Shown here piece by piece: positions 1 to 64,000 of a stretch of 64,000 bases of DNA (position 1 is its first letter; each line of letters opens with the position of its first letter). The notes below the pieces were generated by a model. It did no database searches and had not been told where the DNA came from. It saw only the letters and a program-made list of their open reading frames with translations. Where the stretch lies: assembly GCA_027596075.1 (NCBI GenBank), contig JADGJC010000199.1, positions 1 to 64,000 on the forward strand, given 5' to 3'. The stretch is from Rhizophlyctis rosea. Lineage: Eukaryota; Chytridiomycota; Chytridiomycetes; Rhizophlyctidales; Rhizophlyctidaceae. A program made the translations under genes and the position numbers.

Positions 1-53
1 TACCATATATAGACACTTTTTGGAGAAGCAGCCTTCTTCGGTGTACATAAACA
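1..53 (+). repeat. 5' flank repeat of BTB copies, copy A
   Basis: This stretch matches 3352-3400 closely, sharing a TACCATA start, the motif GGAGAAGCAGCCTT and then TTCGGTG. Both lie upstream of a BTB reading frame (about 490 bp before copy 1 and about 170 bp before copy 2). It is probably remaining promoter or upstream homology from the tandem duplication. No function is shown by the sequence itself. Confidence 0.55.
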
Positions 54-534
54 TTCCGCAAAGACTGTTCTGCGTTTATTGTATGGGTCGATTGCATTTT
101 GGACTTGTGCTTTACACTTTTACACACTTTTACACTGCCATACAAAGTGGAGCCAAAGCTAATGTTAGGTAAGCAGATTTCATCGCTGATTGGATCACGA
201 TTCCACTTGGTCAAGCAATCGTCTTCCACTCCCACACTTTGCTTTCAACATTGTCCCGGCGATCAGATCACTCGACAGCGTGTTCTTGTGCTGGCCGATA
301 GCGTCAGTCGGAAGCACCCAAAGGAGATCACTAGTCGAAACTGATAGTGAGGTCGATCTACAAGGTGAGCAGAGCGCTGGAGGGTAGACTTGAAGCTCAA
401 CCGACACAAAGCATAAAGGGACGCATACTGTCGCCGACGGGATGAGTTGACACTGACCAAACGTATCTAAAAACCCCTTCTCACGTAGGTTTCTGTGAAG
501 CACACTCTCCCTGCGAATTCCACATCTGTTCACT
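54..534. other. Upstream region of BTB copy 1, no gene seen
   Basis: No coding region with start, codon pattern or family resemblance is visible here. The stretch presumably holds the promoter and 5' UTR of the BTB gene that starts at 535. Confidence 0.5.
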
Positions 535-1950
535 ATGTCAACCCCAACTTATCATCCGACCCTGGAAACCGCAAAATTCCATATCCAGCACAACTTCCCA
601 AACGCAAGACAACACCTTCAGCAGTTGGACCGTGCAAACCCTACCAGTCCCCCGCCCACGTTCGAAAGCCCGCTTTTTGGACCGCGGGACGGCATGTGGG
701 TTTTTCGGTTGGAACTCACGAAGAAACTGGAACATGCCTCGGCTCGGAACGAGGAAGGGATATTGCCTGCATTGAGAGGACACCTTGTTGCTGTTCCGTC
801 CGTGGAGGAAACTGCTGAGGGAACCTGGGAAAGAAAAGTTACGAAAGTGGAGATCTCCTTGCTTCCGCCTCACTCAGCACGCACACCACCGTCCCTTTCC
901 AGAAAACAACCAGCGCCGGTAACCGTGTCGGCAACGCAACCGACGGCTTTCGTAGCTCGCTTCCTCTTACCTGAACTACAAGTGCACTTCCACCCGGACG
1001 ATTCGCTGCATTTCCTGGTTCAGCTGACTGTCCCACCAACCGCACTCTCCACTGCGTTCCAATCAAATTGGCTACCAAACCAATTCTCTATGGACATGCG
1101 TGCCATACTATTCCAAAGCGAGTCTGCCGACGTAGTGATAGAGTATGACTCGAATACCCGGTTCGACGCTGCTTCAACATCACCGCTACATCAAACAGCC
1201 CCGGACAGAACTGTCAGGTCTTATCTCTCTGCACACAAAACCATCCTTCTTGCGCGATGCCCTTACTTTACCGCTATGTTCCGAAGCGGGGTCGGGATCG
1301 GGCGTACCATCGATTTAGGGTCAGGCCCGCGTATCCTTGTCTCTGCGACATCCTATAGCCATCTTGCGGTGGCCGCCATGCTTGAATTCCTGTACTGTGA
1401 TTCGCTCGTCACCTGCGCTCCAGTAACTCTGAACGATCAGTTAGATATGTTGGCCATGTCAGACTATTATCAGCTGCCCGGTCTGTACGGCACCGTCGCC
1501 AACATCATTTTGACGAAATCTCTGAAACCTCACGCGGCTCTGAAAATCCTTCTCATGGCTCATAAATATCGAAGTCTCGGCCGTGTTCTTATGAATGAGA
1601 CGTGGCTATTCGTTCAGGGGCATTTTGACTTGGTTATTGCTACTTTGCCTCCTACGCTTGCGCAGCGGATGGCGGTTGGGGAGGCGGCGGGGACGAAGAG
1701 GTTGGTGGATGGCGGGTTGGAGGAATTTCTTGTGCGTGTGGCGATCGCGCTACAACCTGACGACGACCAAAGCGGCACGTCGACGCAACTTCCGAATCCT
1801 GGTTCTTCATCATCGTTCCATCCTACTTCAGTGGCGTCCGCTCCTCAAACCGGCGCTCCGCTCACAGCTCCCGGTGCGCAATCGTCGTCCAATCCCATGT
1901 CACAGACGACACACCTTCATCCGCTTGCAGGCTCTTCTACACGCCGCTGA
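535..1950 (+). CDS. MATH-like/BTB domain protein, copy 1 (intact)
   Basis: This is an open 471-residue single-exon protein starting at the first ATG of the frame. The N-terminal ~180 residues hold a region shared by all five paralogues in the window: FESPLFGP at residues 43-50, DGMWVFRLEL, and a HLVAVPS strand. It is reminiscent of a MATH/TRAF-like beta domain, although that assignment is inferred from pattern only. A BTB/POZ domain follows (about 186-325), with ADVVIEY, the typical SAHKTILLARCPYF and MFRSG motifs, EFLYC, and YYQLPGL. BTB proteins dimerise and often act as CUL3 ubiquitin-ligase adaptors; whether this one does is not shown. The last ~90 residues are Ser/Gln-rich and probably disordered. 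It is the most diverged of the three left-hand copies and resembles the broken copy at 28976-30511 most closely (shared TKKLE and LVAVPSVEE). Confidence 0.8.
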   Translation: MSTPTYHPTLETAKFHIQHNFPNARQHLQQLDRANPTSPPPTFESPLFGPRDGMWVFRLELTKKLEHASARNEEGILPALRGHLVAVPSVEETAEGTWERKVTKVEISLLPPHSARTPPSLSRKQPAPVTVSATQPTAFVARFLLPELQVHFHPDDSLHFLVQLTVPPTALSTAFQSNWLPNQFSMDMRAILFQSESADVVIEYDSNTRFDAASTSPLHQTAPDRTVRSYLSAHKTILLARCPYFTAMFRSGVGIGRTIDLGSGPRILVSATSYSHLAVAAMLEFLYCDSLVTCAPVTLNDQLDMLAMSDYYQLPGLYGTVANIILTKSLKPHAALKILLMAHKYRSLGRVLMNETWLFVQGHFDLVIATLPPTLAQRMAVGEAAGTKRLVDGGLEEFLVRVAIALQPDDDQSGTSTQLPNPGSSSSFHPTSVASAPQTGAPLTAPGAQSSSNPMSQTTHLHPLAGSSTRR

Positions 1951-2800
1951 CCCGAGCGGGTCGCGAACGCATTCGTCCGGCCAGGAGACGGAATTGAAGG
2001 AAGTTGGTTGTGTTTACTTTGATAGAGGGTGTTGGTTGGTTGTGTGGGGTGGATGTGTGGGGTTAGTTGCACCTGTAGATAGATCTGCTTGATGGCGACG
2101 ATTGAGGGATGCATTGTATAGGTATAGGTTGGAGGGAGGGGGACGTAATGCAGGTGTCAATTCAGTAATAGCATAGGAGCATGACGTATCGCCCAAATCA
2201 TGGTCAATGGATGTACATATTGTTTCCGAACAGGATACTGTATGTGATCGGAAAGGTTCCGGAGCTGCGAAGTCAGCTGCGTCCATTATTTTGGAAAGCT
2301 TTTCCGATATTTTGGGAGGTCATTCCAGGAAGAGGTCATTTGAGATCCTGCTCAGCTTTGAAGTAGTGCACAGATGTCCTTCCCATCCGCACCAATGACA
2401 TTATGGACGATCAAATTGACTTGGTTCTTTTCTATTCTTCGCGGTGACCCTTCGCATTTGGTGGCCAGATGTGGTAGCCCAGTTAGCTCCAGGTAACGCG
2501 TCTTAGTCGCTCAAAACTTGGAACACTTCCGTCGGCCAGCTGCAAGTGTATTGCACATAGCTGAGATAGTTCCGTCCACAAGGGTTTGATTGTGTCTCTG
2601 ATTGATGAAGTCCAGGAAACAAGGACGTTGGTGAACTTCTTTGTGGTGGCAATCTTTTGGGCAATGATGGTGAGATTGGGTGCCGCTGACTATCATAGGT
2701 ATGATGGATGTGAGTGTCCAGGGTGTGGGCATTCCGTGGTGCGCAAAACAAATGTCGTGAGCTCGGACACTGCGGAGTGCCAACGACATGCACCACAACA
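1951..2800. other. Spacer downstream of BTB copy 1
   Basis: I see no supported gene here. Short open frames occur on both strands but show no family motif and no consistent start. The conserved element copy 1 begins just to the right. Confidence 0.5.
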
Positions 2801-2804
2801 ACAA

Positions 2805-3170
2805 AGAAAAAAAAACCAAAAAAGACAACCGCGATTACCGGCTGGGCGGCGCCACGTTGACTTAGACCTGGCGATGCTATAGGTACTTCACTGCGGAGTT
2901 GCCTCCACAGATCCGCCGGGGTGACGTTGGACATGGTGGCAAGCCACACCCCCGTCGTCGACCACTACCACATCGTCAGGCCGTCCATCAACCCAGCACG
3001 GCTGCCCCTTGCCCAGGCGCCCACGATGTCTAACGAATTGCTTTTCAAGCCTTTCGGCAAATGGGGAATGTGCATCTGCGGTATTTATACCCTGCAGGAT
3101 GGGGCTTGAAACCAATCATGACACGTCACTCGACCAATCAGATTGCGGGGATTGCCGTCGCTCTGTCGCT
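2805..3170 (-). repeat. BTB-linked conserved element, copy 1 (candidate ncRNA gene)
   Basis: It is one of five related copies, each located downstream of a BTB copy. The strongest block is the minus-strand reading of 2880-2920: GGCGGATCT, a hairpin, then AGTGAAGTACCTA. The hairpin arms are 2891-2898 and 2903-2910: an 8-bp stem with a four-base loop. On the minus strand the one imperfect pair is G-U, while on the plus strand it would be A-C. Reading minus, a CCAAT box (ATTGG, 3134-3138) and a TATA-like box GTATAAATAC (3081-3090) lie upstream, and a T-rich run (2810-2823) lies about 70 bases past the hairpin. This fits a short RNA transcribed towards the BTB gene. It could instead be a non-transcribed repeat. 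No known RNA family is recognised. Confidence 0.5.
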
Positions 3171-3351
3171 ATCATGGGAATTTCGGATTGGGTTGGTATG
3201 ATCTTGATTTACATCACGATCAGGACTTTGACAGGTTTTACAATGTAGATAGGGGCGGCTGGGACTTGGGAGTGGATGGATTGGAGAATTGGGCTGTTGG
3301 TTTTTTGGAAGTACTAGATTCGGATATGTTGCTTTCTTAGCGTGGACAGAA
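3171..3351. other. Spacer between element copy 1 and BTB copy 2
   Basis: Nothing is recognised here beyond the end of element homology near 3170. Confidence 0.4.
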
Positions 3352-3400
3352 TACCATACATATACACTTATGGGAGAAGCAGCCTTTTTCGGTGGACATT
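3352..3400 (+). repeat. 5' flank repeat of BTB copies, copy B
   Basis: This is the second copy of the stretch found at 1-53, with the shared motif GGAGAAGCAGCCTT at 3372-3385. It lies upstream of the broken BTB copy 2, so the duplication that made copies 1 and 2 included upstream sequence. Confidence 0.5.
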
Positions 3401-3568
3401 CTAGGGCTAGTAGCAATAACTTATTGTGTGGTGTCATTTTGCTTATGCATGAGTACACTCCTCGCACCAATATGCCCCAATGTAGTGAAATGACGATTTC
3501 TCTAAGCCACCCTATCCTACCACGTGGGCTTCAGCTTACATCTATATATCCTTCCCAAGTCGGACAAC

Positions 3569-5003
3569 ATGAACGAGCACCTAGGAACAGAAACTACAAC
3601 GACACGCTCCAATATGCGTTCCCAAACGCCGAAAGTCACTGGTTCAATATTCTCCGATCAAATCCCGGAAGCGACACGTTCGTTTTCGACAGTCCGCTTT
3701 TCGGACTACGAGTTCGGAGACGGTCATAGGGACGTGTGAACGTAGAGTTTTCCGATACGAGTTGTCGGTCTTCCCGCCCGACAAATCTCAAGGTCTCACC
3801 GCCCTACGGCTGAAAGAAGAGCACACAACGATTTCGTCAACTGCTCCAACAATTACGTTCTCCTTCCCGCAACATGTCATATCACAATACCTTCATGCGA
3901 ATAACTCTGTCCCCGCAGCGCCCCTTTCCCTTCGCATCGCCGCAGAAATTTCAACAGTCCAAAAATTACCGCGTCTCGCTATTCAACCCAGCTCGCTTCC
4001 CAGTCCGCTTTCCGACATCTTCCGCGCCATACTTTTCGATGACTCGACAGCGGATATCTTACTCGAGTTCGGACCAGAAACTGCGTCGGCGGACGCTTCG
4101 CAATCATGCGTCCAATACGCAGAAATTGATGGGAGTCTGAGGTCGTTCCTTCCTGCGCACAAGACAGTCTTGCTGGCTAATTCCCCGTACTTTGCCGCAC
4201 TTTTCCGTAGCGGCGTCGGATTGAGTCTTACAGCTGATACTGGGTTGGGTCCCCGCATGGCTGTTGCCACATCAACCTACTCGCACCAGGGTCTATCCGC
4301 CATGCTTCAAATCATGTATTGCGGTGTCATAGACACCCGTGCACCCACCATTCTTGACGACCTCCTGGAACTCATCGACATGGCGAACTACTACCAACTA
4401 CCGGGGCTTCACGCCGCAGCTACGGAACTCATCGTATCGTCGAAACTGGCACCTGAGACGGCAATCTACATCCTAGGCATTGCGCTAGTGAACAGCAACG
4501 TGTCGGATCTGTTGGTGACGTATGCGCAAGCGTATGTACAGAAGAACTTTTCTGTCGTTATGAAGAGTGTCGTGGTTAGGTATATGGCGCAGGTGACCGG
4601 GTATGTGGGACGGTTGAGGGCGTGGGTGTACGAGGATGTTGAGGAGTTTGTTGGGTGTTTGTGTCAGGTTATGGAGGAGGTTGATGGGGGTGGTGGAGAG
4701 GGGATGGAGGTAGAGGATGATGATGGTGGAGAAGGGGAGGGGGGTCAATCTGGTGTTGGTGGTTCGTCGTCCTTGCCGTCTTTTGCGCTTCGTGACGTCG
4801 ATTCGATTCCCAATACCGATCCAGCCATGTACGCCCCCGGCGCCCCCCCTCGCACGATTGCGGATTTGTTCCGTGCGCACTTTCAGCAATCTTCTGTTGA
4901 CGAGTTGAAGTCAGTGCCGAGGGACATGATGCGGTCTGTGAGGGGTTTGGCGAGGTTGTGTGGGAGGGGAGGGAGGGGAGGAGTGATAGGGGGAGGAGGT
5001 TAG
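3569..5003 (+). pseudogene. MATH-like/BTB protein, copy 2 (frameshifted)
   Basis: Comparison with copy 3 (6722-8215) shows two N-terminal lesions. The ATG at 3569 opens with MNEHLGTETTTTR, matching the start of copy 3. A one-base loss near 3607 then moves the homology to another frame (QYAFPNAESHWFNILRS, VFDSPLFG). Near 3706 about 121 bases present in copy 3 are missing, which shifts the frame again; the homology resumes with SSETVIGT and RRVFRYELSVFPP. From about 3711 to 5003 the frame is open and keeps the BTB domain (LPAHKTVLLANSPYF, ALFRSGVG, MYCGV, YYQLPGLHAA) and an acidic Gly-rich tail. No ATG in the final frame precedes the BTB domain in an obvious way. It is probably a pseudogene or an N-terminally truncated protein. 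A cluster of sequencing errors is less likely because of the large deletion. Confidence 0.75.
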
Positions 5004-5450
5004 TAGTTGTGCGTAGTATTGGGGATGTACATTTATAGTGCTGGATGGTTGAGTGCCGGAGGGTTATGGAGGGGTTTGGAGGCTTTATTTGCTAGGGTCG
5101 GAGCTGGTATGTCGGTTGTGGGCGGGTACTGACGAAACCTGTAAATACGGTATGTAGAATTGGATACAGATGGATGGCATTGTTGCTTGAACAATGATCT
5201 TGTGTATGAGTGGCAGCTTCGCGTGTCAAAAATCCTTTCGTATGACTGGGGTTAATTTATGTGTGGCATGCTCATTGGACTGTGCTTGTCAGCTCTTGTG
5301 TTTGTCCGTTACATACATTTCGCAACACATCTGGGCTGATGGTTTCATCAATTGCCTCTTCCCCATGACGGCAAAGTGTAATGTGACAATGTGCTCCACC
5401 AAAAAAAAGAAATCACTGACCCGACCCATACCATCGTCATGACATGCATC
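5004..5450. other. Spacer downstream of BTB copy 2
   Basis: No supported gene or RNA is seen. The GT-rich stretch directly after the stop probably belongs to the 3' UTR. Confidence 0.45.
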
Positions 5451-5800
5451 AAGGAAACAAAAAAATGAAAAAAAAATCATTTTTAGCGCCCCCTTCGCGA
5501 GATCACACCCACGCAGCGCCAGACGACCAGCAGCTTGAAGCGTCATCGTAGGTACTTCACTCCCCTAGGGGAGATCCGCCGGGGTGGTTGACCAGACCAC
5601 CACTACAGACAACGCCCAAGCCACTTGCCGCCCAACGCGTCTCCTCTGGTCAAAGGGCCCGGAGATTCCTACACAAAGGGGGTTTGCAAATGGTGGGTGT
5701 GCATCTGCAGTATTTATACCCTACCCTTTGGGGCTTGACGGGTGTCAGGACACGTCATTCGACCAATCAGATTGTGGGGATTGCCGGTGGTGTGGGTTGG
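5451..5800 (-). repeat. BTB-linked conserved element, copy 2 (candidate ncRNA gene)
   Basis: This copy aligns with copies 1 and 3 over its length. The hairpin CTCCCCTAGGGGAG spans 5560-5573 between the constant flanks GGCGGATCT and TGAAGTACCTACG (minus reading). A TATA-like box GTATAAATAC (5710-5719) and a CCAAT box (5763-5767) read in the minus direction, about 50 bases apart as in the other two left-hand copies. A run of T in the minus reading lies at 5454-5476. It is about 550 bp downstream of BTB copy 2 and convergent with it. Confidence 0.5.
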
Positions 5801-6721
5801 GTGGTATGATCATGATTGGATCATGATATGATGATGGTAAACAAAGGGATTGGGAATGGTTGGACGTAAAGCTGGCCGTGCATGTGAAGGGTATACGTAT
5901 GCATTAGCGGCAGTTGGCGTGCCCGACCAACTCGACCACCCCGGACATATCGGTGTTACCCTGAATCTGCGTTACATTGACGCAGTGAGACCTTCGTTCC
6001 TTCTTAGAGATTGAAGGTCAATTTTACGCAATGCACCTGCATTTTTTACCGTATTTTCTCCCAATGTCCCTATCAAATGGCGGATTTGGCAGTTTGAAAG
6101 TCAAACCTGTGATTGCATAGGGAGAGAGATGAGGAGAAGAGTTCGATGACTCTGGCACGAAGGCACTGAAGACTAACGGCAAGGTATGTGTCCTTTTGGA
6201 CTTGCTTTCGTGGACATGGGATGATAATCTGGACAAATCGAATAAGACCTGCTATAGGACATAATCATTCTGACCAGATTGATGGACAAAATATCCACTC
6301 TGTTCTGCTTCTGCTAACCCTGCTGGCCCCTCGCGTCGTGGTGTCCAGAACTAATGCGACCTGATTATCAAGCAGGTATACACCGATTTGGTTACATTGC
6401 GATCACGAAGCCATCAGCCGGACTTGCTGGACATCCTTCAATTCTTTGGTACACAGACTTTGTTTCCCTCTCTACACTCTCTACCACCGAAATATTATTG
6501 AGCTTTTCCCATTTCAGTTTCGCGAAGCAACATCTGGTATCTACAAAACCTTTGACTGCGTGTGATTGCTGCTGGTACAGTATACTCTCTCTTTCCTATC
6601 GGTAGAATAAGGTGTATATTTGGCGCTTACAGGTTCGTACATCCTTTCACATCTCTGTCTTTAGAAGGTATGACAACCAACGTTCTTGTATCCATTTCCT
6701 TCCCATTGCAGTGAAGGCAAC
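5801..6721. other. Upstream region of BTB copy 3
   Basis: No gene is supported here. A possible 5' UTR intron of copy 3 could end at the CAG just before 6714, but I cannot confirm it. Pyrimidine-rich tracts at 6470-6600 fit a fungal promoter. Confidence 0.4.
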
Positions 6722-8215
6722 ATGAACGACCATCGCGGACTAGAAACCACGACGACACGCTTCCAATACGCTCTTTCGAACGCTCAAACTCATTGGCTCA
6801 ACGTCCTTCGCTCGTACCCCGCCAGCGCTCCCTTCGTTTTTGACAGTCCGCTGTTTGGACCGGCAGATGGGCCATGGCAGTTGCGTGTCGAGATGGCGAA
6901 AGAACAAAGGACAATTTCAATTGGGCTGTTTGTCATGCAGCTTGATGTTACGGAATTGAGGGTACATCTTGTTGCTGTACCGACGAGTTCGGAGAGGGTT
7001 GTGGGGATGTGGACGAGGAGAGTTTTCAAGTACGAGCTGGCGGTGTACCCACCCAAAACGGCGCAGAGCCCACCAGCGACTCGACTACGAGAGCAAAACG
7101 CCACAGTTTCGTCCACATCCCTTTCCATCACGTTCGCCCTCTCACAGCAGCTAGCTACGCAGCACTTCCATCCAGACAATTCTCTTCACTTCTCAGTCGA
7201 AATCTCGACACCCCAAAAAGTCCCCCGTCCTGCGATCCAGCCGGAATCGCTACCCTGTCAAATCTCCTCCGACATGCGCGCCATCCTGTTTGATGACGCA
7301 ACCGCAGACGTCTTACTTGAACTAGGACTACAAGTCGCATCGGCCGAAGCGCCGCGGACCTGTATTCGATTCACCGACACGGACGGAACCACGCGGTCCT
7401 TGTTACCTGCTCATAAGACAATCCTACTGGCGCGCTGCCCGTACTTTGCGGCTTTGTTCCGTAGCGGGAAAGGGTTAGACCGTACCTTGGACACAGGCAC
7501 CGGCCCCCGCGTCGTCATCTCTGCATCAGCGTACTCACACCAGGCCGTGTCCGCCATGCTCGAACACCTCTACTGCGGCGTCCTCGAAACCTGCGCTCTC
7601 ACGAGTCTTGCCGGCCAATTGGAACTCGCAGATACGGCCAACTACTACCAACTACCGGGACTTCATGCGGCCGCGACGGAACTCATCGTCAAATCAAACT
7701 TGGTCCCCGAAACTGCGATCTATATCCTCGGTACCGCACTGGTGAATAGCGTTGTGTCGGATCTGCTGGTGCGGTATGCGCGGGCGTTTGTGCAGAATCA
7801 TTTTGATGCGGTTATGGAGACTGTTGTGTCGAAGTATGCTGTTCAGATGGTGGAGCATCGGCAACGGCTTCGGACGTTGGTATTTGAGGATGTGGAAACT
7901 TTTGTTGGGTGGGTGTGTCAGGTGATGGAGGAGGTGGATGGAGCTGAGATGGAGGCGGAGATGGAGATGGAGGATGATGTGTGGGGTGATGGTGGTGGGG
8001 AAGGCGGGGCGACGGGGTCGTTTTTGTCGTCTGCAAGTCTTAGGGGAATTGCCAACACCAGTCGAGCGATTCATGTGCGTCTTAACATTGTGAGCGCGTT
8101 ACATGACTATCTTTTTCCGTCGTCACCGAACGGGTCGCCGGCTATGTCGAATGTTGTGCAGAGGTCGGTGAGGGGTTTGGCGAGGTTGTGTGTTGGGCCG
8201 GGAGGGGAGGAGTAA
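6722..8215 (+). CDS. MATH-like/BTB domain protein, copy 3 (intact)
   Basis: This is an open single-exon frame of 497 residues. The ATG at 6722 is chosen because the N-terminus MNDHRGLETTTTR is conserved at the start of copies 2 and 4. The N-terminal region has FDSPLFGPADGPWQLRVE, LRVHLVAVP and RRVFKYELAVYPP, a conserved beta-rich block resembling a MATH-like domain (inferred). The BTB/POZ domain (about residues 190-330) shows ADVLLELG, LPAHKTILLARCPYFAALF, MLEHLYCGV and YYQLPGLHAAATEL. An acidic stretch rich in Glu, Met and Asp follows, and the protein ends in a conserved motif QRSVRGLARLC shared with copies 2 and 4. It is the best reference for judging the broken copies. Role and partners are unknown; CUL3 adaptor function is possible for a BTB protein. 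Confidence 0.82.
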   Translation: MNDHRGLETTTTRFQYALSNAQTHWLNVLRSYPASAPFVFDSPLFGPADGPWQLRVEMAKEQRTISIGLFVMQLDVTELRVHLVAVPTSSERVVGMWTRRVFKYELAVYPPKTAQSPPATRLREQNATVSSTSLSITFALSQQLATQHFHPDNSLHFSVEISTPQKVPRPAIQPESLPCQISSDMRAILFDDATADVLLELGLQVASAEAPRTCIRFTDTDGTTRSLLPAHKTILLARCPYFAALFRSGKGLDRTLDTGTGPRVVISASAYSHQAVSAMLEHLYCGVLETCALTSLAGQLELADTANYYQLPGLHAAATELIVKSNLVPETAIYILGTALVNSVVSDLLVRYARAFVQNHFDAVMETVVSKYAVQMVEHRQRLRTLVFEDVETFVGWVCQVMEEVDGAEMEAEMEMEDDVWGDGGGEGGATGSFLSSASLRGIANTSRAIHVRLNIVSALHDYLFPSSPNGSPAMSNVVQRSVRGLARLCVGPGGEE

Positions 8216-9064
8216 GGTTTTGTGTGGGGTTAGAGAGAGGAGGAGTGGAGGGAGTGTGTTGTTAGTCATAGTGCTGGCGGTGTGGGTGTATTCGTCTTAA
8301 TGATGGACTGGGTGGGATGATGGAGGGGATGCGTTATCGTCGGTTTGTTCTGCAAATATAGCGAGGCCGTACTTTATGCATAGCACATTTGATACATGAA
8401 TGGCTGGTCATCATTTGACCGGACTTCCTTCCGAAACGTATATGTTGGTATCGTAAGCGTTGGTGCTTCATATGATTTATGCTGGTGCTTGCTTCAGGTG
8501 GTTGATGAGGCAAAGATGCATGCTTATATGATACTCCCTCCAGTTGATGCGTTTTTGATTGATTTGACATTTTTGAAGATGCTTCCAGTGTGCAAACTTG
8601 AAGGGAATACACGTCAGCCTCTCCTTAAAACGTATCAACATATGGCAATGATGTTTGCTGGGACGTGAGTTGGCGGGGCGTGATTCCACGAGGATGAAAC
8701 ATTCCAGCCAAGACGAAAGGATATGACTATCTTGAGAATGTATTGGTGACGATAACAAGAGTTTCGAGGTGTAACGGCTTTTTTTGGACTTGCTACCAAA
8801 AGACATTTCGAGTGTGGGTGCTGTGACGCGTCAGGGTGTAGGAACGCAGCCGTATTGAAAAGTCTCGGGGACTCTCGGCAACGACATTTCAAGCGGAGGT
8901 GATGTATTCTGATATCTTTGGCATTTCTTGTCAACATCATTTCGAGCGCAGGTATGGTGAGCCCCGTAAGTGTCGCGTCGGGGGCCAGGGACGCACGCAT
9001 CTCCTAGTGCCAATGAATCCTGAGACGGCAAAGGAAACCACCAACACTAAGGAAGAAAGCCAAC
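8216..9064. other. Spacer downstream of BTB copy 3
   Basis: I see no supported gene. Short frames on both strands lack motifs. Confidence 0.45.
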
Positions 9065-9400
9065 AACATAAAGGCAACCAAGAAAAAAAAATTAAAAGAA
9101 CAAAGTTTTTTAGCACCCTCCAAGGAGGTATCACGACTGGACGACGGTGGCAGATGACCCGCAGCTTGATGTCAACGTAGGTACTTCACTCCTAGGAGAT
9201 CCGCCGGGATGGTTGACCAGACCATCACTACAGCTGACACCAAGCCACAAGCCACCCGCTGCACGGCTCCTTCCAGTCAAAGGGCGCAGGGATTTGCAAA
9301 TTACAGTTACTGCACGCTCGAAATTTATACCCTGCATTTCGGGGCTTGACCCGTGTCATGACCTTCTCGACCAATCAAATTCATTCCTAACCATGTAACC
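9065..9400 (-). repeat. BTB-linked conserved element, copy 3 (candidate ncRNA gene)
   Basis: This is the third copy in the same relative position, about 0.9 kb downstream of BTB copy 3. The hairpin is short here (CTCCTAGGAG, 9189-9198) but the flanks GGCGGATCT and AGTGAAGTACCTACG (minus reading) are kept. A TATA-like box (9321-9330) and a CCAAT box (9371-9375) read minus with the same ~47-50 base spacing as copies 1 and 2. T-rich runs in the minus reading lie at 9083-9100. The tract TTTGCAAATCCC is shared with element copy 5. Confidence 0.5.
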
Positions 9401-9477
9401 AATCAAGCCGGTGGTTTGTTTATATCTCGTGATTGGGTGGACGTGCAAGGGATGGCACGAATCCAATAGCTGGCGAA

Positions 9478-9585
9478 TTAGTACCCGAGGAAGAGGGCTC
9501 CGAGAAAGATAACAGAAAGAATAATTAGACCCAGCAGGGCAATAGTTGCAAGACCAGCACCAATGAGTTTAGCAGCCATCAACAT
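9478..9585 (-). pseudogene. atp9-like fragment (possible NUMT)
   Basis: A 35-codon frame on the minus strand reads MLMAAKLIGAGLATIALLG followed by a hydrophobic tail ending FLGALFLGY. The first half matches the N-terminus of mitochondrial ATP synthase subunit c (AAK-IGAGLATIAL-G). The glycine-rich loop and the second membrane helix with the proton-binding acid are missing. No targeting presequence is visible. The most likely origin is a small nuclear insertion of mitochondrial DNA that has decayed. A new short membrane peptide is possible but unsupported. Confidence 0.45.
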
Positions 9586-10596
9586 TGTTAGGATTTTTTC
9601 TGATTTTTTTGTTTACATGTGTTAGCTAATGAGGGATCTTTCGAGCGGGACGGACAGCACCCTCAACAGTCGTTTCCGTGGCTTAGAATACGCGTTTTGC
9701 GTTCTATAATGCCTACGAGTTATTGTTACACTGATGAACGTCCGGATTTGGGAAATTGGGTCTCATCCTGCATTATTGGAATGCAAGCGCGTGAAGGAGG
9801 AGCGGCTGAAATGCGTTTTTGGCCTTGGGAAACGGGAGACGGGCGTGGTGGGGGAGTTGCAAGTTGCCTAAAACCCCTTTTTTACTTCTCCTCTTACGTG
9901 CATTGACAGCACGACTTTCATACAAGATCAGGTGCACATCGCAAGTGCTATCCTGGCAGTGAGGGATAGGGAAGAGTTTGGTTCATAGTGTTTGGGAATC
10001 GTTGCTTTACGACGCGGTTGGATGTTGAGGTTTAGTTGAATTTCGGTAGGTAGGTAGCGTGGGAAAAGGCAGTGGGGCAGTAGCATAAGGGCTTGCGTAT
10101 GCAATGGGAGCCACATATCATCAAGATCAGTAACACTGGTATCATGGCAATATGATGCAATGATTTGCTATGTGCACTTTGCGAAAGCATTGCGTCCAGA
10201 CTGGCCTCTTGCAGTCCACAGTGTATAATGCTAGTGCTTATGCCCCCGCCCAATTGATGCTAATTTCATGTACTAACACCAAGACCGTGCCTCCTTTTGT
10301 CATAACACGATAACAGGTCCATCGGCTTGTCAATACAACAACTCGGGGCATCCATAGCTATGGGAGCGCGTGTCATTTGAGCTCAGCCGCAGCCAACATC
10401 CCATTTGATCATTGCAACTACCCTCAGGTACGAGTGCCAGCCCACAATACTACTTTCCCTTTTTCTCCCATACATCATCAGCATCGTTATTTTCTTATAT
10501 CTTTTGTGAATGTTATCTCGTCTGTACTCCTTCTCGGTCGAATTGATTGCAGACTTCTTTGCCCTTCCTCCAGATACTTCATCCCAAACGCCCTCC
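9586..10596. other. Region upstream of the coiled-coil/Gly-rich gene
   Basis: No supported gene is seen. A plus-strand frame at 9619-9906 begins with TTG and has no recognisable motif. The last ~150 bases are pyrimidine-rich, as expected for the promoter and 5' UTR of the next gene. Confidence 0.4.
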
Positions 10597-13500
10597 ATGC
10601 TTGCAACACAACAACAGCCGTCACCTCAACAACCGCAGGCCCCTGCAAGCACAACTACTCCTCCCTTGTCTCCAACGCCATGGGAAAAGGCAGCAGAGGT
10701 TCAAAAAGCAACTCAGACGGTCGAAAATGATCCGATAACACCCCCGCCGAGGCATGACGAACATGGGATGCACACTCCTCCTGACGCTGAGTCGGGGGAA
10801 ACCTCACCTGCCGAGAAGAAGGAGGAAGACGAAGGAGAACCAGCGGCGACAAGCACAAAAACGCCCGATGTTGAAGCAGTTGATGTGAGTTTGCCTGGAT
10901 CAGTTTTGTTCAGATGCTATCAGACAAGCAGCGGGGGACAAGCAGGGGTTTAGCGAACGTGATGATGATTTCTCTCACCTCCAACAATCGCTCGACTTAC
11001 ATGATTCTATCTTTATTATAAGATTGCACAATGGCCGTTGTTCTCGCCGAATGAGTCGGAAGCACTCAATTCACGTTGGGAGCCCAAGAGCGTCGTCGAC
11101 GAAGCGCAAGGTCTTGGCCACGGACTAAATCCTGATGCACCCGAATTTGCTCCTACTTTCGAGGCGGAAGCACGTCGGTTGGGTCTAAACCTTCCACAAG
11201 ATGCTCGCGAAAGACCTGCAGATGCAACTGCTGAAGCACGCGATCAGAATCCAGGTTTGAGACACGTTGGTGAACAAGGACGGTTGCGGCAGGTGATTAT
11301 GTTCGGTTACCACTTGATATGGACCGGGAGCTGATGATTTTGGTGACTAGGAGGATCCCCGTGAGCAGGATTTGACGCCGCATATGAATGTTCACAATTC
11401 TGAGCTCGACGCTGGAGATCGAAGGCAGCACCTTCGTAGGACAGGGTCCGAACCATCCATCGCGCCAAGATTGACAGCGATTTCACCTGTACGGTCTCGC
11501 ATATTTTTTGTTGCTTTATGGTTGCAACCTACTCAACATATTCACACATGCAGGAAACTATGGGTCAAGTTGGATGGCCGGAAGCAAGTTCAACCCGTCC
11601 CGTGCATCAATTCGCGCAACCAGCAAGTGCTCCTATCCATCGAGTCCAACAACCCATTACCCCTGGCCCTTCCCCGCGCCGCCGTCCATCTATTCCCCGT
11701 GAGCATACTTCTCAGAATCCGGCATTGGAAGCGATCGCAGGCGAGGGATTGGTCATCCGGACGCGCACCTTGCTCGAACACCAAATGCGGGCCAATTTGT
11801 TATTCGCCGAACAAGTTGCACAAGAGTACGGGCGAGAGCTCGCCGTCCGTGTCGAAGCACAAAGACGGGCTTTTGTTGCCGAGGAAGGCCGGCGAGTGCA
11901 GCTGATCGAGATGGCTTTCCGCCGCAAATTGGCAGAGAACGAAGAGAACTTGCGGAGACAATATGAAGAGCCTGAAATGAACCGCGTGCGAATCCTCGAA
12001 GCGCGGAATGCCGAACTGGAAAGGGTGGCGGATGAGTTGCAGCGCGCCATGCAAATGGACGAACATGACGGACCAATGGATCCGATTGCTCTTCAGCATC
12101 AGCATCAACAACGAGCCGCTGTTGCCCATTGGCGGAACAATGAGCTCGTGAGGCAGATCGAACAACTACGTCATGAGGTCGAATTGAGGGAACAGGCTGT
12201 CAAGAGGGCTCAGCAAGAGGCGATCAGGGTGAGGGACGAGGCAAGGGCTGCAATGTCGGAAAGCACGGGTACCAGCGATGCCTTGGCTCGTGCGTTCTCT
12301 GAAGAAAGGGAAAAACGCTTGCGGCTTGAGCAGAGAGTCAATGGGTTGCAGGAGAGGAATGCGTTGTTGGAGGACAGGGTGAGGAACTCGAGCATTTCCG
12401 ACAATGCAAGGTGGGCTTGCTTTCTATTAGCCAATGCGCTTATTTTGAGTTGGAGCATCCGCTTATCATTTTCATGACAATTGCAGAAACTATTCCGCCG
12501 AACTCAATCAATTGTCGGAGAAGAGTCCCGACGAACTGCGAATGCTTGTTATTACGTTGGATCGCGAACGGCAACAGCTGGCCAACGATAATCTCAGCAT
12601 TCAACGTCGGGTGGCTGATATGAACGCGGATCTGGATAGCAAGATTGACGAGGCCAATGACCTAAGAGAGCAAATGCAACAGAAGGAGGGTGGCGGGCGA
12701 GCAGTTCATTGGATACAGGGTTTGCAGGTACGATGTCAGTCATGCTCGGTCCAAAAAACTTGTGTATTAATCAAGTGCTGCGACATCCTTAGGCCGACAT
12801 TCAACAACTGGAAACTGCTGCAAAATCCCCGGGACCCGCCAAACGCGAAGTCCAAGACCGCGTCGTCAACATGCTACGAGAAGTCGAAAAGCAACAACAA
12901 CGTCTCCAAGATCTGCTTCCAGAACCGCCGGCGTGGGAAACCTTTGACGGCAACACGGACGCGCTCCTTGGCGGGGAACTTGAAAGCGGGAGCACTTCGA
13001 GCACCAAGGAAAGGGAATGGCAGCCCGGCCAGTTCTTTGAAGGGCAGCCTATCACTCCTGGCGTCACTCCAGGAACTCCGGGCAGCGTGGGGTCTTTTGC
13101 GCGTAGTGATGGGTACTTTGGATCTATGGCGAGTAATGCGGCGGTCGGGAGTGGGAGGGTTCGGACTAAGAGTGGTGGTGAGGACGCCGGCGGCTTTGCG
13201 ATTGAGGGGCCGAGGATTGCTGGTATTGTTCCGTTGAAGGACCCTGCACCGGGATCTAAGGATGATTCGGCGGAACGGGCTCCGATGTCGTTCTATGATC
13301 GGTTTATGGCTGGGAGTTTCTTGCCGACATCGGATTTCAAGCCTGCTGAGAGCTCCTTCCGTCAGCAGGAGGGCGGCGATCATGCAGCGTCTAGGGAGAG
13401 TACCAATGCTAGCAGTACCAATAGCATCGGGACCAACAACAACAACATCGGCAACAACGGCAACGGCGGTACCTTCCTCGAAAGCATGAGCAGCCAATCG

Positions 13501-13689
13501 GACAGTCGGTCCTTCCCCGCCGCCAGCATCCCAACGTCGCCGCCACACCCAAGCTGGTTCGGGTACCCTCACGATTTGAAATTGACCGGCTTTGGCCCTT
13601 CGACGAGTGCGGTGAATCCTTCCATGGCGCTGAGGATTTCGAGTCCGGCTCCTGAGGCGCGATCGATTGGCATGGCGGTGACGTCTACC

Positions 13690-13720
<31 letters not shown>

Positions 13721-14280
13721 CGCACCAGCTGACGCCGACGACAGGGTTTGGGACGGCGGTGATGAATCCGCAACCTTTTGCGGTGATGGGACGGACGGCT
13801 TTTAGGCCGCATTTGCCTGGTCCGGAACCTCGTGGGGGTGGGGGTAATGGTGGGGTGGGAGGAGGCGGTGGGGCGGGGGTGGGAGTTATTGGAGGCGGGA
13901 TGCGGCATGGACAGGGCGGGTTGAATGATGGTGGGATGGGTGTGGGTGGGGAACACAACGGCGTGGGAGGGGGAGGGATGATGGGGCTCGGGATGGGGAT
14001 TGGTATGAATGCGGGACCTGGTGGTGCCGGCGGTGGTGGGTTTGGTATGGGTGGTGGAGGCGGTGGTGGGGGTGGTGCCGCGGGTCCTACCAGTGGGATG
14101 GCGGCGCATCATCTTGGCGGGATGCCGCAGGGGTTGATGATGATGCAGGGGATGCCACAGCAGGGGTTGGGGATGCAGCAGCAGCAGCAACAGCAGCAGG
14201 GACAGCCGCAGGGTTTTGCGGCGGCGAGGTTTGCGCCGATTGGGAGGCCGGTGGGTCGTGGGGGGAGGGTTGGGCCTTGA
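10597..14280 (+). CDS. Coiled-coil protein with Gln/Gly/Met-rich tail
   Basis: Six exons join in frame: 10597-10884, 11023-11292, 11351-11488, 11554-12410, 12487-12727 and 12793-14280, giving about 1,093 residues. All introns have GT-AG ends and are 58-138 bp. An in-frame ATG at 10510 could add 29 residues. The N-terminal ~290 residues are Pro, Thr and Glu-rich and look disordered. Exons 4 and 5 encode coiled coil (for example EEREKRLRLEQRVNGLQERN). The long last exon holds two Gln runs (13691-13720 and 14178-14199) separated by a Gly/Met-rich stretch (13830-14170). No catalytic domain is recognised. The low-complexity tail is of the type that can drive condensate formation, which is an inference only. 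Confidence 0.7.
13691..13720 (+). repeat. CAG/CAA microsatellite encoding poly-Gln
   Basis: A run of CAG and CAA codons inside the last exon of the coiled-coil/Gly-rich gene encodes about ten glutamines. A second shorter run is at 14178-14199. Such tracts change length readily between strains. Confidence 0.85.
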
Positions 14281-14955
14281 TGATTGAGTGATTGGAGGGC
14301 GGTTTTGGCTGGAGTGGTGGGTGGGTCGTGTTCGATGGTTGTATCTCAACCTGATCAGGTCTGGGAAGGTGTTTTTGTTGTGTCCCCCATAGCTGTTATT
14401 CGTTTCCTTTTCTTAGCTCAAATAGTGTACATCAAAAGTATATAGTTTTCTCTTTTCGTTCTTTTCCAATGTAATATTTTGTTTTTCTTTGTTTACTTTT
14501 TTCTTAGCATATCGGGCGGAATTGCAGAGATGGTTGGGGGAGCTCTAGATAGAAGATCAGCGAGGATATTTGTGCAGGTGGTTGGGCGTGGTGTGGTTGG
14601 GTTTCCTCGAATTTGTCCCTGTAATCCTGTACTCCGTTTTGTGTGTTGATTTATCTTTTTATTCCTTCTTTTCTCTTTGGATACCCTCGTACAAATATAG
14701 CAAAAGCATGATTGTTCAAGATGTGTATGTTACTGATGACAAGCGAGCGCACGAAGTGGGAAGGTCTGATAGAACCATCTTTACGTATTACTGATAAAAT
14801 TTGTCACGCAAAAACACAAGTGATATTTCATCGGAAGGAGATCTCGTCGTTTTGCAATTTGGTCAAGTGTTGGGTAAGGACGTCTTTGCCCCATTGTGGG
14901 AGCAGTGTGGCCTGAAGAGGGAAGTAATCCATTGCACACGTTAGTAGTGCCAGCG
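14281..14955. other. Convergent intergenic region
   Basis: This lies between the 3' ends of the coiled-coil/Gly-rich gene and the SNAP-like gene. T-rich stretches (14400-14520) probably include the polyadenylation region. No gene is supported. Confidence 0.5.
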
Positions 14956-16423
14956 TTAATCAGACTGGGTCATCATCACCTTGTTCAATTGTTGATACGC
15001 CTTCTGGCATGACTCAAGATCAAAGGTTTCGTACTCAGAAATGAAATCCTGGAAGGGCTTTTTCAGCTTCCACATCCCAGCTCACGTCACAAAATGCCAC
15101 TCCAACAATCCTCACCTTCAACGCCGCAGCCTCCAAACTACTTCCAAACACCGGGTACTTGTCCCCATACCCTTGCAACACAGTTTTGGCTTTAACCCAA
15201 TCGCCTTCGGCAATAGTACACAGCACAGCGTTGAGGAGGTATTTTGGGACGGAGAATCGCAAGGTGGAACTATCTATGCTTTCGGATGCGAGTGTTTCGT
15301 AGTGTTTTCGGGCTTCGGAGTAGTGTTTGAGGTGGATGGAGACGTCTGCGATGTTGGAGAGGATGGTTTTTGCGCGGCTGGTCATGGAAGAAGGTGTTGG
15401 TTATGGACAGGTTTGAGGTATAATGGAAAGGCCATGGAGTTCGAGCCTTACCCGTCACCTTCTCGGTCGAATGCATCTCTGGCTAAGTTGTAATACTCGA
15501 GTGCGCGCGAGTAATCGCCGGTTGCTTGGGCACTACTCGCTAGTGATTCGTAGGCGCGGGCGGCCCGTGTTGCGGTGCGGCTGTCACGGTTGTAGATGCG
15601 TGCTGATTGGAGGAGGGCTTCAGTGGCGGATGCTGTTGAGGACGCGGCCAGGGTTAGCGACATTCTGATTATATTCCCCCTTATGGCATACCGGTGTCTT
15701 TAGCTTGCTTGTAGCAATTGGAAGCATCCTCGTAGCTGCAACAGCAGTTGACATTAGTTTCCTTGCAAGATCTCATAAATCCTATCAAACTGGTACCATT
15801 TAGCTGCGTCATGACTTTCGCCATTACTGTATAGCCTGGCGGCTGCCATATATGTCGCAGCAGCTTTTCTATACTGACGGTCCGCTTTGTAGCGGATTGC
15901 CTTGGCCTTTTCTTGTTCTGCAGGGGTGTCGTCGGACGAGGAGGAGGCGGACGTTTGTGGGTTGGTTTTCACCCAGCCTTGCAGGAAGACCCTGCCATCT
16001 TATTCTTAGTTTGTCGCACTTGGCAAAAAAAGTTCGCTGGCATTACCATGTTCCAAATACACCTAGATATTGCGTCCCGTCTTCCAATTCTGCTAACGAG
16101 AAGAGTATATAGTCCTGGAAATAGCAGCGTGTTATTGCAGTTGGTACTTTAGGTACGCCTGACTCAGTCTTTGTACCTGCACTTTGAAATCAGGAGGGTT
16201 GAAGACATCAGTTACAGCGCTTGTTATCGAGTTGAGCCATCCTTTTGGCTTTGATGTGCTATGACCCTTGCGCTCGTTGGTGAGAAATGTTCGGAAGCTT
16301 GCCGCGTCTGTAACGATTGTGGTCAGGTTCCGCACCACATACGAATCTGTTATTTTCCATCTTACCTGGCTTTGTGTTATACGCTGCAACAAGGAAGAAG
16401 GCCAATACTAATAGCCCGAGCAT
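14956..16423 (-). CDS. Fusion: DUF4359-like membrane domain + alpha-SNAP-like protein
   Basis: Eight minus-strand exons join in frame: 16423-16366, 16307-16177, 16114-16047, 15991-15797, 15735-15692, 15632-15452, 15377-15116 and 15048-14956, giving 343 residues. Residues 1-86 start with a hydrophobic segment (MLGLLVLAFFLVAAY) and continue SFRTFLTNE, DYILFSLAELEDG and YLGVFGTW, resembling the small DUF4359-type proteins. Residues from about 100 resemble alpha-SNAP/Sec17: AAKCYEDASNCYKQA, ALEYYNLARDAF, and a conserved block from IDSSTLRFSVPKYLL onward. Alpha-SNAP binds SNARE complexes and recruits NSF; it is normally soluble and about 290 residues long. The SNAP part has no start codon of its own in frame, so the fusion is the simplest reading. 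The typical SNAP C-terminal acidic tail is lacking. Confidence 0.65.
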
Positions 16424-16440
16424 GCTTAGGTATGGTTAAC

Positions 16441-16446
16441 ACGCGT
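16441..16446. promoter_or_regulatory. MCB-like site (ACGCGT)
   Basis: A palindromic ACGCGT lies between the divergent SNAP-like gene (ATG at 16423) and MSH6 (ATG at 16831). In yeasts this hexamer (MluI cell-cycle box, bound by MBF) is common upstream of DNA replication and repair genes, including MSH6. It is nearer the SNAP-like start, and a single hexamer can occur by chance. Confidence 0.25.
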
Positions 16447-16830
16447 GGGAAAATACAACTTGGACGTGCGAAATGGACGAACTAAAAATAACACGGTCGT
16501 CCATCCAGCTATTTTCAGACAAGGGTGGAAAGAGGGGTGGAAAGGCTGAAGCGCAGCAGGTCACAGTATAACCATATTTGGTGAAATCAGGTGGCTCCCT
16601 GTCCAGACTACCGGATTCTGACAGCGTGGCCAAACATATCCCTCCTCCGCCCTCCCAATCTCTTTTCCCAAGGTTCTCAGTTTCCCTCGCCCCTCATCAC
16701 ATAATTTCCTTGGAGATAAACCCTGCCAGTGCTCATCCTAGCACGTAACTAATATATCAATCAGCGCGAGGGGCTGCGACGGCATCGCAACGAAGCTGTG
16801 ACTGTGCTTGCGTACCTGTCAATAACCACT

Positions 16831-19800
16831 ATGTCGTCAAAGGAAAACTCGGGTCCGACACCAACTAAAATGGACAAATCCGCCAAGGGGCCACCAAGCA
16901 GCCAGAAGAAACCAAGAACACCTTCGACAGGAAAACAGACCAGCCTGACTTCGTTCTTCTCCAGAGGGGAACAGGCTCAGAGACGACCAAGCGCTGTTGA
17001 AGGTGTGTTCAGTCAAAGTTTACCAACAGCATCCTCGGAGTTTTGGGCCACCACCGTCAACTCTTGTATGCTCAGGAAATACACCACGACTCACCCCACA
17101 ACGCTCTTCGCTTCTTTCAACTGAAGAAGACGATGGCAATAGCGCCGGTCATCCGTCACCAACCGCAGCCGCTCCCCTCCACAATATCTCGCACCCTGGA
17201 ATATCAACTCCACCCGACAGTTTGCTAAGTTCTCCAAGCTCTAGGAGCGTAAGAGGAAGAGCAGCTCGGGCGCAGGCTGCTACTCCATTGGTAGAGGAAG
17301 ATGAGCAGGCGGAGGAAGAAGAGGAAATCAGGATGTCATCGGGCCGTTCGGTACAGAAGACGTCTGCACTTATGCTCCTGCCGAGTCTGACAAATAAATC
17401 ATTCCCAGCTCAGGAAACGAAAGGCTACAACATACATCGAGTCTGATGAAGACGATGGGCCGACAGGTATTGCGACCTCGACATCTGCCGAGTTGAGCCA
17501 GATTTGACAACTCAGATATTTCCAGCGTCTTCAAGTACTATCAAACGTTCTCGTCCAAGTGTCGTTAGAGACGATGACAGTGATCAGGACGAATACACGC
17601 CCAATGAGTTTGACAATGGTATGCTGCCAACGTTAGTCGCACCGAACCTCGTAACTCACACCCTCCAAAACGACATTAGATGATGACAAGATGATGGAGA
17701 TGATGGATGCATTTGAGGAATCACAACAGTCGTCGACTCCATCGAAGATAGCCAGCACGAGGCCGTCTACCTTGAAGCACAGTCAGTCGAGTGCATCAGT
17801 CACTCCGACGACGCCAAGCGGTCGGCTTAACGTGAGAGACAAATGCTGGGGAGGTATTTCTGGCCGTCCAACTGACGTACTCTTAAGGCGTTCAAACTGC
17901 CGCGGTCTGCTGCGAAAAGGGCAGCCAGCTTCCAATCTCCCAGTGAACCAGGTGCAAAGAAAAGCCGGACCGAAGAGTTCAAAAAGAAGAATGAGGAGCG
18001 ATACGCATGGTTGTTGGATGTCAAGGACAAAGATGGTCGTTCACCAGGTATTCAAACTCGCGCATCGCATTTCACAGTACATTATCTGATGTTTGCACCG
18101 CAGATGACGAGGACTATGATCCTCGTACTTTGTACATACCCAAACTTGCGTGGAACGTAAGCCTCATCCAATTGCATGCTTGTCGCATGTATTGATAACC
18201 ATTGTCTGTTAGAAATTTACCCCCTTCGAAAGACAATTCTGGGAAATCAAGGGCGACCATTGGGATACTGTGGTCTTCTTCAAGAAGGGAAAGTTCTACG
18301 AGCTGTACGAAAAAGATGCAGATATTGGCCACCAGATCTTCGATTTGAAGATGACCGACAGGGTCAACATGCGTATGGTATTGTACCAATGGCTTGCATT
18401 CTTGATTGATACCGCTATGATCTGACCACATATGCAGGTGGGAGTACCAGAATCCAGCTTTGAGGAATGGGTATGATCCCTGCGTTGCCGCTACACCGGC
18501 CATGCGATCAACATGATTGCTCATGCCCCATATGTAGGCAGGAAAGTTCATCGCCAAGGGCTACAAAGTTGCAAAGGTTGATCAGATGGAGAACGCTGTG
18601 GGCAAAGCCATCCGTGACAAACAATCTGCATCCAAGAAAGCTGTAAGTGTTAGATGGCCACGACAGCTTCTTCAACATCGTCACTTATCTTGGTTGATTG
18701 CTCAGGAGGAGAAGGTCCTTCGAAGAGAGTTGAAATGTGTTCTCACGCCCGGAACACTTACGGACGCCAGCTTACTGACTTCGGAAATGAACACATACTG
18801 CATGAGCATCAAGGTGACTTGCCTTCCTAATATGACATAGGTCGCTTTCTTTCTCATGCTTCTGGCAAAGGAGGAAATCACGATCGCGCACTCTCCGCCG
18901 GCGTTTGGGATTTGCTTTGTCGACACTGCGACCGCCGAGTTCAGTCTTTGCTATTTTGAGGACGATGAAAATCGCACGAAGTTGGAGACTTTGATCCTCC
19001 AGTTGAAGCCGCGAGAGTTGGTGTTGGAGAAGGTGGGCTCGCAATCAGGTGAATTGGCAGACAATGATATGAAGGCACTAAAATGCTCATCGTAGGGCAC
19101 AACGAGTAAAGCCACCTTGCGCATCTTGAAGAACAGCTTAACGGAGCCGCAATACAACAATCTTCTTCCAGAGAAAGAGTTCTGGGATGCTGAAGTCACT
19201 GTTGACGAGTTGAGAGCTGGTGGTTATTTTAATGGTGCTCAGGCTGAAGGGACTCAAGTTGAGGACGTCGAAATGATGGAAGCAGAAGACGGGCAGCAAG
19301 CCTATGGTAGGTATTCATCGACATTACATTGAATTACTCGCATGTGCTCAGTATCCCTTTTCCATAGCAACATGGCCGCCCGTCATCCGCAAGTTCATGT
19401 CTCAACCACTCGCCATGAGCGCACTGGGTGGACTGGTGTCTTACCTTCGTACTGTGAGTTTCCAGCATCGGTCCGCATTAGGCAATGTGAGATACTGACC
19501 AAGAAGCGTCACAGCTCTTGCTGGACAAAGAGCTAGTCTCTGCGCGCAACTTCCACCTGTATGACCCCGTGCGACAGTTTGGCACCTTGGTTTTGGACGG
19601 GCAGACCTTGAAGAATTTGGAAGTGTTTGAGAATACGACGGATGGGAGTGATGAGGGGACGTTGTTTAAGCTTTTGTGTCGGTGTAGCACGGCATTTGGT
19701 ATGTTGTTTTGCTATTTTTGTGTGGAGGGTTGTTTCTCACATTTCATGACTTTCGTATAGGCAAACGTCTCTTCAAACGGTAGCTCAAGATAACGACCTG

Positions 19801-22640
19801 TATGCACCTTTTGGCGGATGCTAATATTTCATTCATTCAGATGGCTATGTCATCCTCTACGGTCTATCCAAGCTATCAACGAACGTTTGGACGCTGTGAA
19901 TGATCTTGAAGAAATTGCTGGTCATCAAGGTAATCTTAATGCATTGCTGCTCATGCTGCACGAAGAAGAAACTGAATCCTTTATGCAGACAAAATGAGAG
20001 ACGTATTCCGCTCCTTACCGGACCTGGAACGAACAATCTCGCGGATCCATTCGAACAACTGCAAAGTGAAAGACTTTGTCAAAGCGCTGGGCGCTTTCGA
20101 AATGTTGCTCGTGAGTGGGATTTGCCGCAATGTCTTAGCTTGGATCCGATGCTCATGGTTTCTTGTCGTTGGCAGGATTTGCTGGAGTCTACAGAACCAT
20201 TTGTACGCGATTTCAAGTCGCCGCGATTGGTTCAACTATTCCATCTTGGTGCTATTCCCAAGCTGAAGGAACGGTTGGATTGGTTTGATAAGGCTTTTGA
20301 TCATAGGGAAGCGTTGCAGGAAGGTCAGTGGATCAAATCAATGAACATCAAAGTACTGGCGTATCTGACGCACATGCTAGACGTTATCAAGTTGCATCAC
20401 GGATACGACGAAGTGTATGATGGTGCCTGTGCGGACCGAGAGGGCGTTGAAGTCAAGTTGGAGCAGCATCGGCAGAAGTATGAGAAGCAGCTGAAGTAAG
20501 TTCTTTTGTTTTTGATTCCTTCAGATATGATCTTGTGCTGATGCAGGTTTTTTCTTCAGATGCAAAGTTCAATTCAAGGACATGGGGAAGGAGCTGTTCA
20601 CGCTGGAAGTTCCGGCGAAGACCAAACTTCCGGATAATTGGAAGCTTTGTTCTTCGACAAAGGTCGGATTTTTTGACTTCGCTATTTTCTGGTTTGATGG
20701 GAGGAAACTCATTCGTCCCATTTGTCGTCCGGTTTAATTAGACGGTCAGACGGTACTACAGCCCGGAAGTTGAAACACTCGTGAAGGATTTTCTTGAAAA
20801 GCGCGAAATTGAGGAACAAGCGTTAAGGGAAATCAAGACGAGGCTTTGTCAGAAGTTTGATGAGGATTATGAAGATTGGTGAGTGTATTGTCGTTAATCT
20901 GAGAATATCTTGTTGGTGCTAATTTGGGTCGTATGGATCATCTACAGGTTACAACTCATCAAAGCCGTAGCCGAGATTGACTGTTTGATGAGTCTCGGGT
21001 GTTGTCGCAGGGATTTGGGGGAGCCGCTGTGTCGTCCCGAATTTGTTGAAGGGGATGTGCCGACGTTTGAGGTGGTGGAGATGAGGCATCCGTGTGTTAT
21101 GCAAAGGTTTGCAAGGTTTTGAGTTCCGTGATTGCGTGCATCCTGCTGAATTTTTGATAATGGCGAAAACAGCCAACGGGCTGGGACAACCTTCATTCCG
21201 AACGATACGTATTTGGGAGGAGAAGGGTTGAAACCGAATGTGATTTTGTTGACTGGGCCGAATATGGTTTGTTTCCATTGTGCATTTAGAGAGTCTGTCA
21301 TAAGGTTGAGTGACATTTCTTGGGTTGCGGTATTCAGGGAGGAAAATCTACTCTCCTTCGTCAGGTAAGGAGCAGAGTCTTTTGAGTAGGGCCGCTGGTA
21401 TGTCCATCTCTAACTGTCTACCGGGTTATTTAGACTTGCATTGCTGTCATCATGGCCCAGGTAATTACCCGACATTCATGCATCTGATATCTTCCAAGAC
21501 CTCACACACGCGTCTATAGCTGGGGTGCTACGTGCCGGCGCAGTCTTGTCGCCTGACTCCTGTTGATCGGATCTTCACCCGTATCGGTACATATTGTCTA
21601 TGCGCCCAACGGTGTTGGTTGCATTTCTTTGACTTTGAGAATTGCAGGCGCGAACGACAACATCTTGGCGGGACAATCAACATTCATGGTGGAGCTGTCT
21701 GAAACTTCAAAAATCCTTCGAGAGGCGACTCCGCGATCGCTTGTCATTTTGGATGAGCTTGGGAGGGGGACGAGTACCTTTGACGGGTTAGGATCTTGTG
21801 GTCGAAAGACTTTGTTGTTTTCACAGGGGTTTCACTAAAAAGGTGGAGGTTTCCCACACTACAACAGATACGCCATTGCCTATTCGGTTTTGCACCACTT
21901 GGCGATACGGATCCGGTGCCTGGCGCTCTTCAGCACCCATTATGGGATGTTGACGCAGGATTTCGAGGCGAACCCGGTATGTTGGTTTTTGCGTTTGCGT
22001 TGCCATTGCCGTCTCGAGACAGGGTGCTGTGACGATTCTCTCATTTTCATTTGTAGCTGGTAGCCAAGATGTACATGGACTATTTTGCGGATGAGGAAAA
22101 GTAAGTAGAAAAGGCAAAGCCGGGGGTTTAAACGGTTATCTAGAAGCGGCCAGAAACTGATTTCTTAAGCGTTTAGACGTGACATCACATTCTTGTACAA
22201 GCTCCGGCAAGGAAGCTGTCCGAAGAGCTATGGGATGAATGTGGCGAGTATGGCGGGGGTTCCTTCAGAGGTAAGGTCCTGGCTTTGCAGTCTCGAACTC
22301 TTACAAGTATGCTGAGAATCTTTTTTCTTGACCATTAACAGGTGGTCGATCGAGCTGAGTCCGTGGCTGCGGAGTTTGAGAGACACCAGCGGTTGCGACA
22401 AGTGCGGTATGATATTTCGTGATTTTTCATGATGTATTTGGAAGAAGTCGGCACTGACGTATGGATTTTGGAATTTGCTGCAGGGACAGCCATGTGGACA
22501 GCAATATGATGCATCAGGCGGATTTTGCGTGGTTGGTGCGGATGCTCGCTGGGGAGGGTGGTGGTGGGAGGAAGGTGTCAGGGGACATTGTGAAGGCTGT
22601 TTGGAAAAGTTTGCAGAAGGGGCTGGGGAGGAGTGGGTAG
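16831..22640 (+). CDS. MSH6: DNA mismatch repair protein MSH6
   Basis: About 33 exons, with introns mostly 55-75 bp, assemble into roughly 1,240 residues, the usual MSH6 length. MSH6 pairs with MSH2 (MutS-alpha) to recognise base mismatches and small loops in the nucleus. Visible landmarks are the N-terminal PCNA-binding motif QTSLTSFF (residues 36-43), a long acidic and basic disordered region, the mismatch-binding domain with the Phe-x-Glu motif in GKFYELYE (about 18288-18311), and a C-terminal ATPase. The Walker A sequence TGPNMGGKST is split by an intron (21267-21337), and the Walker B/signature region reads [15 protein letters not shown] near 21740-21785. The FSTHYG switch and C-terminal dimerisation region are present. 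The start is the first ATG (16831). No broken exon was found, though some splice sites are assigned by homology only. Confidence 0.9.
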
Positions 22641-22897
22641 AAGTTGCATAGTGATTTGTGCGTGGGTGGAGTCAAGCCGTGTGATGTAATGAAATGCCGT
22701 AATTGATAGCCTATACTTGCATACCAACTATGAACCTCGACAGCAGTGCCAAAATCACAAACTCGGAAGGATCCGGGAATCACACTGTCAACAGCGGAAT
22801 AATAACATATACAACACCACAAAAATTACACTAACTTGGACTGATCGAGAGTCCCCTTCAACGTTCTAACCACACCTACATACAATACCGCACCATC

Positions 22898-23956
22898 CTA
22901 TTTATAGTAGCCCCACGACGCATTGCTCCCCGGTGCCGGAGAATACGCCGGGTTAGGTCCACCACGTCCATACCCATTAGGGGGACCATACCCACCAGCG
23001 GCATAGGGCCCACCACTATACTCGGACCCCCCACTACCATACGCACCATACGCACTCCCCGCCCCATTACCATATCCACTACCCGGAGGAGGAGCGGCAT
23101 ATCCACTCCCTACGGCTGAGTACCCACTTCCCACCGCACTTCCCGCGTAACCCCTCCCTGCCCCAGCACCACCACCAGCAGTACGACCGTACGCGTCCTG
23201 AGCGTAGTATGAGCCACTCCCAGGTCCCGGGGACGTGATGCGGGGACCCATTTCTATGCCTTGGGATGTGCTGCTTCCTGCTCGGGAAGAGAGGGAGGCT
23301 TGGGCAAGGGGCCCTTCGGATTGTTTTAGTTGTACCACGTTTATGTCGTCGTCTTTTTCTCCTTTTATGCATTTGTTGTAGATTAGGGTTCCGAAAGCGA
23401 TTAGAAGGATTAGGCCTAGGACTGCGCCTACGGCTATGAAGATGCGTTTGTTTTTTTCGAGGAAGGATTGGGAGGAGGAGGAGGAGGATGAGGAGGGGTC
23501 AATGGTGGAGGTGCCGTTTTGGTTTGTTGATGGGGGGTTTGCGGTTGAGTTGTTTGTGTTTGGCCAGTCTGTTCGGGGTTGGAAGGGGTCGGTGTTTGGG
23601 TCTGTTGTGGAGGGTGTTGAAGAGGTTGGGGAGGCTGGGGAGGCTGGGGAGGCGGCTGAGGTTGTTGGTTGGGGTGCTGCGGGTGCTGGGTTTGCGACGG
23701 GGGAGGCGCCAGCTGCCCGGGAGGTTGTTGTTGCTGTGGGTGGGGGTGCTACGGTTGTGCGGGTTGTTGCTGCGGGGGGTTGTTGCGCGGCTGTTGTTGT
23801 TGCTTGTGGGAGGGTTACGGGGAGGGTTGCGCTGGGGATTTGGGCGGTTGTTGGGTGGGAGAGGAAGAGGAGGGTTAGGATTGCGATGAGGAGAAAGTAA
23901 GAGGAGCGACGGGTGGTTTTGCCTTGCATGGTGGTGTTGCGTATTGAAGTTGCCAT
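22898..23956 (-). CDS. Mucin-like single-pass membrane protein
   Basis: This is a single exon of 352 residues, using the ATG at 23956. A signal peptide or signal-anchor is seen at residues 19-38 (FLLIAILTLLFLSH). An ectodomain of about 130 residues follows that is very rich in Thr, Ser, Pro and Ala, likely O-glycosylated, with a Ser run (155-162). A transmembrane helix spans about 172-193 (FIAVGAVLGLILLIAFGTLIY), followed by Asn-Lys-Cys-Ile-Lys. The ~150-residue cytosolic tail is rich in Gly, Tyr and Ser with repeated GSGY and YG motifs. The layout recalls fungal cell-wall stress sensors (WSC/Mid2 type) but lacks a cysteine-rich WSC domain, so a Mid2-like sensor is only a suggestion. It converges with MSH6; the two stops are about 260 bp apart. 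Confidence 0.7.
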   Translation of the reverse strand: MATSIRNTTMQGKTTRRSSYFLLIAILTLLFLSHPTTAQIPSATLPVTLPQATTTAAQQPPAATTRTTVAPPPTATTTSRAAGASPVANPAPAAPQPTTSAASPASPASPTSSTPSTTDPNTDPFQPRTDWPNTNNSTANPPSTNQNGTSTIDPSSSSSSSSQSFLEKNKRIFIAVGAVLGLILLIAFGTLIYNKCIKGEKDDDINVVQLKQSEGPLAQASLSSRAGSSTSQGIEMGPRITSPGPGSGSYYAQDAYGRTAGGGAGAGRGYAGSAVGSGYSAVGSGYAAPPPGSGYGNGAGSAYGAYGSGGSEYSGGPYAAGGYGPPNGYGRGGPNPAYSPAPGSNASWGYYK

Positions 23957-24704
23957 TGTGTACACTTTCAGTAGGTAGTTCCTAATGATGATAGTGATGG
24001 GTGTCCCAACATGTTGTTTACAAACAAACGGGCAAGAGGGGTGGAATGCAATGCAATGCCATGTGCGGCGCCCTTGCGGTGGTTGGGGTAAATTCGTGGC
24101 TTTGGGTCAGATGCAATTCCAGGCCGCATTTGCGCCGGCCCTTCCGAGCCTCCGGACTTTGGGTGGTGCAGCAGGATCCATCAAGACCGCGCCCGGACAA
24201 AATAGTGCCCCACTTTCTGGGCAGGATTGAATCACTGATTAACTAAGTATAAGGGTCAGAAGTTCGTGTCTGGTATTCGGACCAATGCAAAGGCATCAAG
24301 TCCACCTATGTTTAAGAGCAGTTACGTTTCGAAGGCTGACGACAACAAAATAATATCAAGCGCCAAAGAGTGACATGCTCATGCATTGAAGGATTTGAAA
24401 CGAGAATACCATTTGTCGAAATCATATCACTGTAAGCTTGTTACTTAACTTATATCATCATTCCGACCATACGCGCTTGCTGATATGCCCCTTTATACAC
24501 CACTGCATATAGGGCGTCCATGTTTCGTCCTCCTAAGTCTAGAATTTTCACATTCCCCACTCCCGAATTCCCTGCTCACAATGCCAACGTTGCCAAGCTC
24601 TTATGCCGTGTGAGGGTCGCGTACTCCGCTATCCGCCGCTGATTGATTTTAAGACTACACACCATTCCAAGGTTTGCGCCTACCCATCCCCATGCATCAA
24701 TCAT
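23957..24704. other. Intergenic region upstream of the membrane protein gene
   Basis: No supported gene is seen. The part next to 23956 is presumably the promoter of the minus-strand membrane protein gene. Confidence 0.45.
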
Positions 24705-24895
24705 TATTTGCAAATCCCCCTAGTAGGGTCCCTTGGCGGGGATCGCGTGGCCCGGCCTTATCTGTAGTGGTGGCTTAGCACAGCTACCCCAGCGGAGCTC
24801 AAGTACCTACGATGACAATGGGCTGCGAGGTCTTCGTCCAGTTGATTCCTCGTGGGGGATGGGCTGGTCCCGGTATTTTTCTTTCTTTTTGTTCG
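24705..24895 (+). repeat. BTB-linked conserved element, copy 5 (degenerate)
   Basis: Read on the plus strand it shows ATTTGCAAATCC (24702-24713), GTAGTGGTGG, CCCCAGCGGAGCTC and AAGTACCTACGATGAC (24788-24820), then T-rich runs at 24875-24890, in the same order as in the minus reading of copies 1-3. The hairpin is nearly lost. No TATA or CCAAT box is seen at the expected place. It lies about 0.7 kb downstream of the minus-strand BTB copy 4, in the same relative orientation as all other copies. Confidence 0.45.
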
Positions 24896-25603
24896 TTTCT
24901 CTTCTATTGGTTATCGCTGACTGCTAAAGATGTTTTTTTTTTCCAGTTATCGCGGAAAGATTCGCCGCATTTTCCATCTTTCATCTTTGCATCAGTCTCA
25001 TCACTATCCATGTTCAACATTTATGGTCAACCCGCTTACTCCGCTTTGCTGCCCACCTGATAATTAATGGAGTTGTCATAGCTTTATACTGTTGCTGCCT
25101 TCCTCTAAGTGCCAACATCCAATCAAGGCTGTATTTGACAGAGCTGACGAAGAATGCGATGCAACATGGGCTTACGACCATGCCATGAGAGTCTGATATT
25201 CAATGCGATCCATGCATCAATAAAAGGTGTAAATGAAAATATGAGTAACTACGACGCTCTTTGAGAACACGATCCACATTTGTCCAATCTTGATGGAGGA
25301 TCAAACGGAAACGACTGCGCAGCAAAGTATGGGTAAGCTCTGAGACACAACAGTCAAAATAGCAAATGAAATGACATCTGTTCAACAACACCAGTCAACT
25401 ATATTCCGTTGTGTATACATCAATTGCAAAACTTTGTAATGTCCGCAGGACTATGATACATCCTCTCCTCCCCACACCAAATACCAACCTCCTGGCGATC
25501 ACAACAAAAACGACGGTCACCCCTCCTTACTGCGATTCACTATTCAAACTCAAATTATACGTCTCAAACATAACATCCTATTGACACACCACCCTTCCAC
25601 CCA
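24896..25603. other. Spacer downstream of BTB copy 4
   Basis: Nothing is recognised here. It corresponds in position to the BTB-to-element spacers of the left cluster. Confidence 0.45.
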
Positions 25604-27149
25604 TCATCTGCTACAAAAGACCCTCACCAAGTCCCGCACAGACCGTTGCGATTCAATCGCGACTGAGGCCCGTGCAGCTGCAGGTGTTGTTACCGTGCTT
25701 GCTTTCGTGCCTGCATTCGTGCTGTCGAATGTGTGGATTGACGACTGGGTGCTAGATGCATGGAATGGCGCGCCAGGGTTGAAAGGTTGTGCATTCGGCA
25801 GGAGATTGGTAAAGTTGGACGCGTTCGGACGAGGAAACGAAGATAGAATCGATGATTGACTGGACGAGTCGTCGTTCCGCTGGTCGTGCTCGAGAGGTTG
25901 TATCCCATCGTCGCCATCAGCACCATCATCCACCTCCATCTCCTCCCCATCCTCATCCACCTCCCTCTGCAACTCATGAAAATAGTCAAGAAATTGCTCG
26001 ACGTCGTCACCAACCCACTCCTCCAACTTCTCCCAATCTCGCGCAATGCGCTGCACAAATCTGGGTACAACAGTCCCCATCACTGTTTCGAAGTTTGCTT
26101 GGATGAAGAGTTGCGTACGTTCCAGCAACAAATCCGATACAGCGCTGTGTGTAAATGCGGAAAGGAGGATATTGACTGCAGTTTCGGCAACCAGGTTTGA
26201 ATACATGATAAGATTAGTTGCGGCGGCGTGAAGGCCGGGTAGTTGATAGTAGTCAGCCATTGCGATTAGTTCTAGTTGGCCGGGAAGAATGGGTGGAGCG
26301 AGTGTGTCGATTATGCTGCAGTAGAGGTATTGGAGCATGGCGCATAAACTATGATGTGAGTATGATGGTGCGGAGAGGACGACACGCGTGTCCTTGTCCA
26401 GAGTGCGGTCTAGCCCTACACCACTACGAAACAAAGCTGCGAAGTATGGACAACGAGCCAGTAGGATTGTCCTGTGAGCTGGAATGAAAACCCGTTTACT
26501 TCCGTCGCTGAAGTAGTGGATCAAGTGGGCAAAGCCTTCAATTGCTGTTTCGGGTTGGAATTCGAGCAAGACGTCGGCAGTGGAGTTGTCGAATAGGAGA
26601 GAGCGGTAAGCGGTGGAGAGCTGGCAGGGTAGTGAAGTTGGTTGGTATGCGAAGTCGGGATACTTTTGGCGTGTTGAGATTTCTACGGAGAAACGGATGT
26701 CGTTGTTGGAGTGGAAGTAAGGTGCGATGAGCTGATGATCGAACAAGAAAGCGAATGAAGGGGACAACGAAGATAGTTCCTGGTCTTCGACACGTCTACG
26801 CAACGCGGATAAGGTTTGAGATGGTTTTGTTTTGACGGCAAATATAGCCAACTCGTATTTGAAGATTCGACGGTTCCAACTGCCTTGGACTGACTCAGAA
26901 TTGGACGGTACGGCAGCAAGGTGAATTCGCAGTACAGGCGGTCCTCCTCCCGCTCCAGTATCGTTCTTCTTTGAGATTTCGAGGCGGAGGAGCCATAGCC
27001 CATCGTGTGGTCCGAAAAGGGGACTGTCAAAAGTGTATGGATTGCTGCTGGGAGGTGATCGGAAAATTTTAAGCCAATGACTTTCGGCTGTTGGTAGGGT
27101 GAACTGGAACCGAGTTGTAGGTGCTTGCTAGGCCCATATGGTCGTCCAT
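25604..27149 (-). pseudogene. MATH-like/BTB protein, copy 4 (one frameshift)
   Basis: An ATG at 27149 gives MDDHMGLAST, matching the start of copy 3. One extra base near 27118 then throws the frame into an early stop. In the shifted frame the homology continues without a stop for about 505 codons to 25604: RFQFTLPTAESHWLK, TFDSPLFGPHDGLWLLRLE, RRIFKYELAIFA, the BTB motifs IPAHRTILLARCPYF and ALFRSGVG, MLQYLYCS, YYQLPGLHAAATNL, and the terminal QRSVRDLVRVF. No in-frame ATG lies ahead of the N-terminal domain in the long frame. The single lesion in an otherwise clean frame means either a young pseudogene or a base-call error. Confidence 0.7.
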
Positions 27150-27405
27150 TGTGTATGTGTGAAAGGGATGGAAGTGATGGAGAGCAAATGACGTTCAAAC
27201 AAATGGAAGTGGGAACACATCAAAGAAGAGGATGTGAATTGACTCTGTCCGGTTCGTCTGGACTTTGAGAATAGCCCGCCAGGGGTGTCAGGGTGCGGAC
27301 AGACATGTGAGTGCCAAATGCGCATTACCATCCACCAACTTATAATAGCTATAATATCTCAAAGTGCAAACTCAAAAGATCGAATAACAGTTACACTAAT
27401 AACAA
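27150..27405. other. Upstream region of BTB copy 4
   Basis: A short AT-rich stretch (27335-27360) contains TATAATA-like runs and could belong to the promoter of copy 4. Nothing else is recognised. Confidence 0.35.
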
Positions 27406-27497
27406 TGGCTCATAGCTGAGTTGGCACCAGCCTTCGGCAGCTAATCCGACAGCTATCACAAGCTGGAAGGTTGCGGGTTCGACTCCCACATGAGACA
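27406..27497 (+). tRNA. tRNA-Ser(GCT)-like sequence, probably a pseudogene
   Basis: The stretch folds as a class II tRNA: acceptor arms TGGCTCA and TGAGACA (one mismatch), D-stem GCTG/CAGC, and a long variable arm CAGCT/AGCTG as in serine tRNAs. The T-loop is TTCGACT. Box A (TAGCTGAGTTGG, 27412-27423) and box B (GGTTCGACTCC, 27476-27486) match the Pol III consensus. Against a working gene, the anticodon loop CAGCTAA has A instead of the universal U at position 33, the anticodon stem is weak, the T-stem has a mismatch, and no run of T follows. It may be the head of a tRNA-derived repeat. Confidence 0.45.
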
Positions 27498-27589
27498 ATC
27501 CATCTCTGGGGAAGAGGGAGTTTGAGGAATGTTGGGCCCTCCTTGGCCGGAGGAGCATGTGGTGAAGTGATGGACGGTTCGGAGGTGCA

Positions 27590-27750
27590 GTAGTGGCGCA
27601 GTGGGTTTCAAGCGGTCTAGCCAGCCGTGCCCATTGTTCCCCGGCGGATCTGCCTCAGGGCGGTGAAGTACCTACGCATCGACGGGCCACGAAGTCATGG
27701 AGCCGCACGCTCAGTCATCACCCTCAAGGGTACCTTTTTTGTTTTTCTTG
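27590..27750 (+). repeat. BTB-linked conserved element, copy 4
   Basis: The plus-strand reading has CCCCGGCGGATCT, a hairpin (CTGCC-TCAG-GGCGG, 27650-27663), GTGAAGTACCTACG and a T-rich run (27735-27748), the same order as in the minus reading of copies 1-3. One stem pair is U-G in this reading and would be an A-C mismatch on the other strand. It lies about 1.2 kb downstream of the minus-strand BTB copy 5 and is convergent with it. No CCAAT/TATA pair is seen upstream; a tRNA-like sequence lies there instead. Confidence 0.5.
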
Positions 27751-27814
27751 TCTTTGTGGATGTGTTATGTCGGGTGCTCTTCCTTCATTTTAAGGGAGAC
27801 GTTTGCACATCTTG

Positions 27815-28290
27815 TTGTGGACGGTGTTGGTGAGACGTCTTGTAGGACCCTAGCGTGTTATGTCCCCATAATACGCGGAGGTTGCCGAGTTGTGAGAATG
27901 TTCTCGTCTGAAGTCTTCTAGGGGCTTTGCACGTTGTATTGCCCTGTTATCACAAGCTTGCCAAGTTGTGAGAATGTTTTTGTCTGACGTCATATGGGAC
28001 CTTCGCCCGTTATGTCGCCCTGTTACAATGAGATTGCCAAGTTGTGATAAGGTTCTCGTCAGAAATCTTATAGGACCCTTGCGTTATGTGTAGGTCTGTT
28101 ACGGCAGAGGTGCGGAGTTGTAAGAATGTTCACCTCTGAAGTCTTATAGGACCTTTTGCATGTTGTGTCGCCATGTTATGATGAGGTTGCTGAGTTGTGA
28201 GAATGTTCTGATATAGGTCCCTCGCACATTGTGTAGGTCTGTTACGGCAGAGGTGCGGAGCTGTGAGAATGTTCTCATCTGAAGTCATTT
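27815..28290. repeat. Minisatellite, ~76-bp unit, about six copies
   Basis: Units are marked by GTTGTGAGAATGTTC-like starts at 27889, 27965, 28041, 28117, 28194 and 28260, with spacings of 76, 76, 76, 77 and 66. Each unit also holds a TCTGAAGTC/TATAGGACC segment and a TGTTA-rich segment. Units are diverged by substitutions and small indels. No long frame runs through it, so it is probably non-coding. Confidence 0.85.
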
Positions 28291-28975
28291 CTTTCGATTC
28301 TATTCTTTGCTTCCGCCACCTTGCACCATGCCGCCTGACGATCGGGGAAAACTGAAACAATTTGAACGAGCGCAGTCACCCGCTGGTCCAGCCGCAAGGT
28401 CGGGTCTGCATCCCTCCGCGGTATGCGCCACCCAGTTGTATGGTGTGTTATGAATATATGATGTCTTCGGTTCGTTGTAAATACTTTTGCTGGTGAACTC
28501 TTGGAGACCTTTACAAAACATTCACCTGACACTCACAATGGTATTGAATAACAGTTTCTTGTGGACTGTAAGAGAGACGACGAAAGTCTCCATGTTGTTG
28601 AGTTCATATCTCGATCAATAATTCAAGAATCTATGACTATCACTACACATTCGAGACCCATTGTTGTTCCCCGGACGCAAATGCATCAGCATTTTGGAAG
28701 AATTCTCGCCATCGACATCAATATCATATTTCCAAATCATATGTACAGCATTATTCCCCAGCATCACACATAAAGTACTTGACCTTTCCGCAAACTACAC
28801 TAGCGCAACTACATCCCTCCGTCTCATCTTTTCTGTTACCATCACACTAACACTACACAAATTCCAAACCCTACTAATTGCAATAAATCCATAAAAGCAG
28901 CAATCATCATCCCAAACCCATCACTATACAAAACCCACCCCCACCCAACCCACAACCCACCACAACGCTCCACCA
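28291..28975. other. Spacer downstream of BTB copy 5
   Basis: No supported gene is seen. The right part is AT-rich and may be the old 3' UTR of the broken BTB copy 5. Confidence 0.4.
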
Positions 28976-30511
28976 TCACCGCGTATCCAACCCCGCGCCA
29001 TCCAGCGCCGGGATCCCACTCCGATACGCCGGCTTCCGTCCAAACATCTGCATCCGACGTCGCGCCGCGTCTTGCGCATTGGTCGATGATGGCCGAGATG
29101 AGGATTGGGCGGAGGACGGGTTCGCGGAAGGGTGTGGCGGTTGCGTAGCGGATGAGGAGGAAGGGACCGTGTCGAGGTGTCGGATTTGTCGCGATGAGGA
29201 TGCAGAGGAGGAGGCGGTGACAGCATGTTGTGTTTGGTACATGGTGAAATCAAATATGTTTGGTTCTGGCCGAGCAACCACATCCTCCTCCTCCTCCTCC
29301 TCACATTCACATAAATCCAGCAAGAACCTAACGAACTCCCTCCCGCCCACCAACAACGTCTGATACGCCTTCTCCATGTCCTGCATCGTCATGTTCTTCG
29401 TCAGCGTAACTGGCACCGTGGGCAGGATGCTATCGAAGTTCTCTAGCACATATTGCGTCGTTTCATTCAACAAGTCGGTACCGAAGAAGCTTGACTCCGT
29501 TGCGCATACGAGAATTAGGAGTGCGACGTCTGGTTTGAGTGTTGTAGACACAATCAGCTGTGTGATAGCCGAGTGCAGACCAGGCAATTGGTAGTAATCG
29601 GCCATTTCAAGAACGTCCAGCTGATCCTCCAGGTCAGTTGGCGCCACAGAGTCCATCGTCTCGCACTACAGGTACTGCAACAAGGCTACTACGGCCTGGT
29701 GGCTATAGTATTCCGCGGAAACAACCATCATCGACCCACGACCCACATCCACCGTCCGGTCGACACCGACACCACTTCGGAACAAAGCTGCAAAATATGG
29801 ACAGCGAGCGTGCAGAATGGTTTTATGGGCTGGTACGAAGCTGCGGACTTTGCCGTTGGGTTCGACATGGCGTACACTTGATAGCGGAGCCACAGGATGA
29901 TTCGATGCGGGCGCGTACTCGACGAGAACGTCGGCGGAGTCAAGATTGAAGAGGACAGTGCGGAGGTCGAACGTGATTTGTTTTGGGACAGAGCCAGGTC
30001 GGAACGCGAGGGAAGGAACGCGAGGAGAGGATGTGATATCGACGCTCAGTTGTATGCTCTCGTTAGGTTGAAGGTATGGGGGAAGCTCCGATGCCAGAAA
30101 ACGGAAACGGAGAGCATCGGGTCTTGTTGCTTTGATTGTTGTTGATGTCGTGACCCGTCGGCGGAGGGCTGGCCGCATATTTGTAGTGGGCGGTGAGAAG
30201 ATTGCGCAGTCGACCTTCGTAATGGCACAATCTCCTCTACGGATGGTACGGCAACCAAACAGACTCTCAAGGCCGTAACTATCCCTGCTCCTCCCCAAAC
30301 TCCGTCCGAGTCTTCCAGTTTTTTCGTCACTTTCAAACCTCAACGTCTACATTGCATCCGGCCTGCCGAACAACGGACTGTGCAGGATGCGCGGTTGACT
30401 GCCAGGTAAGGAGGCGTCTACAGCGTCGACGAGAGCTTTGGTGTTCCTGAGATAATATTTATAGTTGATAGTGGTGGTTTCAGAACCACGAGAGTCGGTG
30501 ATGGCGGACAT
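28976..30511 (-). pseudogene. MATH-like/BTB protein, copy 5 (four lesions)
   Basis: It starts at the ATG at 30511 (MSAITDSRGSETTT, then LHSPLFGRPDAM). A TAG then stands where paralogues have the Trp of the DGxW motif. Shortly after, the homology moves to a second frame (KVTKKLEDS, VCLVAVPSVEE) and then back to the first, so two compensating indels are present. The BTB domain follows (VPAHKTILHARCPYFAALF), but a second TAG at 29668-29666 replaces the Tyr of the conserved YLYC motif. The frame then continues to 28976 with YYQLPGLHSA, an acidic Glu run and a Ser-rich tail. Its closest relative is copy 1. Two stops and two frameshifts make it a clear pseudogene, although each half is still long and open. 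Confidence 0.8.
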
Positions 30512-31530
30512 GACGCGTATGCCGAGGAAGGACAGTGTGTTGGAAATGAGAAATCCACAGCAGTACCAACAAAGTCGTCGCCCGGGTTGCCGCCGTCAAT
30601 CAAATATGACAGTAACCTGTTCACGGATTTGCTCTGCGTGGGAGCAAAAAATTCATTCAGTTTCACTCAAACATCAGCAGTCGATCAACCGTGGGAAGGC
30701 GGACTCACATTCGCAATGGGTGCAAGTAAACAAACCGCTTTACGCTCAGTGCTACCCAAAGACCTAGCCCAGAAGACGTATTTGAACGAAGGGTGGCTGC
30801 TCCCGCGGTTGGATATACTGACTCGAAGATAGCAAGGTATTGTCCAAGCTGCTGATCTTCGCTCTAATGCAATGGCAGCGATTTGAGGAGGATTGAAGGG
30901 AGGGAGGGGTGAGGGTCCCATTTGGAGCCATCGGTGGTGTAATCAATGATGAATTTGCTTACACTGTTGGTGCGTAAGCATAGTTTGATTTTCAGGGTCC
31001 TACTGGCCCCTGAACTTTCGTACATACATTTCAAATGTACACATAGCATGTCAAATGCATAGAGCCTACGCGAAAGATCAGTGCGTACATAATATACCTG
31101 TTTGGATAATTCATGTTTAGGCATGCCATCGTACCTTCTTATGTGCATTCGTCACCCTCCCTACTCTCCTTCCTTACTGCACCAACTTGTTATGCAATGA
31201 TTGAGATTGTTTACATTGATCAGCAAACCCCAATTGATCATCACTTCCGGACAATTTCCAACAATGGAATTGGTAGGGGTATGTTGAGGATCATCATTGT
31301 TGACGTCCCAATCACACCTCGTAAGCCGACCGGACGAGATCACAGGACGTGGTCCAGACAACCCTCTCAAAAATGGGTAAAGTTTCCCATTTCTTGCTTG
31401 CCTATTTGCATTAAAACCATACTGGCCGTTATAGCGCTGACGGTACAGTTGTAAAGTATTTGTACATACACCTTGGTTAAGAAAGTAACAAACGGGTTGA
31501 TCCCAAATTCGACCGACATCTCATCCCACT
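30512..31530. other. Intergenic region between BTB copy 5 and the giant gene
   Basis: No gene or RNA is supported. The last few hundred bases must contain the promoter of the giant coiled-coil gene; no clear TATA box or known factor site stands out. Confidence 0.45.
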
Positions 31531-34500
31531 ATGGACTATACCATACGGGATGCACGCTCCCGAGCCGCAAGCTTGATACCGGAACTCGGGCAGACCAAAA
31601 ACGTTATCCATGCGACCACTCCCTCGTCTGGCACGAGGAGCCGTCGTAACACCGAAGGACCTAGAGAATCAACCGCCGAACGTGCGCGTGCGTCGTTTGG
31701 CGGAGACAGTGCAACCACTGCAGTACCAGATGCTTCAGCAGACTCGCTGAGAAAAGATGCTCAATTGTGGGAAGTTCAAGCAAAGAAGGAGGCGATTGAG
31801 CATGCTAGAACGAGAGAGGAGTTGGAAGTGTTGAAGAAGGAGGTGGAGGGTTGGAGGAAGTTGGCGGCTGATGAAAGGTGAGTTTTGGTTCAATTGTTGA
31901 TTGATTTTACTTTTTGGATATCTAACGTACCTCTCTTGTCCAACTTAGCTCTGCCGATGCAACTCTCCTGACCGATATGTCAACTCTACTAAATCACCTC
32001 ACAACAACAACATCCAACCTCGACTCCCTCCGTACAACAAACACCAAACTCTCCAAATCCCTCTCTGCCGCCCACGAAAAAATTCAAAATCTCGAATCCT
32101 CACTACGTGACTCCAATGACCAAATCGAGGAGCTCAGAGAAGAGCGGAGCGAACTGACGGCAGAGTTGGAGGACGCCAACCGGGAGGTTTCAAGACTGAC
32201 TGGCCGGGTGGCGGAGTTGGAAGTCTTGGTTGATGGGCGGGATCAGGAGGAGATGGAGGAGGATGTGAGGGAGAGGGATGAGGCGAAGAGGAGGGAGAGG
32301 AAGGAGAGGAAGAAGGCGAGGAAAGATGCGGCGAAGAAGGTGGCGGAGTTGGAGGAGAGGTGTGTTGGTTTGGAGAATGTGTGCAGGACATACAGGAGGA
32401 ACCACTTGGGGGCTTTGAAGCAGGTAAGCATATGAAAGCGTTGTTTCCAGCTTGTACGAAGTTGTCACAACTGCACAAACGCTAACTTGAATTGCCCTTG
32501 GCAACAATCAGGTCAACGAACAGAAGGTCCAAACACAAAAGCTTCACACCCGCCTTGCTACCGCCGACCACGCTCTCGCAACCGCCAAAATCGACAAGGA
32601 AACCACCGAAACCCGCATTCAATCGTACATGCAACATATGGAGGCCTCCACTCGCTCCATGAACAACACTCTTGCGGCACTGACCAGGAAAGCCCGCCTC
32701 AGGACCGAACAGGCGGTGCGTGCTGCGACAATTGTTACTGAGGGCATTGAGCGTGTCAGCGGCATAGTCACTGGTGTTGCCGAACTTGTGGGAGTAATGG
32801 TTGGGAAGGTTAGGGACGGAAGTGACAAGCAGGACACTTGGGATAAGCTAGATGACGTCTTGCTCTACGTCAAGGATGGCGCTAAGAGAGCCATCGAAGG
32901 GGTGGAAGATATCGTAGAAGTTATCGGTAGAATCGAGATGGAAGTTCAGCAAGAACTTGGCGGTGACGGCGCAGACTCTCGCGCTAGGTCACATGTACAC
33001 AACAGCAACCCGCGTTTGAGTACTGTTGCCGGTGAGAACCCACCTAGTTTGGAAGCGACGACGAGCCGGATTCGTCAACGGTTCCAGGAAATTACCATGG
33101 GTATTGCCACCTTGCCTCAAACGGAAACCGCCCTGGACCGATCCGGAGTAATTGAATGGGTTGCTCATGCCCTGCGAGGAGAGACCGCTCCATTGCCCTC
33201 GCCACCCGTTGAAGGTGTTGCTCAAACTCCGACAGCGGATCTTGCTTCCGATGCCCTCTCATCGGATGTTCAAGCTCTGGTTGACAGATACCTTTCGGCT
33301 GATCGTCCCACTCAAGCGGACAGGCGTTCAGTGGTGCGCACAATACCGGCACCCGCCTCCCAGCCAACCGACCAACAACAAAACCCAGAGCTCCAGAACC
33401 TGATCGCAAAATATCTCACAGGTCAACGTACCGCCGAGATCCAAAAAGCTCTCCAAACGCCCACGCCAACATCCAGCGGCTCCATGGCCGATTTAGGCGC
33501 CGTCGACACCGAGTACAACCGTCCGAACCGTCGTCCTATCTCACCTTACCCTGGCGCCGCTTCCGACGACGACTACAACCGGGACCGTGAGGAAGCTCTG
33601 GCTGCTCGTCGCCCGCACTCTGCCCTTGAACCTCGTCGCACTGTTTGTGTTTCGACGGCTCAGCAGGAACGTCCTTCGACACCGACACAAGACTGGTCTA
33701 ACCAGCAGTTGTCGTGGTATAAGTCGCGCATTGAGGAGCTCCATTCTACGGTGGAGGACCTAGAGAGGAACCTTTATGAGGTTCAGTGCGAGTTGGAGAT
33801 CCGGACGCAGGAGTTGGATGCGTCCAGGAGGGAAGTAGCGTGGATGAGGGCCGAGAGGGTGGGCGATGACGCCATCCTCGAGGCGGAGGAGGAGAGGGAA
33901 GTCGAGAGACAGCAAGTCATTGATGACTTGAGAACTAGGTTAGACGGTGCACAGGCCGAGATCCGTACCTTGACTCAGCAAATGATGACCATGACCACAA
34001 CTCACGGGTCGGAGATTGCGGTGTTGAGGAGTGCGGTGGAGTTGGCGGAGAAGCAGGTGGCGGCTGTTGAGAAGAAGGCCGCACAGGAGAAGGAAGTCGA
34101 TAATGCCACCATCAAGAATCTTCAGCAACAACTTACCCAGGTTGACAACTACCTCCGCAACCTAGACGACACCATCAAGTCTCAACGGGAAACCATCGAC
34201 GACCTCACATCCGACAAAGAAGCCCTAACTCAAGAGCGTGACGACTTACGCCAACGCCTTACACAAACCGAACGTCGTGTATCCGTCACCCGCGTCGAAT
34301 CCGAAAACGAATCCACCATCCGGAAACAACTCGAAAAGGACCTTGCTGCCCAACGTGATGCTGCTGCCAAGTTCGAGAACGAGGTCATCACTAGGGAAGC
34401 ACAGTTGGATGGGGCCACACGACAGCTCAAGTCATACAAGAAGGAGTTGGACTCTCTCAAGATGGAGCGGGAGACGCTTCGGAATGATTTCAATGCCCTT

Positions 34501-37500
34501 AGCGAGGACTACGAAACACTTAGTGAGGAAAACACCCGCCTGAACGGCCGCGTGATCGAGTTGCAACGGGCGGTTGCGGAGAGGGAAGCTCAGGTTGAGG
34601 ATTTGAAGGGTGTGGCGGAGGACGAGAGGCGGGGTCGGAAGTCTGTTGTTCACGATGCGAGAGCAGTTGAAAAAGCTCTTGCTGAGGCGACACAATCCCT
34701 CCAATCCCGTGATGAAGCTCTTCGTGACTTGCGGGGCGAGAACCGGGAGTTGAAGCAGCGTCTTGAAGATGGGGAAGCTGCGAACCGGGCTTCGGTGCGA
34801 CGAGCGGAGAGTGCCGAAACTCAACGGGATGATGCTCTCAAGCGTGTTCAAGAGATTCAGAAACAGGTTGAGACTGTTTCCGCGCAACGGGATGAGCTCC
34901 AGCAAAAGGTTTTGAAGATTAAGGAGTTGGAGTGGGAGGTCCAGACTTTGGATGATCGGGTTAGGGATTTGGTGAAGGAGAGGGATGCGGTGAAGGATGA
35001 TCGGGATGAGTTGAGGGATAAGCTTAGTGCTTTGGAAGCGGATACGTCGAGGCGGTCCGTTACGGTTAAGCAGTCGCTTCAGAGCAAGGACGATGCTATT
35101 GCTTCGTATCGATCGGATGCGGCACGGTTGGAGGCGGAGATTGGGTCTCTGAGTGAGGAGAGGGACGAGATCAAGACTTCTTTCAACTCCCTGCAGTTGC
35201 GGTTTACCGCCCTGCTAGGTGATCACGACAAGTTGAAGATCGACATCGCCACCGCCACGACGAACTTCAAGTCTATGAGGGGCGAGCTGGATTCTGCTCA
35301 TGGGACTATCGACTCCATGACTAAGGAACATGCCGCGGAGGTGGCCTCTTACCGCGCGGACCTGCAAAAAGTGTGCTTGGAACGGGATGAAGATATCGCT
35401 CACTTGGAAAGCACCATCACGGATCTTCGTTCGGAGCTTAACCGTGTCGCTTTGGAAAGGGATGAGGAGATTGGCAAGCAGGTGGTTGAATTTGACGGGG
35501 TTAAGAAGCGATTGAACGAGCAGATTGACGTCTTGAAGCAGGACTTGCAGGCTGCTGTTGGGGAGAGGGATGAGGCGCGGAAGGTTGTTGATGGAGTTTT
35601 ACATGAGAATGATGACAAGAGGACGATCATTGAGGAGCAGATGGAGCGGATTATGACTCTTGAAGGGGAGACGCGGCAGTTGCGGGAGCAGATCGATGAG
35701 GGCGCTGCGAAGTTGGCGGAAGCGACAAGCAGCCTTGCTGAGAAGGAGCGGAAATTGGAGATTTTGAGCAAGGACTTGGAGGAGAACCAGAGAGCTGTGA
35801 AGGAGCTTAGTAGCAAGAATGATGCTTTGCAGCGTCGCGTCGATGGCCTTAATGAGGAGCGGGACAGGGTGCGCCAGTCCCTTTCCGAGGTTGAAGAAAG
35901 TCGACGAATGTCCGTGAGCGAGGTCAACCGGTTACAGAGGGATGCAAGGGATTTGGAGGAGAAGCGTAACACAGTCTGGCGCGAGTGGGAAATCGCCAAC
36001 GGCAAGTTGCGAGTCCTTTCGCAAGAGGTGGAGGAGTTGAGGAAGGAGCGTGGGGAGCATGTGGCGGAGATTGGTGCTCTGAAGAAGTTGGTGGACGATG
36101 TCACAAGGGAGCGGGATGCGGCGAGAGAAGAACTTGGCAAGCAAAACGCTGAAGCTGATCGTCTCAAGCAGCAAATGCTGGACCAAACCCAAGAACTCGC
36201 ATCATTGAAAGCGGAGTACGCAACCCTCCAAAAGAACCACAGCAGAATGTCTGAAGAGCTCACCACAACCTCCGAAGCTCGGGCCAAGCGGATCTCGGAA
36301 TTGGAACAACTACTCAGTGAACGTGCCGAGCAGGTGCAGATCTTCCGGTCTCGGACGGAGGGGAAGGAAGGAGAAGCTAAGGAGCTGAAATTGATGGTCG
36401 ACCACCTTAACCAACAGATTGAGTTGCTCCGGCGGGATTCCAGTGTTGCTACTCAGGAGCTTAGCAAGAAGGTTGAGGAGATGCAGGAGGCGGTACGGGA
36501 ACGGGAAGCGAGGATCAACGGGTTGCAATCGGAGGTTGAGAAACTCCAGGCTGGGAATGAGAATTTGGAGAATGAGAGAGCTACGTTGTTGGAGGAGATT
36601 GCTCGGTTCACTGAGCAGAATCACACGCTTACTGACGCCCGCAACGTGCTTCAATCACAACTCAATGAGGCTACGCAGAAGATCACGGCCCTTACTACCG
36701 GCAACGAATCCCTCCGTGATGCGCTCTCGGAGTTGAACACCAAGCATGAATATCTCCGAGCCACGCTACGTGTCACGCAAGGCGAGAAGGACGATGCAAA
36801 TGCTCGTCTGATTGAAGCACAAAAGCAGCACGATCTTATCGCTCGGGAATGTGACAAGCTTCGACTTGCTCTCAACGAAGCTGCCGTATATCAGAAGACT
36901 GCCGACGAAGCCACAGCACGGATCAAGGTTCTAGATTCGGATGTGAAGGAACGCGACGGTGTCATTGAACGGCTTGGGCGGGAGTTGGAAGAGGCGAAGA
37001 AGGGCCATGAGAGGAATATCGAGACCTTGACTTCCCAGCATCAGAAGACTGCCGAAGGCCTCAGCTCCCAGATCGCTCACTTGAAAGAGCTGCTGGAGAA
37101 GCGAAAGAGAAACCTCCAAGCTGCACAAGGGACCGTGAAGGAACTCGAAAAGCGGGTGGAGGAGTTGAGCAAGGACGCTTCGGACAAGGTTGCTCAATTG
37201 GGCGAGGAGAAACAGGCTCGCACGGCGGAAGGTACGAGTCAGCAGGAGAAGATTGCTGGGTTGACGAAGGAGCTGGAGAAGCGGAAGCGTAATTTGGAGG
37301 GTGCACATGGCACCATTCGGGAGCTTGAGAGGGAAGTGGAGGAGTTGGGTAAGCAAGTTTCCGACAAGGTGACTCAACTGAATGAGGAGAAGCAAGCTCG
37401 TACAGCAGAGGGGGTTAGTCAGCAGGAGAAGATCACCGGGTTGACCAAGGAGCTGGAGAAGCGGAAGCGGTATCTGGAGGCTGCGCACGGCACCATCCGG

Positions 37501-40500
37501 GAACTGGAGAAAGAGGTGGAGCAGTTGAGTAAGCAGAGCTCCGACAGGGTGGCTCAGTTGAGCGAGGAGAAGCAAGCCCGCACGATGGAGGGTGCTAGTC
37601 AGCAGGAAAAGATTGCTGGGTTGGTAAAGGAGGTTCAGGAGTGGAAGGGGATGGTGGAGACGGTTAGTGCGGCGTTGAAGGAGGAGAAGGGAAGGGTTGA
37701 GGCTTTGTATGGTGGGTTGAAGGAGGAGAAGAACAGGGTGAGAGCTGTGAGTGGGGAGCTTGAGCAGGAGAGGGGCAAACTTGAGCAGGCGCAGAAGGCG
37801 TTGAGGGAGAGGGTGGAAGAGATCAGCAAGTTGATTGCTGAGATGGCAAATGTGACAAAGGCGCATGAGGGAGCCCAAAACAATTTGCAACAGCGCACTG
37901 CGGAGCTGACGCAAGCGCAGGAGCGTATTGGCACTCTCACAGCTGCAGTCAAGGCTGTCGAGAACGAACGAGATCAGCTCAAGAACGTCCAGAACGAATT
38001 GCAGCAACGGACCGGACAGCTCACTCAGGCGCAAGAGCGTATCGGCACCATCACAACCAAGTTCAAAGCCCTCAAAGCGGAGCGCGATGAGTTGAAGCAA
38101 GCCCAGACTCACCTGCAACAACGAAACGCAGAACTGACGCAAGCACAAGAACGTATCGGTACTCTCGAGTCAAAACTGAAAGCTGTCGAGACTGAGCGGG
38201 ACGAATTAAAACAAGTGCAGGGTGAATTGCGCCAGAGAACCACGGAGCTCAGTCAAGCGCAAGGAGAAATCAATGCCCTCAATGCGAGAATCAAGACTCT
38301 TGATGGCGAGAGGGATAACTTGAAGCAACTGTGCCATCAGCTTGATAGGGATATCTACAGACTTCGCCAAGATGCCAGCGCTTATGATGAAGAGCGCAAC
38401 GGCTTCGTTGTCCGGAACCGAGGTCATGAGATGGAGGTCGGTGACTTGAAATCCACTCTTGAGAAGTCAAACGCCGAGGTCAAGCGCCTGAAGCAGGATG
38501 CCGAGGCTCTGAATGAGGCCAAGATGGGGTTGGATGTCACGGTTGCCAGCTTGAACATGGAGATCCGGGAGTTGAAGGCGGCGCTGAACGGTCAGCAACA
38601 GTTAATTAGGGACAAAGACCGGTTGGGAAGGGAATTGGACCAACTACGGGCGGAACTCGACATTGCTCAAAGGGATCTTGCGGACCGTGAGGATGAGCTT
38701 CAGTCGATGCGCAGGTCTCGGTCTCGTGGCCCTCGCGATAGCAGGTCTACACAACGGGAACCTAGTGAGAATGGTTTGAGGGAGGAAAACCGGGTCTTGA
38801 AGAAAGATCGTGACGCCTTGAGGCGAGCTCAGAGAGACCTTGAGCGTGAGATTGCACAACGGCAGGACGAGATTGAGTCATTGAGAACCTCTATGTCCGA
38901 GTTGGAGAGACGCAAGCCGGAAGTCAAGCTGGTGGAAGTCATGCGTCGTCAGCGGACACAGGATACCATTGAAGAGGAAGATGAGAACATGGCGGAAACC
39001 CTACGACAACAGGCGACAAGAATTGCGCAGTTGGAGTCGGAGGTTGTTCATTACAGGAGTAGGGAAGAGCAGCAGAAGGTGAAGGAGAGGGAGTTGCGCG
39101 AAAAGACGAAGGAGGCGGATTCAACCAGACCTCGTCTTGAGATGGAAATCAAACGTCTTCGGAGTGAGCTTGAGCGGACGGAAACGGAGTTTACGGAAGC
39201 CAATGCGCAATACGCGGCAGAGATGGAGGCGTTGCAGCAGGATCTTTCGCAATCTATGGAAGAGCGGGCCAAGGCTGCTTCTGCGATTGAGTCCTTGCGG
39301 GCAGACTTGAGTCAAAAGAAGAAGCGGGAAGAAGAGAGCAGGAGCCAGTTGAAGGAGAAGGTGGCTGAAGTTGCTCAGTTGGAGGCCACAGTGACCCAAA
39401 TGAGGGAGGAAGCCGATTCCCTTCGCCGCGACGTGGCTGGTATCTCCGGTGATCGAAATGCTCTACGTGGGGACTTGGAACAGATTCGGGCACAGTATAA
39501 GCAAGCTGCTGCTGATGTGGAGCAGTTTAGATCCACCAACAGTGCTAGACTTGCGGAGCTGGAACAAGTTAGGGCTCAATTGAACGGTCGGATTTCGGAG
39601 GTTGAGCAGGTAAAAGCTATCAACAATGCGAAACTTGCGGAGTTGGAGCAAGTCAAGGCCGTCTTGGATGCACGAACCGCGGAGTTGGGCAACGTAAAAG
39701 AGCATTTTTCGTCTAAAAACGCTGCTTTCGATCAATTCAAATCGGCCATGACCTCCGAACTTGAGAAAGCCCGGACGGTTGTTATGACGCAGGCCGCGGA
39801 TATTGAGTCATTGCAATCTCAGCTTTCAATTCGGTCTAGGGACCTTGAGGACGTGCGGAACCAACTTCAAAGGAGGGTGATGGAGGCGGATCAAGTTAAA
39901 GCACAATTGAACTTGAAGGCCATCGAGTATGACCAATTGGTGGCTAAGAGCATTGATTCGGATCAGGCGAGATTGACCTTGTTGGCGGAGTTGGAGAAGA
40001 GCCGGCGGTCTGGCAACGATAAGTCTGCGGAGATTGCAACGCTGACAGCTGATCTTGAAAAGAGCCGTGGGGTAGTTAGTGCAAAGGCAGCCGACATTGC
40101 AGCTTTGACAGCGGATTTGGAGAAGAGCCGCGGAGTTGTCACTGCGAAGTCTTCGGAAATTGACCAGCTGCAAGGACAACTCAAAGTCAAGACCGCGGAC
40201 ATTGAGCAGTTACAAGCTCAGTTCAGGGCTAAGTCTGCCGACTTTGAAGAAACGAAATCACAACTTCAGGGTCGATCGACGGAGGTGGAACAGCTCAAGG
40301 GACAGCTGGGTCTAAAGGGGTTGGAAGCTGAGCAGTTAAAACAGCAGCTCGCAAGTCGTACCGGCGAGTTTGAGCAGACGAAGTCGCAGCTTGCTGCAAA
40401 GGAGGCACAGGCGGAACAGATGCGGGGTCAAATCAAGCAGTTACGTTCACATATTGAGGCAAGGAATGGGGAACTTGAGCAAGCTAAGGCGCAGATTGCA

Positions 40501-43500
40501 GCAAGGAATGCGGATCTAGAGCAGACGAAGGGTCAGCTCACGGCAAGGACTTCGGATTTAGAACAGCTACGGGGCCAGCTTGCTACTAGGACAGCTGAGT
40601 TGGAGCAGTCAAGATCACAACTTGCTACCAGGGATGCACAACTGGAACAAACTCGGTCACAAGTTGAGCAGCTCCGATCACAGCTCGACGCCAGAACTGG
40701 AGATCTTGAACAGGCTAGAGCTCAAATTGCGGCAAAGAATGCGGATCTAGAGCAGACGAGGGGTCAATTGGCCGCAAGGAATACGGATCTGGATCAATCA
40801 AAGACGCAGATTGCAACTAGGATAGCCGAGTTGGAGCAGCTGAAGGGCCAACTAACAGCTAGAAACGCGGAATTTGAGCAGCTCAAAACCCAGAATGCAA
40901 AATTGGTGGCGGACCTTGAACAAACAAAAAGCCAGCTTGCGGCACGGACTACGGATCTTGACCAAACCAGTGCACATCTGTCGTCGAGGACAACGGATCT
41001 TGAACAGACCAAAACGCAGCTCTCAGCGCGGACTACAGATTTGGAGCAAACTAAAGCTCAACTCTCGGCGAAGATAGCAGACGTTGACCAAATGAAGGTG
41101 CAGCTTTTGGCCACAGGAACAGATTTTGATCAAACTAAGGCGCAGCTGCTGGCCAGGACAACCGAACTTGAGCAAACAAAGGGGCAACTCGCCACAAGGA
41201 CAACAGACCTTGAGCAGGCAAAGTCCAACGTTGCCAGCCAGACACAACAGCTTGCTATTCGCAACGCTGAGTACGACAACTTGAAGTCCCAGCTCGCCAA
41301 TCAGACTCAACAACTCACCTCCCGCAACGCCGAGTATGAGCAAGTCAAAGCCCAGCTTGCGACCCAGACGCAGCAGCTCACCGCCCGGAATGCTGAATAC
41401 GACCAAGTGAAGACTCAGCTTGCCAATCGCCATGCCGAATTTGAGCAGCTGCTTTCACAGTTCAGGAACCGCAAGACAGAACTTGACCAACAAATTGCTC
41501 AGCTCAGCACTGAACTGCAGCAGGTCCGATCACAGCTTGCAACTCGGAACGCCGAATACGACCAATCGAAATCTCAGCTTGCAGCTCGGACTGGTGATGT
41601 CGAAACCTTGCGCAAGCAGCTCAGAGACCGTGAAACAGAGCTGAAAGAACAACTCAATCAACTTGGTGGTGATAACAAAGATACAAAAGTACAATTGGCA
41701 ACCAGGTTGACCGAACTCGAGCAAATCAAGGGTCAACTTGCAAACCGCAACACGGAAGTTGAACAATTGCGAGGTCAGCTCCGAGATCGCGAATTGGAGT
41801 TAAAGGAGAACATTGCTCAGATTGGTGGGGATCTCAGGGAAGTCAGAGCGCAACTGGCAGCTAGGACAGGCGAGCTCGAGCAGGCAAGGAATCAAATCAC
41901 TAGCCGGAATGAGGATGTCGAACAATTGCGGGCTCAACTGAGGGAACGGGAGACCGACTCGAAGCAGAGAATAGGTGAGGTTTCGGACGAGCTACAAGAA
42001 GCAAAGATTCAGCTAGCAAGCCGAATCAGCAACGGTGAACAGATATGGTCTCAATTGAGGGATCGGGAATCGGAGTTCAAACAGAAGCTTGAGCAACTCT
42101 CCGATCAGCTGCAGCAAGCGAAAGCTCAACTGGCGACCAGAAATGGAGACATTGAGCAGTTGCGGTCTCAATTAAAGGAACGGGAGACAGAGCTCAAGGA
42201 GAGGAACAGCCATCTGGTGGAGGAACTGCAACAAGCAAAGGGACAGCTCACCAGCCGAAATTCTGAATTTGATCAATTGCGTTCTCAATTCAAAGATCGT
42301 GAGACGGAGTTGAAGCAGAGGACCAAACAATTAGCTGAGGAACTGCAGCAGACCAAGGGGCAGCTAGCTAGTCGTAACGGTGAATTCGAACAAGTCAAGT
42401 CACAATCCTCGAACCGGAACACAGAGTTCGAACAACTTCGATCTCAATTGACCGCCCAGTCCACAGAAGTTAACCAGCTGAAGTCACAAATTGCAGCTCG
42501 CAACGATGAGTTAGATCAAATGAAAACTCAACTGACAACTCGCACCGCCGATCTTGAACAATTGAAATCACAAATTGCGGCTCGCAACAACGAGTTCGAT
42601 CAAGTGAGAACCCAACTTGCAGTTCGGACGAATGAACTTGAGCAGTCGAGATCGCAACATACCGCCCGCAACAGCGAATTGGATCAGGTGAAAACTCAGC
42701 TTGCAACTCGGACCGCCGAATTTGAACAATTGAGATCACAACATTCAGCCCGCAACACTGAGTACGATCAATTGAATTCTCAACTCGCAACTCGGACCGC
42801 CGATCTCGAACAGCTCAAATCTCAACTTTCAGCCCGAAACACTGAACTCGATCAAGTGAAGGCTGAATTGGCAACCCGTTATGCGGAGTTTGAACAAGTA
42901 TTGGCTCAGTTTAGAGACCGGAAAGCGGAATTAGACCGTCAGAATGCTCAATTGACCGCCACCGGCAATGAGGTGCAGCAACTCAGGTCGCAACTTTCCG
43001 ACCGGCAGGCGGAGATCGAGAGGATCTCAGCACAGCTCAGGGACCAAAATCGGGAGTCAGACCAGCAGAAGGTGCAGTTGAAGGCTCAGGGCAAAGAACT
43101 CAAGCAACTTCAAGCTCAACTTACATCACGAAACGGGGAATATGAACAACTATCCACTCTATTGAGGGAGCGGGTTGCTCAGGTGGAACAACAGAAGGCG
43201 CAATTGGAGGCACGTGCAACGGAGAACGAGAAGATGGCAACACAAATCAGAGATCAGAAGGGCGACTTGGACCAGCAGAAATCGGAACTGAAAGCGCAGA
43301 GCCAAGAAATTCAAAAGCTTCAGTCTCAATTTGCTTCTCGGAATGTTGAATATGAGCAGCTCTCCTCTCAAGCACGTGAACGTGCCGCTCAGCTTGATCA
43401 GCAAAAAGTTCAATTGGAAGCACGTGCAACGGAGGTCCAGGAGTTGAAGGCGCAGCTGACATCGAAGACTACGGAGTATGACCGGGTTGTGGCTCAATTA

Positions 43501-46500
43501 AGAGATAAAAAGGCTGAAATGGAGGAGCTCAAGACGAACTTGAAAGCAAGCAATAGCGACCTTCAGCAGAAGCTTGCCGTTCGTAATGCGGAATACGAAC
43601 AGCAGCTCAAAGAGCTGGAAGCGCGCACTGCCGAACTGCAACAGACCACATCTCAGCTCGCTTCAAAGACTTCACAGGCTGAGCAACTTTCAACGCAGCT
43701 CAAGGATCGCAACAGCAAAGTCGAGAAGCTGAAGGCTCAACTCACGTCAAAGACTACCGATCATGAGACTGCTACAAACGAACTGCATTCAAAGATAGCC
43801 GAGATTCAGACATTGAGGGTGCAGCTGGATGCAAAGAGCTCGAACTTGGAGGAGAACAAAACTCATCTCAATACCCGAAGCGTAGAGTTAGAGCAGTTGA
43901 AGAACAGTCACACGACGAAGATTGCGGAGTTGGATCAGATTAGGGTTCAGATGGCCGCAAAGTCAACAGAGCTGGAGCAAGTGAAATTGCAATTGCAAGC
44001 ACGATCTAGCGATCTGGAAAATATCAGATCAGAACAGTCCGCCAGAACTACTGAAATTGGTCACCTGAAGCAGGAGCTCAGCGGAAAAGAGGCAGATCTT
44101 GCGAAAGTGCGGCAGAAATTAGACGCAACGGCAGCGGAATCCGAGAAACTGAAATCCCAGCTCAGCGAACGAACTGCGCAGTTGCAGGATGACCAAGCGA
44201 AGGCAGCAGCTCAAATAGCAAAGTTAGAAACCGAAAGCGCGTCAAGAGCCAGTGAACTTGAGAAAACAAAGGCTGACCTCAGCACCCGAAATGCGGAAGT
44301 GGGGGACTTAAAAGCTCAACTCAAAGCCAAGTCTGCAGAGTGGGATGAAGCCATTGGGAAGAAGACGTCGAAGATGCAGCAGCTCAAAGCTCAACTTCAA
44401 GGACTGGAGACAGATGTCCGGAATAAGAATGCGGAATTAGAAAAAGTTCGTGCAGAACTGAATGCACGCTCATCGGAGCTGGACCGCCTACAAACGCATT
44501 TGAAGGCCAAGACTGGTGAATGGGATGGTCTTAATGCTAAGAACGCGTCTAGAATCGACAAGTTGAAGGCCCAGATTGAGACGCTGGAGGCCGACATGCG
44601 GAACAAAAATGCGGAGGTGGAGAAACTCCTCGGAGACGTCAATGTGCGAGAGGGGGAGATTGAGAAACTCCAAACGCAGATCAAAGCCAAAACCGGTGAA
44701 TGGGAAGAGGCTACGACCAAACACACAACCAGAGTAGAGAAGTTGAAGTCTCGGTTGGCATCTGTGGAGGATGACTTGCGCAATAAGAATGTCGATCTGG
44801 ATAAGGCTCGGGAGGAAATAATGACACGTGCCGCAGAATCGGAGAGGACTCGGGGAGAGCTGAATGCGAGAATCACGGAGTTGGAGAGGATTCGCGGGGA
44901 GCTGAAGGTTCGACAAGACGAGTTGGAGAAGGTGCGCGGAGAAGTCAATGCCCGTAACTCTGATTTGGAAAAGGTTCGCGGGGAGGTGAATGCACGCAAT
45001 GCGGAATTAGAAAAGATTCGTGGGGAGGTAAATGTACGAAATACTGAGTTGGAAAAGGTTCGTGGGGATCTAAATGCACGCAATGGCGAGTTGGACAAGG
45101 TGCGTGGTGAGTTGGGTGCACGGAACGTGGACTTGGAAAAGATCCGTAGCGAGCTGAACGTGCGCACTGGCGAGTTAGAGAAGGTGCGCGGGGAATTAGT
45201 TGCACGAAACACAGATTTGGAAAAGATTCGTGGCGAGTTGAATGGGCGCACTGGCGACTTGGAAAAAGTACGCGGGGAATTAGGTGCACGGAACATAGAT
45301 TTAGAAAAGAGCCGTGACGAGCTAAACCGGCGAACCGGCGAGTTGGAGAAGGTGCGTGGGGAATTAGGTGCACGCAACTTTGACTTGGAAAAGATTCGCG
45401 GCGAGTTAGAAAAGGTGCACGGGGAGGTGACTGCGCGCAATGGAGATCTAGAAAAGATCCGAGGAGAATTGAACGCACGCAATGTGGAGATTGAAAAGCT
45501 TCAAACACACCTGAAGACCAAGACTAGCGAATGGGAAGAAGCTACTTCTAGGCGAAACGCAAAAATAGAGTCGTTGACCTCTAAGTTGCAAGCGGCCGAA
45601 GTGCAAGTTCGTGATAAATCCTCGGAACTAGAGAAGGTTCGGGGAGAAATGAATAGCCGTATCATTGACATTGAACGGTTACAACTCCAGCTCAAGTCCA
45701 GATCGGCCGAGTTAGAAGCAGATATCCGTGGGAAGGATGGTGAATTGGAAAGAGCTAGAGGAGAAGCAAGTGCCCGAGCAACTGAGTTGGAGAAGTTGCA
45801 TGTGCAGCTAAAATCAACGACAGCGGAATTGGAGTCAGAAATTCGTAACAAAAACTCAGACCTGGAGAAAGCCGGGGTGCAGATAAATGCTCAAGCTCTC
45901 GAATTAGAAAGATTACAAGCTCAATTGAAATCGAAGACGGCTGAACTTGAGAGCGATATTCGTAACAAATACGGAGAGCTGGAAAAGCTTAGGGCGGAAG
46001 CCAATGCCCAGGCCCTTGAAATGGAGAAGATGCAACTTCAATTCAAGTCGAAGACGGTGGATTTCGAGACTATTATTCGCAGCAAAGTGGCCGACTTGGA
46101 AGCAGCGAAGGCTGAAGCAAATGGTCGGGCCATCCAACTAGAGCAATTGCAAGCAACATCAAAGGCCAAGGTGTCGGACTTGGAAGGGCAAGTTCGTGAA
46201 AAAGCTGCGGAGATGGACAAACTCAAGGGAGAACTCACAGCCCGTGCAGAAGCTGTGGCGGCGGCTGAGCGTGTCACGGGTGAAAAGAATAAACGTATTG
46301 ATGAGCTGGAGTCAGGCCTGAAAGAAAAACGATCAGAGATCAGTGATTTGCTTCAGCAGTTGAAAGGTGCGGAGCAAGCACTCAGCAATTTCACGAACAA
46401 ACTCAATGAAGTTGAGGGCCTGGCACGTGCACGCAAGTCGGATATGGAAGCTTTACAGTTGGAGCTGCATAAAGCACGGACGGAAGCGGCTAGCATGAAG

Positions 46501-49500
46501 GAGCGGGGAGATGCCATAATCAGCGAGAAGGAAGCGCGAATCCGTGACTTGCAAGCTGATAGGGAACGGGTCATGAAGGAGTCCGAACTATTGGGAGCAA
46601 AGCTTAGCGAAGCAAATGATCAAAAACGGGACCAGATCATTCAGGTGGAGAAAATGCAAACTGAGATCCAACACTCCCATGTACGGATTAAGGACTTGGA
46701 GATTGAGCGGGGGCAACGTCTGAAGGAAATAGAATCATTTAGTGCCCGCTTAGCAGAAACGGAGGGAAAAGCTCGTAGCCGCAAGAATGACTTGGAAGCG
46801 GCGCAGAAGGACATCCACCTTTCAAACGCCCGAATCAAGGACTTGGAAACGGAGCGGGACCAGCGAGGCAAGGAAGTTCAATCTCTAAGTGCAAAATTGG
46901 CAGAAGCGGAGGAACAAGCTCGTGGCCGAAAGAGTGATTTGGAAGCGGTGCAGAAGGAGCTGCAGCAAATCACGGATCGCGCGGAGGTCCTTCAGAAAGA
47001 GCTCCAACGGGTAACTCAAGAGGCGGCAACTGCACGTGAGCAAGCAAATGCAGCCTTGGGAGACAGAGAGAAGCGCATCAAAGAATTGGAAGCCGAAAAG
47101 GCAGCAAACCTAGAAAGGCTGGCAGCTCTCTCGACCAAGTTGGCAGATGTTGAAGGGAAAGCAAAAGCGAGAAAGCTCGATTTGGAAGGTGCGCGGGCTG
47201 AGCTACAACGGTTACATGCGGACTTTGCAAATGCAAAGGAATCGTGGCAGCGGAGCTCCGAAGCGGCCTCACAGGAGCATGTCAGCAAACTCAAGGATGC
47301 TCAAAATCAAATCGTGAGACTGCAAGATTTTGTGGCCAGTCGGGAAATGGAACTTGCAACAACTTCGGCAAAATTGACGGATGTCGAAGGGAAGGCAAAG
47401 GCTCGGAAGACTGATCTGGAGGCGGTGCGTGGGGAATTGCAAAGGTCACATGTGGAATTGGCAAGTGCTAAGGAATCGTGGCAGCGTGCGCTCGAAGCAG
47501 CGGCGCAGGAGCACGCCCATAAGCTCAAGGATGCCCAAGGTCACATCGGTAAACTCGAGGAGTTGGTTGCCAGTCGGGATCTGGAGCTGAAAAACATTGT
47601 TGATCAACTACGTGATACCAAACAACGGGCTGATACTGTCCAAAGCAAGTGCGATCAACTGCAGTTGGAGTACAGTCGGCGTGAGTCTGAGCTCAATGCT
47701 ATCCAAACCCAGCTTCGCCACACCGAACAGCGCTCAGAGAAACTTCGTGAGAAGGAAGAAAGGCTTCGGACTGAATTATCGAAGCGTGACCTAGAGCTCA
47801 CCACTTCTCGTGCTGAATCCCGTGAACTGACACAACGGCTCGGTGATTTGCAGGAGAGGCACGAAAGTTTGCGTTCGGAGATGAAATCACGTCAGGACGA
47901 ACTCACTGCTGCAGGCAATGAGGTTCGGGATTTGAGGACGCAAATGGATATGTTGCGAGACAAGCATGAGCAAGGGCAACGGAACTTGTCGATTCAAAAG
48001 AATGAGTTGCAAATTTCGCAGAGTCAGGTCCGTGACCTCAAAGAGCGACTAGATGTTCTTCAAATTAAGTACGATGGGGCGCAAAAAGATGTTGCGGATA
48101 GGGCTGAACGGGCCGCGAGAGCAGAAGCCAACCTTGCCGAACTCCACCAACGGTTTGAAAGTCTGACCGATTCAACTATCCAACTCAAGGGCGATCTCTC
48201 TGCCAAAGATGCGGACATCAGGGCGGCACAAAATGACCTGACTGCTGCTGCACAAAAAGCCGAGGCGGGGAAAGCACAATACGAGCAAGCTCGTAACGAA
48301 TTGGCAGCTCGAGTCGCAGAGTTGTCAGGTGCTCTGACCCAAGTGCAGAATCATGAGCAGCGCTTAGAAGCGGCAACAGCCACCAACGTGCAACTGAAGA
48401 CAGATCTCCTCGCCAAAGAGTCCGAGCTGAAAACGTCACAGGCTGAGCTTCGTGATCATAGGCAGAAGCTCGAAACGTTACAGCCTCAGTACGATCACCT
48501 TCGCCACGAGCTTACAGCCCGCGCCGCTGAGCTTACCAGCTCACAAGCACATGTCCAGGAACAGCAGCAGCGCGTAGAATGTTTGACAGCCATTGGTAAT
48601 CAGCTGAAAATGGACTTGGCATTGAGAGAAAGTGATTTAAAGGCGTCGCAGGCGGAAGTTGGTGAAACAAAGAAAAAATTAGAAGCCTTACATCTGCAGC
48701 ATGAGCAATCGCGTAATGAGTTGGTAGTGCGGACGGCGGAAAACGCAACACTCCAATCGAGGTTGCAGGATGCCAAGCAGCGAATGGAAGAGTTGAATGC
48801 TGCCAATAGCCAGCTGAAGCTGGATCTGGGGATAAAGGAATCGGATGTAAAGGCTGCTCACAATGATCTTCGGGAGATTAGACAGCGGCTCGAAGTACTG
48901 CACACGCAACATGAGCAAGTCAAAAGCGAACTAGCTATTCGAACTTCCGACCTGAGCAATGCTCAAACAAAATTGCAAAAGGCGAAGCAACGGGTGGAGG
49001 ATTTGACTGGCCTCAGTAATCAGCTCAAATCAGACTTGGGAGCTAAGGATACAGAAGTGAAGGTATCCCAAATCGAGTTGCGTGACCTCAAACAGAAGAA
49101 CGAAGCATTGCAATTGCAAAACGAACAATCCCGGACGGAACTGGCTGCGCGCAATGCCGATTTCAACAATGCTTTGAAGGAGGTGCAAGAGATGAAGAAT
49201 CGGTACGACAGCTTGCAGTCAACGCATGCCGAACTGCGTACTGTACATTCGGAGGCATTTGAAAGGGCGGCCGAGCGCGAAAAACGCCTGCAGGAGTTGG
49301 AGAGGGTCTGGGGCGAGAATGAGGTGGAGCTCGAAAGTGCTAAGCGGGAGCTGGAAGAAGCTTTGGCGGACTGTGCAGTGAAGGGAGAGAAGGCTAAAAG
49401 TCGGAAAGCAAGGATACAGGAGCTCGAAAATAACATCCGCGTGCAGTCAGCGGAACTTGCGTCAAAGATGGCCATTTTCGAGAATCAGATTGCGGCAGCA

Positions 49501-52500
49501 TCGGCGGTTCATAAGGACGATGAGAATCGCATCAAAACGCTGGATCAGCAACTTGCTGACGCAAGGACCGAGTCCTCTTCTCTGAAAGAGCAGGTTAATG
49601 GTCTCAAGATAGAGATCCAACGTCGGGACGATGATAAGCGGCGCTTCGAAGGCCGTGTGATGGACCTTGAACATCTCAGTACACAGCAGAAGCAACAGTA
49701 CGATGTAGTGTGTTCGGAGCTCGAAGGGCTGCGCCGATCAGCATCAGACGATCGCAAGCGGTTGGAAAACAAAATCGAGAAGCTGGATGAGAGTCTGACC
49801 AACGAGAAGGCCACCAGTCATGATTTGTTTGAACAACTAGATTCTGCAAGGTCCGTGATTAAGCAGTTAGAGGATGGGACAAATGAGCTTCGATTGCAGT
49901 TGGAATATGCCGAAGAGGCAGGGGAGCGGCTGAAAGAACAAATTGCGGACATGAGATCCAAAAATCAGGAACTATCGGTAGCTGCTCAAGAATTCCGAAA
50001 CCGCTCTGAAGCTCGCATTAGAGAGTTGACAGCTGTGATTGGGGAACGTGACATCGCAGCAACTGATGCAAATAAGAGAGTGGAAGGAGCTCAGGGAGAG
50101 TTGACTCAGCTGCATAGACGTGTTCAAGAGTTGCAGGAGCACGAACGGGAATTGCGGATGGACTTGAAGGAAGGGCAAAGGGATACGGCAGACCTGCAGC
50201 GGCGCAATAACCAACTAGCATCTCAAATTACGGAACTGGAAAGTATTCGGGCAAGCCGGGAAGCCGAAAATGAATCTCTCAAAGAGAATGCACTTCAAAT
50301 GAAATTGGAATTAACTCGCGCAGATGAACAATGCAAGGGACTCCAATCCAAGCTTGAGGCGACTCAATCAGAGAATATGAAAGCCTTGGAACGCTTGAAG
50401 GTGGAACTCAGTGCAGCAAAGGACGAGTCCACAACCCTGCGAGGACAGCTTGAGTCAGTTTCGGCGGACTTGAGGAAGCGAGAAGAGGAGTTTACCAGAG
50501 TTCGTGGGACAAGTGATGGGGAACTAGCTCGGGTTCAGAATGAGCTAAGGAAAGCACAGTCGGAATTGGACACGGCAATCAGTGAGCGAGCGCGCTGCGA
50601 AATGCAAATCGAGCGACTCAAAGATGAAATTAATCACAAGCAAGATTACAGCATGAATCTTGAATCTGAATTAGCAAACACAGAGGAGATGTTGCGCCGT
50701 ACACAGGAAGATCTTAATAGCGCTCACATTGAAGTGCGTTCTATCAAACGGGATGCAACAGACCTGAAAGCGCAGGTGCAGCAAACTTCATCTGAAATCA
50801 AAAGAAAAGAAGAGCGATGTCGCATCTTTGAGGAGGACATCAAGGGACTTCAAAATGATCTCTTCGTTGCCCGCGGTGAAGTTGACAATCTCCGGACACA
50901 GCTCCAGACAGCACGAGATGAGTGCGAAATTGAAAAGTCTCGTCGCCAAGCGTTGAACCAAAGTTTGCAAGATCTACAGAATGTACGACTGAAGCATGTT
51001 GAGGAGGAGAGTCGGCGCAAAGAAGACGAATGTCGGAGACTTGAAGGTCAAGTAGACGAACTGGAAAGTTCACTTACTCAGAGCCGGGTTGAAACCGAGT
51101 CCTTGCGAGTTCGCCTGCGCACACTGGAAAGCGAACATGCTGCGGAGAAAGCAAGAGCAGATGCATTGATTCTAACAAAAAAGACCTTGCAGCGCGAAGA
51201 ATCCGAGTTCAATACCGTTCGTCAAGACGAAATTCGCAAAAAGGATTCAATAATCTCGGGATTGAAGGCGAGAAATGATGAATTGGAAACGACTTTGCAT
51301 ACCATGAAACGAGAGTTGCGTTCCCTGACTACGGAATCCGCGATCAATCGACAGAGATCAGAAAACTTTGAGACAGCCATGCAAAGTCTCCAATCTACGT
51401 CGTCAAAGCGAGAGAATGCACTGCAGGAGGCTCTTGAAACGTTGAAAAGCCAATTAGAACACGTGAATAGGAGGGCCTCCGAGGTAGAACGCGTCGAGCT
51501 TCCAGGTCATTCGGACTATTTAAAGCGCGAAGTCTCTGATTTGAGGGAGGAGCTTGCTGACGCTAACATGAGGCATCGGGACGCCCAACAAGCAGTCAGT
51601 CAATTGCAGCAACAGCTCAAGTCTTTGCAACTTGAGTCGGGGACTTTGCAAGAACGACTGAAAGAGAAAGATGCTGAATTCGGTAAACTCCTCAACGAAG
51701 CTCACGCAACGGAGATGAGATACCAGGACCAAGTTTCGAAATTGCAGAACCTCTCTTCTGAAAGGGAGCGAGAACTGGTCGGAGTGCGAGCTACATTGCA
51801 GTCGGTGCAAATTGGAGCGGATCAGTCTGCTCAGATTGTTGGCGAGTGGCAACGGGAGATGGAAGTCACATTGAACAAATTGGCTTCGGCAGACGCAAAA
51901 GCTCGGGAGTTCGAGTTCAAGGCGCGGACGTTAGAGGTTGAAGTTGCTGATGCCCGTGCTCGTCTTGGTGCCACACAGCAGAGCCTCGATCGTGCCGGTG
52001 ATGAACGGAACAAGGCAGAGGCTGGCTTGTTAGAAGCAAACCGTATCAGGATGCAGTTAGAAGAACAAATCAAGGCAGAACACTCTGCGGCTGAGAAGGC
52101 ATCAGCTTTTGCGCGGGAGATGGAGCAGGCACGGGATCAAGCGGAGGAGCGCGCGAGGGTGGAGAGGCAAGAAGTCTTCAACATCAAGTCCGAGATTGAG
52201 AAGATGAAGTGGGAGCACAAGAGCGTGATTATGAAGATGGAGCAGGAGTCCGAAATGGCGAATCAAAAAGCAACCTTACTTGAATCTCAAACAGAATGGC
52301 TTCGGAACGATTTGAAGGATCGGACAACAGAGAACTCAAATCTATCAAAAAAAGTGTTGCAACTGGAAGAGGATATTTCGGATATGCATAGTAGCTTGCG
52401 CAAATCACAAGACGAAAACACAGAAGCACAAAGAAAAGCGACAATCTTGCAGGAAGAGATCAACAAAATGAGTGCCCATGTTGAAAGCTTGCAAGGAAAA

Positions 52501-55500
52501 GTGGCCGATGCCGAGGTCGCTAGGGAAGCAGTCGGGAAGGAGCTAGTTGGAGCTAATGACGACTTAAGGCGGGCTCATCACGCTCACAGTCAAGCTGTTG
52601 CAGAGGTGGAACGGTTGCGAGCAGAGTTGGAGCAGAACAAGATTACGTCGGCGTTCATTTCGGACAGTTGCAATCAATATGAGCAAATGATGAAGAAGCT
52701 CGTGGATGAACGTAACGGAATACTTGAAGAACGTGCCAGCTTGCGTAGGGAGATCAATGGCCTTCAGGGAGTCGTTAGCAAAGCTGAAAAGGAGAGAGCA
52801 GCGCTTGTGGACGAACTTAAGCGACTGCCCGAGACTGAACAAAAGCTGCGCACCAACTCTCAGGATCTCGATCACGCACAGTCAGAGTTAGCTAAGCGAG
52901 ACGCTGTCATACAAGGTTTGCGAGAGGACATCAACAAAATGGAGAAAGAAAAGGCAAAACTTGTTGAAGAATTACACCAGCTGTCCGAAACCGACCAAAG
53001 GCTCCACGAGATGACCCGTGATCTGGATCTGGTGGAATCGGAGATGGCCACTAAGGAAAGGGAGCTTCAAAAGTTGCAGAAACAGCGTACGGCATTGGAA
53101 GTAGATTATCAGGATCATATCAACGAGCTGCGATTCCAATTGGCGGTGAAAGAAGAAGAATTGAAAACGATGAAGGAAGAGTTGATCGACTATGGGAAGC
53201 TGGAAAGATTACATGAGAAGGACTTGACCGAGACCATCCGTAGGCGTGATGAAACCGTTTCTGACTTGCAAGCTCAGATGAAGGATTCTCAAATTACGGT
53301 GGACAATCTCCAATCTCGATTAGCTAACAAGGAGAAGGAGTTAGCTGAGACCGTTCGTCAGAGCATTGATATCCAGCGGGAGTTGCAGACACAGTTAGAT
53401 CATTCCCACAGTGTGGTAGACGACCTTCAATCGGACCTGAACAGCAAAGAGGCGGAGTTGAGTGAAAGCATCCGGCAGAGAGATGACAGCATCCTTGATT
53501 TGCAAACTCAGTTAGAAAATGCGCAAAGCACTGTAGACGAAGTTCAATCAGAATTAGCTAGCAAGGAGAAGAGACTATCAGAGGATGTTCGCCAGCGCGA
53601 CGACACCATTCTCAAGCTTCAGACTCAGCTTGAAAGCACCCAAAACCTTCTGAACGACATTCGATCGCAGTTGGCCAGCAAGGAGAAAGAGTTGACCGAG
53701 ACCATTCTTGCATTGCCAACGCAACTGCAAAACTCTCTCAGTATTGTTGACAATCTTCGATCTCAATTAGCCAGCAAAGAGAAGGAATCAACCGAGACCA
53801 TTTTCGCATTACGTAGTGAATTGCAGAGCTCCCAAAACGCTGTTGAAACCCTCAAATCACAAGCGGCCAACCTGGAGGAGAAGGTCCGAGATATCACAGA
53901 CGATCGGAATAAGCAATTGGCAATTTCCTCTCAGCAGCTGGCCGCCGTCCAAGGCGAGCTTGACAACGCCAAAAAAGCTAATGACCGCAGTAAGCAGCAA
54001 CGTGAGGATCTGGGGCGCAAGATCAGGGATATCACGGAGGACAGGGATGAGCGAATCTCGTTGTACACTCAAAAGTTGGCCAGTACACAAGGCGAGCTTG
54101 AGCATGTGAGGAAAATTCTTGACGAAACTGAGCAAGTGCGTGCGGATCTTGAAAGCCAAATCAAAAACATTACGGAGGATAGGGATAAGCAAGTCTCGTC
54201 ATACAATCAAAAGTTGACTAGTAGTCAGGGCGAGCTTGACCAAATCAGGAAGACTCTTGAACAAAGCGAGCAAATGCGTGCGGATCTTGAAAGCCAATTT
54301 AGGAACACTACGGAGGGCCATGAGAAGCAAAACTCGTCGTACACTCAACAGCTGACCACAACCCAAAAAGAGCTCAACCAAATTAGGAAGTCTCTCGAAA
54401 GCAGTGAGCAATTGCGTGGAGATCTTGAGCGTAGGATTGAAGAGATCACAAAGGCCGGCGAGAAGCAAGTGTCGTCATACACCCACCAGCTGAGCACCGC
54501 ACAAAACAAGCTCGAACGTGTTAAGAATGCTCAAGAGCGCAGTGAGAAGTTGCGGGATGAGCTTGAACGCAAGGTCCGGGACATCACGCAAGATCGGGAC
54601 AAACAGTTGTCGGCATACTCTCAGCAGCTGGCGTCAACGCAGAGCGAACTGGAGCATGTAAAGAAGGCATACGAGCGCAGCGAACGGGAGAGGGAAGACG
54701 TGAAACGGAAGCTGGAGGGCGAGCTAGAAAGCTACAAAAAGGCACATGAACAAGAACGAGAGGATATCAAGCGAAAACTGGAAAGCGAGCTGGACACTTC
54801 CAAAAAGATGTACGAGCAAGAACGTGACGATGTCAAGCGGAAGTTGGAACACGAGCTGGACAATTCCAAGAAGGCTCATGAGCAAGAGCGGGAGGATGTC
54901 AGGCGGAGACTGGAAAACGAATTGGTAAAAACCAAAAAGGCGTACGATCAAAGCTTGCAGGAGCGGGAGGCCTTGAAAAGGAAGTTGGAAAGCGAGTTGG
55001 AAAAGACCCAAAAAGCTTACGATCAGAGTGTGCAGGAGCGGGAGGATGTAAGGAGGAAGTTGGAAAGCAAGTTGGAGAAGAGCAAGAAGGCGTACGACCA
55101 AAGTGTGCAAGAGCGGGAGGATCTCAAGAAGAAGCTAGAAACCGACTTAGACGGTGCTAAGAAGGCTTATGAGAAGAGCGAGCAGGAGCGGGACGCCATT
55201 AGGAAGAAGTTGGAAGACGAGGTAGAAGCGGCTGAGAAAGCTCATGAAAAGAGTGAACAGGAGCGGGAAGATGTCAGGAGAAAGTTGGAAGGCGAGATAG
55301 AAGCGGCTAAGAGGGATTATGAAAAGTCTGAACGGGAGCGGGAAGATGTTAGGAAAAAGTTGGAAGGTGAGGTAGAGACTGCCAAGAAGGCCCTGGAAAG
55401 GAGAGAGCAGGAGGCGGAAGATGTTCGGAAAAAGTTAGAGAGCGAATTCGATACTGTCAAGAAGTCCTATGACAAGAGTGAGCAGGAGCGCGAAGATGCT

Positions 55501-58500
55501 AGACAGAAACTAGAGAAGGAGCTAGACAGCGCCAAAAAGGCCTTAGACCGCAGCGAGCAGGAACGGGGAGACATTGAGCGAAGGCTAGGGGCCGAGGTCC
55601 ACGCACTTCAAAAAGAATTGAATGAGTCGCAAACCTTATACACTAGAGTTGTGCACGAACGGGACGGACAAGCTGCTTTGCACAAAGAGCGGGAGACCTT
55701 CCTTTCCAACCAGTTGAAGAACCTCGAGGGACCGGCAAGTCATATGCAATCACAGCTTCAAGATCTATGGGAGCAGCTGTCGGTTGCAAAGAGGGGACGC
55801 GAGGAAGCAATCTTGCAAAGAGATCAAGCTTTGTTGGAAAGGGACACGGCTCTAAGTGAAAGGGATGAAGCGCGGTTCGAGGAAGATCAGCGCGTGAAGG
55901 AGGTAGAAGAAGCACGTGCAGATGCAGATGCCCTCGCACAAGACCTTGATGATGCCCGGTCTGAATTGGAGGCATATGCGAAGGACCTTACGGAAACCCG
56001 GGCTATGGCTCTTGGCCAGAACTTCAAGTTCCTTGATCAAGAAAAGAGGGTTAGATATTACAAGGAGTTGGTGAAGGTGAAGGAGGAGAAATGGGTGGCG
56101 GCGCAGCAGGAGTTCGACGAGATCGTAAACAACCTTCAAGCGGAAGCCAATCAAGCCCGGCAGATCATTAAGGAGAAGGAAAGAGAGTTGCGACAACTTT
56201 TGGACCAAGATGACCGGCGATGCACTCGTCTCGAGGAATTGGAGGGTGAGCTTATGTGGCAAAGTTCTGTGCTGGCAGAAAAGGATGAAGAACTGCGGGC
56301 GTTGCATGAACAGGACGCAGATCACAGAAGCCACATCCAGGAACTAGAGAGAGAACTCGCTGACTTCGATGAACGGGATGCAGACCAGAGGATTCGCATC
56401 GAGGACCTGGAAAAGGAATTAGTCGATCTTCATGAACAGGATGTTGGTCTCAGAAGCCGCATTCAAGAGTTAGAGAAGGACTTGACCGATCTTAACAAGC
56501 AAGATGCAGATCAGCGGAGTCGCCTCCAGGAGCTAGAGAGAGAACTGGCCGATCTCAATGACCAGAATGCAGTCCAGAAAAGCCGTATCCAAGAGTTCGA
56601 GCAAGAGTTGTCAAACCTTCACGACCAGGATGCACGTCAACAAGGTCGTATTCAAGAACTGGAGAAGGAAGCGACAGACTTGAATGACAGGGTGAAGAGC
56701 TTGGAGGCAGAATCGGCGGATCTCACAATGGAGTTGAGGGCATCGGAGGAGGAGCTAGTAGATGTAAGGAAGAAGCTGGAGATGCAATTAGGGAAGGTGA
56801 AGGAGAAGTTGAATGCATCGGTCAAAGAAGCGGCGGACCTCAAAGAGAAGTTGAGCGTATCGACGGAAGAAGCTGCGAACCTGAAGGAGGAGTTGAGGGC
56901 ATCGGAGGAGGAGCTAGTAGATGTAAGGAAGAAGCTGGAGACGCAATTAGGCAAGGTGAAGGAGAAGTTGAATGCCTCGGTCAAAGAAGCCGCGGACCTC
57001 AAAGAGAAGTTAAGGGTGTCGGTCGAGGAAGCTGCGGACCTGAAGGAGAAGTTGAGGGCCTCGGTCGAGGAAGCTGCAGACTTGAAACAAAAACTGAGCG
57101 CAGCAGAACAAGAGTCTACAGATCTCAAGGACAAGCTTAACGCCGCTCAAAGTGAGGCAGCCGATCTGACTGGGAAGCTCAATGCTGCTCAGAGTGAGGC
57201 AGCCGAGCTGACCGAGAAGCTCAACGCCGCTCAAAGTGAGGCAGGCGACTTGGCCGAGAAACTCAACGCCGCTCAAAGTGAGGCAGCTGACCTAAATGGG
57301 AAGCTCAACGACGCCCAAAGTGAGGCAGCTGACCTGACGGAGCAGCTCAAGGTATCGCAAGTAGAATTAGCAGATCTGAAGGAAAAGTTGAGAGAATTAG
57401 AATTAGAATCCGCGGATGTGAGACAGAGCTTGAACAGTACAGGGCAAGAAGCAGCGAGCCTGAACAGAAAGTTGGAAGGATTAGAATTAGAATCAACGGA
57501 TCTGAAGGAGAAGCTGAAGCGGTCGGAGGAAGAGGTAGCTAGCTTGAAGGAGAAGCTGAAGAATTCCGAGTTAGAAGCAGCTGGCATGCAGAAGAAACTT
57601 AAAGCTTCGGAAGAGGAATCAACTGACCTGCAGGAGAAGCTTAAAGAGTCAAAGTCCGATACCGCAGACCTGAAGCAGCAACTCAAAGCGTCGGAAGGGC
57701 GGTCGGCGGACCTGAAGGAAAAGTTGAAGACCTCACAAGAAGAATCAGCGGACCTACAAAAGAAGCTGAAACAGTTGGAGGAGTCAACAACTCAGCGGGA
57801 TGAAGTCCAGAAAGGCCGCATTAAGGAGATGGAAGAAAAGATGGCAACACTTCGGCAAAAGTTGAAGGAGTTGAAGGAGGAGTCGGCTAAGAGGGATGCG
57901 GCGCAAAAGAGTCAGATTGAAGAACTGAAGAGCACCGTGGCGGACGTCAAGGAGAATCTTCGGGCTGTTGAGGGTGAAGCGAAGACGCTGAGCGAGCGGC
58001 TGGGTCACAAAGAAGCGGAAACGGAGGGTTTGATCAAACGCGAAGCTCGTCTGAAGGGTCAGATTGAGGAGATGGAGGGTACGTTGTTGAAGGTGAAGGA
58101 GAAGCTTCAAGCTATGGAAAGTGACACCGAGAAGTTGAGCGAGCGGCTTGCCAGCAAGGAAAGGGAAGCGGAGGGTCTACTCAAGCGTGACACCCGCCAA
58201 AAGTCTCAAATTGAAGACTTGGAAACCGAAGTGAAAGATCTCAAGAAAGTCGTTGATGAGAAGGACCACGACCTTCGGTTGAAGGATGAAAACTTCCACC
58301 ATCTTCGTAGAGTAGAAACACAGTTCCGTGATGAGGAGGTGGCGTCGTTGAAGGACCAGATCAAGAAGTTGGAAGTCACGCTGGAAGAATACCGCAACCA
58401 AATTGATGACAAGGATAGTGAGTTGCAGGAGCGGGATCAGCGTGAACAGCAGTACCAGGAACAACTTCATGAAGTCCAAGCCCAATATGACGCCATCCAG

Positions 58501-59656
58501 GCGGAGCAGCAAGCGCTTATTGTAGACCTGAAGGACGCTGTGGCACGGGAGGAGCAAGTGCGATTACAGCTAGAGGCCAAGGCTCGGGAACAAAGGGAGA
58601 TGGCGGACATGATTGACTGGCTCCGTCGCCAGAATGAGCACTTGGAAACCGATAACGACAACCTCCGTGACGAACTGGACGTCTACAGCCGCAAGATCGA
58701 CAACCTCAGTGACGACCTTGTCAGCAGCGACGATATCATTGCCGACTTGCGGGCGCAAATGTTCCGTAGTAGCGAAGACGCAACGGCGCGACAGACTAGC
58801 TGGGAGAATCAGCTTCGGGCGATTGAAACACAATTGCGAGCTGTTGAAGGGCAATTGGAAGAGCGCGAAGATCAGCTTAGTTCCACTCGAGCTGACCTCA
58901 AAGTAAGTGGTTTAGAATCCTGTCATTTGCGCTCTAGTAACAATCTTACTGACAATTCATGTATAGGCTTTGCTTCAAAAAGATCAGGCTCTCGCCCGGG
59001 AAGCAAAGAACGCGCAGGAAATGGCTAAGAAGCATCAAGAGAAGATTGGTTTGCTGAAGGAGTCACTTGGGTATGTCATCGTCTTGAGGAAACGATCAAG
59101 TGAACTACAAATACTAATAAACCTCCCTCTCAACAGTGACTACCACAAGCGAAACAAAGATCTCAAACAAAGCCACGCCTTCTTCCTAAAACAAATCGAC
59201 AAGCTCCAAAAATACGTCCTAGAACTCAAAGACGTAAAAGAAACCGAAGGCAAAAAGCTCCGCGCAGAAGTCGAACAACGCTACCGCCAACAACTCAAAG
59301 AACTCCTCACAAACCTCCAAACCGCTTCCGCTAAATCCGTGCAGATCGAAAACGACATGGATCGGCAGAATTATAACCTTACGCAACAGTTGCACGAGGT
59401 GTTGGCGGCTAATGACTTGTTGCAGGGGGGCAAGGAGGAGTTGAGGAATAAAGTGAAGGAGTTGGAGGGGAGGTTGGAGAAGGAGAAGCAGAAGAGGGAG
59501 GATCAGGCGGCTGTTGTGGCGGAGTTGAGGAACCATATTGCGCAGTTGGAGGGGTGGTTGAGGAATGCGGAGTGGGAGAGGGATAATGCGTTGGAGAGGG
59601 TGAGGGATTTGGAGTTTAGGTTTACTACTGGGGTTGAGCCTACGCGTGTGCATTAG
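31531..59656 (+). CDS. Giant coiled-coil protein, about 9,278 residues
   Basis: Five exons join in frame: 31531-31877, 31949-32423, 32512-58902, 58967-59070 and 59137-59656. The predicted protein is 9,278 residues, over 1 MDa. Residues 1-110 are basic and probably disordered. Residues 115-430 are coiled coil. Residues ~435-670 form a Pro/Ser-rich linker, and nearly everything after that is continuous coiled coil rich in Glu, Lys, Gln, Arg and Leu with few Pro. A small Arg/Ser patch (SRSRGPRDSR, near 38710-38740) is one of the few interruptions. Several blocks are internal tandem repeats, listed separately. No motor, kinase, membrane or actin-binding domain is recognised. It resembles in style large structural proteins such as golgins, rootletin or centrosomal scaffolds, without a specific match. 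The neighbouring ARL6 gene makes a flagellar-base or rootlet role plausible. If wholly extended, a coiled coil of this length would be over 1 micrometre long. Confidence 0.85.
32990..33700 (+). other. Pro/Ser-rich non-coiled linker in the giant protein
   Basis: Residues ~435-670 of the giant protein break the coiled coil. The segment is rich in Pro, Ser, Thr and Ala (for example APLPSPPVEG, IPAPASQPTDQQQ) with two short similar helical pieces, VQALVDRYLS and LQNLIAKYLT. The paired LV/LI-x-(R/K)-YL pieces could be short binding motifs. This may be the only long flexible hinge in the protein. Confidence 0.55.
37081..37620 (+). repeat. Giant protein: 60-residue (180-bp) repeats x3
   Basis: Copies begin at 37081, 37261 and 37441 with LKELLEKRKRNL or TKELEKRKR(N/Y)L and end near QQEKI(A/T)GL. 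The spacing is exactly 180 bp, and the next related start is at 37621. The 60-residue unit is not a whole number of heptads (56 + 4), so it must contain a stutter or a hendecad mix (for example 7x7 + 11). Confidence 0.85.
37906..38247 (+). repeat. Giant protein: 38-residue (114-bp) repeats x3
   Basis: Units start with LTQAQERIGT at 37906, 38020 and 38134, followed by a diverged LSQAQGEINA at 38248. Spacing is exactly 114 bp. Each ends in a Gln-rich LQQR motif. Confidence 0.85.
40140..42950 (+). repeat. Giant protein: 14-residue (42-bp) array, the longest
   Basis: Over about 2.8 kb the sequence follows a 14-residue pattern of the type QL(A/T)ARNxELEQxK(S/T), equal to two heptads. The pattern ARN/ART-x-(D/E)-(L/F)-(E/D)-Q recurs dozens of times with few breaks (for example the FRNRKTELD and FRDRKAELD inserts). 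Codon usage differs between units, so the array is not very recent. Confidence 0.85.
44326..44865 (+). repeat. Giant protein: Trp-containing 60-residue repeats x3
   Basis: Units begin AKSAEWDE, AKTGEWDG and AKTGEWEE at 44326, 44506 and 44686, exactly 180 bp apart, each with a (R/S)NKNxExEK segment. A fourth, KTSEWEE, lies near 45514, after an intervening 14-residue array. Tryptophan is otherwise very rare in this protein. Confidence 0.8.
44866..45500 (+). repeat. Giant protein: second 14-residue (42-bp) array
   Basis: About fifteen units of the type VRGEL-x-ARN-x-(D/E)-LEK follow one another. They differ in wording from the 40-43 kb array, with Gly-Glu in place of Ser-Gln, so this is a separate expansion. 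Odd and even units alternate (VRGEL versus IRGEL, ART versus ARN), hinting at expansion of a 28-residue double unit. Confidence 0.85.
53356..53706 (+). repeat. Giant protein: 39-residue (117-bp) repeats x3
   Basis: Units start RQSIDIQ, RQRDDSIL and RQRDDTIL at 53356, 53473 and 53590, each ending in (L/S)ASKEKxL(S/T)E. The length equals four heptads plus one hendecad (28 + 11). A shortened unit follows. Confidence 0.85.
53953..54680 (+). repeat. Giant protein: 46-residue (138-bp) repeats x5
   Basis: Units begin at 53953, 54091, 54229, 54367 and 54505, all exactly 138 bp apart, with a sixth start at 54643. Each has (G/K)ELxxxRKxL, a LExxIRxIT segment and a SSYxQxL segment. The length equals five heptads plus one hendecad (35 + 11). 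Confidence 0.85.
54709..55585 (+). repeat. Giant protein: 22- then 25-residue repeats
   Basis: Starts of the KLE unit at 54709, 54775, 54841 and 54907 are 66 bp apart (22 residues, two hendecads). From 54907 on the spacing becomes 75 bp (25 residues, two heptads plus a hendecad), with starts at 54982, 55057, 55132, 55207, 55282, 55357, 55432 and 55507. The longer unit gains three residues in the middle (YDQSVQEREDV compared with HEQEREDI). Confidence 0.85.
56305..56682 (+). repeat. Giant protein: 21-residue (63-bp) repeats x6
   Basis: Units start at 56305, 56368, 56431, 56494, 56557 and 56620, of the type HxQDADxRSRIQELExELADL, exactly three heptads each. Confidence 0.85.
56741..57058 (+). 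repeat. Giant protein: near-identical 159-bp direct duplication
   Basis: The stretch from 56741 recurs from 56900 with only a few base changes (ELVDVRKKLE and LGKVKEKLNASVKE segments). Its high DNA identity marks it as one of the most recent internal duplications. Confidence 0.8.
57133..57342 (+). repeat. Giant protein: third 14-residue (42-bp) array
   Basis: Five units of the type KLNAAQSEAADLxx begin at 57133, 57175, 57217, 57259 and 57301. They are two heptads long and quite similar at DNA level. Confidence 0.85.
58903..58966 (+). other. Intron 3 of the giant gene
   Basis: Canonical GTAAGT donor, a TACTGAC-like branch site at about 58948 and a TATAG acceptor. It closes the 26.4-kb exon. 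The frame is kept (phase 0). Confidence 0.8.
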
Positions 59657-60063
59657 GGTATAGAATCAGAGTAGGAACTTGATTGTATTATTTATTTATT
59701 TAATGAAATACTGTGAATGCAAAAGCCCCATGTATGTCTGCAACGACTGTTGGAGTTTTTTGGTGCATATTTGCTCCTCCCTTCCCAGCAAAATACGCAA
59801 ACAGTACAACAGCAATGCCACTCCTAACTCCATGTGCCAAAAGCGAAAGCTGTTGCTTTCGTTCATTGAGAAACCACTGTTTTTATTGACGATGACGACG
59901 AATAGTCCCAAGTTTTCTCAAGTTCCGGCTGCGAGCAATGGGCCCGTGGCTTAGCGGTGCTCGTGTAAGCAAAACATCCAAGGATCGGACATGCATCTTC
60001 AACTTCCTCCTCAAACTTCTCGACTATGTTTTGACACAAAGATCATATCATCCAACAGCAAAG
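59657..60063. other. Spacer between the giant gene and ARL6
   Basis: It starts with the AT-rich 3' end of the giant gene (TATTTATTTATTTAATGAAATA around 59690) and must hold the ARL6 promoter. No separate gene is supported. Confidence 0.5.
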
Positions 60064-61063
60064 ATGGGACTATGGACGGACTTCCTCACCACCCTCGGCC
60101 TCTACAAACGCAAGGTGAACATCCTATGCATAGGGCTGGACAACTCGGGCAAGAGTACAATCATCAACCACTTCAAGTTCGAAAAGGTATGTGACGAACA
60201 TATGACTCTTTCACAGTCCCACCAAGTGGGGTCCAAATTCCAGACTGAACAACCGAAACCATCCTCCATTGGCAACGCAAACCTTCGCCACCAATTAACT
60301 AACACACTTCAGCACCCCCTAGATCCCCGCAACAGAAATCATCCCTACAGTCGGGTTCACAGTAGACCACTTCACAACCGCCAAGTCCCGGTTGCAATTC
60401 ACCGTGTTCGACATGAGCGGCCAGGGACGGTACCGAGACTTATGGGCGGCGTATTATCCGGATGCTGATGCGATCATATTTGTGGTGGATGTGGCGGATC
60501 GGGTGAGGGTTTGTGTTGCGAGGGATGAGTTGGAGGGGTGCTTGGGGCATCGTGGTAAGTTGAATGTGGGCCTTTTGGGAAGTGTAGGAGGGGCTTGAAT
60601 GCTTCCGCCTCCCGCGAGGGACAGTTGCAAAGGAGAAGTTTGCATGAAAAGTTACAGGAGATTGACATGATCCCATCATTTGTACTCTCAGTCTTGAAAG
60701 CAAAGAAGATACCCATCCTATTCTACGCAAACAAAATGGACCTAGAAGGCGGAATGACACCCACAGAGTGTGCCAATGCTATGGGGTTGGAGAACATCAA
60801 GGACCGTAATTGGAATATTGTGTAAGGTTTTCCGTTTGTTTTGCTTATTATGCTACCAGCGTGACGATGATGACATGGACGTGAGTTCAATTGCGAGTTT
60901 ACTGACGCTACTTTCTCTGTAGGGCTTGCAATGCGTTGACGGGAGAAGGACTAGATGAAGGTGTTGACTGGCTTGCAGGTATGTTGTGACTTGCTGGGTG
61001 TAGAGAGGTGTACTATGACGCAAACTGACATTTTGTCACTTCACGACAGGGCAAATCAAATGA
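60064..61063 (+). CDS. ARL6: ADP-ribosylation factor-like GTPase ARL6 (BBS3)
   Basis: Five exons (60064-60186, 60323-60554, 60692-60821, 60923-60978 and 61050-61063) give 184 residues, the family length. ARL6 in its GTP form recruits the BBSome coat to membranes for traffic to cilia and flagella. Seen in the sequence: Gly2 (possible lipidation site), an N-terminal helix, the P-loop GLDNSGKST, switch I around EIIPTVGF, the characteristic DMSGQGRYRDLW (ARL6 has SGQGRYR where ARFs have GGQDKIR), NKMD for guanine specificity, and the C-terminal GEGLDEGVDWL typical of ARL6. The introns are GT-AG. Its presence points to a flagellated life stage. It lies tail-to-head about 400 bp after the giant coiled-coil gene. 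Confidence 0.92.
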
Positions 61064-61854
61064 TTCTTCGTCTGGTGTCAACTTAATGCAACACCAAGAT
61101 GCGTATATGAGCATTGAGAGCGTCCACGTTACGCCGCCTTCCTCCTTCCACCGCCGATCATATTGGAGATTTAGCTGAACATAGCAGAAATCTTATTTCC
61201 CACATCACCACCATCCGGCTTTTTGTGCCAATCGATCAACAAAGTGAACTTTCACATGAATATATACAAATAAATCACTTTCCCAAATGCTGATATGTTT
61301 ACGAGGTATCTAATGAGGAGGTGGGAAGAGAGGAGTTGGAAGCGCTCAACTATGAGGGATTTTTGCGGATTCGCCAGATTTGCCTGTGAGATGTTCAGTC
61401 AAACCCGGCCGCCAATCGGATCCACTCTTTTGATGTGTCAGAAGATTTTTGTGATGGGGTCTCATTTTTCCGTAAACAAGGGCCCTCCCTTTCTTCGCCA
61501 GAGGTCTCTGTTCTTTTGTCGAAATTACAATTGATATCGTCTCAGCAGGAAGCGAAATCGCTGGAAGCTGTGCAATAACTTCCTGATCTGTTTGACACTC
61601 GCTCGGGAACTTTGGGAAGAAAAGGTATGTAAGTCTTTACACGCCACATTTGAGAAGTGATTCAGGGAACGTTAGAAGGATGGCACCACCAGAGCGCTCG
61701 TGATCCAGATTCCCCTTATTGTTGCACGTTCCACCGAACACCATTCCATGTTGGATGTTTCACTCGAGTAAAAATGCGAATCTAACAGACACTGTTTGGC
61801 AGGCGTTATCATCAAATCCTCGGTTACAATTCATCCAATCTCCGGAGTTTCATT
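61064..61854. other. Intergenic region after ARL6
   Basis: No supported gene or RNA is seen; short frames lack motifs. Confidence 0.45.
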
Positions 61855-62827
61855 ATGTTGAGCACTTTTGCTGGCAACTTGGACGGTGCCAATCCTCAGT
61901 TCTACACACCCAATTGCCGTATCACTCTAGAGTCAGAGCGCTTAATCCTTCGTTCCTTCGAGCAAACTCCATCAGACCAGGAAGACATCCTCACCATCAA
62001 GGGCATCCCAGAAGTATATAGATATCAGCACTATCTCCCACATTACACTCTCAGAGCCGCGAAGAAGACTATTGCACACTGTCTGAAGTCAACCACACCC
62101 CGGCCTTCCCAACGCGTTGTTGAGTGGGAGCGCGGTGGTGGGGAGAGGAAGAATTGGTACGTCTGGGCTATCACCCTCAAACCAGGCATCGTACTCGACA
62201 ACAACCGCTCATCCTCCTGAGCCGAACAATGACACTGCCTCCCAAACCGAATTGAACGTGACCAAAACAAAACCAAACCTCCACTCAGTCATTGGCAACA
62301 TCAGCATCGGCATCGAAGTCAACGGCCCGAACATGTCGGCACGTTACCATTACGAACTCCACCATTACTACCAAAACCACGGTCTGATGCGTGAAGCCGT
62401 CATCCGAGTCGCATCCTTCGCTTTCCTCGACTTGTCGTGCACCACCATCTTCATCGACCCTCACACCCAAAATGAACGGTCGGTCAACATACCAAAAGGA
62501 CTCGGCTTCACAAAAGATCCAGTACTCAATTCTAACAGGCAAGAGGTGTGGAAGTTGACGCATGCGCAGTGGGATATCTTCCGCGCGGAGGAATCACATA
62601 AGTGGGGACCGTGTAAGAGTGCACGACGGATGGCGGTTGATGAGTCTCTTTGGTGTTATTGGTGCTTAAATCCTTTTGTGGAGGGGACGAAGATGTGTGG
62701 AAGGTGTAGGGTGAGGGGGTATTGTTCGAAAGAGTGTCAGATGGCGCATTGGGAATTTATGGATGGTAGTCATAGATTGGAGTGTGCACAGCTTGCGCGG
62801 ACAGCCCGTTCAACGCGTGCCGGTTGA
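61855..62827 (+). CDS. GNAT-like acetyltransferase with C-terminal MYND finger (frame interrupted)
   Basis: The first frame (ATG at 61855) carries a GNAT-type start (TERL-like SERLILRSFE and WAITLKP) and ends at a TGA at 62218-62220. The homology continues in another frame with VIGNISIGIE, a GNAT-like helix region (LMREAVIRVASFAFLDL), a GLGFT motif and a C-terminal MYND zinc finger: two CxxC pairs (CYWC and CGRC), YCSKEC, then His and Cys. A 31-nt segment with GT-AG ends (62191-62221) would restore the frame exactly, giving about 313 residues, but that is shorter than the other introns here (55-138 bp). A one-base indel is the alternative. MYND fingers mediate protein contacts. A GNAT domain joined to MYND is uncommon. 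The GNAT call rests on motif pattern only. Confidence 0.5.
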
Positions 62828-63104
62828 TGTTCAAAGCGCATCGGTTGTTACTCCAGCTGGTATGGCAGAGCTTGCAGGGGCCATTGGTGATGCGCTGAGT
62901 ATTTAGGATTTAGGTTGAACTGACCTTGGCAGAGATGTATTTTGCGGGCATGGGGAGGGTAAATTCCAAATGAGATCAACATCATATTTACATATTTTGG
63001 GAAGAACACTGGGTGTGCACCACACGGTTTCCACCAGTTTTGCCATTTACAACTCATATGTCTCAAAACCGTACATTTTCTTGATATACCCAATCAAAAA
63101 ATCA
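62828..63104. other. Convergent spacer
   Basis: Short stretch between the ends of the GNAT/MYND gene and the minus-strand gene at the right edge. Nothing is recognised. Confidence 0.4.
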
Positions 63105-64000
63105 TCAATGCGCCTGCACACCACCGACCATAAGTGGTCGTTTTTCGTCCGGCTGGAGTTTGGTCATGTGGGGGGTTAGGAAATGAAATGAAAAATGGTT
63201 AAGTGTCAAAATAAAAGAAAAGAGTCGGGAAAACAGGGAGAGAGAGAGAGAAAAATAAATAAATAAACATCATGAATGTCAGGGAGGTCAAAAAAAACTC
63301 ACTTTTTCCTGCGCCTTCGCTCCCTTCCCGGCCTTCGCACCCGTCCCAATCCGGCTCTTAGCATCGTACAAGAGGATATCTTGGGTTTTCACTTTCTGTG
63401 TCTGTTTTGTCGAATGTCATGATGATCAGGTCATTGGTGTTCAAAGTCGCATATCACCAGAATACCCTTCCGACGTTGGAACCAAGAATCAAGGGCTGTT
63501 ATTCCTCAACAACAGAAAGCATACCTTCTCAACCTCAACGGAAGGCTGGTATACCACCGGTTTCCCTCCTGCAACTTCCTGCCCTGCGGCACCAACCACA
63601 ACCTGTTTCTCTCTCTTCGGTTCGTGGTACAATCGGGCAGCAGCAAGGTTTGCGTCGTCGAGTTTTTTGTAGAGCGGTGTCTTGGGGAAAGACATTGGCT
63701 ATTAAGGGATAAGAAGAGGGAGAGGGGAAGAGGAGAATGATACCTTTTGCCAAGGTCCCGGCATGCCCTTCCCATCTTCGGGGCGGGCGGTGTCTGGACC
63801 GGATATCATACGGAAGTCCCCGGTTGCGAAGGCGCGGGAGAGGGTTTTGAAGCGGCGGAGGTAGCTTCGGGTGGAGAGGTGGGGTCAGGTTTTTGGTAGT
63901 GGCACGTGCTTTTATGCTTTACAGGAGGGGTTATCAAATTATTCCGGAGAGACACTTACTTATACCCGCGGTCCAATTCTGAGCGTAGTTCTTCTTCGGC
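63105..64000 (-). CDS. Unrecognised protein, 3' part only (5' end beyond the window)
   Basis: Five minus-strand exons fit together in frame: 64000-63960 (partial), 63864-63744, 63698-63525, 63401-63303 and 63152-63105. The visible protein reads ELRSELDRGYN, YLRRFKTLSRAFATGDF, MPGPWQK, FPKTPLYKKLDDANLAAARLYHEP, VVYQPSVEVEK, KTQDILLYDAKSRIG and an Ala/Gly/Lys tail. It is basic and has no membrane segment. A small RNA-binding or mitochondrial ribosome-associated protein would fit the composition, but I do not recognise the family. The last exon is the least certain; the preceding intron contains AG and AAAT simple repeats (63236-63270). Confidence 0.5.
63236..63270 (+). repeat. Simple repeat (GA)n and (AAAT)n
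   Basis: A GA-dinucleotide run is followed by AAAT repeats, inside an intron of the minus-strand gene at the right edge. Confidence 0.8.

Follow-up and report, generated by a model that had tools for sequence, protein, structure and literature searches.

How could a fungus come to carry a gene for an almost uninterrupted coiled coil of 9,278 residues, and what might such a protein do? The locus lies in a window of 64,000 nucleotides (the whole stretch of DNA analysed here, part of contig C111 with 75,291 bases; N is absent from the window), in which an earlier note had joined five exons in frame and had suggested a structural filament or scaffold. Our analysis points to one real gene, single in the assembly as far as searched, and we lean, at slightly better than even chances, towards its product being a selected, micrometre-long, self-pairing parallel coiled coil that works as a long-range tether or scaffold. 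The gene model, the coding constraint, the coil pattern, the register-keeping repeats and the charge pairing were computed and are described below.

Gene model and coding constraint

The five-exon, stop-free reading frame of the earlier note proved exact in its coordinates (Table 1). The joined exons comprise 27,837 nt on the forward strand and code for 9,278 aa plus the stop codon, with a computed mass of 1.06 MDa and a pI of 5.36. The introns are short (71, 88, 64 and 66 nt) and GT-AG in all four cases; inspection by eye found the motifs CTAAC, CTAAC, CTGAC and CTAAT before the respective acceptors. Upstream of the start ATG the frame contains stops. Exon 3 is stop-free over 8,797 codons, and the stop-to-stop frame at 32491-59028 spans 8,845 aa, a length that by simple arithmetic with equal base use would arise by chance about once in 1e184. 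When codon usage was scored in 370 windows, each of 50 codons, the reported frame came out ahead of the other five in 369 of them, a result that mainly tests evenness, since training used the remainder of this very gene; the sole window preferring another frame (codons 476-525) lies in the Pro-rich segment. Four antisense open frames of 260-412 aa (34432-35214, 35400-36452, 36931-38169 and 44397-45500, minus strand) are probably a by-product of the codon composition of the giant gene.

Table 1. Coordinates of the exons and protein parts of the giant gene
Feature	Position	Strand	Residues	Remarks
Exon 1, N-terminal head	31531..31877	+	1-116	non-coil to 71, then short first coil begins
Exon 2, first coil	31949..32423	+	116-274	
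Exon 3	32512..58902	+	275-9071	
Helical, more apolar segment	32512..33009	+	275-440	
Pro-rich segment	33010..33717	+	441-676	24 of 38 prolines, 6 of 7 SP/TP sites
Rod part 1	33718..38709	+	677-2340	includes 60-residue repeats
Proline-bearing stretch	38710..39132	+	2341-2481	four prolines (within 2348-2481)
Rod part 2	39133..45528	+	2482-4613	mostly 14-residue (two-heptad) repeats
Rod part 3	45529..55614	+	4614-7975	39/78-, 35/70-, 46- and 25-residue repeats
Low-coil stretch	55615..55878	+	7976-8063	one proline (8015)
Rod part 4	55879..57489	+	8064-8600	14- and 53-residue repeats
C-terminal coil, start	57490..58902	+	8601-9071	
Exon 4, C-terminal coil	58967..59070	+		gene model
Exon 5, C-terminal coil end and short non-coil tail	59137..59656	+		tail: residues 9246-9278

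Tandem repeats are concentrated in the gene, which holds 29 of the 35 tandem-repeat rows found (64-91% matches within the gene). Eleven of the 29 rows were cut into in-frame copies, two of them representing one array with different unit lengths. In the true frame, synonymous differences exceed nonsynonymous ones in 11 of 11 rows, with dN/dS between 0.10 and 0.44 in nine and saturated synonymous sites in the other two. In shifted frames this order is reversed in 19 of 22 tests, the remaining three having a slight synonymous excess. Pairs within an array are non-independent and the copies are short; the direction is uniform. Since differences between repeats read in the true frame are mostly synonymous, the length of the protein looks translated and selected. 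Furthermore, dS is above 0.7 or saturated in nine of the 11 rows (the youngest, with a 159-nt unit, has a dS of 0.23), and thus most of the tested expansion is old.

At the protein level, we counted homology windows (stretches of 42 residues with an identity of 50% or more, at offsets of 7-1,499; the windows overlap and are non-independent) and obtained 6,986, as compared to 6 in three heptad-preserving shuffles summed, which exchanged residues only between equal heptad positions inside blocks of 350 residues. The offsets fall at 0 mod 7 in 4,562 cases, at 4 mod 7, corresponding to one stutter, in 1,028 and at 1 mod 7, corresponding to two, in 596, with 800 windows in the other four classes together; in 89% of cases, the repeat offset thus amounts to whole heptads, either exactly or with one or two added stutters. 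The repeat unit changes from stretch to stretch (60, 14, 39/78, 35/70, 46, 25 and 53 residues). Register-keeping offsets combined with differing local units indicate growth by many local duplications, which were retained mostly where the coil stayed continuous.

Coiled-coil pattern and strand pairing

For the coil scan we used a reimplementation of COILS with the MTK matrix entered from recall. It assigns 86% of the residues to coil at P > 0.5, compared to 29-31% in five whole-protein shuffles and 25-32% in six further shuffles, and 99.8% of the control, the myosin tail encoded in the same genome. The apolar residues recur with a period of 3.51 at a power of 49.7, compared to maxima that average 8.2 in ten shuffles. 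The heptad hydrophobic pattern is therefore one that goes beyond composition. Among 180 register shifts, 117 are of +3 and fit stutters, a count made without shuffle control. The description of the protein as almost all coiled coil is true for residues 677-9245, the rod, in which 14 stretches of 15-148 residues fall below P 0.5, and not for the non-coil residues 1-71 and about 320-676. By eye, the low-coil stretches of the rod mostly keep their heptads and contain much Ser, Thr and Asn. In composition the protein is rich in E (13.9%), L (11.5%) and A (10.1%) and poor in P (0.4%): there are 38 prolines in 9,278 residues, 28 of them within the first 665 and none in 2482-5598. The rod carries nine, including the cluster of four listed in Table 1, where residues 2341-2481 form a possible hinge; given these nine prolines and the 14 low-coil stretches, the rod may kink. 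Coiled coils rise by 0.1485 nm per residue, and fully extended the 8,569 residues of the rod would reach ~1.27 µm, which bears out the expectation of a very long coiled-coil structural protein of more than 1 micrometre.

The charges along the rod bear on how its strands may pair. Of 367 charged g-e' pairs (i, i+5), 273 are attractive and 94 repulsive (74% vs 50% expected, z 9.2), where the expectation comes from position composition and the z-scores are optimistic owing to the repeats. The effect is much weaker in the six remaining i+5 classes, with z between -2.6 and 2.6; six shuffles give attractive g-e' fractions of 0.40-0.58, and the myosin tail from the same genome has 29 attractive and 15 repulsive pairs (29/44). 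By segment, the attractive fraction is 0.62-0.87 in nine of the ten rod segments; the preference is absent in the last one, residues 8600-9245 (0.52 vs 0.50). Intrahelical i,i+4 charge pairs are likewise favourable (0.63-0.70). Judged by these charges, the rod would fit a parallel in-register dimer, except for its last segment, and a parallel trimer would fit as well.

Lateral stacking was assessed against the same myosin tail (1,580-aa frame, Pfam match) as positive control. Its charge power reaches 23.1 at 9.36 residues and 19.4 at 28.08, whereas the whole rod of the giant lacks 28-residue charge banding: its power is 1.0 at a period of 28 and 4.1 at one of 28/3, against a mean maximum of 7.7 in shuffles. 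Among the segments, residues 6600-7976 come highest with 6.6 at 28/3, near their shuffle maximum of 7.8. The parallel stagger scores of the giant have an SD of 0.70 vs 0.60 in shuffles, those of myosin 1.66 vs 0.70; the best non-trivial stagger of the giant is ~32 (z 4.3), while those of the myosin tail are 98-100 (z 2.0-2.3) and 182. Antiparallel staggers were scored without shuffle control. Locally, the giant has strong charge periods of 6.99 and 13.26 (residues 2482-3700) and of 5.82 (5100-6600); these periods probably reflect the repeats of the respective stretches and could permit lateral packing there. Because myosin-type charge banding is missing, we consider the filament proposed in the earlier note less likely than a single cable that does not stack.

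The two ends differ from the rod. In the coil scan, residues 72-319 make up the first coil, in which the score dips at 118-135. The SLIP motif at residues 14-17 fits SxIP, the EB1-binding motif, but the residue after it is acidic, and we attach no weight to the match. Residues 275-440 are a possible capping or docking bundle; a weak single-sequence AlphaFold2 model of residues 275-487 (mean pLDDT 64.7, pTM 0.36) predicts the first three helices at 2-24, 29-101 and 106-150. Residues 441-676 are probably disordered. At the other end, the first ~98 residues of 8601-9071 resemble neighbouring repeats in the assembly search, and for the remainder nothing stronger than E 8.7e-4 was found elsewhere in the genome. 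The 19-residue hydropathy maximum is only 1.63 (at residue 356) and thus does not suggest a membrane anchor.

Known families and relatives

We compared the whole protein, in pieces that did not span the exon 3/4 junction, with Pfam. Rootletin (PF15035), GRIP, KASH and PACT were not listed at E<=0.1, nor was Rootletin at E<=1 for residues 275-707. Below their cut-offs (in brackets) we found CENP-F_leu_zip with 32.4 (34.5), PUMA_CC with 25.8 (30.1), Nucleoprot-TPR with 22.4 (27), Golgin_A5 with 22.1 (31.7), KASH_CCD with 20.1 (43.3) and GOLGA2L5 with 15.9 (29.2). Four families exceeded theirs, namely Fez1 with 137.1 (34.4), HMMR_N with 49.4 (30.1), Phage_scaffold with 41.9 (35) and HIP1_clath_bdg with 32.1 (28.8); they are mutually unrelated and match in the repeats, and we set them aside as generic coil. 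Elsewhere in the genome, a rootletin-like ORF (L038:3860-5098, plus strand) matches PF15035 with 28.9-31.1 bits and, although itself under the Pfam cut-off of 36, would make a stronger candidate for a rootlet protein than the giant does. Another ORF (L040:3241-4533, minus strand) contains a TMF-type domain (PF12329, 42.6 bits, cut-off 35), TMF being a golgin.

Three protein-database searches, each scoring only the candidates that shared most words with the query, gave nothing at E<=0.01: residues 275-827 against candidates of ~4,865-15,479 aa (548 scored; the seven leading residues of this query derive from intron 2), residues 275-704 against candidates of ~1,760-5,600 aa (7,988 scored) and residues 8651-9071 against candidates of the same size range (7,980 scored). 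Apart from these seven residues, the queries come from exon 3 alone. The giant may be called an orphan only in the sense that no relative was found, the fungal coverage of the database being uncalibrated. A scan of viral contigs with residues 275-707 returned four pattern matches, none of them a relative, and a PDB search with the last 207 residues returned four matches up to E 1, of which no use was made; one was a hypothetical protein with E 0.0059, the other three were NDC80 chains with E 0.5-0.8. Among the listed titles and abstract openings of open-licence papers, none describes a giant coiled-coil protein from a chytrid or another fungus.

Within the 44.1-Mb assembly of 634 contigs no paralog was found with five pieces of the giant: residues 275-707, 806 residues of rod part 2 (56 of 119 candidates scored), 1,000 residues of rod part 3 (46 of 64), residues 8601-9071 (90 of 160) and the last 207 residues. 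Matches off the locus are weak (best E 1.5e-4). One of them leads to a gene on another contig with a coil-like exon of 2,176 aa (L063:2099-8626, minus strand). A single part of this exon matches several places in the giant at 23% identity, with BLASTP E down to 5.1e-12 (an E-value for one sequence), and we read it as generic coil and not as a paralog. Its frame is uninterrupted and free of N, and scores 41.6 against an ATG16 profile (cut-off 33.7); long coils of more ordinary size thus also occur in this genome. A kinesin-matching open frame of 4,724 aa was discarded as a second giant since it contains a long N run.

Host and genomic surroundings

Chitin synthase is matched on four contigs of the assembly and radial-spoke proteins on two, and a fungal cellulose-binding domain is present as well; the host is therefore most likely a flagellated fungus. 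The radial-spoke genes make a role of the giant in the zoospore possible. Beside the giant gene lie five ORFs with a BTB/POZ domain (499-1950, 3585-5003 and 6674-8215 on the plus strand, 25604-27127 and 29666-30346 on the minus strand; the last is just under the Pfam cut-off with 20.0 vs 20.5 bits), which look like a local gene family. The same flank contains an ORF matching a Mid2-like cell-wall stress sensor (22898-24106, minus strand, 24.2 bits, cut-off 23.2) and, outside the giant gene, a 76-bp tandem unit in 4.3 copies with 71% matches (27882-28209). The 3' neighbour is an Arf/ARL-type GTPase with its first exon at 60064-60186 (plus strand; PF00025, 29.8 bits, cut-off 22.3); it resembles ARL6/BBS3. 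Further on, the ORF 62087-62827 (plus strand) matches a GNAT acetyltransferase and then a MYND zinc finger.

Proposed function and alternative explanations

A tether or scaffold is best supported by the architecture: two distinct ends, a very long and probably dimeric rod, and a length that is old and selected. The protein would pair with itself, parallel and in register, to give a near-unbroken two-stranded cable of ~1.2-1.3 µm, and would attach through its ends, the partly disordered N-terminal head with its SP/TP sites and the largely unique C-terminal coil. The rod would have grown long through numerous local duplications, in frame and mostly true to the register, and its length would have been held by purifying selection. 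Inside the cell the cable could serve as a passive tether keeping two structures within a fixed maximum distance, the link between kinetosome and nucleus being one candidate among several. The dimer state, the extended length and the tethering are what we infer from the sequence. More specifically, the protein might be a lineage-specific single-molecule cable of zoosporic fungi, more than 1.2 µm long and with duplications filtered for register, that sets a micrometre-scale distance in the zoospore, e.g. between kinetosome and nucleus, a proposal that we regard as rather doubtful. A location at the flagellar base is plausible because dense structures without known components have been described around chytrid centrioles (PMC12659703); no sequence feature links the giant to the flagellar apparatus, as judged by the missing Rootletin domain in Pfam and the lack of relatives in the three protein searches.

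The same sequence could be read in other ways. Two or more transcription units might share one long open frame, as leashin does in Neurospora with lah-1 and lah-2 (PMC2690989), and a boundary could hide at the proline cluster 2341-2481 or in the weak coil 7976-8063; the proteins would then have fewer than 9,278 aa. We consider this unlikely, because the 8,797 stop-free codons and the 369 of 370 windows in frame, the latter from a model of the same gene, would leave little room for an internal promoter and terminator. That the locus is decayed, or arose as an artefact of assembly or repeats, is very improbable: the 29 of 35 repeat rows that fall in the gene might suggest an artefact, but the window is free of N, the repeats match at only 64-91%, dS is above 0.7 or saturated in nine of 11 rows, no stop interrupts the frame, selection acts in the true frame and one copy was found with the five pieces searched.

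The function, too, might be a different one. Tethers of the golgin, nuclear-pore basket, kinetochore and spindle matrix type are long coiled coils, and the giant could be such a familiar membrane or chromosome tether grown to extreme length. The sub-threshold matches to CENP-F_leu_zip, PUMA_CC, Nucleoprot-TPR, Golgin_A5 and KASH_CCD point in this direction; however, they lie in generic coil, where unrelated coil families score alike and four even pass their cut-offs. Together with the unlisted GRIP, KASH and PACT domains and the hydropathy profile without sign of a membrane anchor, this makes such an origin quite unlikely. Alternatively, dimers could stack into a striated fibre, e.g. a rhizoplast, in the manner of a self-assembling rootletin or myosin rod. 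We find this improbable in view of the absence of a 28 or 28/3 period over the whole rod, the stagger scores barely wider than those of shuffles and the unlisted Rootletin domain, even though the control was myosin only and rootletin need not use the code of myosin. In its favour are the radial-spoke genes, the strong local charge periods, the value of 6.6 at 28/3 in residues 6600-7976, which could support some lateral packing, and a striated rhizoplast described in the zoosporic fungus Olpidium (PMC9010356).

The giant represents a clear natural case of a coiled coil lengthened to a micrometre by register-keeping duplications under selection. As a constrained 1-MDa coiled coil of a host that has flagellar genes, it also offers a concrete candidate for testing.

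Comparison with known systems

Rootletin and CEP250, proteins of the ciliary rootlet and of centrosome cohesion, are long coiled coils of ciliated cells with ~2,000-2,400 aa; they share this character with the giant, in which the Pfam Rootletin domain is not listed. To our knowledge, there is no longer near-continuous coil than that of the giant, although trypanosome FAZ proteins run near 2,000 kDa on gels. The myosin II tail is, like the giant, a long heptad rod with favourable g-e' pairing, but the tail from the same genome has 28-residue charge banding and a stagger of 98-100, and the giant has neither; a motor domain was not listed in the giant either (Pfam, E<=0.1).

Size alone is no record, since the largest fungal protein across 689 species is a 2.5-MDa peptide synthetase according to one survey (PMC7988114); the architecture is the unusual part. 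The statement of the earlier note that large fungal proteins are usually enzymes or motors fits this survey (PMC7988114) but overlooks leashin (PMC2690989). Leashin (LAH), the Woronin-body tether of Pezizomycotina, is the nearest functional precedent for the giant, being itself a giant fungal tether with complex ends and a repetitive middle; it was predicted to have 10,821 aa in Neurospora, where it proved to be lah-1 and lah-2, and its homologs have 5,936-7,480 aa (PMC2690989). Fungi thus do use giant organelle tethers, and such a locus may be two transcripts. The middle of leashin is acidic, rich in Pro, Glu, Leu and Ser and possibly elastic, with two predicted coiled coils (PMC2690989), whereas the giant is a near-continuous coil with 0.4% P in place of a PELS-rich non-coil middle. 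Woronin bodies, moreover, belong to filamentous Ascomycetes.

Outside the fungi, trypanosome FAZ10, one of several giant FAZ proteins, is likewise a very large coiled-coil protein rich in repeats and belongs to the cytoskeleton of a flagellated cell; its depletion disturbs flagellum attachment and the position of the nucleus (PMC5358337). It has two coil domains and 52 near-identical 35-residue repeats (PMC5358337), while the repeats of the giant have diverged. With at least 502 kDa predicted from a 13,005-bp ORF and near 2,000 kDa on gels (PMC5358337), FAZ10 may be larger than the giant.
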